Shown here: positions 1-64,000 of the stretch, piece by piece
Numbering within the stretch: the stretch's first letter is position 1
How the letters are laid out: every line of letters starts with the position of its first letter
Origin: Owenia fusiformis
Taxonomy: Eukaryota; Annelida; Polychaeta; Sabellida; Oweniidae
Assembly (NCBI GenBank): GCA_903813345.2
Contig: CAIIXF020000001.1
Span: forward strand, 24,851,915 to 24,915,914
Length of the DNA: 64,000 bases
Reading direction: 5' to 3'
Notes under the pieces: generated by a model
The model's database searches: none
Seen by the model: the letters and a program-made list of their open reading frames with translations, nothing else
What the model was told of the DNA's origin: nothing
Position numbers and translations under genes: made by a program

Positions 1-568
1 TTTTAAAATGTCAGGTCTCCCTGACAATTTCATGATAAAATTTGACACAGCTATATCAACATCTCTGAAGGATCCAATGCCAAGATAGAATACTTCGAAT
101 TGGAGATTCGTAATGTTTTACTTCATCTTTGATAGTATTGAACAGTTCGATCGGGTTGAACTCATGTCCGTGGACAAGAAGATTGACCTCCTCTATCTGG
201 GCTCAATCTAGGGAATGCTTCACAAAACGAGACCCAGAGCAACAAGTTTTTATTGGCCTAATGAACTGTAATAATATTGAATATGACTCAAGTGAATAAC
301 AATAATCAGTCATAAGTATACATATGGCAACAGATATATCTGGAAAGACTTTAGGCGGCAGGAAATTCAATAGCCAGACAATATTTGAAATGACGTTAAA
401 AGTTCAATTGTTCAAGCAAAACCCTGTATTTTATTGACAGTGTAGTATTTTTGAAAAAAGCCCGTCAAAATCATTAAATTGGAAATTTTGATAAAATTTT
501 TATTTTCCATGTTGGAAATTGTCTCTAGAATAAATCTTGAAAATTTCAATAAGAATGGTTATTCCATT
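1..568. other. Intergenic, no gene recognised
   Basis: AT-rich sequence without a convincing reading frame, splice structure or repeat family. It ends with CCATT at 564-568, which is the left target duplication of the next element. Confidence 0.5.
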
Positions 569-818
569 CACTGGGGGTATCGTGATGCAACAACACCGTG
601 TTGTTGCATCAAGATGGCCAGACTTCCGGTGATAGATTTTCGTACGATGTTTTGTTTTCCCAATTTACACCCATTTCTAGGACGAGTTGCTCAATAATCA
701 TACACATGCAGTTAGCACATGATCTATATTTAAAAAAACTGTCATTGGTATACACGTAGCATCATCAAGAAGCGATAAATTCGTGGTTTTAATTCCTCAC
801 TATTGATGCAACAACACC
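569..818 (+). repeat. Left terminal inverted repeat
   Basis: About 250 bp, matching the reverse complement of 5121-5370 at roughly 85-90% by eye. It includes the motif GATGCAACAACACC and the shared stretch ATGGCCAGACTTCCGGTGAT. Similarity fades after the second motif copy near 818. Confidence 0.8.
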
Positions 819-871
819 ACTCTGTTTCTTATCGATGATGCAACAACACCAATGTGCTGATGCAAAAACGC
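584..871 (+). repeat. Subterminal GATGCAACAACACC motif array with palindrome
   Basis: GATGCAACAACACC or a close variant occurs at 584, 805, 837 and 858. The first copy is followed by its own reverse complement, giving a 27-bp palindrome (584-610) with a one-base centre. The right end has the inverted set at 5067, 5099, 5121 and the palindrome at 5328-5354. Subterminal repeat arrays are known transposase-binding sites in EnSpm/CACTA and hAT elements; a binding role here is inference. Confidence 0.65.
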
Positions 872-1156
872 CAATATAATGTATCATTGAACAACAAGAG
901 AAACTGTTTTATGTTCTGTTTACAGGTGTAGGTCGGGACATGAATACCAGTAAAACGCGTGAGTCAGTGGTCCATGAACGAAACATATTTTGTTTGGTTT
1001 CTTTGTCTATATCAAAGTTAAAAGGATATACAAGGCAAACTAAATAAAGTACAGAATCCCCGGGAGGCAATCTCATTGATATTGTATCTGAAAAATAAAG
1101 ATTATACATTTTCTAAATTAAATGCCCTTGATTTACTGTATGGAAATTGCTTACAA

Positions 1157-1621
1157 GGTGTCACTCCGGTAAATACCACTTCCGGGTAGGACAGTGTTTT
1201 TTAATACTTTAAAAACGAAGCCATGCCAACTTCAATGGTGTGTATAGTAGGTTTAAAAAGAAAATAAGTGTATGCAATGTGGCCATTTGAGGTATGTATG
1301 TAAAGCTTTCTAAATGTGCCATTTTAAGAAAAAAATCGCAAGAATATAGTCCCGTAAACTGGAACTACTTTATTCGTTAATTTTCATCGGTGAAGCAGGG
1401 ATTTTACCTGAAAATGAGTCCCTATGTTGGCGTAGTGATATATAAAAATCGAGACGCAAACCCTATGTTAAATACAGTGTCAAGACGAAGGTTATGTATA
1501 GGGGAACGCAGAAATATAGTCATTGTATGGGCTAGTTCGTTCGAAAATGGCGATATGTACCCCAGAACTTGAATTTTGTGATTTTTTTCAATATTTTTCA
1601 ATGATTTACAGGAGTGACACC
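1157..1621 (+). mobile_element. 465-bp MITE, copy A
   Basis: It starts GGTGTCACTCC and ends with the exact reverse complement GGAGTGACACC, giving perfect 11-bp terminal repeats. It is nearly identical to copy B at 2419-2882 apart from three short indels. The outer flank is ACAA (1153-1156) and the inner flank is TTAA (1622-1625), so its own two flanks do not match. No coding capacity. The superfamily is not assigned; flank behaviour suggests a 4-bp target duplication. Confidence 0.8.
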
Positions 1622-2418
1622 TTAATACCCCCGCCTTAGATTGGCTGCCATTTGCGCAGAGACCATGGATGTTGTCGAATTTCAATATAGAGTCGATATT
1701 TACATTCAGGCTAGGCCACACTATGCTTTTAATTCACATTAAAACATCCTGTGCCTATCAGAATGGCCAAACGGGGGCCCAAAGGGGTCATAAATGGGAG
1801 AAAATCAACTGGAATTCCATCAAAATTGCTGGTTATTCTCCATAAATTACACGATTTTAAGGTTCCATACCTCATTTGAATTGCTACAATGTTGCAAATT
1901 ATCATTTTTACAGGCTTAATAAACACGCCAGGTGTATCACAGGAAGAGTAAACAAGATTAATTTGTAAATTGCTACATTGTAGCAATGGTATGAGTATGA
2001 TGTAACAATACACTGGGGCCTAACTGGCGTAATTAGGAGAAAAAGGGCAAATTTTGCACATGGGGACCACACTTGACTCAAAATATTTGCATTTAGCAAC
2101 ATACATTTCAATTCATTCTGTGTAATACTTGAAAGGCATTACTATAAAGATTGACAAAATGAAATAATCTCGGAGATTTTGCGTCTAAAATTTTTGCATG
2201 AGATCTTTGAAGTTGATGACCCAATTTAAGGTCATTTTGGCCAGTTTTTAGAGACTCAGCCCTCACCTATTTCCCCAAATATGGCTAGATTTTGTAGAAA
2301 ACGTATTAAAAGTTTGGAAATGCAGCTGTTTCTCGAGCATGAAATAACTCAATTGTTTGAAAAAATGCTAAATGAGCAAAAAATATCATAGTCAAATTTT
2401 CCCGTTTTGGGATATTAA

Positions 2419-2882
2419 GGTGTCACTCCGGTAAATACCACTTCCGGGTAGGACAGTGTTTTTTAATACTTTAAAAACGAAGCCATGCCAACTTCAATGG
2501 TGTGTATAGTAGGTTTAAGTGTATGCAATGTGGCCATTTGAGGTATGTATGTAAAGCTGAGGCCAAGTACTTTCTAAATGTGCCATTTTAAGAAAAAAAT
2601 CGCAAGAATATAGTCCCGTAAACTGGAACTACTTTATTCGTTAATTTTCATCGGTGAAGCAGGGATTTTACCTGAAAATGAGTCCCTATGTTGGCGTAGT
2701 GATATATAAAAATCGAGACGCAAACCCTATGTTAATAGTGTCAAGACGAAGGTTATGTATAGGGGAACGCAGAAATATAGTCATTGTATGGGCTAGTTCG
2801 TTCGAAAATGGCGATATGTACCCCAGAACTTGAATTTTGTGATTTTTTTCAATATTTTTCAATGATTTACAGGAGTGACACC
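2419..2882 (+). mobile_element. 464-bp MITE, copy B
   Basis: Same family and orientation as copy A, with the same perfect 11-bp terminal repeats. The inner flank is TTAA (2415-2418) and the outer flank is ACAA (2883-2886). Relative to copy A it lacks bases near 2518 and 2733 and has extra bases near 2560. Together with copy A it bounds a 797-bp spacer. Confidence 0.8.
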
Positions 2883-2933
2883 ACAAATAACTAATATAAT
2901 TTTGGAAAGACAACAGATATCAGTCATTTTGTG

Positions 2934-3057
2934 TTGTTAGTACCTCAATTGAAATACTCAATTCTGATTGGTTGATGAGCGGGCAACAAAATGTATTGTT
3001 AGTACCTCAACTGAAATACTCGATTCTGATTGGGTGATTAGCGGTCAAAATTATGTA
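2934..3057 (+). repeat. Two tandem 62-bp repeats
   Basis: Two adjacent copies beginning TTGTTAGTACCTCAA at 2934 and 2996, with about seven differences. Each contains a CTGATTGG core. The second runs on into the GTCAACAG/TTGACC-rich repeat region downstream. Confidence 0.75.
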
Positions 3058-3365
3058 CTGTTGACCGCTACTTCTGAAAAAAAGTTTCATGACGTCACAA
3101 AAAACATGGAAGACGGACATTTTGTAAATGTTGAGGAAAATGACTTTACTAGGCGACAAGTATAGCAAAAATACAAATAGAAACTTAAAATTAACATTAA
3201 TTCACTAACGAGTACGCCGTGATGTGCCAAATACAGAGTTAAGCTTCTTGCACTGTCTCCATATTTTCTAAAAAAAATATTGCTAACGTGGTTCGGAGAA
3301 AAGGTTGTGAAATGAAGCCATGCCGATTGATGATCGTCGTCTATATGTGTATTATTAGTTTACTC

Positions 3366-3906
3366 GGACTAACAAAACAATTGTAGACCTCTCCATTCGA
3401 TCAACCGTCAAAATCATATACCTCGACTGTAAACCTTGAAACTACTGTTGACCTCGACCTTCGGTCTCTGTCAACAGTATTTTTTCGGTTTACAGTCTCG
3501 GTATACAATTTTGCCGGTTGGCCTCTGGGGAGGTCAACAATTGTAAACTGTTGACCACTACTAGGTACTGTTGACCCCTATTTTTGAAAAATTGTTTTTT
3601 TTAATGTTGAAATTTTTTTAATTTTGAAAAAATAAGTTGTGTAAAAAATTACAAGTATTCGACGGTTTGGGGATTTTTTGCTAAAATATGATACCTTTAC
3701 TTATCAAATATGTTCACGTGATATTCGATTATATATTCGTCCAATTATTATATTATTTGGACTAACAGAACAATTGTTAACCTCTCTTTTCGGTCAACTG
3801 GCAAAAGTGTCCTCGACCTCTGGTCTTGATCAACAGTACTTTCAAGGTTTACAGTATCGGTATACAATTTTGCCAGTTGACCTCAAGAGGGGTCTACAAT
3901 TGTATA
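3366..3906 (+). repeat. Diverged direct repeat pair
   Basis: 3366-3547 and 3759-3906 are diverged copies. Both begin GGACTAACA, both contain GGTATACAATTTTGCC, and both finish in a TCTACAATTG/TCAACAATTG motif. The spacer is AT-rich. Probably fragments of one dispersed repeat family. Confidence 0.6.
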
Positions 3907-3914
3907 TTGTATAT

Positions 3915-4098
3915 TATGAGGTTATATAATGGTTCTTTCTGTATATCGTGTTTATACTCGAGTGAGTATATGATATATTCACAAGTGAGCGTGAGAATAT
4001 AATATATTCACTCGTTCGCTACGCTCACTTGTGAATATATCATATACTCACTCGAGTATAAACACGATATACAGAAAGAACCATTATATAACCTCATA
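3915..4098. repeat. Near-perfect 78-bp hairpin
   Basis: Arms 3915-3992 and 4021-4098 are exact or near-exact reverse complements, separated by a 28-bp loop. The arms contain TATACTCGAGTGAGTATATG and CACAAGTGAGCG. A palindrome of this quality is either a recently inserted foldback MITE or a conserved structure; coding is excluded. Confidence 0.85.
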
Positions 4099-5066
4099 TT
4101 ATCCCACCCAAAGTATGATGTCATATATCAAGTTGAAGAGTTGTATACGCTGCTCAGGAGTTTACGCTATCCAGGAGTTGTACATCGTTCTCAAGAGTTG
4201 TATAGGATGAGCGTTGGTTTAATGATATTGCAGTTATACAATGCTATTATATAAAAGTTATTTACTGAGAGGGATTCAATATTGGTTTTATTTCGAGAGA
4301 CAATATGATATTTCCCGAGGGCCCGGGATATCTGGGATAACTGTACCCCTATCAATTTACCTTTTTGGGCCCTAAATCTTATCACTTTTGTTTACCTTTT
4401 TACTCAGTCGGAGAGAAGGAATCCAAAGAGAGCAATAATTCTACATGTGCGTCGTGCAAGATTTCCATTAAACGTGTAACTAAACGGGCTCTCTAATAAA
4501 GTCAATTAGACGTTTTTACACGTTGGCTCTCCAAATTGTAGGAAATATAGAATCATGTCATATTATATCATAGATGAAGCAATCATCCCATCAACATAAG
4601 CTCACGAATGTCACAGTTAAACTGTTTTAGTTATAATTTGATAAACAGTGGTAACGTACATCTACTAGTTTATCACTGTTCCACAGAAGGATGACAGATA
4701 ATATCATGATAATATCCAATAGCTCATCATGTTTACCGAGAACGAAAGATATTTGTCCACCATTTTGAATGATACTAACTGGAGTCAGGGTCATCAAGCT
4801 ATGGAACAGTGGTTTATGAAAATAGATTGGGTTACTAAAGCTTGCCATGTTAAAAGCGATTGAACTATGTTATAGAATAACGTCCAGTACATTATAATAT
4901 GTAAAAGTATAAATTTTTGAAAATACATATAAAGATCTTCGCCCGCAGGACGTGTATTTTGAATGCCTTGAGAAGAACGCAAATATGGGTAGGCTAATTG
5001 GTAACGGTATTGCAATAGTAGCATTTAAAAATCTGTTCCTCTCGAGATGAAATTATACTATTAATT
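4099..5066. other. Transposon interior, nothing recognised
   Basis: AT-rich sequence between the hairpin and the right subterminal motif array. Only short open frames without family resemblance were seen, and no transposase motif. Confidence 0.45.
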
Positions 5067-5624
5067 GGTGTTGCTGCATCATTGCTCAAATCTAGAGGAG
5101 TGTTGTTGCATCTTCGGTTTGGTGTTGTTGCATCAATAGTGAGGAACTAAAACCGTGAACTTATTGCTTCTTGGTGATGGTATATGTATATTAATGACAG
5201 TTTCTTTAAATATAGATCGTGCGCTAACTGTACGTGAATGGTTATTGAGCAACTTGTCCTAGAAATGGTTTTAATTGGGGAAACAAAATATCGTACGAAA
5301 ATCTATCACCGGAAGTCTGGCCATCTTGATGCAACAACACGGTGTTGTTGCATCACGATACTCCCCAGTGCCATTGCAAATATAGAGTAAAAATACGACT
5401 GTATCATTCAACCTATCCGGGGTACTAATGACATTGTTGTATTCTTCTTTTATAAGGAAAATCTAAATCTAATTTACTCGATTATCGTGCAGATATGTGA
5501 TGTACTGACGTGTTAACACCACAACATATATAGCATTTAATATTATCAGGGTTCTCACTAGGCTTTTAAACTCCAGGGATTCTCTGGAGTCTAATTTTTT
5601 GTAGACCCTCTTGCTCCAGAATAG

Positions 5625-7617
5625 TGTGGGAAATTTAGGAATTCCCCACTTTGTGTTATTTTAATTAAATTGTAATAATCTTTAATAAATTTAGAAGTTA
5701 ATTGTTACATGTCATTAACAATATAAGAGAGACTCTCCCGGGAGTTACTAATTACACTGGACCGAAAGGTAAAGGGTATTTCCCCTAAAATTGGTCACGT
5801 GGGATCCCTGATTTACAATAGTTGAACCTGGGGCTTGAAGAAGAAGAAGCGTGAGGAAGATGGCGGCCATTTAGCTTTGGATTGATGCTGAAACTTGTGG
5901 AGATATCGTAGGAGATAAGTGTAATCTATCATTAAGGATAGTGACATTTATTCGAGAAGTATTTTGTGCTGTTGTTGAGGCAGTTTAATCTACACGGAAG
6001 TAGGTTTATTGGACGTTTTGGAGAGGGAAGAGCGGGAGAGAATTAGGGCCATGTGTGGTGTGACTACCTGTTGATGACCCGAAGTTTGGAGTAAGGTATC
6101 TAGAAGCAGGAAGACGCATGTGGTAAGGTAACCTTTTTCTATGGCTCGTATTCCATAGCTTCAAATGATGTTGAGGATGATGATGTGCTGATCATCTATT
6201 ATTTTTGAGAAGCAGTGAATTATTTATAAGACTTTATTAAAGGTGCATTTATGTGCGTTTAACTTTGTATTTCCAAGCTAAATATTTCCATCTGGCTGCC
6301 AGTGTTGTCTTCCAAGTGTTTGATATCTAAGCCTGTAAATTTTATTCTCAGTTGCGGCATCTAAAAGTGAGCTGGAAGTAACTGTCACTTCCTGCGGAAC
6401 TACCAGAGAGTGACTGGGAATAATTGTTGTTTAGTGTTGATCAGAACCTGATTTATACAGTATTTCTATGCTTATATCAGTTTGAGATCTCAAATAACCT
6501 TTCTATAGTTGTGCTTTTAGTGTTTTTCTACCTTTGCTAATAAAAAGGGGAATCTATATCTCTTTAATAAATTAATTCATCATCCTTTAGCTTCTCTTAA
6601 CAAATACTCCTTATTTCATTCTCTCAACGCTCCTCTTGTACCATTGAAGAGCCAAAGATATTTGTGAAATAAATTGATCTTTTGCCTTTGCTCCTCATGT
6701 AAATTATTTTTGAGTAATAGAGATTGTGTATTTCTCATTAGAGCTTTATCAGAAAATTCATAACTCGCTCCTTATACTAAATAACTCCAGGAGTAACTTA
6801 TCTCAAGAATTGTACTCATCATTATTGTAAGAGCTAGTTTATTCAGGTTTGCTCTTTGGCCCTACAGAATCTACCAGTGAGCCGAGAGTAATTATTATTC
6901 TCCGCGGAACTAACAGAGAGTAGGCTAGGAGTTATCTGAGAGTGGAAAGAGTAGGAATATACAACGAGTAATCCAAGGAGTAATTGAGGAGTTATCTGAG
7001 AGCAGGAATAAACAACGAGTAATCATTGGAGTAATTAAGGAGTTGTCTGAGATTAGGAGTAATCAAGGAGTAATCTGAGAGCAGGAGGAGTAAATTGAGA
7101 GTGATCATATTAGCAGAGGAGGAGCAACTTGAGGAAACCAAGAGTAAATTGAAGTAAGCTGAAGAATAGCCAGGAGTATTATAAATTTTGATGTGAGGAG
7201 TAACCAGAGCAACGACCCTAGAAGAGACGAAGCAGCAGAGTGAATATAATTTTCAGGACATTGAGAGTAGTATTTCTTTATGAACAATTCAGTGATGATA
7301 GACATTTGAGTTTTATTTTATCAGAGCATTTGAGTAATAATAAGGACTTTGAGATTACTCTTTGAGTATATGAGAATAAATAAAGACAGTAGACATACAT
7401 TATTTGAGTAGATTGCTATTTTATTGTAATTTTTATTGTAATTGTACAAATATATGTGTTTTTGTTGCCATTAATTCTTGTCGTGTATGTTCTCTTAAGC
7501 CGCAGTACCACCAAACCAGGTCTGCGCCCACGTAGATAATCTGTGAGAATCCCATAATAAAATATTTGTCAGTGACTTGACCTCTCCACACTACCACATT
7601 TTGGCCAGGTCCGACAT
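5625..7617 (+). repeat. 5' LTR
   Basis: 1,993 bp, TG...CA bounded. It contains a polyadenylation signal AATAAA at 7375-7380 and a low-complexity stretch rich in GGAGTAAT and AGGAGTAA at about 6890-7100. Compared with the 3' LTR, the first 710 bp and the last 520 bp are nearly identical. The 6340-7090 middle differs by very roughly 15% plus indels. Confidence 0.9.
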
Positions 7618-7618
7618 T

Positions 7619-7635
7619 GGTGGCAGCGTCGGGAT
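7619..7635 (+). other. Primer-binding site
   Basis: TGGTGGCAGCGTCGGGA begins one base after the LTR. The TGG start is what pairing with a tRNA CCA end requires. The tRNA species is not assigned. Confidence 0.65.
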
Positions 7636-7664
7636 TTGCTTAGGGAGGACGTCCAAAAGAGAAT

Positions 7665-9028
7665 ATGGCAACTAAACCAGAGGAAGGAATGGAATACGTG
7701 GAATCCCAGATGGAAGGAAGAACACAAGAGGAGGAGTCCTCTGATAACACTGTCTTCTTCAAAGGAGATACTGCTCAAATGGATATTGAGCTTGATGATA
7801 CAGTGCCAGTCAGAAGAGACACGTTTAGTGGAACTGAATCTGCAAGACAAGCAGAGGAAAATCCAGCAGGAGCGAGGTCAAAGACTGGATACACAGTACA
7901 GGGAGAAGGTTATGGGATGACACCAGCAAGAGGTTACCCTTTAACATCCACTGTACTTGATGGAAAATCTCCAGGAGTAATTATACCCATGGAAAAGGAG
8001 CTACAGAGTCAACAATTCCAGATGTCTGTTTTAAACAGTCAACTGAAGGCGCTGGACCAGCAAAACAGAACTATGTATGAGGATCTGAGGAGGGAAGTCT
8101 ACTCAGGTCAGGAAAATCTTCGAAGGGAAGTACATGCAGGTCAGAGAGAGATACAAACTGAGATAGAAAGACTGAGTGCAAGCCACCTAGAAGCGCAACA
8201 AGAAGTTAAGGGCTTTCTGTCTATTCTAGTGCAGCGTCTCCCAGCTACTAAGGATGATAGTCGTTTGACTTCTGATGAGTCAGTGAGTAAACAAAAGCAG
8301 AGTTATAGGAGTACAATGACTGCAAATCAAGAGCTAGAGCAGAAGAGTAGACTAGACTCTCCACATTCTCCAGGCAGAGTAAATACTCAGCCGCAAGGAG
8401 ATGTATGTTCTGGCATATATAGGAAAAGGCCATCACTTCAGAGACAGGATCGGTATGTTGGTGAGGAATTAGCATCTCATCTTGGCAAAGGATGGTCACA
8501 GGATGCTAAGATGGGGGGTGATAGGTTGCCATTATCACAAGAATATGAAAGGAGTTACTCTGAACAACTGAGAGAGCAGGGGAAATCTGTTCCATTGCTC
8601 AGAGAGGAGACGTATCAGAAACCTACCCAATACTCCCGTGAGCCGTTGGCCCAGGAGGGGGTTGGGGAATTCCATGACGCAGGAGAACTCGAGAGGAGTG
8701 AGATAAGGAGAAGTAGGAGACATTCCCTACACTCTCCGATAGAGTACCCTCTTGATCATCAGGATGGAAGGCAACCAGAGGATCTAATTGGTAATATTCC
8801 AAATCCAGATCTTAGTAGAGATACCCAGCAGAGGGTATCAAAGGAAGCATTAGCTCCAGAGGTGAAAGAGGAGAAAGCAGCAGAGTCAGTGATTGTTACC
8901 AAGGTTCTGGACATGTGTACTAAGTTAATCAAGTCCAACAAAGGTCCACGGGTGCGAATAAAGCCAACACATACCTTCGATGGTAGTACACCTTGGAAAG
9001 ACTACAAGGCATATTTTTCTACATGTGT
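7665..9028 (+). CDS. LTR element gag region, upstream piece (fossil)
   Basis: An open frame from an ATG 48 bases after the LTR end, up to the 8.3 kb insertion. The product is polar and rich in Glu, Arg, Ser and Gln. A likely coiled coil lies at about residues 105-190, with repeated LRREV and QREIQTEIERL segments, as often found in the amino-terminal or matrix-like part of gag. The last residues before the insertion (FDGSTPWKDYKAYF) resemble the start of a retrotransposon gag capsid domain. It belongs to the LTR element and is not a host gene. Confidence 0.7.
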
Positions 9029-10669
9029 CACAAGACAAAATCGTGTTTAATAATTTGCAATAAACTGCTTATTACCATCTTACTCGGTGCTTAGTTGTCG
9101 CTATCCTTGATTATTGATACACTTATTTGGAAGGTTACTTCTGCTTACCCCTAGGTATTGATACACGTATCCGTGGTTTTTAGGCCCGAATACCGAGGTT
9201 TATCTTTTTAATTATCGTGTCTTATTCTATTGCATTAATATGTTGTTAACTTTAGAACTACGCGCGTGATATGATAGGCCTACATTCTGACATTTATTTG
9301 AATATGCTACGTGTGTATGCTTGGTTTTTGGACTGATAACGAGTAGTAAGTATCGATGTGTTTAGCTAAATAGAAGCGTGATAATCCATAAAGCTAGATA
9401 AGGACAATTCGTTTAAAAGAAAGCTACACTTTATAAATCTATTAATAAAAATGTAATATTTTAAGAAAAACAGGTTTTTAGATTTACCAGACGCCAGCAA
9501 GGTGTTGTGGTTTACGATATTAATTGAAGTTGCAGATTAAATATTCTTATTTAAAGACGTCTTTATGCAAAAAGTCTGATCTATTTAAGACATCAGTATT
9601 CTCAGAAATTGGTTATCCGAAGCGGATACCAAGTTCTGACCAGCAGACGAACAATTGGAGACATAGGTTATGTTTGTTTATTTAACGGTCAGACTTGTTG
9701 ACTTGCCGATCCGTATTTTCAACTTTGTGCGAACACGTTCTGTTTATTATTCCTTTATACTTTGTATTTGCTGAGCAATGACTGATTTGATAGTTTTATT
9801 CAAAAATTTTATTGTCCATTTTTTATATTTTTAATAAGTGATGTTTGATAAGTAAAAAAATTAAGAAATGGTGTAATTCTTTGTGGTAAATCATAAGATT
9901 GATTATGTCTAACCATGAGATAATGAAATGACTGAGGTAAGATATAAGCATTTGTTATGGAAGACATATTATCAATATATCAGGTATATCACATATAAAA
10001 ATAAATACAGCGTTGTTGCAAATTGAGCAATTGTTTTAATAATATAATAAACGGGGCCGTTGGAAGAAACATTACAACATATTGATATTGAGCGTCATGT
10101 GTTGTTTGAACTGTCTTGTCGCTCATAATTACATCAGCCAGTTGTCCATAATCCGGCGTTTCTCAGTCTGGCATGCTTTACTGATTTTAGGAATGGTTGC
10201 AAGATTTCCCATATTATGTCCTTTTAATGGCCATTTTGTATGCCTTTTATTTCCACACCATGTTTTGATTTTGCCTTGATGCTATTGTGTCATAGTGTTT
10301 TTGCTTTAAAAAAGCAAGAAATATCAACTTTTTAATTAAAGAAATGTTGGTTAATCTCTTGTTGTAAATCACATTGTTGATTATGTTAACGGACCATGAG
10401 ATAACATATTGTCAGGGGAAAGATATCAATAATATAAAATAAATATTATAGATATTAATTGTTTGCACTGAAGTAATGTGACTATTCTAGCGAATCAGGT
10501 AGATATTTCTACGGTTTTCCGGTTTTTCCGTAATGAAAGCATTTATTTTTCGTTTCCATTAATTTGACTAGTAGGGTCGTTGATAAACACATTAAAACTG
10601 TAAAAGTATCTATTGGAAGTACTTGTTTTAACTGTCTTGTCGCCTCTCTTTTTGACTCTCAAAGTCAAA

Positions 10670-10893
10670 TGGCATAGCCGTAGCCAGGGGGGGGGGGTGC
10701 GATGCATAACCAATAAAATAGAACCATGAAATAGAAGAAGAGAAAGAAGCTTCTAGCTCAATTTTGAAGGAAGTTGCATCTTTTGGCCTGCTTTTGCCAC
10801 GATTGCACCCCTCTCCCGAATGAAAACCGAGATTGTTTTTCTTGGCGATCGTATCCCCCCCCCCCCCCTGACTGAAAGTTGGCTATGCCCCTG
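10670..10893 (+). mobile_element. G-run MITE, copy 1
   Basis: It starts GGCATAGCCGTAGCCAGGGG and ends CTGACTGAAAGTTGGCTATG followed by CCCCTG. These are imperfect inverted ends bounding poly-G and poly-C runs. GGGGC(G/A)TAGCCAGGGGG-type repeats are widespread in animal genomes. Non-coding. Confidence 0.6.
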
Positions 10894-13800
10894 AACATGG
10901 ATAATAGGGGCACTATTACCATGCGTACAGAGTCTAGTTATAAACTATAAGAAGACGAAACTCTCTTTTTCATACACATGCCTGCATAACAATCGGAGAC
11001 AGAAGTTTTAACATTGTCCAACAAAAATAATAAGAATCTAACATTTAATGATAACAAAAGGATTAATTGCTATATAGTCTTTGTTTTTTAACTGCAGACG
11101 TATACCAACATCAACTTGATTACAGAAAAGATTATCTAACAGTCTAGAATTGCTCCTGGGTTTTAATTACAGTTTATGAATAGAGTTATTTTTGCCTCTA
11201 TTCTCATTTTTAAACCGGTCTCTGTTTGCTTATCCATTATTTGTGATAAATTATTTCAGTTAGAGTCGAAATCAAACACCAAATAAACCGGATTAAAATA
11301 AGCCAGTCTGATTGCGAATTTGCAAATCCTGTAAAAGTAACTTAAAGCCGCCTTTTAATTAGAGAAAACAATAAGCTTATCCATCTGATTAAGAAGAAAT
11401 CAATGCTATTTGATTCGTGCATTATCTTCAAGCAAGCCAGTAAGACAATCAACGATCTGGCGTTTTGTTTAATCCCCGCCAGTTTAAATTCAATATTGAC
11501 CAATGCATGACTTAATATTTTCATTCTACAAACATTGCAGTGTTTTAATGATTGTATAAACCACATTGTTACCATCCCCGATGCACCATCAGGCCTGTCT
11601 CTCAACCCAAAGTTGTATATCTGTAATTTGGGGGGGGGGGGGGGGCGACGTTCATGTAGAAATATACAATAATTATGTCCGTGTAAAAGCTAAAATTATA
11701 AAAAATCTAATTTCAAAGTCATTCTATTCATGGAAGCGTCAAGTTATGAAAAACAATGCTAAACACTAAAATAAACAAATCGACTAGATTACTTTTGAAA
11801 ACTTCCTGAGAGGAAATGGACAAATGTATTTTCCTAACTCATTAGAACGTCTGTCTGATTGAAATACTATTTTTCTAAATACAATATAAATGAATAAATC
11901 TTGGTTGCAAAATAATGCTGAGCCTAATAAAAAATTCAAATACTTTCTTTTGCAAATTCCTGAAGAAACTAAAGGATTACAGGTTTGGTTAGAATAAACT
12001 GCTTAAATTGTACATTTTAAAACTATTAGTGTGATTTGAAACCCGGGATTTGAAACAAGTTTGTATTGAAGGTCTGTTACAGAGGGGGCATACAATGTCC
12101 CATTTACTCACCCCTCATCTCCCATACCCGATCTTATTTATGTCTCCAGTTTGTTTCTTGTATATTAATATTTGAAATCAAGTCATTAAGAATGCCAGGG
12201 GCCAGTTTGGGGGTTTGATTCTAGTTATTTTCCTTTAGTCATAGTCTGACTTATTTGAAAATATGGAAATTCGGAAGATACCAATTACCTATTTCAAATG
12301 GCAACATAGTGAAATTTTAGCACAAGAGCACGAATCAATAGTTTAAAGCAAAAGCATTTGAATATTGTAATTTAAAGCGTTTAAACTTTCATGAGATTAT
12401 ACTTTTGGTTCCAATGATTTGACATCTTTGATCACCTGCAGTTAAGTATCTAGAAAAACATTGCTACTGTAATTAACTGTTAGACGCAGACGATCTTTTT
12501 TCCTTCACACAATATACATGTACATATTCACAAAAGGCATTCCCAACTAAATCACACGAATTGGTGTGATTGTGTAATTGATGTGTTATAATCTCTTTTT
12601 TATTGAATAAACCTTAAACTTTTCTTCAAACTTAACTTATTGCCCTTGGTATATAACCAATATCCCCCGGAACCCCTCTCAATAAATACCCTGTATGATT
12701 AAATCGAGTTACAAGCCCTCCTGACAGTTGTTAAAGTGGATTGTACAGGGTCTTGAATAACTAGTATGATTTACATGTAAAACAAAATGGTATTCGCGCA
12801 TTTGTTGGTGAATGCTCAAGATTTGCTGCACAATCATTCCCCGATTCAACAGTGGTGCAAAAAGGCGTCCTTTGATCATTTGTTTAATCTTAAGTTCATG
12901 TAATGAGGATTAGAAAAATAATGAAGTCTTAAATAATAATCTCTGCTGAAAATGATACCCTTATACTTGCAAAATCAAACCCTGACTCGACATATTTCTA
13001 GTGATGCAATGAACGACCTGCGATTTTTAACAAACGCCAAATCCCGACGGCCGAACGTTAACTCTTAATGCTGAATATTAACACATTAAAAAGTGACAAG
13101 AAACAAAAGGATTGTCTTCAAAATGCCAAACAGCCCCTGGAAACAGTCACATGTTTATTTCTATGCTACCGTATATCGATGGAAAATATGTTAAAACTAA
13201 CTGTAAACAATATCAAGTTGGTCTATTTTTAAAATTAATAATCTTGCATATAAGTGGCTTTATCAGATCAATGATCAATCACTTATTCCATTTTAATCCT
13301 ACAGGTCGGGAGGGAGCTGTGGGGGGTTACATATAATGAAATTTCTACATGCAAGATCATTTTCACATGTGCAGATACATGTATGATTAATAAAGTCGAT
13401 GCCATGAGATTTGTGATTGGGTTTTATCGAAAAGAATATCACCAAAATATTTTATCATCGTGTAGAAAGTCCAATCTAAAATCTGGTAAATGTGTTGCAT
13501 TTTAATTGAAGCAATAACACTGTAATTAATACCACTGTAAAACTATATTGCAAATGTTTGATATGAAATTCGATTGTCAGGAGTACGAAATACACATCAA
13601 TACTTTTACATAATATCCAGTGTATTATAATAAGATGTTATGACAAAGTCAATTGAAAAACTTCAGTTTCAGTAAAACTAGTTGTAAAACTCCCTAAATC
13701 TGTTAAAGGGAAGCCCCGGGGGAAGCCTTCATTCAAGCACTGACGTTTAAGTTTATGTTTAAGAGGAAGAATTCAGTATCCCGTGTGTTCACTACCCCCC

Positions 13801-14280
13801 TCCCATCCCAAATTATTTAACTTCATGTATGCTCCAATGTGTTTCATTTCTGTGATTGATAAATGTAATCAATATGATAGCTCTATATTACTCAATTCTT
13901 AAGTCGCCACGAGGCGTTACTTAAAAGTGCCTCTTCGAATCTCAGCCTGAAAAACAATTCCTAGCCGATCTCCTGTAATCAAGTTAAACATTCCCAGTTA
14001 TGAAAACAATGAAATTGATATCACTGATTGATTGGACAAGTATTAGAAATTTGTCTCCAATTGTAATACATACAGATGTATCGTATTTTGAAATCCTGGG
14101 GATATGCATTAAGTGAAGCAAATCTGAAAAGTTTCATCTTAAACATAACCAAAATTAAGCACAGAGCTACATTTTGCACTTTGGAACTTTCAACGTGTAT
14201 CTAGTTTTTTGAAGCTCCGGCCACCGTATGCCCCCCGTAGAGAAAATGTGCGCAAGGTTTAATTTTAATCTTATTGAATT

Positions 14281-14580
14281 ATGTTAATTAGTTGCTTGGA
14301 TGGTAGATTGTTTGTTTGCTTGCTTATCTGCACGATTGATTGCTTGATTGACCGTTTACTTGCTTACATTCTTTCTTTGTTGCTTAGTTGCTTCCTTGGT
14401 TTCTTTGCTGGATTAGAGTTTGATTAGTTACTTGATTGGTTGGTTTGTCGGTTGTTTGCTTGCTTTATTTGTAAGTTGCATGTTTTTTTTACTTGCTTAG
14501 TTTCCTGCTTGCTTTGATGGTCGTTTGCTTGCTTGCTTGGTTGCTTGCGTGGTTGGTTGCTAGGTTATTTATTTGAAACT
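14281..14580 (+). repeat. Cryptic simple repeat (TTGCTTG-type)
   Basis: About 300 bp dominated by degenerate TTGCTTG, TTGATTG and TTGGTTG octamers. Low complexity, non-coding. Confidence 0.75.
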
Positions 14581-14591
14581 TGTCTAAATAT

Positions 14592-14877
14592 CCATAGGCT
14601 TAGCCAGGGGGGGGGTTGCGAATAAGAATAAGACCCTGAGAAAGAGGAGAAAAAGAACTTTAAAGCTTTTTATTTGAAGCTTCTAGCTCAATTTGGAATG
14701 AAGTTGCATCTAATTTTGTAAAATTCAATATAAAAATCATTTTTTGGCTGGTTTATGTCACGATCGCACCCCCCGATTATGTCACAATCGCACCCCCCCC
14801 CCCCCCCGACTGAAACCCGAAATCTTTTTGGCGATCGCACCCCCCCCCCCCCTGACTGAAAGCTGCCTACGCCCCTG
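14592..14877 (+). mobile_element. G-run MITE, copy 2
   Basis: Same family and orientation as 10670-10893: CTTAGCCAGGGGGGGGG at the left and CCCCTGACTGAAAGCTGCCTA then CGCCCCTG at the right. There is an extra internal duplication of the CACGATCGCACCCC block around 14760-14800. Non-coding. Confidence 0.6.
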
Positions 14878-17378
14878 ATATCTGTTATTGGCCATAAATA
14901 AAACTATATTTATATTGTGAGCATTTATGGGTTTTGATAATAATTGGCTTTATACAGTGTACATGTATAATTAATCAAATGTCATATTGTATCATGTTGG
15001 CTAAATCGTTTCAAGTGAAATATTTAGAACTGAAATCGGGGTTCGCTTAGTTTGAGTCAGGGAACAATCACACAGACGGATTAATTAATATTTGTTTTGA
15101 TACATGAGTATAATAGGTTATAGGCAGTATCATGAGAACCAAGTAAACGTGTAAAGGATTATTTTTTGTTTATTCGGAATTGAGTGAACCATCTGTAGTT
15201 TTAATTAAGGATCAATAAATACATCTAATCAAGATCAAATATTAGAAATCTATTTTTGACTGGATAAATTTTTGTTCGAATGTCAAACAGAACCTTCACG
15301 TTCTTTATTCATTTGGAACTTTGGTTTGAATTATTTCAATCAAATGTGTGTTGATACCCCGGGCCAATGCCATTAATTGACATAATGTTGCAATACATCG
15401 CACGCTCGGTCTTAACTGTGTTCATCGACGGGAGCCGAGTGAACGAAGATGGTTGCAATAGGGGGGGGGGGGGCATTATTGTCTTTATTACAAATTACTT
15501 TTACACATTATCACATACATAGTAAACGCGACCGATCGGGGAAGGGATTGGGGTTGTGCACAATTTGCTATCTCTTTATACATGTTTTATTGCCAAATTA
15601 ATATGAAAACAAGCTGGAGTAACATAAATATTTATTTAGTATTTTGTTACCACACATCAAAAGGCGCATTTGAAGTTCAGAAAATGCAAGAAGACTTGGC
15701 TAGATATTATGTACTTATATATTTATACGTTACGTATTTATTTTGTATTCAATTCCAATTCTCGCACTCCTTGAACCACCCCCACCCCTTGGCTACGGGT
15801 ATAAGTACATTCGGCACACGGAGAGAATAATATTAGACTTCTGCAATGCAACTAATAAGAGAGACCTAAAATGAAAATAATGTAACAAGTGCTCTACTTT
15901 GGTGATAAAAATAACTGTTCCTGTAAAAATATACAATTGTAGTCCATCACAAAGTTCATTTATTTCATGAACGCGTCAAGGGACAATGCATCTAAACACT
16001 AAGATAAACAATTAATTAACTTCTGAAGAAACATCCTGTAGTGGAAAAAAACAAATGGCCTTTCATAACGGATTAGAATAGCCAGTCTGTCTGATTGTAT
16101 AATATATAAGATACATTTTAAATTCCTTGGGAAATGAAAAATAGTTTTTTCTGGCTGTTTAATGAAAACATAAAAATAAAAAGATGAAAATTTCCCATTC
16201 ATTAACATCTACATACCCCTAGTGGTATGGGCCGTGTGATTGCTACAAATGGACATGCATAATAGATGATGTATTTGAAAGGTGGCTTTGCCTCGATGTA
16301 TTGGTTAATGAATGATATTATAAACTTTATTGATCGTGAATTCACCTTTCCAAATTCAAATCCCAAATAAATAAAGCACACAATTCAAGCGTGACACAAA
16401 AAGAGCAAAACTGAAAACCCTTTAACCTATAGTGCCCGACATTATGTTAATAAATAATTTCTACATGTTGAAATATATTGCTATTTGATTGAGTTCAAGA
16501 CAAAAATTTTTGGAATTGTTTCACATAATGTAATATTCCTCGGATTTGGTGCATACAGATGTTTTACAATCAGAGACAAGGGTCTTATACGGGGTATTAT
16601 ATTTGGCAAACCAATCAATAAGTAGTATTAAATTATCACAAGGTAAATAACTTAATCCCTTTTAAAATTGCGGTTAAGTAGCATCTTAATTACAGTAAAG
16701 AAAGATCATCTAGGAATTATTTCTGCCTCTCATTCCTTAAACCGGCTTCGTTAAACAGTGTCAAGATATTTAAGTCAGAGCCAAAAACAAGACTATTTTT
16801 ATATTTAAATCCCCTCACCTTGTCAATGTTTATGTCTGCATCTGGTTTTTCCTACCTTTTGGAGGGAGCCAATATACACATAGATTAATTACTGGCCATG
16901 GACAGGGGGCACAGAAACGAACATTCTGGGATCATTAGGGATAATTGGGGAAGGGGGATGGGTGGTGTTGAATAGAAAAGTCCGGGAGTGAAGTTAAGGG
17001 GTCCTGAAATCTTTCTTTTGATATTCAGTGCTTGAATGGAGACTTGTTTCCACTCCCCGCACTCTAGTAGAATTTAAATATTTGATCCAAAGGAGTTATT
17101 TTTAATCAAAAATCAAAAATGATTAAATGCTTGCTGCATGCAAACATACTACACTTAAATTGAAATGCTTTACTTAGTTAATTAACGCAGCAGTCACATG
17201 ACACACGGATAAGACGTACCTGGGCAGAGGATACGCAATATTTATCTCTCAATAGGTATGATAAGTGTGAACTTTTTATTCCTGAGAATTAGTAGTTAGT
17301 AGTGCTTATTACTTATGGATAAGACATTAAGTATTCTTTCTTAGTAGTGCTTAGAAAATAGTGTTTCACGTTGTGTGT

Positions 17379-19851
17379 AGAGAACAATGGCTGGACTCCA
17401 GAGGAGAAAAGGCAATATTTGGCTACTAATCTTCGTGGAGACGCCCAACAATTGGTGCTAGAACTGGAAGAGCGCTATTCCTATGAGGACTTAATAGAGG
17501 CCCTAGAAAAGAGATTTGGACCAGGGGGGAAAGCCGACGTGTTTGAAGCTGAGTTGTGCAGCCGCACACGAAAGCCCAAGGAGTCCCTTCAGAGTTTGGG
17601 CCAGAATATCCAGCGTTTAGCTTCGTTAGCCTATCCTGAGATGAGCAGGATGGCTCAAGATAGACTTGCCAGAAGGAGCTTTGAGCAAGCCATACCAGAT
17701 GATGATTTGCGACAAGCCATTCACAGGAAGGATCCAGAAACACTTGATAAGGCCATTGAGGTAGCTCTCAAAGAGGAAAGCTACCAAGAATCGGAAAGAA
17801 TCAGGAGAGGCCTAAAATCTAAGAGGGATCATAAAATTGTGCAAGTTGATGAGGAAGATGATATAAGTACTAAATTGCAGCAAATACTAAAACCAGTGGA
17901 GCAGTTACTCGAAAAGACACTGGGAAAGATGAGTAAGGATATAGCCGATATCGCTAACAGAGGACCTTCTAAACGTACATTCAGTTGTAAAAAGTGCGGA
18001 GAGGAGGGACATAGAGTAAGATGGTGTCCAACAATTACCTGTTATAATTGCGACAAACCTGGGCATTTGTCATTTGACTGTCCATTACCTGAGAAGCCAA
18101 AAAGAGAGAAAGATCAGTCCAGGACAGTAACCACCAATTCTGTGACTCCTGTGAGGTTTATGGCAGATCGTTATGAGGAGATAACTACAGGGAATAGAGA
18201 GGAACTGGTGCGGAAGAAAGTAGCAGATGTGGATATCTGTGGCACTGGGATGGAATTCCTTGTTGATTCAGGGGCTGTTAGCACTATGATAGGCTGGGGT
18301 TGCTACAATCGTATTCCAAAAGAGCATCGCCCTCCTCTGAGACCCTTAGATCGACTCTTCACCCAGGCAGATGGATCCCATTTAGCTATGTTTGGGATGA
18401 TATCATGTGACATTGAACTAGATGGTAAAGTGATGCCCATGAATATAGCATTAGCAGATATTACCCCTGATGGTATCCTTGGGTCAGAGTATTTATCTGC
18501 AAGCGGAGCCATTATCGATTATCCTAATTTGAGAATTTACTACAGGGATCAGGAACAAAAGGCAGAAGAGATAATGCTGTGTTCCTCCTGCCACTCACAG
18601 AGGAGTAAACTTGAGATAGATAAGTACAACATAAGGGGAGATTCATATAAGACCAAAAAGACGACGTTCGATAGGAATGTGGATGCTGATGACACAGAAA
18701 TGATGGAGTTTCCTGATAGCGAGGATGCTGAAAAATCCTGTCCAGAACCAGGAAAAGATACCTCTATGCTGGAATCAGGAGAGAGTGAAGAAGAAACCAC
18801 TGAGAGACAGTATGATATACTTGATACAAATAGTGACAGTATGAGCAAAGGGAACAAAGGAGGACCAGTTTATGGAGAAGAGACGATGAGTCATTTAACT
18901 AAGGTCAAAGATTTGTTCCAGAGTAAGAGGGTTGAGTCTGGTTTGACTGATGGAATCCAAAAGAATAAACCAGAAGTTCTTAGAAATCTAGATTTGAAGA
19001 GTAAAGGGGCGAGTCTTACTCGTAGGTATTGCCAGGAGAGCGGAATGAGAACCCAAAGTGTGAACAGCAAGGGAACACTGAGAAAGTCAAAACAAGTCGG
19101 CAAGAACCCTACATTGGTGGAGTATGAGATGAAGAGGTCAACTCCCAATAACCAGAATCTTGGGAGTAGAAAGGACAACTGTACTGGGAGGGATAGCTTA
19201 GTACATAGTAAATCTACTAGGAGCAATGGACCATCACTGAGCCAGAGAGAACAGTCTTCTCTGAAGAGTGCACTTACAGGGAGTACTCATGAAACTCTCA
19301 CTTGGGATAATACTCAAGAGAGTAGATTAAAGAGGCCCAATAGAGACAAGGTCCACGAGCACAAGGTGGTAGCTCACAGGAATTTAAAGGAGAGGAAGAT
19401 ATGGCCACTTGAGAAAGACTCTGGTGGACAGGAGAGCAAACTAAAGGAGTTGACTATGAATCAGCCATTCATCAAGAGCAAGGCTAAGAAGTTTAATCAG
19501 AGGAATGATCAACTGAAGAATAGAGTTCCCTGTAGAAAGGAGTTACCATTGATGGAGGAAGCAAATATTGTTCCAGTGGAACGACCATTGGTAGGAGGTA
19601 TCAATGAGCCTGTACCAAGAGAAGATACGCAAAGGAGTAATATAGAGACTCCAATGCCAATAAGATACCATTTAAGGAGTAGAAGGGTAGAATCCACTCA
19701 GACAAACGGAATGTCTGGGAGAAGAGGAGGTTCCCAAAGGAGTGGAAGAGCAGAGCCTACTCGGAGAAGCAAGGTGTTTGAGAACACATTAGTGGAGCCT
19801 ATAGTAGAGAAAGAGCATGTTTCTCAAGAGACAGTTGAGATTTGGATTTAA
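17379..19851 (+). CDS. LTR element gag-protease region, downstream piece (fossil)
   Basis: An open frame of about 820 residues downstream of the insertion, ending at a TAA. The parts in order are: a capsid-like helical region rich in Glu, Arg and Leu; two CCHC zinc knuckles (CKKCGEEGHRVRWC and CYNCDKPGHLSFDC, about 17985-18080); an aspartic protease with FLVDSGAVST at about 18255; and a long polar tail rich in Ser, Lys, Arg and Glu with PIRYHLRSRR near its end. A basic tail of that kind is common at the carboxy end of Gypsy polyproteins. No polymerase or integrase region is present between protease and tail. It belongs to the LTR element and is not a host gene. Confidence 0.8.
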
Positions 19852-20013
19852 TGGAAAGAGATGGGAGCTAAGGATGAGTAATTGGAACATTATAGACTGT
19901 AAGATGTTTAATGTTCGTATATGGTATTTTCATAGTTGATTGAACTTTAGATTAAGATAGTTGTTTACTTGTTACTCGAGTTAAAGAGTAGCAATGCGAG
20001 GGCGCATTGATTT

Positions 20014-20026
20014 AAGATGGGGGGTG
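20014..20026 (+). other. Polypurine tract
   Basis: AAGATGGGGGGTG directly before the 3' LTR, where plus-strand priming is expected. Confidence 0.65.
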
Positions 20027-21994
20027 TGTGGGAAATTTAGGAATTCCCCACTTTGTGTTATTTTAATTAAATTGTAATAATCTTTAATAAATTTAGAAGT
20101 TAATTGTTACATGTCATTAACAATATAAGAGAGACTCTCCCGGGAGTTACTAATTACACTGGACCGAAAGGTAAAGGGTATTTCCCCTAAAATTGGTCAT
20201 GTGGGATCCCTGATTTACAATAGTTGAACCTGGGGCTTGAAGAAGAAGAAGCGTGAGGAAGATGGCGGCCATTTAGCTTTGGATTGATGCTGAAACTTGT
20301 GGAGATATCGTAGGAGATAAGTGTAATCTATCATTAAGGATAGTGACATTTATTCGAGAAGTATTTTGTGCTGTTGTTGAGGCAGTTTAATCTACACGGA
20401 AGTAGGTTTATTGGACGTTTTGGAGAGGGAAGAGCGGGAGAGAATTAGGGCCATGTGTGGTGTGACTACCTGTTGATGACCCGAAGTTTGGAGTAAGGTA
20501 TCTAGAAGCAGGAAGACGCATGTGGTAAGGTAACCTTTTTCTATGGCTCGTATTCCATAGCTTCAAATGATGTTGAGGATGATGATGTGCTGATCATCTA
20601 TTATTTTTGAGAAGCAGTGAATTATTTATAAGACTTTATTAAAGGTGCATTTATGTGCGTTTAACTTTGTATTTCCAAGCTAAATATTTCCATCTGGCTG
20701 CCAGTGTTGTCTTCCAAGTGTTTGATATCTAAGCCTGTGAATTTGATTCTCAGTTGCGGCATCTAAAAGTGAGCTGGAGGTAATTGGTACTTCCCGCGGA
20801 ACTACCAGAGAGTGACTGGGAATCAGTGTTGTTTATTGTTGATCAGAACCTGATTTATACAGTATTTTTATGCTTACATCAGTTTGAGATCGAGAATAAC
20901 CTTTTCATAATTGTGCTTTTGGTATTTTCCTACTTTTGCTAATACAAGGGGAATCCATATCTCTGTAACAAATTAATTCATTATCATTTAGCTTGTCTGA
21001 ACAAATACTCCTTACTTTACTTTCCCAACGTTTCTTTAGTTAACTTTGCATAGTTTTGCTAGCTGTGGAGTAAATTGATCTTTTGCCTTTGCTCCTCATG
21101 TGGATTATCAGGGAGTAATATAGATTGTTCATTTCTCATTAGAATTACTCATCTCCAGCATTGTTTCACTCTTATTGTAAGAGCTAATTTATTCAGGTTT
21201 ACTCATTGGCCTTACAGAATCTACCAGTGAGCTGAGAGTAATTATTACTCTCCGCGGAACTAACAGAGAGTAAGCCAGGAGTAATCTGAGAGTTGAAAGA
21301 GTAATTTGAAGAGCAATTGGGAGTAACTTGTGAGTAGAGTGAGCCCGGAGTAATCTTGGAGCAGAAGGAGTAAGGAGTGATCGTAGGAGTAATTGTGGAG
21401 TAACCTGATCCTTAGAGCAATTAAGGAGTTACCGGAGGTTAGGAGTAATTGAGAGAGTAATCAAGGAGTAAATTGAGAGTAATCATATTAGCAGAGGAGG
21501 AGCAACTTGAGGAAACCAAGAGTAAATTGAAGTAAGCTGAAGAATAGCCAGGAGTATTATAAATTTTGATGTGAGGAGTAACCAGAGCAACGACCCTAGA
21601 AGAGACGAAGCAGCAGAGTGAATATAATTTTCAGGACATTGAGAGTAGTATTTCTTTATGAACAATTCAGTGATGATAGACATTTGAGTTTTATTTTATC
21701 AGAGCATTTGAGTAATAATAAGGACTTTGAGATTACTCTTTGAGTATATGAGAATAAATAAAGACAGTAGACATACATTATTTGAGTAGATTGCTATTTT
21801 ATTGTAATTTTTATTGTAATTGTACAAATATATGTGTTTTTGTTGCCATTAATTCTTGTCGTGTATGTTCTCTTAAGCCGCAGTACCACCAAACCAGGTC
21901 TGCGCCCACGTAGATAATCTGTGAGAATCCCATAATAAAATATTTGTCAGTGACTTGACCTCTCCACACTACCACATTTTGGCCAGGTCCGACA
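20027..21994 (+). repeat. 3' LTR
   Basis: 1,968 bp, the same TGTGGG start and ACA end as the 5' LTR. It is followed by the ATAG duplication. Its middle (about 20740-21475) differs from that of the 5' copy while both outer parts match almost exactly. Confidence 0.9.
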
Positions 21995-22279
21995 ATAGCT
22001 TTTCTGGAGTCTAAAGAGTTTTTTCCGTGGTCTAATTTTACATTTTGACACATTATTTGTGGGAAAGCTCTTGAACAATATATAAAACCGGATACAAACA
22101 AGGAATAGGTAGGCAGAAACGTTTTAAAAATGTATATTGTGTTTAAAACAGAAAGATTATCTTACGTAATATTTTGAAATTTAGTATACTAATAGGAAAT
22201 CTCTGATCACACATGGGAGAGGAGTAGTCGCGATACCACGAAAAATCCGGGATCTAAACATTTCCTGGTGAGAATCCTG

Positions 22280-23074
22280 ACTATGTTATGATACAAAACA
22301 AAATCGACCACTCAGTTCCACTTATTTTTTCACAGAAGTTGGAATATTTACCCTGCCTAATTTTTAAGGGTTGTCAGCAGGCATATTTGAAATCAGAATA
22401 TAACTTATTTGACATTTGCGTATGTCACACCATTTAATGCCGAAGAGATACCTGTATTTCCACAAAAGGTAATTCTTAAATTGTGCCTTAGGTTATCGTC
22501 ATACATAAAATAAATTAACCCTTTGATCCACCATGTAGTTATCTTTGCAACACTTATGAACTCTTCAATAAAAATCGCCAGTTACAAAAATCTTGAGTTT
22601 TGAGAAATATTATCATTGTAGAAGACAATTAAATTTGGGAATAATAGTAACTGGTCACTAGTAAAGAATTATGTCTTTATGATTCTAGAAAAGTTTAAGA
22701 CTACCACAATGTGTCACCACTTCTGGTGGTGTCATAATAATCCTCTGTTCTTGTACTAGTACGGTGTTCTTTGGCAAACAGAGCAGATGTGACCACAATT
22801 GTTGTAGTTCTTCAATAACATGACTTTATTTAACTATTCCATTTAATGATCATTGGTGTAGTTACTGTGAGAGATTCAACCGAGGAGACACAACTCATGT
22901 CATGACACATATTTTAAAAGGAAAGCAGGTTATGCCTATATATTTTAACTGTACTAACTGTATAGTTAAAAGGACTTGGTTCACGTGTTTCTAGAAAATC
23001 GTTTTAAATTAATACAAGTGTTTAGAAAAGTATTTAAATAACTCCTATAAATGATATTCTTTTATGGGGAATAC
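22280..23074. other. No gene recognised
   Basis: AT-rich sequence between the hAT-like MITE and the next inverted-repeat element. No coding, RNA or repeat structure was recognised. Confidence 0.45.
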
Positions 23075-24033
23075 TAGGTCGATTAATAAGTTTAAGAAAA
23101 TCGCTCTCAAACTAAGAGTACTAGTTTTGTGCCTTTTCATTCAAAATTTCACAGGAGGTGCAAATAAACTCTTACTGAAATGAGAATGCCAAATTTCACC
23201 GACTCTTCTCAATTTCGCTGGAAAATATGGTTACTAGGGTTACTCGTGTATTCGGTAGGTGGGGCAAATTATTGAAATATTTGGGCAAAGTGATTATACA
23301 GCGTTCGTGTTAATAAAAGCATCACCAGATATGCCAATATAACCAAAGGTGTTACTTTGGTCAAAAAGCAAGTCAATTCAATTTACTTTTAAGTTACTTT
23401 TAGTTACATAGAGTAGTTTTCTGCTCATCAATACAGCTTTGCCTTAAAATCATTATTGATGAAACAAGCAATACTGACATTTGCTTAATTTTTTGGCTTT
23501 TTTTCTTTTTAGACTGAGTTGAACTAACTTTATTTTAAATTCTAGGTTCATGCTAGTTGCGTCCTTTTGAAATGCAATTTTTCAACATATGGGAGATAAA
23601 CTATAGATCATCAAACATACCAGCTGTGTACATTTGTGAAACACGGCAGTGTGCATCCCAACTTTGACAGCTTCAAAGGCTTCCCGTGTGTGGCTCGAGT
23701 CCCATCAAAAATGAATAATTTACATGGAAAAGTGTTTTTCAAAAATTGGATGAACTTTAGTATTGACTACTTTTAACATTACTGTGTCACAATATTATTT
23801 TTACTTCTAAAATCGAATGCTTCTTTTGACGGTAAAATAATTTAAAGGTCCACAAAATTGGCTTTTATGATATTGCCCCGCCTATCAAAAACACGAGTTA
23901 CTAAAGTATTAGTAACCATATTTTTCTCTAAGTTGGTGAAACTGATATCTGTTTTCATTTCACATACCCTGTGAAAATTTTAAGTAGAAAGTCATTAAAC
24001 CCTTAATTTTTCTTAGAACATACTGATCGTCCT
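23075..24033. mobile_element. Inverted-repeat DNA element, about 960 bp
   Basis: The left end (TAGGTCGATTAATAAG at 23075) is mirrored at the right end, whose reverse complement near 24033 reads GGACGATCAGTATGTTCTAAG. Similarity continues inward for about 170-200 bp, including AAAATATGGTTACTA and GG(T/C)GGGGCAA. Ends of this type resemble mariner terminal repeats, but no transposase was found. Old and diverged. Confidence 0.55.
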
Positions 24034-24144
24034 GTTCACCTTAGTTTCTACTCTTCTTTTATCAATGATATAATCAACGCAAAAGGTTCAGGTAGGTTAT
24101 CGCAGACAATTTCAGATGGCTATATATATGAGTATGACTTTTTT

Positions 24145-24220
24145 GGCTCACACAGTGAGCCTATGGGATCGACCAGGCGTCCGTTGGTCCGTCCGTCCGT
24201 TGGTCCGTCCGCGTCCGTCA
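24145..24220 (+). repeat. Dispersed repeat with GGCTCAC hairpin and GTCCGTCCG run
   Basis: GGCTCACACAGTGAGCC (24145-24161) is a perfect short hairpin, followed by CTATGGGATCG and a run of GTCCGTCCGTTG repeats. Repeats of this form are common in marine invertebrate genomes. How far the repeat extends to the right (perhaps to 25000) is not clear. Confidence 0.6.
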
Positions 24221-25109
24221 ACATTGGCCGCAAAAATTAAAACTGCTATTCGGATTGAGTCATATCCACATTCATTTTATGCATATCCATAATGCCCATT
24301 TGACCTATCATCGCCATTTCCCAAGTTCGCCTGGTTTCTGAGAAATTGCGGATTTCGACATCAAAAAGTCAAATTTTCTGTAAATACTAGACACTTTGTT
24401 GAAGTAGAACTTTCAAATAACTTTTAGTAGTTGCTGGATATGCAACTTATGTCCTCTGGAGATTTTAAAGCTCTTGGAATTATAGTTTTTGGTGTTTACT
24501 CCATAAAATTGACAAAAAGTAGGACTTTGTCATTTTCAGGAAACTTTCTCATGTATAAAGTCAATGGCAGGTTTTGTGATTGACAAGTTTCTCAAAGTTT
24601 GCCTTATACTTGATAATTTCTTGCAATGAATTACATCATTACTAGATTTAAGCATTCCCTACATATTGCTCGATATATGTCAGCATCGAACTTTAAAAAA
24701 AACAGTAAAAATAAGTTATTTTTCAACTTGCTCCAATTTGACCAATTTTTTGAAAATCATCTACAAGTTGCCAGGAGTTCAAATCTGACATTAGTTTTAG
24801 GATTTGACCTTTACTTGACCTTCAGTGACCTTCGAGAGGTCGAAAAAGTTGATTTTTTCCAAATTGATTTTTGGATGTAAATTTTGGTCAGCTTAATCAC
24901 AAAAGACCTTACTGAGCTCTGATTTAGTAAAATTTTCAAGGTCAAAGGTCATCAAACTAGGTCACACAACTGTGTTATCTAAGTTTTTCAAAGTTCGAGA
25001 CTACAAATCCAAATCAATATTTTTGTTTGAAAGTCAGGATATACATTCCTCTGAAGGTTCCAAACTGTGTGAGCACAAAACTGTGGGTCCTTCATTCTGA
25101 TCATGAAGA
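24221..25109. other. Probable repeat body, no gene
   Basis: T-rich sequence with short runs such as GACCTTTACTTGACCTTCAGTGACC. Open frames here lack start context, splice support and any family resemblance. Confidence 0.4.
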
Positions 25110-25660
25110 CTTTTATCTTTTAGATCCATTGATTATCCCAAAGGAAACAATTTACAGTTATAATAAGGTCAATCGATCGCGGAAATATTTAGCTATCAAC
25201 CCATCTGCATACTTTTTAAAAGATGTTGACCTCATTTTCACCAAAAATGCAATCATTTTTTACAATGTTTGCATTACTATTCTTTGTTTTGAGGTATCAA
25301 ACAGTCTTAAAAGAAAAACTGAATTCCTTTAAGATAAGTGTTTCCAATGTTATTTCCCCATAGAAAAAACTCATGCTATCCATTGGTTTCAGCTCATTTT
25401 GGTCATCCAAATTCAGTACCTCTAAGGTCCCTAGAGGAATCCAATTTTCCTCTTATGAAATAGAACATGTCTCAAAGCACATTCTAATTATGCATTTAAC
25501 ATCATAACAAAAGGTTGCATTTTGGTGCAACATTTCTGAAAAAGTATGTTGATTGGTCCATTGCTTTAATATCACTTCTAAAGGCCTGATAAACTTATTA
25601 TCATTATATATATTTTTCTCGAAGATAATGAATGGGCCTAAAAGATACACCCATGTTCAT
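25110..25660. repeat. Diverged inverted repeat
   Basis: About 25110-25300 matches the reverse complement of about 25460-25660. Shared landmarks are ATCTTTTAG(A/G)(T/C)CCATT and CATACTTTTT followed by GATGTTG or AATGTTG. A short open frame on each strand over the arms is explained by this symmetry. Confidence 0.55.
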
Positions 25661-27329
25661 AAGCAAGTAAGACTCTTCGGAAACTGTTTGTGATAACCTA
25701 CGAGCTCCTTTGGATTATGAAATGAAGAGTAGGAACTAGCTTTTTGGAAAACAACACAGTTTGGTCCGAATATACATGTATGTCCCTCCTTCAAATCCAA
25801 AATTTAAACAGATTTGTACAAGTGTACAGTATGTGTCATGTGAATCATATTTCTTTTGTTTGTATGTTTGCTTGTTTTTTGTTAGTTTGTTTATGTGTTA
25901 TATGATATATTTTTTGTATTACAATGAAACGAAATGTTGAATCCAATGGTTTCCGATTTTAATTCTAATTTTACTTGCACTTAAATTTTACAAGTACTTT
26001 TCATATTGATTGAATTTCCTCGAATTATTGGCTAGTGCAAACGTTTAAAGAGGCTGGGATATAAGTATTTGATTAAAATTTTGAAGGTTAAAGGTTAAAT
26101 TCGAGGTATTTTTCTTTCTTTTGCAATAACCATGCGATTGACTTCAATATATTTTTTTTAATTGTATATACTGCCACTTCAAATTGTTGTATAAGTTCTT
26201 TTTAAGGGTCGTGATTTATTTAATATAATTTGATAATAAAAATAGATCACTGCAAATGTTCTTGAAAATGGCAGAAAGAGAAACACAAATATATGTTTAG
26301 TGTGTCTACTTGCGAATTATCAGATTGAATGAAACTTAGTAGATCATGCATGAGGCAAAAGTGCCGTAGTAATGAAATTTACATTGGAATTCAGTAATAT
26401 TAAAATAATACCGACTTATTAAAAATTTATGATTTAAAAATGAGTTTCTAGTTTGAACACCCAGATTGATTTAGAATGTCATTTAACGTTACTTAAGTAT
26501 AGCAAGGCATGTCGTATAGAAAAAAACATTTTATCAATATGATGCCAATTTTTAACAAAGTTTTCTTTCATAGTCAATATTACAAAAATCAGCTACAATG
26601 ATAAGAATTGCAAAGGTTACAATAATGCTGTTTTAAACTTCCTGCTTCGAATCGTTTAAAACATGTGCTAGCTTCAGTAGCTTTAATAATGGAGATGTAA
26701 GGCCAAACTTTCATGATATGAAAACATATTTGCAATTGTTTGAAAACTTATTGAAAAACGCATTTGAAGTCACTTCCTTAACTAGATTCTGAGAATTCGC
26801 TTGACATTACGAATATTTTTCGACCAATTAGCGAATTCGAACATGATGAAGTTGATATCGATCAGCAGAGGACCAATGACGTGGCCCAACTTTACAGCCT
26901 ATGATATGAAGGATCCGTAGCACACTAACGCAGCAACATTTGAACCAAAAGTTTATTAATATGGTACATATGTATGTGTGTAAATATTAGATCAAATGTC
27001 GCTGCGTTTGTGTGCTTCCACTCCTTTACTAGACGTCCCAGAAATGTCATACCATAGACTAGTATCTAAAGGTTATGTTATCATGGGTGCTACCTGGTTT
27101 TTATGGTGCGGGAAGAGCTGTGAATACAACAATTATGTACCTAATAGTTCTTTATACCAATCTGAATAACCAACTGCATGTTCTATATTTTATTGAAAAG
27201 AATATTTTTTCTATTTAATGCAACAATAAATAAATCGTAACATTTCTATGTGAACACTTTCTTAAAGAAACTCGTTCCGTAGATCAAGACCAACTACACA
27301 ATCATGACGAAAGGAAATTAAATGGATAT
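25661..27329. other. Upstream region of gene 1, nothing recognised
   Basis: AT-rich sequence with no supported gene. It lies upstream of the TATA-like box of gene 1 and may hold regulatory sequence, but no specific site can be named. Confidence 0.4.
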
Positions 27330-27336
27330 TATAAAA
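27330..27336 (+). promoter_or_regulatory. TATA-like box of gene 1
   Basis: TATAAAA lies 73 bases before the exon 1 ATG. A start site about 30 bases downstream would give a 5' leader near 50 bases. The aligned position in gene 2 reads TAATCAAAT, so the box is not conserved there. Confidence 0.4.
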
Positions 27337-27408
27337 TGGAAGTTACTTGACACGTTGTAGAATGGAATACTATCAATTTTTATAGATGAAGAGGTATCCG
27401 TAAATACC

Positions 27409-27466
27409 ATGCCGATTACGAAAATAAAAGTATCACTTTTTATAGTGATATTATTATTAAGTACAA
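27409..27466 (+). CDS. Gene 1 exon 1: signal peptide of giant Thr/Ala/Asp/Val protein
   Basis: ATG starts MPITKIKVSLFIVILLLST, a standard secretion signal with two lysines followed by a ten-residue hydrophobic core. The exon ends at ACAA|GTATGT, a strong 5' splice site after the first base of a codon (phase 1). The huge repeat exon at 35255 begins after an acceptor in the matching phase, so joining gives a continuous frame. The same exon, with related flanking sequence (GT(T/C)GTAGAATGGA upstream and ACAAGTATG at the donor), occurs at 58768 before the second repeat exon. Conservation of the ATG, the hydrophobic stretch, the phase and the donor in both copies is the main support. The protein should enter the secretory pathway. 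Confidence 0.7.
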
Positions 27467-28593
27467 GTATGTATAATTTTCTTCTAAGTAATTTGAGAAA
27501 AACATGATTTAAGGACATTTTACGATGATTGGTGATGACAAAATAAAACTGGAATTCAAATAACAAATATGACAATAAATTTATTTTTGAATGGTACAGG
27601 AAAACATTTTATGATTTCGTTTAAAGTGGCATCTTTGTCCCAATGTTGTCTTCTTGTCGATATGGGAAGATCCAAGGAAATCAAAAATATCTCAATTATT
27701 TTGAACGTTACCTAAATAAAAATGAATCATGATCAACTAATATTACGACTGTTTTAATTCAAAAATAAACATGTTTTCTAAGAATTGTGTATTACTTTGA
27801 TTTTAAATGTATGCAACTCAACACAATTGTTTGAAAATATTTGCTGCAATTAATATACTTTGAATGACCCTATGTTCATAACAATTGCTAAACAAATATG
27901 TAAGATCATGCCTAACCATTTTCAACGCACTATGTCAAAATATACCGCCGTACGGTTTCTCTGAACGTTGGCGCTTCCGCCATTGTAAGTTTCGACGGAG
28001 AGAGCGAGGTAAATAAATAAATATTATTAATTCGTATTAATATTGAGTCATTTTAACACCAAGTAGTCATCGCATTATTTATGTCCTTGCTTTGTAAATA
28101 TTCGTACATATCTACATGGAATAATCTACATCAACATTATTAGCTTGTTATACCTCAACCCATTCGTCATCTAGCTTTAGTTTTTGACTCGATTTCGCAA
28201 AATCCACTCCAATGTTTGTTTTACTGTGTAACAAAAATAGCTACGAATATCTCACCTAAATATATTTGATTTTATGTAGTTCTTGCATTGCGTCATAGAT
28301 CTAGATCAACACCGTGTTATGTTCGCAAAAACATAATTTTTATTTAACTGCAGAAATAACAGTAAAATTACAAATAACATACCTTTATACAAAGGCCGAT
28401 CCAGAAGTTCTGATAAAAATGCTGTATCTCTTTCTAAAGTAAAGGTAATCATCTGAAATTTTTCATATAATTTATATACATGTATAGCCGAAAATCTTCG
28501 GAATAGTGAATTGATAGAACTCTCTATAATCACACTTTTCCTACCCCATGGTAGGGGCACTTGGGCTCATATTGACGTCATAAATCATATTGA
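27467..28593 (+). other. Gene 1 intron 1, first part
   Basis: AT-rich intron sequence up to the LINE insertion. No repeat family or extra exon was recognised. Confidence 0.45.
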
Positions 28594-30380
28594 AAATCTG
28601 TATCAAAATTATTTGAGAAAATGATAACTGACCGAATTAAAAAACACTTAATTTCAAATGATCTTTTGTTCAAGTATCAGTCTGTTTTTTTACCAGGCCA
28701 TAGCACCCATTCTCAACTAATGGCAATTGAAAATTTCTTACTTACAAATTTTGACCGAGGCAAGGCCTCTAAAACAATTTTTCTTGATATTGCGGCTGCT
28801 TTTGACCGTGTTCCGCATAACTTACTTCTTCACAAACTAAGAGCCTATATGGTATTCATGGCCAACTTCTAAACTTATTGAATTCATATCTGACAAATAG
28901 ACGATTTCTGTAAACATTTCTGGTGAGTCATCAGTTACAACTGAAGCAGGCTTCCTAAACTGTGGTGTGCCACAGGGATCAATTTTAGGTCCACTTCTGT
29001 TTATTTTATATATCAACGATCTCCCAGATAATGTAAATTCCAAATGCTACATCTATGCAGATGACACATCTCTTCACTTTATTTTTGAGCCCAAAAAGCC
29101 CCAAGAAATTGATGAATTAGTAAAATCTGATTTATCTGAGATACAAAATTGGTCCAGACTGTGGAAGCTACAATTTAAACCAGAAAAGAGCTATGAAGTT
29201 ATTTTCTTTGGAATTAGAACTAATCCTCAAAATGTAAGCAAATCCTAAGTTACTCTGAAATTGAAAGAACAAATGTACATAAACACCTTGGATATACTTT
29301 TGATCATAATCTAATAAAGGAAATATACAATAAAGTTAGAAAAATGATAAATCCTTTGAAAAATCTTAAAACTAAGTTAAAGTCTAGAGATCTGGAAAAG
29401 TTTTTTAACTCCTTTATAAGACCTCATTTCGACTATGGAACTGCTCTATTTAACAATACGTCAAAAAATCTTCTAAATAGACTTGATAAAATCTACTATC
29501 AGGCTGCTCTTGTGTGCTCTGGTTGTCTTCATGGCAGTAATACTGATAAGGTCTCAAATCTTCTTCAATGGCCTTCTTTAGAAACAAGAAGAAGAATGCA
29601 AATCAAAATCATGTTCAAGGTAGTTAATGGCCCAAATCCACCCTTTCTAGATGAAATCTTCGAGAAGTTCAAAAATCCGGGAACACGAAATTTTCGGGAT
29701 AGATTTGACTTTATTTTACCCACTAGGTGCTCAGAGGAGTTCTTAAATTCATCAATACCATCTGCAATATCAAACTGGTCACAACTACCTAAAATATAAT
29801 AATTCATTTACATACGTAATATGAAAACTTTTCAATCCTTTAAAAAACACCAAAAGATCTTGTTTAAAAATCAAGAAAGTTTTAGTAGCACTTCCAAATA
29901 CTCAATCTGAAAAGATCTCATGAAATTCTAATTAACAGATTTAGAGCCGATCTTCTGAAGCCGAACTTTATGCACATAATTTCATATATATTGATAATCC
30001 AAATTGTAATTGTGGAGCTTCTCAGACAGAAAAACACCTTTTCTTTCAATGTCCTCTCATCAAAGAAAGTATAACCAAATTAAACACTGATCTTATGGAT
30101 ACAACTGGTTCTTCAGACGAACATTCAACTCAGATTGATCTGCTTTACTTAATGAAACATGGTTCTGAAAAAAATTTCCTTGATTTAAATTCAAAACTCC
30201 AAATCCTAATTGCTGAATTCATTGAAACAAACCTATGAGCTCTTTCCCCTCCTTAACAGCGCTTTAAATAATTTTGTCCACATAAATATGTCCACCCCAT
30301 GGTCAACCTCAAGTGTGGTATTAACCCCTTCTATAATGCCATTGGGCGATTGAAAATCTGAAAAACTGAAAAACTAAATC
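28594..30380 (+). mobile_element. 5'-truncated LINE (CR1/Jockey group), decayed
   Basis: The 5' junction lies inside the reverse transcriptase, at KLFEKM. Order: fingers and palm with FLDIAAAFDRVPH (about 28782), then [21 protein letters not shown] (about 28961-29020), the catalytic YADDT (29054-29068), the thumb region, and a carboxy-terminal CNCG...EKHLFFQC motif (about 30010-30055). The coding frame ends at TGA 30236-30238. The 3' tail ends in CTGAAAAACTGAAAAACT. Reading the protein needs at least three frame changes, near 28855, 28910 and 29240, so it is inactive. It sits in intron 1 of gene 1. The endonuclease and first ORF are absent. Confidence 0.85.
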
Positions 30381-31770
30381 CAACTGTGCATTCCTATTTG
30401 AGATAAAACTCAACGAAGATACTCAAATTGACGTCCTTCTGCACATTAATACACTCTGGTATCTATCCACTCACTGTTTGTACACATCTTTGCAGTTCTA
30501 GTGAGGTTTTGACAGCATTCTTGACATATGAGACAACCGGATCCCTCTCTAATATTTTCTAACAATTGTAAAATTAATTGCTGCATATCTTGCCATAACT
30601 TCATTTTCAAAAAGGTTATATCAAAATAAAAATATGGACGTTTTTTGGCCCACCTTGTATGTTCCAATATTTTTGTCCTAAGCATTTGAACGTTGTATAA
30701 TCAATAGAAAGGTTAAGATACACGTTTTTAAAAATAACTTGTGTATGAACGAGTAGAATTGTGGTTTTCTGTGGATTAGTTCTCCCATTTGTACTATTTA
30801 CTTGGACGATTTGAGATCGAAATATTACACGCTCGCGTACAAGTTCTCCTAGAACGTGTTACTAACTAGTATTAGGCGTTAGCGTAATAACCCCGATGAA
30901 CTGTATTGTAAACTGTATTGTTCAGATTCAATGTCAAAAGTGATTTTAAATAAACGTTTTGCATTCATCTTGAGTTATTTTAGAAGGGGATTTGAAGTCT
31001 TATTTCTCTTGGATAATGCATGTCACACATTGTGTGCAATTCGTCAATGGTATAATTCAATTTAATTTTACCAATAAGTTATAATGACTTTGCCTTAACA
31101 AATGAAATAAACTAGTAATAAACAGCATGCTTCTTTACAGTGACGACTGTTAGCTCCTCCTCGCGCAATACATAACCACAATCGCATTCGAATGTCACAA
31201 TGTTCCAAAAGCATGTATGCTCAAAACATTCAACCCAAATGAAACTGAACTTAAATCCCGAATCTCGGAAAGTGCTGTCGAAGATGACAGGACAGAATTG
31301 AGAGAACATTACATCCAGTTATACAAAATTAGTATGCCATGAAATATTTATGAGGAAAATGATGTAAAAGTGTGAACATTTAGATTCATTTTGACATTGC
31401 CACAGGCTGGTATCGAAAGATGTGTCCGCTGTGACGGAGCATGCAATTTTTCATTAAAACACTAAGAATACTTCACGATTTATTTTTTAACTCATATGTT
31501 TCGTTATATCAAAGAAAATTACTATTACTCCATGCAATGGGTATATATCATTTGCGGGTAACCTTCACTTCTGTTTGAAGTCCCATAACGCTAGGAGTAA
31601 AAGCTATTGAAAACGGCGCCAGAGTATCAAACTCTAAAATGTACCATTTATTTTTTAATTTATTTTAATGGCATGATATAGTGACACGATAATATTAACA
31701 TGCGTTTTCAGCATAACTCTGAACGTATTAATGAGATATTGATGTATTGGATCTTTTTAATTCTTTTACA
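30381..31770 (+). other. Gene 1 intron 1, middle part
   Basis: 30957-31055 resembles 59754-59855 in gene 2's intron (TTCATCTTGAGTT then CATGTCA(C/T)ACA), so it belongs to the duplicated locus. Around 30630-30660 the minus strand carries ACAAGGTGGGCCAAAAAAC, similar to a Tc1/mariner terminal repeat. TGTCCGCTGTGACGGAGC near 31422 is one arm of the hairpin family at 31771. No exon is supported. Confidence 0.45.
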
Positions 31771-31870
31771 AAAATAATGTTTATATTTTTTGTCCGCTGT
31801 GACAGAGCAATCTAACAGTTCACATTTGCAGCTGCTCCGTCACAGCGGACAAAGAATATAAACATTATTT
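31771..31870. repeat. Hairpin with TGTCCGCTGTGACGGAGC-type arms
   Basis: Arms 31771-31808 and 31834-31870 are reverse complements with two or three differences, around a 25-bp loop. Another single arm lies near 31422. It abuts the left side of the mariner remnant. Confidence 0.75.
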
Positions 31871-31871
31871 T

Positions 31872-33299
31872 TTCAAACTTGGTCAGGAGCAACATGTATA
31901 TGATAGCTTGGTATTGTATTAATATCATTGAAAAAATATAATATTAACTATGTCATTTGGTTACCATAGTAACAGGACAATGAGGTAGGCGGAGCTGAAT
32001 AAAATCACTGTTTATTACAATTTCTTGTCAAACAATGTGGTATTATTACAGAGTTTTAACGAGGGGTTTTAACATTAATGAAGGCTTTTATTTGATGCAA
32101 TATCAATGTTTATTCTCCCTCAAAATAGTCCCCACCATGGGCCGTGCATTTATTGCATCGTTTTATCCAATCATTGAACACATGCCGAAGTCCATTCTTA
32201 GCGACTGAATACACACTGTTGGTAAAAGCTTCAATCAGCGACTCTTCATCTGCAAAACGAATCCCACGGAGGGGCTTCTTAGCTTCGGGAAACATGTGGA
32301 AGTCACAGGGAGCTGTATCTTTGGCCTATCCAATCCAACTCCACAGTACTGGCTACTCTGTAGCTTGTTCTCTGGGTCGTACTGATAGCCCAATGTTTCA
32401 TCACATGTTATTATTGACTTTAGGAACTCATCGCCCTCCTCTTGGTGTTTCACAATAAAATCCATGCAGGTTTCCACTTTAGCTCTTTTTGTTCAGGTGT
32501 ACGAATCTTTGGGATCCATTTTGCACACTTTCGTCTATATTGTACGTCACCATGGACAAATCTTTGTATTGTTCCATAGCTTTCACATAACTGAGCAGAT
32601 ATTTCACGAAGTGTTATTCGCCGATCTTGTCAAATGAGGTCTTTGACTGCCTGGATCAGGTCCTCATTGCGCACTGTTGGCCTGCCACTTCTCAGATCAT
32701 GCCCAAGAATCTCTTTACCAGATGAAAACTTACCATACCACTGATATACGTGCTTCTGTGTGGTGCATTTTCACCATATGCTAGTTGTATTTCTTTTAAT
32801 GTCTGTTTCCCACTTTTGCCAAGAAGCAAAAAAAAATATTTTCAAGTTTAGCTCCATCTTTCACAGACTTTGGCTCCAATTCGCTGATTCAATGGCTGAA
32901 AATGATCACATGACCAATTTGCTGATTTTCATATTTCTGTGACATCAGATGAATGTTTACTGTGACATCACACTGAAAGTCTATGGAAATGATGCAGGAG
33001 AAACATGTTGTTGGCAACAGGTACATTGATGAATGAAATAGCATTGGTAATCTTCTTGGTTTAGGTTAACCTAAATATGTATACATTTCATAATTCTGAA
33101 TCAAATTCGAGCTCCACCTACCTCATTGTCGTGTTGCTATGGTAACCAAATGGTTATGTTAAAGTTGTAATTTTTCAACCATATTTATGGAACATTAAAC
33201 CATCATATATATGTTGCTCCTGACCAAGTTTGAACAAAATTCACCAAGAAATATTTTTTTAAGAACAAACGGTGGAGAACTTTTGGATCAACCCTCGTA
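31872..33299 (-). mobile_element. Mariner element, truncated at left
   Basis: The right end read on the minus strand starts TACGAGGGTTGATCCAAAAG, a typical mariner terminal repeat. Long inverted repeats continue inward: TTGGTCAGGAGCAACAT and TTTGGTTACCATAG(C/T)AAC occur at both ends, about 31880-31990 and 33120-33240. On the left the outermost 60-70 bp are missing, replaced by the hairpin at 31771-31870. It carries a decayed transposase on the minus strand and lies in intron 1 of gene 1. Confidence 0.85.
32110..32857 (-). pseudogene. Mariner transposase pseudogene
   Basis: Read on the minus strand, fragments match the mariner transposase in order. They are an amino-terminal helix-turn-helix region (EIQLAYGEN, VYQWYGKFSSGKE, LRSGRPTV), a linker (WIPKIRTPEQKEL), the first catalytic motif (FLKSIITCDET, about 32385-32415), and the carboxy end (FPEAKKPLRGIRFADEESL to GGDYFEGE). 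There are at least two frameshifts, near 32755 and 32475, and an in-frame stop in the linker region. An internal deletion near 32325 removes the segment that should hold the second catalytic Asp. It cannot encode an active enzyme. The start was placed at the first ATG in register with the amino-terminal match. Confidence 0.85.
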
Positions 33300-33350
33300 A
33301 AAGGCTAAATATTGTGCAAAAACAGGAGTTGACACGCTTACATTTGGAAT

Positions 33351-34197
33351 TGAAAGGATAGGTATCGATATGGAGAACTGGATTCAACAATGTTTTTCTC
33401 TTAAACAAATCATTGAAAACATTCTGTAAAAAACATGGTATTTTAAGTAAAGTTGACTGATTGACAACAACTTAATGCGAAAATTATTTTGAAATATTTT
33501 ATATAACTGTTTATTTTATAACATTTTTTGTTTTTTTTAGAGCAATTGTTTTTGAACCTTGTTGGAACAAAATAGCATATATAACATGTTTTAGACCTCT
33601 CAATATTAAAGTTATACAAAGGAATTTTTGGTTGATTTTAAAAAAGTATTCAAAAAATTAAAACAAAATCCCCCCAAAATAGATAAAAATCAAGAAAAAA
33701 CTTTTATTTCAATAACAAGATACTTTTTTAAAATCAACAAAAATTTCCTTTGTACAATTACAATATTGAGAGACCTAAACATGTTGTGTTTATGTCGTTT
33801 TGTTCCAATGAGGTTCGGAAAGATGTTCCATTTGACTCTGAAAACATGATACCAAGAACAAAACAAGTGTTTGATGTGTTTTTTAAAACAATATAGATGA
33901 AAATATGTATATCTATTTCAAATTATATTGTTACCATTCAAAAGATCGCCATTAAATTGACAATTTGTAAGATTTTCAGAATTTTTTGATGACTGGTTAA
34001 GAGAAACGTGTGTTCAAAAAGTTCGCCATATCGAACAATATAAATGAAAATATGTATATCTATTTCAAATTATATTGTTACCATTCAAAAGATCGCCATT
34101 AAATTGACAATTTGTAAGATTTTCAGAATTTTTTGATGACTGGTTTAAGAGAAACGTGTGTTCAAAAAGTTTGCCATATCGATACCCATTCTTTCCT
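33351..34197. repeat. Nested palindromic element
   Basis: The outer arms are inverted: GGTATCGATATGG near 33361 and CCATATCGATACC near 34172, with TTTCTCTTAAAC shared inward. Inside lies a second hairpin (33552-33650 against 33718-33818, sharing CTCTCAATATT and TTGATTTTAAAAAAGTAT). There is also a tandem duplication of about 147 bp (33889-34035 and 34036-34183). Non-coding. Confidence 0.65.
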
Positions 34198-34669
34198 ACA
34201 TGATTGTCGATTCGTGTTTAAAAGTCATCAAAACAAGGTTGAAGATAAAACATTGACCCATACTGTCTATTTAGCATGGGATCACTAAGGGAAATAATAT
34301 TAATGACTTAAATCGTTAACGGTTAAGTTGTATTCCAAGAAACTTATCAATTTAGAAATGCAAAATGTTCAATATTGTTTTTCAATTATTAAAAATGGCA
34401 CCTGTATAGAGAACAACGTTTACAAAATTATTTAAAACGGAGATATTTACTTATGTAACATTCGTTTGCATGTGTCAGGGAGTAAATACGAAGAATATCC
34501 TTTTGATTCTATATCTTGTTCCCAAAGGAATTTGTTAAGGAGCGGTATATCTTAACGTACTTTTATCATCCCGAACTCAAACATTTCGAATACTTATTTC
34601 GAGAACGCTTTGTTAAGAATATATTCGAGATGTACTCAAAATTAGTACGTTAAAATGTGTATTGTCATC
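34198..34669 (+). other. Gene 1 intron 1, nothing recognised
   Basis: AT-rich intron sequence without repeat or exon signals that can be named. Confidence 0.4.
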
Positions 34670-34969
34670 TTAACCTCTTGAATACCAGCCTCTAAAAGGG
34701 TTTGAAACCAGAGCATTTTTCATTTTCTGCTATTTTTCTGGATATTTACATCTAAAAACACAATGTTCGATATTTGATTTCATAAGAATAGTAAACATAG
34801 ACCCATTACATACATTCTAAAACCTAATTTGTGAAGATTGGATAAAAAATGCCAAAGTAAGAGCAGTTTTAGTGAAAAATTCTGTGACATATATATCTGT
34901 CGCTCTGGGTTCCAAATGGATTTCATTTATGACAGATATATCCGTCATTCTGGGTATTCAAGAGGTTAA
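34670..34969. mobile_element. 300-bp TTAA MITE (piggyBac-like)
   Basis: It is bounded by TTAA at 34670-34673 and 34966-34969. The inverted ends are CCTCTTGAATACC and, at the right, GGTATTCAAGAGG, an exact match. Inside, TGACATATATATCTGTC and TGACAGATATATCCGTC repeat. A TTAA target with CCT-type ends fits piggyBac; Kolobok also uses TTAA. Non-coding. Confidence 0.7.
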
Positions 34970-35254
34970 TAACCACCTCAAAAATTATTTTGGAAATCAA
35001 AGATGTACGATTTTTGAGATTTTATTTTCGAATGTTGACTCAGTTACCCGACTTGACTGTTATACTCCCACTCACCCCAGAAAACACCACTTTAAATTTT
35101 AAGAATTTTTTACTTCCTCACAGCCATATTTTTAGATAAAACAAGGAGAATGGGCTCTCAGGATCGAAACTTGATATATTTCAACAATGAAAACGTCAAA
35201 ATGTCATCATTTTTTTCAAAAGATTCGAACTAATATCTCGATCATTTCTTACAG

Positions 35255-38200
35255 CTACAGTTGATAATACAACAACTACAGTGGCTAGCACAACTACGGC
35301 TGATGCTACAACAACAGTTGCTGACGCAACTACAGTGGCTGGCGCAACTACGGCAGATACCACAGCAGCTGATGCTACAACTACAGTGGCTGACACAACT
35401 ACAGGTGATGCTACTACAACAGTTGCTGATGCAACAACGGCTGATGTTACAACAACAGTAGCTGACACAACTACAGTGGCTGACGCAACTACGGCAGATA
35501 CTACAGCAGCTGATGCCACAACTACAGTGGCTGACACAACTACAGCTGATGCTACCACAACAGTTGCTGACACAACTACAGTGGCTGACGTAACTACGGC
35601 AGATACTACAGCATCCGATGCTACAACAACAGTTGCTGACGCAACTACAGTTGCTGACACAACTACAGCTGATGCTACAACAACAGTTGCTGATGCAACA
35701 ACGGCTGACGTTATAACAACAGTAGCTGACACAACTACAGTGGCTGACGCAACTACGGCAGATACGACAGCAGCTGATGCTACAACTACAGTGGCTGACA
35801 CAACCACAGCTGATGCTACAATAACAGTTGCTGATGCAACAACGACCGATGTTACAACAACAGTTGCTGACACAACTACAGTGGCTGACGCAACTACGGC
35901 AGATACTACAGCATCCGATGCTACAACAACAGTTGCTGACGCAACTACAGTTGCTGACACAACTACAGCTGATGCTACAACAACAGTTGCTGATGCAACA
36001 ACGGCTGACGTTATAACAACAGTAGCTGACACAACTACAGTGGCTGGCGCAACTACGGCAGATACTACAGCAGCTGATGCTACAAGTACAGTGGCTGACA
36101 CAACTACAGCTGATGCTACAACAACAGTTGCTGATGCAACAACGGCTGATGTTACAACAACAGTAGCTGACACAACTACAGTGGCTGACGCAACTACGGC
36201 AGATACTACAGCAGCTGATGCTACAACTACAGTGGCTGACACAACTACAGCTGATGCTACAACAACAGTTGCTGATGCAACGACGGCTGATGTAACAACA
36301 ACAGTTGCTGACACAACTACAGTGGCTGACGCAACTACGGCAGATACTACAGCAGCTGATGCTACAACTACAGTGGCTGACACAACTACAGCTGATGCTA
36401 CAACAACAGTTGCTGATGCAACGACGGCTGATGTAACAACAACAGTTGCTGACACAACTACAGTGGCTGACGCAACTACGGCAGATACTACAGCAGGTGA
36501 TGCTACAATCACAGTGGCTGACACAACTACAGCTGATGCTACAACAACAGTTGCTGATGCAACGACGGCTGATGTTACAACAACAGTAGCTGACACAACT
36601 ACAGTGGCCGACGCAACTACGGCAGATACTACAGCAGCTGATGCTACAACTACAGTGGTTGAAACAACTACAGCTGATGCTACAACAACAGTTGCTGATG
36701 TAACAACGGCTGATGTTACAACAACAGTTGCTGACATAACTACAGTGGCTGATACAACTACGGCAGAGACTACATCAGCTGATGCTACAACTACAGTGGC
36801 TGACACAACTACAGCTGATGCTACAACAACAGTTACTGATGTAACAACGGCTGATGTTACAACAACAGTTGCTGACATAACTACAGTGGCTGATACAACT
36901 ACGGCAGAGACTACAGCAGCTGATGCTACAACTACATTGGCTGACACAACTACAGCTGATGCTACAACAACGGTTGCTGATGCAACAACGGCTGATGTTA
37001 CAACAACAGTTGCTGACATAACTACAGTGGCTGACGCAACTACGGCAGATACTACAGCAGCTGATGCTACAACTACAGTGGCTGACACAACTACAGCTGA
37101 TGCTACAACAACAGTTGCTGATGCAACAACGGCTGATGTTACAACAACAGTTGCTGAAACAACTACAGTGGCTGACGCAACTACGGCAGATACTACAGCA
37201 GCTGATGCTACAACTACAGTGGCTTACACAACTACAGCTGAGGCTACAACAACAGTTACTGATGCAACAACGGCTGATGTTACAACAACAGTAGCTGACA
37301 CAACTACAGTGGCTGACACAACTACGGCAGATACTACAGCAGCTGATGCTACAACAACAGTTGCTGATGCAACAACGTCTGATGTTTCAACAACAGTTGC
37401 TGACACAACTACAGTGGCTGACGCAACTACAGCTGATGCTACAACAACGGTTGCTGATGCAACAACGGCTGATGTTACAACAACAGTTGCTGACATAACT
37501 ACAGTGGCTGATACAACTACGGCAGAGACTACAGCAGCTGATGCTACAACTACATTGGCTGACACAACTACAGCTGATGCTACAACAACGGTTGCTGATG
37601 CAACAACGGCTGATGTTACAACAACAGTTGCTGACATAACTACAGTGGCTGACACAACTACAGCTGATGCTACAACAACGGTTGCTGATGCAACAACGGC
37701 TGATGTTACAACAACAGTTGCTGACATAACTACAGTGGCTGACGCAACTACGGCAGATACTACAGCAGCTGATGCTACAACTACAATGGCTGACACAACT
37801 ACAGCTGATGCTACAACAACAGTTGCTGATGCAACAACGGCTGATGTTACAACAACAGTTGCTGACACAACTACAGTGGCTGACGCAACTACGGCAGATA
37901 CTACAGCAGCTGATGCTACAACTACAGTGGCTGACACAACTACAGCTGAGGCTACAACAACAGTTACTGATGCAACAACGGCTGATGTTACAACAACAGT
38001 AGCTGACACAACTACAGTGGCTGACACAACTACGGCAGATACTACAGCAGCTGATGCTACAACTACAGTGGCTGACACAACTACGGCAGATACTACAGCA
38101 GCTGATGCTACAACAACAGTTGCTGATGCAACAACGGCTGATGTTTCAACAACAGTTGCTGACACAACTACAGTGGCTGACGCAACTACAGCTGATGCTA

Positions 38201-41200
38201 CAACAACAGTTGCTGATGCAACAACGGCTGATGTAACAACAACAGTTGCTGACACAACTACAGTGGCTGACGCCACTACGGCAGATACTACAGCATCTGA
38301 TGCTACAACTACAGTGGCTGACACAACTACAGCTGACGCTACAACAACAGTTGCTGATGCAACAACGGCTGATGTTATAACAACAGTTGCTGACGCAACT
38401 ACAGTTGCTGACACAACTACAGCTGATGCTACAACAACAGTTGCTGATGCAACAACGGCCGATGTTACAACAACAGTTGCTGACACAACTACAGTGGCTG
38501 ACGCAACTACGGCAGATACTACAGCAGCTGATGCTACAAGTACAGTGGCTGACACAACTACAGCTGATGCTACAGCAACAACGGCTGGTGTTACAACAAC
38601 AGTAGCTGACACAACTACAGTGGCTGACGCAACTACGGCTGATACTACAGCAGCTGATGCTACAAGTACAGTGGCTGACACAACTACAGCTGATGCTACA
38701 ACAACAGTAGCTGACACAACTACAGTTGCTGACGGAACTACAGCTGATGCTACAACAACAGTTGCTGATGCAACAACGGGTGATGTTACAACAACAGTGG
38801 CTGACGCAACTACGGCAGATACTACAGCAGCTGATGCTACAAGTACAGTGGCTGACACAACTACAGCTGATGCTACAACAACAGTTGCTGGTGCAACAAC
38901 GGCTGATGTTACAACAACAGTAGCTGACACAACTACAGTGGCTGACGCAACTACGGCAGATACTACAGCATCTGATGCTACAACTACAGTGGCTGACACA
39001 ACTACAGCTGACACTACAACAACAGTTGCTGATGCAACAACGGCTGATGTTACAACAACAGTTGCTGACGCAACTACAGTTGCTGACACAACTACAGCTG
39101 ATGCTTTAACAACAGTTGCTGATGCAACAACAGCTGATGTTACATCAACAGTTGCTGACACAACTACAGTGGCTGACGCAACTACGGCAGATACTACAGC
39201 AGCTGATGCTACAAGTACAGTGGCTGACACAACTACAGCTGATGCTACAACAACAGTTGCTGGTGCAACAACGGCTGATGTTACAACAACAGTAGCTGAC
39301 ACAACTACAGTGGCTGACGCAACTACGGCAGATACTACAGCAGCTGATGCTACAAGTACAGTGGCTGACACAACTACAGCTGATGCTACAACAACAGTTG
39401 CTCATGCAACAACGGCTGATGTTACAACAACAGTAGCTGTCACAACTTCAGTGGCTGACGCAACTACGGCAGATACTACAGCAGCTGATGCTACAACTAC
39501 AGTGGCTGACATAACTACAGCTGATGCTACAACAACAGTTGCTGATGCAACGACGACTGATGTTACAACAACAGTTGCTGACACAACTACATTGGCTGAC
39601 GCAACTACGGCAGATACTACAGCAACTGATGCTACAACTACAGTGGCTGACGCAACTACGGCAGATACTACAGCAGCTGATGCTACAACAACAGTTGCTG
39701 ATGCAACAACGGCTGATGTTTCAACAACAGTTGCTGACACAACTACAGTAGCTGACACAACTACAGCTGATGCTACAACAACAGTTGCTGATGCAACAAC
39801 GGCTGATGTTACAACAACAGTTGCTGACACAACTACAGTGGCTGACACAACTACGGCAGATACTACAGTTGCTGATGCAACAACGGCTGATGTTACAACA
39901 ACAGTAGCTGACACAACTACAGTGGCTGACACAACTACGGCAGATACTACAGCAACTGATGCTACAACTACAGTGGCTGACACAACTACAGCTGATGCTA
40001 CAACAACAGTTGCTGATGCAACAACGGCTGATGTTACAACAACAGTAGCTGACACAACTACAGTGGCTGACACAACTACAGCTGATGCTACAACAACAGT
40101 TGCTGATGCAACAACGGCTGATGTTACAACAACAGAATCTGACACAACTACAGTTGCTGACGCAACTACGTCAGATACGACAGCAGCTGATGCTACAATT
40201 ACAGTGGCTGACACAACTACAGCTGATGCTACAACAACAGTTGCTGATGCAACAACGGCTGATGTAACAACAACAGTAGCTGACACAACTACAGTTGCTG
40301 ACGGAACTACAGCTGATGCTACAACAACAGTTGCTGATGCAACAACGGCTGATGTTACAACAACAGTAGCTGACACAACTACAGTGGCTGACGCAACTAC
40401 TGCAGATACGACAGCAGCTGATGCTACAACTACAGTGGCTGACACAACTACAGCTGATGCTACAACAACAGTTGCTGATGCAACAACGGCTGATGTTACA
40501 ACAACAGAAGCTGTCACAACTACAGTGGCAGACGCAACTACAGCAGATACTACAGCAGCTGATGCTACAATTACAGTGGCTGACACAACTACAGCTGATG
40601 CTACAACAACAGTTGCTGGTTCAACAACGGCTGATGTTACAACAACAGTAGCTGACACAACTACAGTGGCTGACGCAACTACGGCAGATACTACAGCAGC
40701 TGATGCTACAAGTACAGTGGCTGACACAACTACAGCTGATGCTACAACAACAGTTGCTGATGCAACAACGGCTGATGTTACAACAACAGTTGCTGACACA
40801 ACTACAGTGGCTGACGCAACTACGGCAGATATTACAGCAGCTGATGCTACAACTACAGTGGCTGACACAACTACAGCTCATGCTACAACAACAGTTGCTG
40901 ATGCAACAATGGCTGATGTTACAACAACAGTAGCTGACACAACTACAGTGGCTGACGCAACTACGGCAGATACTACAGCATCTGAGGCTACAACTACAGT
41001 GGCTGACACAACTACAGCTGACGCTACAACAACAGTTGCTGATGCAACAACGGCTGATGTTACAACAACAGTTGCTGACGCAACTACAGTTGGTGACACA
41101 ACTACAGCTGATGCTTTAACAACAGTTGCTGAGGCAACAACGGCTGATGTTACAACAACAGTTGCTGACACAACTACAGTGGCTGACGCAACTACGGCAG

Positions 41201-44200
41201 ATACTACAGCAGCTGATGCTACAAGTACAGTGGCTGACACAACTACAGCTGATGATACAACAACAGTTGCTGGTGCAACAACGGCTGATGTTACAACAAC
41301 AGTAGCTGACACAACTACAGTGGCTGACACAACTACGGCAGATACTACAGCAACTGATGCTACAACTACAGTGGCTGACACAACTACAGCTGATGCTACA
41401 ACAACAGTTGCTGATGCAACAACGGCTGATGTTACAACAACAGTAGCTGACACAACTACAGTGGCTGACACAACTACGGCAGATACTACAGCAGCTGATG
41501 CTACAACAACAGTTGCTGATGCAACAACGGCTGATGTTTCAACAACAGTTGCTGACACAACTACAGTGGCTGACACAACTACAGCTGATGCTACAACAAC
41601 AGTTGCTGATGCAACAATGGCTGATGTTACAACAACAGTTGCTGACACAACTACAGTGGCTGACGCAACTACGGCAGATACTACAGTTGCTGATGCAACA
41701 ACGGCTGATGTTACAACAACAGTAGCTGACACAACTACAGTGGCTGACGCAACTACGGCAGATACTACAGCAGCTGATGCTACAACTACAGTGGCTGACA
41801 CAACTACAGCTGATGCTACAACAACAGTTGCTGATGCAACAACGGCTGATGTTACAACAACAGTTGCTGACATAACTACAGTGGCTGACGCAACTACGGC
41901 AGATACTACAGCAGCTGATGCTACAAGCACAGTGGCTGACACAACTACAGCTGATGCTACAACAACAGTTGCTGATGCAACAACGGCTGATGATACAACA
42001 ACAGTAGCTGACACAACTACAGTGGCTGACGCAACTACGGCAGATACTACAGCAGCTGATGCTACAACTACAGGGGCTGACACAACTACAGCTGATGCTA
42101 CAACAACAGTTGCTGATGCAACAACGGCTGATGTTACAACAACAGAGTCTGACACAACTACAGTTGCTGACGCAACTACGGCAGATACGACAGCAGCTGA
42201 TGCTACAACTACAGTGGCTGACACAACTACAGCTGATGCTACAACAACAGTTGCTGATGCAACAACGGCTGATGTAACAACAACAGTAGCTGACACAACT
42301 ACAGTTGCTGACGGAACTACAGCTGATGCTACAACAACAGTTGCTGATGCAACAACGGCTGATGTTACAACAACAGTAGCTGACACAACTACAGTGGCTG
42401 ACGCAACTACGGCAGATACGACAGCAGCTGATGCTACAACTACAGTGGCTGACACAACTACAGCTGATGCTACAACAACAGTTGCTGATGCAACAACGGC
42501 TGATGTTACAACAACAGTAGCTGTCACAACTACAGTGGCTGACGCAACTACGGCAGATACTACAGCAGCTGATGCTACAATTACAGTGGCTGACACAACT
42601 ACAGCTGATGCTACAACAACAGTTGCTGGTGCAACAACGGCTGATGTTACAACAACAGTAGCTGACACAACTACAGTGGCTGACGCAACTACGGCAGATA
42701 CTACAGCAGCTGATGCTACAAGTACAGTGGCTGACACAACTACAGCTGATGCTACAACAACAGTTGCTGATGCAACAACGGCTGATGTTACAACAACAGT
42801 TGCTGACACAACTACAGTGGCTGACGCAACTACGGCAGATACTACAGCAGCTGATGCTACAACTACAGTGGCTGACACAACTACAGCTCATGCTACAACA
42901 ACAGTTGCTGATGCAACAACGGCTGATGTTACAACAACAGTAGCTGACACAACTACAGTGGCTGGCGCAACTACGGCAGATACTACAGGATCTGATGCTA
43001 CAACTACAGTGGCTGACACAACTACAGCTGACGCTACAACAACAGTTGCTGATGCAACAACGGCTGATGTTACAACAACAGTTGCTGACGCAACTACAGT
43101 TGCTGACACAACTACAGCTGATGCTTTAACAACAGTTGCTGATGCAACAACGGCTGATGTTACAACAACAGTTGCTGACACAACTACAGTGGCTGACGCA
43201 ACTACGGCAGATACTACAGCAGCTGATGCTACAAGTACAGTGGCTGACACAACTACAGCTGATGCTACAACAACAGTTGCTGGTGCAACAACGGCTGATG
43301 TTACAACAACAGTAGCTGACACAACTACAGTGGCTGACGCAACTACGGCAGATACTACAGCAGCTGATGCTACAACTACAGTGGCTGACACAACTACAGC
43401 TGATGCTACAACAACAGTTGCTGATGCAACAACGGCTGATGTTACAACAACAGTTGCTGACATAACTACAGTGGCTGACGCAACTACGGCAGATACTACA
43501 GCAGCTGATGCTACAAGCACAGTGGCTGACACAACTACAGCTGATGCTACAACGACAGTTGCTGATGCAACAACGGCTGATGTTACATCAACAGTAGCTG
43601 GCACAACTACAGTGGCTGACGCAACTACGGCATATACTACAGCAGCTGATGCTACAACTACAGGGGCTGACACAACTACAGCTGATGCTACAACAACAGT
43701 TGCTGATGCAACAACGGCTGATGTTACAACAACAGAATCTGACACAACTACAGTTGCTGACGCAACTACGGCAGATACGACAGCAGCTGATGCTACAACT
43801 ACAGTGGCTGACACAACTACAGCTGATGCTACAACAACAGTTGCTGATGCAACAACAGCTGATGTAACAACAACAGTAGCTGACACAACTTCAGTTGCTG
43901 ACAGAACTACAGCTGATGCTACAACAACAGTTGCTGATGCAACAGCGGCTGATGTTACAACAACAGTAGCTGACACAACTACAGTGGCTGACGCAACTAC
44001 GGCAGATACGACAGCAGCTGATGCTACAAGTACAGTGGCTGACACAACTACAGCTGATGCTACAACAACAGTTGGTGATGCAACAACGGCTGATGTTACA
44101 ACAACAGTAGCTGTCACAACTACAGTGGCTGACGCAACTACGGCAGATACTACAGCAGCTGATGCTACAACTACAGTGGCTGACACAACTACAGCTGATG

Positions 44201-47200
44201 CTACAACAACAGTTGCTGATGCAACGACGACTGATGTTACAACAACAGTTGCTGACACAACTACAGTGGCTGACGCAACTACGGCAGATACTACAGCAAC
44301 TGATGCTACAACTACAGTGGCTGACACAACTACAGCTGATGCTACAACAACGGTTGCTGATGCAACAACGGCTGATGTTACAACAACAGTTGCTGACACA
44401 ACTACAGTGGCTGACGCAACTACAGCAGATACTACAGTAGCTGATGCTACAAGTACAGTGGCTGACACAACTACAGCTGATGCTACAACAACAGTTGCGG
44501 GTGCAACAACGGCTGATGTTACATCAACAGTAGCTGACACAACTACAGTGGCTGACGTAACTACGGCAGATACTACAGCAGCTGATGCTACAAGTACAGT
44601 GGCTGACACAACTACAGCTGATGCTACAACAACGGTTGCTGATGCAACAACGGCTGATGTTACAACAACAGTTGCTGACACAACTACAGTGGCTGACGCA
44701 ACTACGGCAGATACTACAGCAGCTGATGCTACAACTACAGTTGCTGACACAACTACAGTGGCTGACACAACTACAGCTGATGCTACAATAACAGTTGCTG
44801 ATGCAACAACGGCTGATGTTACAACAACAGTAGCTGACACAACTACAGCTGATGCTACAACAACAGTTGCTGATGCAACAACGGCTGATGTTACAACAAC
44901 AGTAGCTGACACAACTACAGTGGCTGACACAACTACGGCAGATACTACAGCAGCTGATGCTACAACAACAGTTGCTGATGCAACAACGACTGATGTTTCA
45001 ACAACAGTTGCTGACACAACTACAGTGGCTGACACAACTACAGCTGATGCTACAACAACAGTTGCTGATGCAACAATGGCTGATGTTACAACAACAGTTG
45101 CTGACACAACTACAGTGGCTGACGCAACTACGGCAGATACTACAGTTGCTGATGCAACAACGGCTGATGTTACAACAACAGTTGCTGACACAACTACAGT
45201 GGCTGACACAACTACAGCTGATGCTACAATAACAGTTGCTGATGAAACAACGGCTGATGTTACAACAACAGTAGCTGACACAACTACAGTGGCTGACGCA
45301 ACTACAGCAGATACTACAGTAGCTGATGCTACAAGTACAGTGGCTGACACAACTACAGCTGATGCTACAACAACAGTTACTGATGCAACAACGGCTGATG
45401 TTACAACAACAGTAGCTGACACAACTACAGTGGCTGACGCAACTACGGCAGATACTACAGCAGCTGATGCTACAACTACAGTGGCTGACACAACTACAGC
45501 TGATGCTACAACAACAGTTGCTGATGCAACAACGGCTGATCTTACAACAACAGTAGCTGACACAACTACAGTGGCTGACGCAACTACGGCAGATACTACA
45601 GCAGCTAATGCTACAACAACAGTGGCTGACACAACTACAGTGGCTGACGCAACTACGGCAGATACTACAGCAGCTGATGCTACAACTACAGTGGCTGACA
45701 CAACTACAGCTGATGCAACAACAACAGTTGCTGATGCTACAACGGCTGATGTTACAACAACAGTAGCTGACACAACTACAGTGGCTGACGCAACTACGGC
45801 AGATACTACAGCAGCTGATGCTACAACTACAGTGGCTGACACAACTACAGCTGATGCTACAACAACAGTTGCTGATGCAACAACGGCTGATGTTACAACA
45901 ACAGTAGCTGACACAACTACAGTGGCTGACGCAACTACGGCAGATACTACAGCAGCTGATGCTACAACTACAGTGGCTGACACAACTACAGCTGATGCTA
46001 CAACAACAGTTGCTGACACAACTACAGTGGCTGAAGCAACTACGGCAGATACTACAGCAGCTGATGCTACAACTACAGTGGCTGATACAACTACAGCTGA
46101 TGCTACAACAACAGTTGCTGATGCAACAACGGCTGATGTTACAACAACAGTAGCTGACACAACTACAGTGGCTGACGCAACTACGGCAGATACTACAGCA
46201 GCTGATGCTACAACTACAGTGGCTGACACAACTACAGCTGATGCTACAACAACAGTTGCTGATGCAACAACGGCTGATGTTACAACAACAGTAGCTGACA
46301 CAACTACAGTGGCTGACGCAACTACGGCAGATACTACAGCAGCTGATGCTACAACTACAGTGGCTGACACAACTACAGCTGATGCTACAACAACAGTTGC
46401 TGATGCAACAACGGCTGATGTTACAACAACAGTAGCTGGCACAACTACAGTGGCTGACGCAACTACGGCAGATACTACAGCAGTTGATGCTACAACTACA
46501 GTGGCTGACACAACAATAGCTGATGCTACAACAACTTTTGCTGATGCTACAACGGCTGATGTTACAACAACAGTAGCTGACACAACTACAGTGGCTGACG
46601 CAACTACGGCAGATACTACAGCAGCTGATGCTACAACTACAGTGGCTGACACAACTACAGCTGATGCTACAACAACAGTTGCTGATGCAACAACGGCTGA
46701 TGTTACAACAACAGTAGCTGACACAACTACAGTGGCTGACGCAACTATGGCAGATACTACAGCAGCTGATGCTACAACTACAGTGGCTGACACAACTACA
46801 GCTGATGCTACAACAACAGTTGCTGATGCAACAACGGCTGATGTTACAACAACAGTAGCTGACACAACTATAGTGGCTGACGCAACTACGGCAGATACTA
46901 CAGCTGCTGATGCTACAACAACAGAGGCTGACACATTTTCAGGTGATGCTACAACAACAGTTGCTGATGCAACAACGGCTGATGTTACAACAACAGTAGC
47001 TGACACAACTACAGTGGCGGACGCAACTACGGCAGATACTACAGCAGCTGATGCTACAACTACAGTGGCTGACACAACTACAGCTGATGCTACAACAACA
47101 GTTGCTGATGCAACAACGGCTGATGCTACAACAACAGTAGCTGACACAACTACAGTGGCTGACGCAACTACGGCAGATACTACAGCAGCTGATGCTACAA

Positions 47201-50200
47201 CAACAGAGGCTGACACAACTACAGTGGCTGACGCAACTACGGCAGATACTACAGCAGCTGATGCTACAACTACAGTGGCTGACACAACTACAGCTGATGC
47301 TACAACAACAGTTGCTGATGCTACAACGGCTGATGTTACAACAACAGTAGCTGACACAACTACAGTGGCTGACGCAACTACGGCAGATACTACAGCAGCT
47401 GATGCTACAACTACAGTGGCTGACACAACTACAGCTGATGCTACAACAACAGTTGCTGATGCAACAACGGCTGATGTTACAACAACAGTAGCTGACACAA
47501 CTACAGTGGCTGACGCAACTACGGCAGATACTACAGCAGCTGATGCTACAACTACAGTGGCTGACACAACTACAGCTGATGCTACAACAACAGTTGCTGA
47601 CACAACTACAATGGCTGAAGCAACTACGGCAGATACTACAGCAGCTGATGCTACAACTACAGTGGCTGATACAACTACAGCTGATGCTACAACAACAGTT
47701 GCTGATGCAACAACGGCTGATGTTACAACAACAGTAGCTGACACAACTACAGTGGCTGACGCAACTACGGCAGATACTACAGCAGCTGATGCTACAACTA
47801 CAGTGGCTGACACAACTACAGCTGATGCTACAACAACAGTTGCTGATGCAACAACGGCTGATGTTACAACAACAGTAGCTGACACAACTACAGTGGCTGA
47901 CGCAACTACGGCAGATACTACAGCAGCTGATGCTACAACTACAGTGGCTGACACAACTACAGCTGATGCTACAACAACAGTTGCTGATGCAACAACGGCT
48001 GATGTTACAACAACAGTAGCTGGCACAACTACAGTGGCTGACGCAACTACGGCAGATACTACAGCAGCTGATGCTACAACTACAGTGGCTGACACAACAA
48101 TAGCTGATGCTACAACAACTTTTGCTGATGCTACAACGGCTGATGTTACAACAACAGTAGCTGACACAACTACAGTGGCTGACGCAACTACGGCAGATAC
48201 TACAGCAGCTGATGCTACAACTACAGTGGCTGACACAACTACAGCTGATGCTACAACAACAGTTGCTGACACAACTACAGTGGCTGATGCAACTACGGCA
48301 GATACTACAGCAGCTGATGCTACAACTACAGTGGCTGATACAACAATAGCTGATGCTACAACAACTTTTGCTGATGCTACAACGGCTGATGTTACAACAA
48401 CAGTAGCTGACACAACTACAGTGGCTGACGCAACTACGGCAGATACTACAGCAGCTGATGCTACAACTACAGTGGCTGACACAACTACAGCTGATGCTAC
48501 AACAACAGTTGCTGATGCAACAACGGCTGATGTTACAACAACAGTAGCTGACACAACTACAGTGGCTGACGCAACTATGGCAGATACTACAGCAGCTGAT
48601 GCTACAACTACAGTGGCTGACACAACTACAGCTGATGCTACAACAACAGTTGCTGATGCAACAACGGCTGGTGTTACAACAACAGTAGCTGACACAACTA
48701 CAGTGGCTGACGCAACTACGGCAGATACTACAGCAGCTGATGCTACAACAACAGAGGCTGACACATTTTCAGGTGATGCTACAACAACAGTTGCTGATGC
48801 AACAACGGCTGATGTTACAACAACAGTAGCTGGCACAACTACAGTGGCTGACGCAACTACGGCAGATACTACAGCAGCTGATGCTACAACTACAGTGGCT
48901 GACACAACAATAGCTGATGCTACAACAACTTTTGCTGATGCTACAACGGCTGATGTTACAACAACAGTAGCTGACACAACTACAGTGGCTGACGCAACTA
49001 CGGCAGATACTACAGCAGCTGATGCTACAACTACAGTGGCTGACACAACTACAGCTGATGCTACAACAACAGTTGCTGATGCAAAAACGGCTGATGTTAC
49101 AACAACAGTAGCTGACACAACTACAGTGGCTGACGCAACTACGGCAGATACTACAGCAGCTGATGCTACAACTACAGTGGCTGACACAACTACAGCTGAT
49201 GCTACAACAACAGTTGCTGATGCAACAACGGCTGATGTTACAACAACAGTAGCTGGCACAACTACAGTGGCTGACGCAACTACGGCAGATACTACAGCAG
49301 CTGATGCTACAACTACAGTGACTGACACAACAACAGCTGATGCTACAACAACTTTTGCTGATGCTACAACGGCTGATGTTACAACAACAGTAGCTGACAC
49401 AACTACAGTGGCTGACGCAACTACGGCAGATACTACAGCAGCTGATGCTTCAACTACAGTGGCTGACACAACTACAGCTGATGCTACAACAACAGTTGCT
49501 GATGCAACAACGGCTGATGTTACAACAACAGTAGCTGGCACAACTACAGTGGCTGACGCAACTACGGCAGATACTACAGCAGCTGATGCTACAACAACAG
49601 AGGCTGACACATTTTCAGGTGATGCTACAACAACAGTTGCTGATGCAACAACGGCTGATGTTACAACAACAGTAGCTGACACAACTACAGTGGCTGACGC
49701 AACTACGGCAGATACTACAGCAGCTGATGCTACAACTACAGTGGCTGACACAACTACAGCTGATGCTACAACAACAGTTCCTGATGCAACAACGGCTGAT
49801 GTTACAACAACAGTAGCTGACACAACTACAGTGGCTGACGCAACTACGGCAGATACAACAGCAGCTGATGCTACAACAACAGAGGCTGACACATTTTCAG
49901 GTGATGCTACAACAACAGTTGCTGATGCAACAACGGCTGATGTTACAACAACAGTAGCTGACACAACTACAGTGGCTGATGCAACTACGGCAGATACTAC
50001 AGCAGCTGATGCTACAACTACAGTGGCTGACACAACTACAGCTGATGCTACAACAACAGTTGCTGATGCAACAACGGCTGATGTTACAACAACAGTAGCT
50101 GACACAACTACAGTGGCTGACGCAACTACGGCAGATACTACAGCAGCTGATGCTACAACTACAGTGGCTGACACAACTACAGCTGATGCTACAACAACAG

Positions 50201-51748
50201 TTGCTGATGCAACAACGGCTGATGCTACAACAACAGTAGCTGACACAACTACAGTGGCTGACGCAACTACAGCTGATGCTACAACAACAGTTGCTGATGC
50301 AACAACGGCTGATGTTACAACAACAGTAGCTGACACAACTACAGTGGCTGACGCAACTACGGCAGATACTACAGCAGCTGATGCTACAAGTACAGTGGCT
50401 GACACAACTACAGCTGATGCTACAACAACGGTTGCTGATGCAACAACGGCTGATGTTACAACAACAGTTGCTCACACAACTACAGTGGCTGACCTAACTT
50501 CGGCAGATACTACAGCAGCTGATACCACAAGTACAGTGGCAGACACATCTACAGCTGATGCTACAACAACAGGTGCTGATGCAACAACAGCTGATGTTAC
50601 AACAACAGTAGCTGACACAACTACTGTGGCTTACGCAACTACGGCAGATACTACAGCAGCTGATGCTACAAGTACAGTGGCTGACACAACTACAGCTGAT
50701 GCTACAACAACAGTTGCTGATGCAACAACGGCTGATGTTACAACAGCAGTTGCTGACACAACTACAGTGGCTGACGCAATGACGGCAGATACTACAGCAG
50801 CTGATGCTACAAGTACAGTGGCTGACACAACTACAGCTGATGCTACAACAACAGTTGCTGATGCAACAACGGCTGATGTTACAACAACAGTAGCTGACAC
50901 AACTACAGTGGCTGACGCAACTACGGCAGATACTACAGCAGCTGATGCTACAACTACAGTGGCTGACACAACTGCAGCTGATGCTACAACAACAGTTGCT
51001 GATGCAACAACGGCTGATGTTACAACAGCAGTTGCTGACACAACTACAGTGGCTGACGCAACTACGGCAGATTCTACAGCAGCTGATGCTACAAGTACAG
51101 TGGCTGACACAACTACAGCTGATGCTACAACAACAGTTGCTGATGCAACAACGGCTGATGTTACAACAACAGTAGCTGACACAACTACAGTGGCTGACGC
51201 AACTACGGCAGATACTACAGCAGCTGATGCTACAACTACAGTGGCTGACACAACTGCACCTGATGCTACAACAACAGTTGCTGATGCAACAACGGCTGAT
51301 GTTACAACAACAGTTGCTGACACAACTACAGTGGCTGACGCAACTACGGCAGATACTACAGCAGCTGATGCTACAACAACAGTTGCTGATTCAACAACGG
51401 CTGATGTTACAACAACAGTAGCTGACACAACTACAGTGGCTGACGCAACTACGGCAGAAACTACAGCAGCTGATGCTACAACTACAGTGGCTGACACAAC
51501 AACAGCTGATGCTACAACAACAGTTGCTGATGCAACAACGGCTGATGTTACAACAACAGTTGCTGACACATCTACAGTGGCTGACGCAACTACGGCAGAT
51601 ACTACAGCAGCTGATGCTATAAGTACAGTGGCTGACACAACTACAGCTGATGCTACAACAACAGTTGCTGATGCAACAACGGCTGATGTTACAACAACAG
51701 TAGCTGACACAACTACAGTGGCTGACGCAACTACGGCAGCTTCTACAG
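35255..51748 (+). CDS. Gene 1 exon 2: giant Thr/Ala/Asp/Val repeat exon
   Basis: A single 16,494-bp exon of about 5,497 codons with no stop. The acceptor is TTTCTTACAG|CT at 35245-35254. The donor is CTACAG|GTACAAG at 51749. Both junctions are phase 1 and the length is a multiple of three, so the exon is symmetric. The consensus unit is 47 residues (141 bp): eight modules of 6, 6, 4, 7, 6, 6, 6 and 6 residues such as VADTTT, VADATT, ADTT, AADATTT and ADVTTT. The composition per unit is 21 Thr, 13 Ala, 8 Asp and 5 Val. About 117 unit lengths fit, some units lacking modules. Pro, Cys and basic residues are almost absent. With the signal peptide upstream this predicts a very long, highly acidic, secreted, probably O-glycosylated polymer. 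It resembles mucin domains by Thr content but lacks their Pro. No known family is recognised and the function is open. Confidence 0.8.
45727..48184 (+). repeat. 1,584-bp higher-order duplication inside the array
   Basis: Rare variants recur at exactly 1,584 bp: GTTGCTGATGCTACAACGG at 45727 and 47311, GCTGAAGCAACTACGG at 46030 and 47614, and CAACAATAGCTGATGC at 46511 and 48095. The 64 residues encoded in another frame at 45959-46153 and 47543-47737 are identical. A large recent block duplication is therefore superimposed on the 141-bp unit. 1,584 is 3 x 528, so the frame is kept. Confidence 0.85.
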
Positions 51749-51832
51749 GTACAAGTTCAGGGAATAATGCTCTCATTCGAAAGTTTATATTTTTAATGAA
51801 ATTTTCACATAACATCCAAAATATCTTGTTAT

Positions 51833-53684
51833 CACGGGGTACCATCGAATAATTTTGGCAACGTACCGGAGAACGAAATTTTACTAAGAAATGGCAATAA
51901 TTCAGCACAATATATTTTTTAACTAGAGTTCTATTTTGATTTTGACAAAAGTAAGTATTCCATGCAATAACTATTTCATTCATGAGTTTGTAGGAATTCT
52001 GTTGGAACCCAGTTCTGATCAAGGGAAAGATCAATACCCGGTGATTTCAGCGGGAAGTGGCGTTTCGTTCATTGGATGAGCTGCGCGCGCACGCATAAAT
52101 GTGATTATCCAATATAATTAGGGGAGGGCTATTTGAAGTAGTTTTTGGTCTCAGGCGCGACCCAGGGCTGTTGTCTTAAGGACATTTCGTTGAAAATGAG
52201 CCATTCGGCTGATAATTGGTAAGAGTTTGCGATCTTATAATGTATAACTGTTACTCAGACACATATTTTGACACGATTCTGTTGGAAATAAGCTTTGAAC
52301 CGAGAGATATTCACGATTGATATGCACATTTTTGATTGTGCCATTGCTTTTCTATTGCACAACCCATGTATTGATAGAAGAAACATTAATAATACAGATT
52401 GGTTTACCTTCAATACATGGCAGACACTACATATCGGTCTATTAATACCAGTTTGTGCCTTAAATAGTTTTATATTTCCATCCACGGCCTGGAGCCTGGG
52501 TGTGTTTGTCTCTTATGTGTATGCTTGTGCATGGACTTCTAATCACTAGCAGAATTTAACATGATGCAAACTCGACATTATAACTCATGCTGTAACATTT
52601 TGACTTCGCTGGAAAACAATAGGAATTATTTTTCTTGCCAATCAATCATGAATCACAATCAAAATTTCAGAATGATCAATCAGGCAATGATCCAAATCAA
52701 GTTATAACATTATATGATATTCAGCAAGAAGTCCGGTAGAAATACAGAATATTTAAACATCAAAGCTGAAAGTTGAAAGCTAATCTGTCAATTTTCTGTC
52801 TGCAAAAGAGCGTCCCAAGAGCGTTTACATTTGACACAATAACAGACTGAGGCCTTGAAATCTAGGATTCCCCAGGAAAATATGACGTCATACTAATTAG
52901 CATAAGGATTTCCCTATTGGGGTGGGTCGAGCCTTGTTCGAAAACACAATCCATAAATACATGCTAATTTCTAAGGAGATAGGAAGTGTATAACGTGTTT
53001 ATCGATTTTGTTTAAAGATTTAATCAATTATCAAATTGTTTAAGTGGATAAAGTGGTCACACTTGCTTCAATTCATAGCGAAATCGACGGATAGAAACTG
53101 ACCGAATTCCCGATATCCTACCCCGTATTACTGTAGGCTATAAGCACAGTGACCTACAGAGGGCGCTATCACAAACAAGTACTGGACGAACCGATAAATT
53201 CCCGGGTATTGTAACGCCCTTGTTCTGATCAAGTACGAAGTTATTGAAATCGGCGCAGACGGACTTTACTCCGAAAGATGGTTTTTCGATTATAACTTTT
53301 CACAACATTTAAGTATAGACTTTTAATTAAACAAATCAGAGTCGTGTGAATCAGAAATAACAGAATTATTCAATAGTATAAGGACTATTCTGTACTTTTA
53401 TCAAAAGTCTATACTTAAATGTTGTAAAAAGTTATAATCGAAAAACCATCTTTCGGAGTGAAGTCCGACTGCGCCGATTTCAATAACTTTGTATTTGATC
53501 AGAACTGGGTTCCAACAGAATTTCTACAAACTCATGAATGAAATAGCCATTGCATGGAATACTTACTTTTGTCAAAATCAAAGTAGAACTCTAGTTAAAA
53601 AATATATTGTGCTAAATTATTGCCATTTCTTAGTAAAATGTCGTTCTCCGGTACGTTGCCAAAATTATTCGATGGTACCCCGTG
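51833..53684. mobile_element. 1.85 kb non-autonomous DNA transposon, CAC ends, 5-bp TSD
   Basis: Inverted ends of about 190 bp (51833-52022 and 53495-53684) start CACGGGGTACCATCGAATAA on both sides. Perfect GTTAT duplications flank them (51828-51832 and 53685-53689). Like the element at 569-5370 it has CAC...GGGG ends and a 5-bp duplication, as in Transib-like elements. No transposase was seen. It lies 85 bp after the donor of the giant exon, inside the next intron. Confidence 0.8.
53222..53505. repeat. Internal hairpin of the 1.85 kb element
   Basis: 53222-53322 and 53405-53505 are inverted copies of about 100 bp (GTTATTGAAATCGGCGCAG and AAGATGGTTTTTCGATTATA in the left arm), with an about 80-bp loop. 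The right arm is continuous with the right terminal repeat, so this end is folded twice. Confidence 0.75.
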
Positions 53685-54210
53685 GTTATAGATCCCTACA
53701 ATATCAGTATTTTTAATTTAATTGGTCAAAAGTTATGGTTTCTAAGGTAAATTGACTTTTGGGTAGGCGGGGCACTTTTACGTCACTGTATTCCATAGAA
53801 AAACAGCCAATGTTACGATTGAATCACCTGGAGTTCCTTTTAATTTCTTTTCTATGTACATATCTGCTATTACTTCTCAGAGTCACATGTATCGTTGCGA
53901 GGTGTTCAAGTACATTCCCTTGTGTTTAATGCACAGTCGCTGGTGTCGAACCCATTGGTGATAGTATGCTTGGAAGCTTTTGGGAAAACTTGGAAGGGCG
54001 ATCTGGAACTGCACTTGAAAATTCTTGCATTATTCCATACCATACATGTCTTAACTCATCCTTCATCCTGTTAAATCAAGGATTGCATCATAGCATCTTT
54101 AACATACCCTTTCCAAATAATAACATACATAACATCGTTTCTTGGTTAATTTGGTCTGTCCTCCAAGGCAGATCTGGTCTGTTTAAGCTTTTCCTCTTTA
54201 GGAATTTCAG

Positions 54211-54257
54211 TCATCTTTGAATCTCTCAAGTGTGACTTTTGTTTGATGATGTCATGA
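54211..54257 (+). CDS. Candidate last exon of gene 1
   Basis: A pyrimidine tract and TTTCAG acceptor (to 54210) are followed by TC plus codons encoding IFESLKCDFCLMMS and a TGA at 54255-54257. The phase fits the phase-1 donor at 51748. AATAAA at 54356-54361 follows about 100 bases later. The tail would be about 15 residues and carry the only cysteines of the mature protein. The second copy of this block (54745) also has the acceptor but stops sooner. Other exons between 51749 and 54210 cannot be excluded, and the block may instead be a dispersed repeat. Confidence 0.3.
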
Positions 54258-54355
54258 GCAATCATGTATGATATAAAGTTTACTAGAATTGTGATTGTGA
54301 TATCATTTAGTTGTACTACGTATACATTCACTATTTGTAATTTAAACGAGAAGAA

Positions 54356-54361
54356 ATAAAA
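54356..54361 (+). promoter_or_regulatory. Candidate polyadenylation signal
   Basis: AATAAA, placed after the candidate last exon of gene 1. In an AT-rich genome such a hexamer is common, so this rests on position only. Confidence 0.3.
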
Positions 54362-54990
54362 TATAGCAGGGAAATAATAAAATGTTTGTTGGATGTTATG
54401 TGAAAATTGCATTAACAAATATTAGAACATATATTATTCATGTGTAATTTGCCAAAAGCTCCCTCAGAATGTGTCCTTAACTAGAATATTTTGAATAGCA
54501 GTCAGTCATTGAACATGTTGAAAACATGATCATGTCGCTCTTGTGAATTTAATTCTCCTGCATTTGTGCTGTCAAATAATTGGTAATCTCCTAACATTTA
54601 GATATCATCTATGCTCATAATAATTTTTGAGTCATTAATTTACGAAATAAGAATTCTTTTAAGAAGTAGCTAAAATACTTTTAATAACTCATTATATTAT
54701 GGCAGCTGTGATCTGTTAAAGCTTCTCTTCTTTTTGTATTTCAGTCATCTTTGAATCTCTCAAGTGTGATTTTGTTTGATGATGTCAATGAGTAATGATG
54801 TGTGATATGAAGTTTACTAGAACATAGATTATGATGTCACATAGTTATTCTTATTTTACGATTTGTAATTCAAACAGAACAAATGGAATATACAGGGTGG
54901 GCCAAAACTAGTACATTCTGTGACGTAAAGTGCCCGCCTACCGAAAAGTCAAGTTACCATAGTAATCATCATTTCTGACCAATCAAACTA

Positions 54991-57900
54991 GAGATGCTAA
55001 TATTCTAGGACCCAATAACAAGACATTTTTGGATACTTTGTGAAAATTTCATAAAAATTATTAAAAACCTTTGAAATGGGTTACCTGTATTTACAGGCGA
55101 GCAGGCGACCCAGGCGGGCGCTTTTATTTTTTTCATAGGGGTGGTAGGATCAAAAACACATTCCAAAATTATTTTATTGCATGATTATGTTTGAGATTCT
55201 GTCGTCGTGTAACTATATTGCTAACCACAATTGGAAAAAGTTCCCTACCCGAATAAAAATAAAAGTAACTAAATTGTCGTTGAAAATAAGAAATCGTGTT
55301 TACTGAAGCAAGGTTGGGATGTGTAATTGGGAGGAATCAGGGCAATCCGCGCGAGGTTCGTTTTTTCTTGCTCTTCACAAGATACGCAAGTAGCAGCAAA
55401 TTGGAATCTGTTAAAAAAACGAGAGTGATAGCGATGTATGGGTCTGGTCTACTGCGCGCTGATTGGTCAACAGTGATCAGTGACGTCAGGGTCAAGTGAG
55501 GTCACCTGCTTGACCACTGAGAACATTAAATTTAGAGAAAATCGGGACAAACTGAGCATGGCATAAGTAAACTGAACAATATTGCAAAATATTACACAGG
55601 ATTTAAAAGGCCGAAACTGTTTGGAAAGTTCCTAAATTTAGTGTAATTAAAATCTTGAACGGAAGTTAAAAATCCAGTGTCCTTGACCTGACCGGAAGAC
55701 GACAACAACAAGATAGGTCCAACAAGATAATGCAGCAAACTCTTTGTCAAGATCTGCTTGGAGAAAAAAGTTGCCTAGCCCTGATACCCCGGCCTGATAC
55801 CATCAGTAGTGTAAGGCACTGAACGATACCATATTCTTGTTTGTTTTATTGTTGGTTAGGTAGCACGCCTGTGACGTCACAAACGATTGACAAGAATTTA
55901 AACCTACTTCAGTTAACTTGATTTCTTATTTTCAAGGTATGAGTACCGTAATCCAACACCAAATTCGAAAATTCATAACAATACTTTGCAAATATGGCGT
56001 TCGCTTACCCCCTATAGTGTTATATATCAAAATGTACCTGTTCATATAGGGGTTCGATTGATGTACATCAAATTATAGGGAGTCGGGTTACTTTTTGAGA
56101 TATCAGCGTCCATTTATTGTAACTCGCGTTTGCTACCATTTCCTCAATTCTGAGATGACGGGCAAACGCGTAGTAAACATGCTCACGTCGGAACTATTTT
56201 GACCTACATCGCTATTTTCGTAATTCAAATGAAAGTTGAACTCCTCCTCTTTATTTTGATACCAAATAGTGGCATACTAGGTACCCTAGAAGCCAACTAT
56301 GGCGTAATTTAGAATAATACCACAGGTTTTTAAATGGACTATATACCTGGTAAAAAAACATCTTGCAGTTGTACTCAAACCATTTTAATTGATTTCGATA
56401 TATTTATGTGACCTTAAAGGCCACACTTAACGATGGTGAACCATCAACAATTCCAAAAGTTCATTTTATCATGATATCGGGGATATAAAGTCAGCACGTG
56501 TCTGTTTTCGGGGCAAAACTGATTTCATTTTCAGAGCAGAAATTTTACATCACGTGACATGATGTGTGTAGTTGAAACAATTTGCCGCGAAATACGATTT
56601 TGTAGATAAACTTAAACCATGGCCTTCAAAAACGAGTTATTCGCTCTTATGTTGAGCCAATTATTGCATGATTGAGGCTATTCTCATCAATTTCGCAAAG
56701 GGTATAATATCACTTGCAATTGAGTGCGGAATCAATCGAGCTGAAACGCTATTGCCAGTGTTTGGGGATTAAAACTTTTTAACCCGAATGTAATGCTTTA
56801 AGGCCAAAATATAATTACTGGGTGGTTAACATATTCAGTTATTGATATACCGGTTTAACAAATGCATTTCGATCAATTCCTTGTATATGTAATGAATAAT
56901 ATTGCACTGCTCTTTCCTCAGGAATTTCTTTTTGTGAAGTTCAATCAATTAAAAATATTTATGTGACTATTTGAATGCGTGCGAATGTGGAACTAATTTA
57001 TATTTCTACTTTGGTTCAGCCTTCGTAGTAGTTTACAGCAACAACTTTTCGATTTAGCGCCAGAATAACTTGGCACACGGTACGTCATGGTCAGGTAACC
57101 TCAAAAATTGCGCAAAAACAACATTTCAGAGGTTGACAGTCTTATCTTAGTAAATCGTGTTGTGTGGGGAAATATCACAAGCTTTGTAGTCAAAATAACA
57201 AAAGGGATGCTATTTGTGCTAAAAACAAGACAATAAGAGATTCTTCATTTGGTTTGAGTACAACTTTAACTGCAACTATTTCCACTGCTAGAAAAAAATG
57301 AACAAAGAATTATTATTTCACTCTGAATGCATTGCACGTCGTAAAATCCATTGAAAAGAAAACTTTATTATACTTTTAGTGCAAACACATTGACTAAATT
57401 TAGTGGTGAAAGGTGTACAGGGTGACTAAATTATTTACATGCGATTAAATATTCTTCTTGTTAGGGTCAATTTAAAAATGTGTCCACTTTCGACAGAAAA
57501 GAAAATTTCCGTGTCAACCAAAGGGTTACACATCATTTGTACCAATCACATTCTTTTAGGTTCCTGTTAAGCTGCATTTTGTGAGTGCAGAGGTTGAGAT
57601 CATTAATAATGAGGAAGTGACTTCTGTTTTTGGAACAACATTCAATGCAATTACACACAGTGCTTTCAGGTGCCCTCATACCCCATTCTAAGAAACCTCC
57701 CAAGATAGAAAAGCTGATCATTATTTCCATTTAGGTGTTTAAAAGTTCTCCTTTCTAGCTCTTCTAAATCATTTTTATATATTCGACTTTGATACCACAT
57801 GCCATGTAGTGCTTGACTGTGCATTCTGCTGTCTTAACGATTTCTTGAAAATTCGTCCAACAGAATTTTGTACAGCGTTTGAGGTGTTCTTGCTCAGAGG

Positions 57901-58689
57901 CCAAGCATTTCAGTCATCTGATTTTTACTGGGTGTTTTTACAATTGCTTATTCTTCATTTTTCATTTAGAATATTAAATGATGACTTTGATTTCACGTCT
58001 TTTTGGAATTTATTGCTAAATTTCTCATAAAATCTCAAAATACGATCTTGTCAAAATGTTGATTTTCCGAAAATTGGACACATTCTAAGATCATCAATGA
58101 TATCACAAATAATCAATTTTATGAAACAACCTTTATATCATATTATCATCCATAGATTCCAGTTTATGGACATAAAAAATTGGGTTGATAGGATAGGTTT
58201 TTCAGAAAGTATTACACTTTAAGAGGGTTTTGTTTTTTGGGTCACCTTTTATTTAATTCATAATCTAAGTATTCGGTCTTTTGTAAAGCAACATTTCACG
58301 TTTTATAATAAGACGTGTAATCAAACCCCATTAAAACATTTTCAAGTTCAGGTTTTAAAGTTGTTCTTTTCGTAGATTGTTCTTAAAAAAGATGGCCTCG
58401 TCTTAGCTGGATTTGGTGAAAAAAGTTCACTTACCCCCAGTCTTAACAAACTGGAATGCATACCACAATGGCATTTGGGAAACCATTGTGCAAATTTCTA
58501 TTTTTATAGCCCCGCCTTCACGCGATGTTATCACGTATATGGTAATAGGCATAATAGGCTTCCGACAAATTAAGTGATGATGAAAAAGATTGACATTTTC
58601 AATGCTGGTTCATTTTTTCTGCCAATGAACAGCCTTTGAGTTAAAAGTAAACCAAGATTAACGTGTGAGGAAAGGAAAACACAGATGTA
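54991..58689. other. Region between genes 1 and 2, little recognised
   Basis: No supported gene. A short diverged inverted repeat (GAAAATAAGAAATC near 55281 and GATTTCTTATTTTC near 55920) marks an old DNA element. ACAGGGTGACTAAATTATTT near 57419 resembles a terminal repeat without a visible partner. Promoter sequence of gene 2 should lie at the right end. Confidence 0.4.
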
Positions 58690-58767
58690 ATCAAATCGAT
58701 TTTGTTTGATACGTCGTAGAATGGATTATTATAAATCTTTAAATATGTAGAGGAATCAGTGAACATC

Positions 58768-58819
58768 ATGGCGATTGCAACAACAATAGTGCCACTCCTC
58801 CTTGTGGTGTTATCAACAA
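58768..58819 (+). CDS. Gene 2 exon 1: signal peptide of paralogous repeat protein
   Basis: ATG starts MAIATTIVPLLLVVLST, a secretion signal with a hydrophobic core. The exon ends ACAA|GTATGA in phase 1, exactly as in gene 1. About 60 bp upstream also align with gene 1 (CGTCGTAGAATGGATTATTA against CGTTGTAGAATGGAATACTA). It lacks the lysines seen in gene 1's signal. The next coding sequence in the same phase and orientation is the repeat exon at 61809. Confidence 0.65.
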
Positions 58820-60440
58820 GTATGAACTTTTTCTTTTCAATATTTTTTCATAATTAGTCTAAATTACACGCGACGGAATTTTGATTTTGAAATTTCAAAA
58901 ATGCGTCAGTAAACAAATACATTTGCTTCAATTGACTTACATATACTATATATGCTAAGTCTATTGTTAGCTTTTGTTATATTTTTCTAAATTATTTGGT
59001 GACTGCATAAGTCTCCTGCAACTCAGTTGACGATTAAGAATTAAAAACTTCATTGTTTACTATATAAAAAATTGTCTATATAGTATAAGGGCATGCGTTA
59101 GAATTGGTTTGCTGTTCAAAAATGTTGCATTTATAGACTTGACTTGACGTTGTCTGCATGTTTCAAAATATTTCTCTTGATTTAACTTTAAGCCAATTTT
59201 CGTGATTCTTGCAAATGGAGTAAGTATTTATTTTTTCATTCTTGACCTGTCATTTTACATCATCCACAAAACAGATGTCAATTGCAAAGTACACGTGAAT
59301 AACAATGTTTGTGCCTTTCAATTTTGTTAATTACTTCTTTGTTTTGTGTAGGTCAAGATTGTCGCTATATAATTAATTAGTTAATTAAGAGTTCTGTTGT
59401 TCAGAATTTTCGATCCGTTTGTGGCATTCTATAATAATATTACATTCAGGATGTGCCGATATCTTATCTACTTTTTTAAAATACTCGTGTATATAGTATA
59501 TATCTGAAAAGAACTATCAGATGTTTTTGCTAATGTGGGCTAATCAATAACTTCCGTGCACATGCATTAATAATTTGGGCTTCTATCAAAATTCATTACC
59601 CTTCTAACTCTCAATGATTTGGGCGTTGTATGAAATTATGAAAAATTCTTGGTAATCATTTTAGACGGCAAGAAATCTGGGTGTTATCTGAATAACCCCA
59701 GTGACCCATAATATAAAACGCCAAGCCCAAATGTATTCAGCAAATGAATAAGTTTCATTCATCTTGAGTTCTTTGAGCAATGGAATTATTTGAATTGTAG
59801 GTTCTCTTTGTTAATGTCATGTCATACACCGTGTACAATTGATGTATGGAACAAGCTATGTATACCTTGTATGAAAGAAAGTGGTAACATAAGCATGCTT
59901 GTTCTTACAACACGGAAGTTATACTCTCATATAAAAAGCATCCAAGTGAAATGAATTTCTCATTTACTTTTTTTGCCCATAGAATGTCTTCTTTAAAATA
60001 ATATTTATTGACATTGACATCCCATGCCCCATAGATAATATTAGCATCTGGTATTCTTAACATAGAGGTCAATGTCACGTTATAGATGAACTAAACATGG
60101 ATATTAATGTGACATTTGGATTGAGATGGTAGAATGTTGGAAGAACTATTTTCAAAATTCTATTTCCTGGAATACCTGACCCATTGCAAGCCTAAATTCA
60201 TGAGAATGATTTTGCCTCAAACGATTTCAAGTGGAACGCTTATGATAAAGTAGTTGGAACAATAAAACTTATTACAAAATGATATGAAATGACTAACAAT
60301 TTTTCGAAATGTATTCAGTCTAAATAACCTACTCGTTCTGGTTGCTTTTAATTTGATTCTAAACTGTAGAACGTAAAATAAACAATACAATTGGAGTAAC
60401 GTCGACGTAACATTCAAAGTGATCAAAGAATTACTTAACT
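58820..60440 (+). other. Gene 2 intron 1, first part
   Basis: AT-rich intron. 59754-59855 aligns with 30957-31055 in gene 1's intron, supporting duplication of the whole locus. No exon or transposon was recognised. Confidence 0.5.
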
Positions 60441-61410
60441 TGATTAACATGGGTGACATTTTTATCGCACCCTAAGGTGCTTTATTGTAATCAGCCGGGC
60501 GGTTGGGAGGTCGGACAGGCGGTCGGGCGGGCGGGCCGGGCGTCCCGAATAATCTTGTCTACAGGTTTCCAGCTAAACAGTTTGAGGGATTAATTTGAAA
60601 TTATCAGGGATGTTTCCACCTATGAAAGTTTAGAACTGATTAGTTTTTCGGCATTCTTGGTAAATGTTAAGCGGCGATTTTGAATTTTCCGTCCTAAAAT
60701 CTTGTCTGTCAAGGCTTGTCTACAGGTTTCCAGCCAAACCGTTTGATGGATTCATTTGAAATTCTCAGGAATGTTTTTACTTAGGTAAGTTTAGAACTGA
60801 TTAGATTTTCGGCATTCTGGGTAAATGTTAAGGCGGCCATTTTGGATTTTCCGTCCTAAAATCTTACCTGTCAAGGATTGTCTACAGGTTTCCAGCCAAA
60901 CTGTTTGAGGTATTCATTTGAAATTATCAGGGATGTTTCCACCTATGAAAGTTTAGAACTGATTAGTTTTTCGGCATTCTTGGTAAATGTTAAAGCGGCG
61001 ATTTTGAATTTTCCGTCCTAAAATCTTGTCTGTCAAGGCTTGTCTACAGGTTTCCAGCCAAACCGTTTGAGTGATTCATTTGAAATTCTCAGGGATGTTT
61101 CTACTTATGTAAGTTTAGAACTGATTAGATTTTCGGCACTCTGGGTAAATGTTAAGGCGGCCATTTTGGATTTTCCGTCCTAAAATCTTGTCTGTCAAAG
61201 GCTTGTCTACAGGTTACCAGCCAAACTGTTTGAGGGATTCATTTGAAATTCTAAGGGATGTTTCTACCTATAAAAGTTTAGAACTGATTAGTTTTTCGAC
61301 ATTCTAGATAAATGTTAAGACGGCAATTTTGGATTTTCCGTCCTAAAATCTTGTCTGATAAATGTTAAGGTGGCCATTTTGGATTTTCCGTCCTAAAATC
61401 TTGTCTGTCG
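60441..61410 (+). repeat. 162-bp tandem repeat in gene 2 intron
   Basis: A GC-rich head (GCGGTCGGGCGGGCGGGCC, about 60500-60545) precedes five copies of a unit starting CTTGTCTACAGG or ATTGTCTACAGG. The starts are 60554, 60715, 60877, 61039 and 61202, so the spacing is 161-163 bp. Each holds TTTAGAACTGATTAG and TTTTCCGTCCTAAAATCTTG. Shortened copies follow to about 61410, and one more remnant lies near 61620-61690. Copies alternate between two variants (GGCGATTTTGAATTTT and GGCCATTTTGGATTTT), hinting at a two-unit higher order. Confidence 0.85.
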
Positions 61411-61808
61411 TGGCTTGTTTACAACTTTGATCTTAGATCATATTGTAGTAAAATGAGTTTCTGGAGTACAGTATTTAAGCTTCGAGTATTGCCAATTACA
61501 AGGTTATATGAACTCAAGAAGTGTATCACTTGATTCAGGAAAATCTGAATTGTAGAAAAAAAGCTGATACACTGTGAACTATAAATACCTTAAAACGTTG
61601 CTCTTGAGGGTAGTTTTCAGGTTTCATGGAATTGATTAGTTTTTAGGCAGTCTGGGTAAATGTTAAGGTGGCCATTTTGAATTTTCCATCCCGAAAAGTG
61701 TATTCTGTTCAAGGGTGCGATTCTGTTCACCGTGTGGCTTATTCTAAATACTTTATAAACTCATAGATCTGAAACCTGTGCAAGTAAACATTTAACATTT
61801 ATTTGAAG

Positions 61809-64000
61809 ATATGGCTGATGTTACAACAACAGTAGCTGACACAACTACAGTGGCTGACGCAACCATGGCAGATACTACATCAGCAGATGCTACAACTACA
61901 GTGACTGACACAACTACAGCTTATGCTACAACAACAGTTGTTGATGCAACAACGGCTGATGCTACAACAACAGTAACTGACACAACTACAGTGGCTGATG
62001 CAACTACGGCAGATACTACAGCAGCTGATGCTACAACTACAGTGGCTGACACAACTACAGCTGATGCTACAACAACAGTTGCTGATGCAACAACGGCTGA
62101 TATTACAACAACAGTTGCTGACACAACTACAGTGGCTGACGCAACTACGGCAGATACTACAGCAGCTGATGCTACAACTACAGTGGCTGACACAACTACA
62201 GCTGATGCAACAACAACAGTTGCTGATGCAACAACGGCTGATGTTACAACAACAGTAGCTGACACAACTACAGTGGCTGATGCAACTACGGCAGATACTA
62301 CAGCAGCTGATGCTACAACAACATTAGCTGATGCAACAACGGCTGATGTTACAACAACAGTAGCTGATGCAACAACGGCTGATGTTACAACAACAGTAGC
62401 TGACACAATTACAGTGGCTGAAACAACTACAGCAGATACTACAGCAGCTGATGCTACAACTACAGTGGCTGACACAACTGCAGCTGATGCTACAACAACA
62501 GTTGCTGATGTAACAACAGCTGATGTTACAGCAACAGTTGCTGACACAACTACAGTGGCTGACGCAACTACGGCATATACTACAGCAGCTGATGCTACAA
62601 CTACAGTGGCTGACACAACTTCAGCTGATGCTACTACAACAGTTGCTGATGCAACAACGGCTGATGTTACAACAACAGTAGCTGACACAACTACAGTGGC
62701 TGACGCAACTACGGCAGATACTACAGCAGCTGATGCTACAACTACAGTGGCTGACACAACTACAGCTGATGCTACTACAACAGTTGCTGATGCAACAACG
62801 GCTGATGTTACAACAACAGTTGCTGACACAACTACAGTGGCTGACGCAACTACGGCAGATACTACAGCAGCTGATGCTACAACAACACTAGCTGATGCAA
62901 CAACGGCTGATGTTACAACAACAGTAGCTGGTGCAACAACGGCTGATGTTACAACAACAGTAGCTGACACAACTACAGTGGCTGACGCAACTACGGCAGA
63001 TACTACAGCAGCTGATGCTACAAGTACAGTGGCTGACACAACTACAGCTGATGCTGCAACAACGGCTGATGTTACAACAACAGTAGCTGATACAACTACA
63101 GCTGATGCTACTACAACAGTTGCTGATGCAACAACGGCTGATGTTACAACAACAGTTGCTGACACAACTACAGTGGCTGACGCAACTACGGCAGATACAA
63201 CAGCAGCTGATGCTACAACTACAGTGGCTGACACAACTACAGCTGATGCTACAACAACAGTTGCTGATGCAACAACGGCTGATGTTACAACGACAGTAGC
63301 TGACACAGCTACAGTGGCTGACGCAACTACGGCAGATTCAACAGCAGCTGATGCTACAACTACAGTGGCTGACACAACTTCAGCTGATGCTACAACTACA
63401 GTTGCTGATGCAACAACGGCTGATGTTACAACAACAGTTGCTGACACAACAACAGTTGCTGACGCAACTACGGCTGATGTTACAACAACAGTTGCTGACA
63501 CAACTACAGTGGCTGACGCAACTACGGCAGATACTACAGCAGCTGATGCTACAAGTACAGTTGATGCTACAAGTACAGCTGATGCTACAACAACAGTTGC
63601 TGATGCAACAACGGCTGATGTTACAACAACAATAGCTGACACAACTACAGTGGCTGACGCTACTACGGCAGATACAACAGCAGCTGATGCTACAACTACA
63701 GTCGCTGACACAACTTCAGCTGATGCTACAACTACAGTTGCTGATGCAACAACGGCTGATGTTACAACAACAGTTGCTGACACAACTACAGTTGCTGACG
63801 CAACTACGGCTGATGTAACAACAACAGTAGCTGACACAACTACAGTGGCTGACACAAATACGGCAGATACAACAGCAGCTGATGCTACAAGTACAGTGGC
63901 TGACACAACTACAGCTGATGCTACAACAACAGTTGCTGATGCAACAACGGCTGATGTTACAACAACAGTAGCTGACACAACTACAGTTGCTGATGCAACA
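61809..64000 (+). CDS. Gene 2 exon 2: Thr/Ala/Asp/Val repeat exon, runs off window
   Basis: A repeat exon of the same 141-bp unit as gene 1, open from 61809 to the window edge. The proposed acceptor is ATTTGAAG|AT at 61807-61808. It gives phase 1, matching exon 1 at 58768, but its pyrimidine tract is weak. An ATG at 61811 is in frame. Modules such as VADTTT, VADATT and ADVTTT appear, with more unit-length variants than in gene 1 (extra ADVTTTVADATT modules near 62340 and 62930, shortened units near 63050 and 63560). All length changes keep the frame. The product should be a second secreted, acidic, Thr-rich polymer. Its total length is unknown. Confidence 0.65.

What the first reader, a model, noticed from the sequence alone, without database searches (positions are those of the whole stretch)
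27409..51748. Secreted giant protein built from four amino acids
A signal-peptide exon and a 16.5 kb exon in matching phase predict a roughly 5,500-residue protein. Its consensus uses only Thr (45%), Ala (28%), Asp (17%) and Val (11%), in a 47-residue unit of eight Ala-Asp modules. One Asp every six residues or so gives on the order of 900 acidic residues and almost no basic ones. Mucin domains are Thr-rich but normally contain Pro and Ser. Repeats with regular Thr spacing also occur in antifreeze and beta-solenoid proteins. I do not recognise this family. Mucus, adhesive, mineral-matrix or ice-binding roles are all speculation.
Basis: partly seen in the sequence, partly recalled or inferred. 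Interest (0 to 1): 0.85.

Follow-up and report, generated by a model that had tools for sequence, protein, structure and literature searches.

The report
Giant proline-free MUC4-like membrane mucin
The four-amino-acid repeat is most likely the sugar-carrying stalk of an enormous cell-surface mucin, built like human MUC4 but almost free of proline, and the same repeat turns up in neighbouring giant mucin genes that anchor to the membrane in different ways.

Summary
Exon 35255-51748 is one open frame (T 43.5, A 26.5, D 16.2, V 10.6%; 915 acidic and 2 basic of 5,500 residues), with a phase-1 signal-peptide exon at 27409-27466.

The stand-alone secreted protein is probably only the start of a gene. 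The apparent stop (51850-51852) lies in the terminal repeat of a dispersed transposon about 85 bases past a donor site. Two further array exons follow, then exons for NIDO, AMOP, VWD (with GDPH), MUC4-type C8-3, EGFs, SEA, a membrane span and a tail. My 29-exon model is in phase, has no internal stop and gives 19,795 residues. This is MUC4 architecture plus a SEA domain (reported in sea-anemone MUC4-like proteins). The repeat domain has 0.14% proline, so it fails the usual PTS criterion.

A SEA/EGF membrane mucin upstream carries the same repeat (18-exon partial model, 42,909 residues, one exon of 61,478 nt). A minus-strand array about 0.55 Mb away ends directly in a membrane span. Repeats are about as similar between genes as between most exons of one gene.

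These are predictions without RNA evidence. Some minus-strand arrays have interrupted frames, and residue identity evolves near-neutrally. The genome is probably an annelid.

The parts
27409..27466 (+). Signal-peptide exon A (MPITKIKVSLFIVILLLST, phase-1 donor GTATGT)
   Evidence: homologous to exon B
35255..51748 (+). Array exon 1 of the mucin-like domain, 16,494 nt, phase 1 in and phase 1 out, 5,498 codons of Thr/Ala/Asp/Val repeats
51833..53684 (.). Inserted transposon (190-nt terminal inverted repeats, 97% complementary) in the intron after array exon 1; supplies the stop (51850-51852) that makes the exon look like a stand-alone gene. Not part of the protein in the preferred model
   Evidence: inverted repeat; 39 further matches of about 192-194 bases at 98-99% on many contigs
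58768..58819 (+). Signal-peptide exon B (MAIATTIVPLLLVVLST, phase-1 donor GTATGA): alternative first exon or start of a tandem duplicate
61809..64000 (+). Array exon 2, cut by the window end (runs to 75533 in window numbering, C1:24913723-24927447, 13,725 nt). Array exon 3 and the NIDO/AMOP/VWD/C8-3/EGF/SEA/membrane-span/tail exons lie beyond the window (C1:24939617-24977115)

Best explanation
The array is the first of three giant exons encoding the O-glycosylated, strongly acidic stalk of a MUC4-like membrane mucin. Shown by sequence: an open 16.5-kb exon; a signal exon in matching phase; two further array exons in the same phase; then exons with Pfam NIDO, AMOP, VWD with a GDPH motif, MUC4-type C8-3, EGF and SEA matches, one hydrophobic membrane span and a basic-start cytoplasmic tail ending in a stop; 29 exons, 19,795 residues in the model. 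Inferred: splicing joins these exons; the roughly 7,600 Thr carry O-glycans; VWD/GDPH and SEA regions may be cleaved so that the stalk is held non-covalently or shed, as proposed for MUC4; the product forms a very long, hydrated, negatively charged glycocalyx on an epithelium. Symmetric phase-1 array exons let stalk length change by exon gain, loss or skipping, and unequal exchange in and between neighbouring mucin genes keeps the repeat uniform.
For: Exon chain with AG/GT sites, consistent phases, single terminal stop. Pfam on the 1,662-residue C-terminal model: NIDO 68.1 bits (cut-off 25), VWD 42.6 (22.9), C8-3_MUC4 32.1 (25), SEA 33.9 (26.4), EGF_CA 135.4 (27); AMOP 25.2 (25.0) on the excised region. 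GDPH is in the VWD exon, as in human MUC4 (PMC8660890, passages). All 8 modelled array exons in two genes are entered in phase 1. The exon's apparent stop is transposon sequence. A neighbouring gene uses the same repeat between SEA and EGF exons ahead of a membrane span. No frameshift in 54 kb of array exons W1-W3.
Against: No transcript or protein evidence. Several splice sites are weak: donor after array exon 1 (CAG|GTACAAG), acceptor of array exon 2 (TTTGAAG|AT), donor AAT|GTGTTG in the NIDO part. I chose sites to keep phase, so phase agreement is partly by construction except at the array boundaries. AMOP was not reported and only just passes. Pro is 0.14% and Ser 1.45%, below the usual PTS definition. 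Substitutions within units look near-neutral. Tandem signal exons leave open whether array 1 and array 2 belong to one gene. Some minus-strand arrays are split into short frames.
Confidence: 0.8

Rival explanations
1. Stand-alone secreted protein: signal exon A plus array exon 1 read through to the stop at 51850-51852, about 5,550 residues, transcript ending near 54.36 kb.
For: The frame is open to 51849; AATAAA at 54355 and 54376; a second signal exon lies just before array 2, as if a new gene began.
Against: The stop is inside a dispersed transposon's terminal repeat; a donor in phase 1 ends the repeat at 51748; arrays 2 and 3 continue in the same phase into membrane-mucin exons.
Confidence: 0.09
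2. Tandem duplicates with alternative or separate starts: exon A + array 1 is an extra or truncated 5' copy, and the working MUC4-like gene begins at exon B (58768) with arrays 2 and 3 (about 14,300 residues).
For: Exons A and B are paralogous with similar upstream sequence, and two more signal-like exons lie upstream at C1:24842.7k (weak match) and 24848.1k.
Against: Array 1 keeps donor and frame with no decay; its 16.5 kb would be unconstrained if it had no downstream partner.
Confidence: 0.2
3. Non-coding satellite that is open by composition alone.
For: Consensus codons cannot mutate to stops in one step; rare synonymous and non-synonymous variants are about equally frequent; some related arrays have interrupted frames.
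Against: No frameshift in 54 kb here or in the 125 kb of array exons of the neighbour model, although other frames are full of stops; array exons are bounded by splice signals and joined to recognisable domains.
Confidence: 0.03
4. Folded Thr-rich beta-solenoid (ice-binding, adhesive or mineral matrix) rather than an extended glycosylated stalk.
For: AlphaFold draws strands about every 12 residues.
Against: Mean pLDDT 53.3, no residue at 70 or above, the five models spread from 31 to 53: not interpretable. Module lengths of 5, 6 and 7 residues alternate irregularly for a regular solenoid. The C-terminal architecture is that of a membrane mucin. One PDB match at E 0.96 only.
Confidence: 0.06

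Closest known systems
MUC4 (vertebrate membrane mucin)
   Same: Signal peptide, giant tandem-repeat exon, NIDO, AMOP, VWD with GDPH, C8-3_MUC4, EGF, membrane span, tail (human layout from passages of PMC8660890)
   Different: Three array exons rather than one; repeat almost without Pro and Ser and with 16% Asp; a SEA domain before the last EGF exons, which vertebrate MUC4 lacks; many more EGF domains. Longest human MUC4 VNTR allele reported 27,843 bp against 54,060 nt in three exons here (PMC13345508, passages)
MUC4-like proteins of sea anemones (Actinia tenebrosa)
   Same: NIDO-AMOP-VWD with an additional C-terminal SEA in some candidates (PMC9080433, passages)
   Different: Stalk length and a four-residue repeat of this kind are not described in the passages I saw
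MUC3/MUC12/MUC17-type SEA/EGF membrane mucins
   Same: The neighbouring gene: mucin stalk, SEA, EGF, membrane span, tail. Human MUC12 can reach 23,080 residues and holds the largest human coding exon (PMC13345508, passages)
   Different: Five array exons separated by SEA and EGF exons; same Pro-poor repeat; partial model already 42,909 residues
Antifreeze glycoproteins (Ala-Ala-Thr repeats; recalled, not searched)
   Same: Small alphabet rich in Thr and Ala, plausible O-glycosylation on Thr
   Different: No Asp in those repeats; not membrane anchored; far shorter

Membership tests
MUC4-like membrane mucin | NIDO domain | tested here: met
   PF06119 68.1 bits, cut-off 25
MUC4-like membrane mucin | AMOP domain | tested here: met
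   PF03782 25.2 bits, cut-off 25.0, on the excised region; not reported on the longer sequence, so marginal
MUC4-like membrane mucin | VWD domain with GDPH site, and MUC4-type C8-3 | tested here: met
   PF00094 42.6 (22.9), PF23263 32.1 (25); ATYSIGDPHIETLDG in the model
MUC4-like membrane mucin | EGF domains, one membrane span, cytoplasmic tail | tested here: met
   EGF_CA 135.4 bits over 8 stretches; hydrophobic span and tail read by eye, no predictor run
MUC4-like membrane mucin | N-terminal signal peptide joined in frame | tested here: inconclusive
   Candidate exon with phase-1 donor; no signal-peptide predictor and no cDNA available; four candidate first exons exist
Vertebrate MUC4 (strict orthologue) | No SEA domain | tested here: not met
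   SEA 33.9 and 38.0 bits, cut-off 26.4; not filed as MUC4 proper
PTS-type mucin domain | More than 40% Ser+Thr | tested here: met
   43.5% over 17,990 residues; criterion as quoted in PMC9080433
PTS-type mucin domain | About 5% proline | tested here: not met
   Pro 26 of 18,011, 0.14%
PTS-type mucin domain | Dense O-glycosylation | not testable with these tools
   No glycoproteomics
Beta-solenoid / ice-binding repeat | Confident repetitive beta fold | tested here: inconclusive
   pLDDT 53.3, pTM 0.52

The most novel reading that the evidence does not exclude
One proline-free Thr/Ala/Asp/Val repeat is shared and kept uniform by exchange among neighbouring membrane-mucin genes with unrelated anchors (NIDO-AMOP-VWD-EGF, SEA-EGF, and a bare membrane span), so stalk and anchor evolve as separate modules. 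One of these genes encodes a single polypeptide of more than 42,900 residues, longer than titin (titin size recalled).
Probability: 0.4. Interest if true: 0.82.

Novelty: new variant of a known kind. Interest (0 to 1): 0.63.

Why it matters
If true, it shows that a mucin stalk can be made almost without proline and serine and with about one charge every six residues. It also makes stalk length and sequence a property exchanged between genes of different anchor class, which can be tested with long-read cDNA and population assemblies. Predicted sizes (19,795 and at least 42,909 residues) would put an invertebrate's surface mucins at or beyond the upper end of known animal proteins. At 0.25 nm per residue (recalled figure for glycosylated mucins) the stalk would be roughly 4.5 micrometres long, an inference only. 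It also explains why such loci look like orphan satellites or orphan giant genes in annotation.

Tried and rejected
Stand-alone secreted gene: kept only as a rival because its stop is transposon sequence. Point-substitution evidence for purifying selection: tried and not convincing. dN/dS by exon on 47-codon units was 0.69, 0.55, 0.72 (W1-W3) and 1.31, 0.98, 0.71, 0.74, 0.68 (U1-U5), and variants seen at most three times were no rarer at non-synonymous sites. Both counts use only units spaced exactly 47 codons and starting with TTAADAT (372 units), so units of other lengths were dropped. Beta-solenoid: AlphaFold too weak to use; I did not run fold search on it. Organism: COX1 search found nothing; an assembly-size text search gave two unrelated papers. 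Signal exon of the upstream gene: not found in C1:24670001-24680323. Literature: searches listed nothing on this locus or repeat; one search showed 15 of 2,639 papers and 12 of 2,896, so this is a weak negative.

Searches that did not help: solved structures with the repeat (one hit, E 0.96); with the NIDO-to-C8-3 part two FCGBP chains matched.
Full report
OBSERVATION. The window is C1:24851915-24915914 of a 498.26-Mb assembly in 525 contigs; genome position = window position + 24,851,914. A frame of 5,553 codons is open over 35191-51852. Composition over 5,500 residues is T 43.45, A 26.45, D 16.24, V 10.62%, with 915 acidic and 2 basic residues. The 47-residue consensus with eight Asp is as described. 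The signal exon at 27409-27466 and the array acceptor agree in phase 1.

IS IT CODING? Two points weaken the naive argument. No consensus codon can become a stop by one base change, so point mutation alone would leave the frame open. Substitutions between units look near-neutral: per-exon dN/dS estimates run from 0.55 to 1.31, and rare variants are not depleted at non-synonymous sites. What remains is frame. The other two sense frames of the exon hold 114 and 792 stops, so an uncompensated frameshift would be visible at once, yet the three array exons of this gene (54,060 nt) have none, and their translation holds 1 Q and no W or C. Small length changes do occur in frame: in the neighbouring gene 43 of the Asp-to-Asp segments are 3, 7 or 8 residues long instead of 4 to 6, although at least nine of these come from SEA or EGF sequence. 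The antisense frames of up to 2,527 codons are by-products of the composition.

WHERE THE GENE GOES. The read-through stop is not a natural gene end. It lies in a 190-nt terminal inverted repeat (51833-52022, partner 53495-53684, 97% complementary). That sequence has 39 further matches of about 192-194 bases at 98-99% on many contigs. The repeat itself ends at a phase-1 donor at 51748. Beyond the window a second array exon (C1:24913723-24927447) and a third (24939617-24963457; frame of 7,982 codons) follow in the same phase. A donor at 24963457 then leads to 25 further exons. The resulting model has 29 exons and 19,795 residues with a single terminal stop at 24977115. One exon end (24968880) was corrected, because the first choice gave an internal stop.

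DOMAINS. On the 1,662-residue C-terminal part Pfam gives NIDO 68.1 bits (cut-off 25), VWD 42.6 (22.9), C8-3_MUC4 32.1 (25), SEA 33.9 (26.4), EGF_CA 135.4 (27; 8 stretches) and EGF 51.4 (21.5). AMOP was not reported there but reaches 25.2 bits (cut-off 25.0) on the excised region. The VWD exon contains GDPH, the site at which human MUC4 is putatively cleaved (PMC8660890, passages). A hydrophobic span (LLEWQIIVIAISGGFALIMLILGCTVCCSMYY) and a tail ending HEEYF-stop follow. This is the MUC4 layout. The SEA domain is a difference from vertebrate MUC4 but has been reported in sea-anemone MUC4-like proteins (PMC9080433, passages).

THE STALK IS UNUSUAL. Over 18,011 residues: T 42.08, A 27.37, D 16.43, V 10.58, S 1.45, P 0.14%. 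Net acidic charge is 16.5 per 100 residues. The predicted backbone is 1.91 MDa with pI 4.05. Ser+Thr above 40% is met, about 5% Pro is not; these are the criteria as quoted in PMC9080433.

THE NEIGHBOURS. On the same strand upstream, array frames of 4,933, 2,820, 4,694, 8,700 and 20,518 codons alternate with SEA and EGF exons. SEA: 28.3 bits on the joined halves of one cassette, and 43.5 and 40.6 on two others, cut-off 26.4; single halves scored below cut-off. EGF_CA: 34.7 to 43.0, cut-off 27. They lead to a Ser/Thr-rich exon, SEA, EGF, EGF, a membrane span and a tail. An 18-exon model without its signal exon and last tail exons is in phase throughout, has no stop and gives 42,909 residues (backbone 4.12 MDa); one exon is 61,478 nt. 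The tail has one strong match in the genome, itself; 17 weaker matches lie in its EGF part. On the minus strand, an array frame near C1:25.457 Mb runs directly into a membrane span and a short acidic tail without a known domain (L036). That makes three anchor types around one repeat. Of 292 protein-level matches to the repeat, the 150 listed are all on C1 between 24.71 and 25.58 Mb.

EXCHANGE BETWEEN GENES. The 47-codon consensus is the same in W1-W3 and U1-U5 apart from one or two codons. For 77 windows of 282 nt from W1-W3 the best match was in the same exon for 63, another exon of the same gene for 9 and the upstream gene for 5. Mean best identities were 97.0, 94.7 and 95.4%. The upstream arrays are larger, which favours them in a best-of search. 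Longest exact shared stretches: W1-W3 497, W1-minus-strand 300, W1-U5 219, W1-W2 152 bases. Repeats therefore do not sort cleanly by gene, which suggests recent transfer or gene conversion. Interlocus gene conversion is reported at the human MUC4/MUC20 locus (PMC13345508, passages).

RESULTS AGAINST. No RNA or protein data were available. Some minus-strand arrays are split into frames of 4,390, 311, 682, 11,793 and 199 codons, so not every array is intact; this may be decay or assembly error. At least two signal-like exons precede exon A (one a weak match), and exon B precedes array 2, so one gene with several starts and tandem genes both remain possible. Several splice sites are weak, and I chose sites to keep phase. 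AlphaFold on 189 residues with 13 rows gave pLDDT 53.3 and cannot settle the fold.

ORGANISM. Three matches over cut-off to Eryth_link_C (PF16915; the family's restriction to annelids is recalled, and the 14 control genomes are prokaryotes and say little) suggest an annelid. Assembly size 498.26 Mb and long contigs up to C12 resemble Owenia fusiformis (505.8 Mb, 12 chromosome-scale scaffolds; PMC9977687, passages), but identity is not shown.

VERDICT. A new variant of a known kind: a MUC4-like membrane mucin with a nearly proline-free acidic stalk. It sits in a cluster where the same stalk repeat serves three kinds of membrane anchor.

Noticed in passing
C1:24680323-24836001 (outside the window, upstream): SEA/EGF membrane-mucin gene with the same repeat; partial model 42,909 residues, one exon of 61,478 nt.
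   Followed up: yes
L036, minus strand, near C1:25.4563-25.4572 Mb: Repeat array that ends directly in a predicted membrane span and short acidic tail, a third anchor type.
   Followed up: partly
C1:25.49-25.58 Mb, minus strand: Arrays with interrupted frames and very uniform spacing of 282 bp between listed matches; decay or assembly error.
   Followed up: no
C1:24842.7k, 24848.1k and window 27409, 58768: Four signal-peptide-like first exons with GT in phase 1; the one at 24848.1k is followed by a Thr-rich frame at 24849181.
   Followed up: partly
window 51833-53684: Transposon with 190-nt terminal inverted repeats, many near-identical copies in the genome.
   Followed up: partly
window 7644-9050 and 17362-19851: Retroelement-like frames; the second has two zinc knuckles (44.2 bits) and a sub-threshold aspartyl protease match.
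   Followed up: partly
window about 28600-30300: Degenerate sequence that reads like a LINE reverse transcriptase by eye; the 191-aa frame at 29224 has no Pfam match.
   Followed up: partly
window 60554-61357: Five copies of a 162-bp tandem repeat upstream of array 2.
   Followed up: no
C11:14353979-14355308; C7, C12, C10 and C1 loci: Further AMOP/VWD-type relatives (best 58% identity) elsewhere in the genome; none of the 150 listed repeat matches lies near them.
   Followed up: no
C2:30693437: A SEA relative (47% identity) in a 756-aa frame on another chromosome.
   Followed up: no
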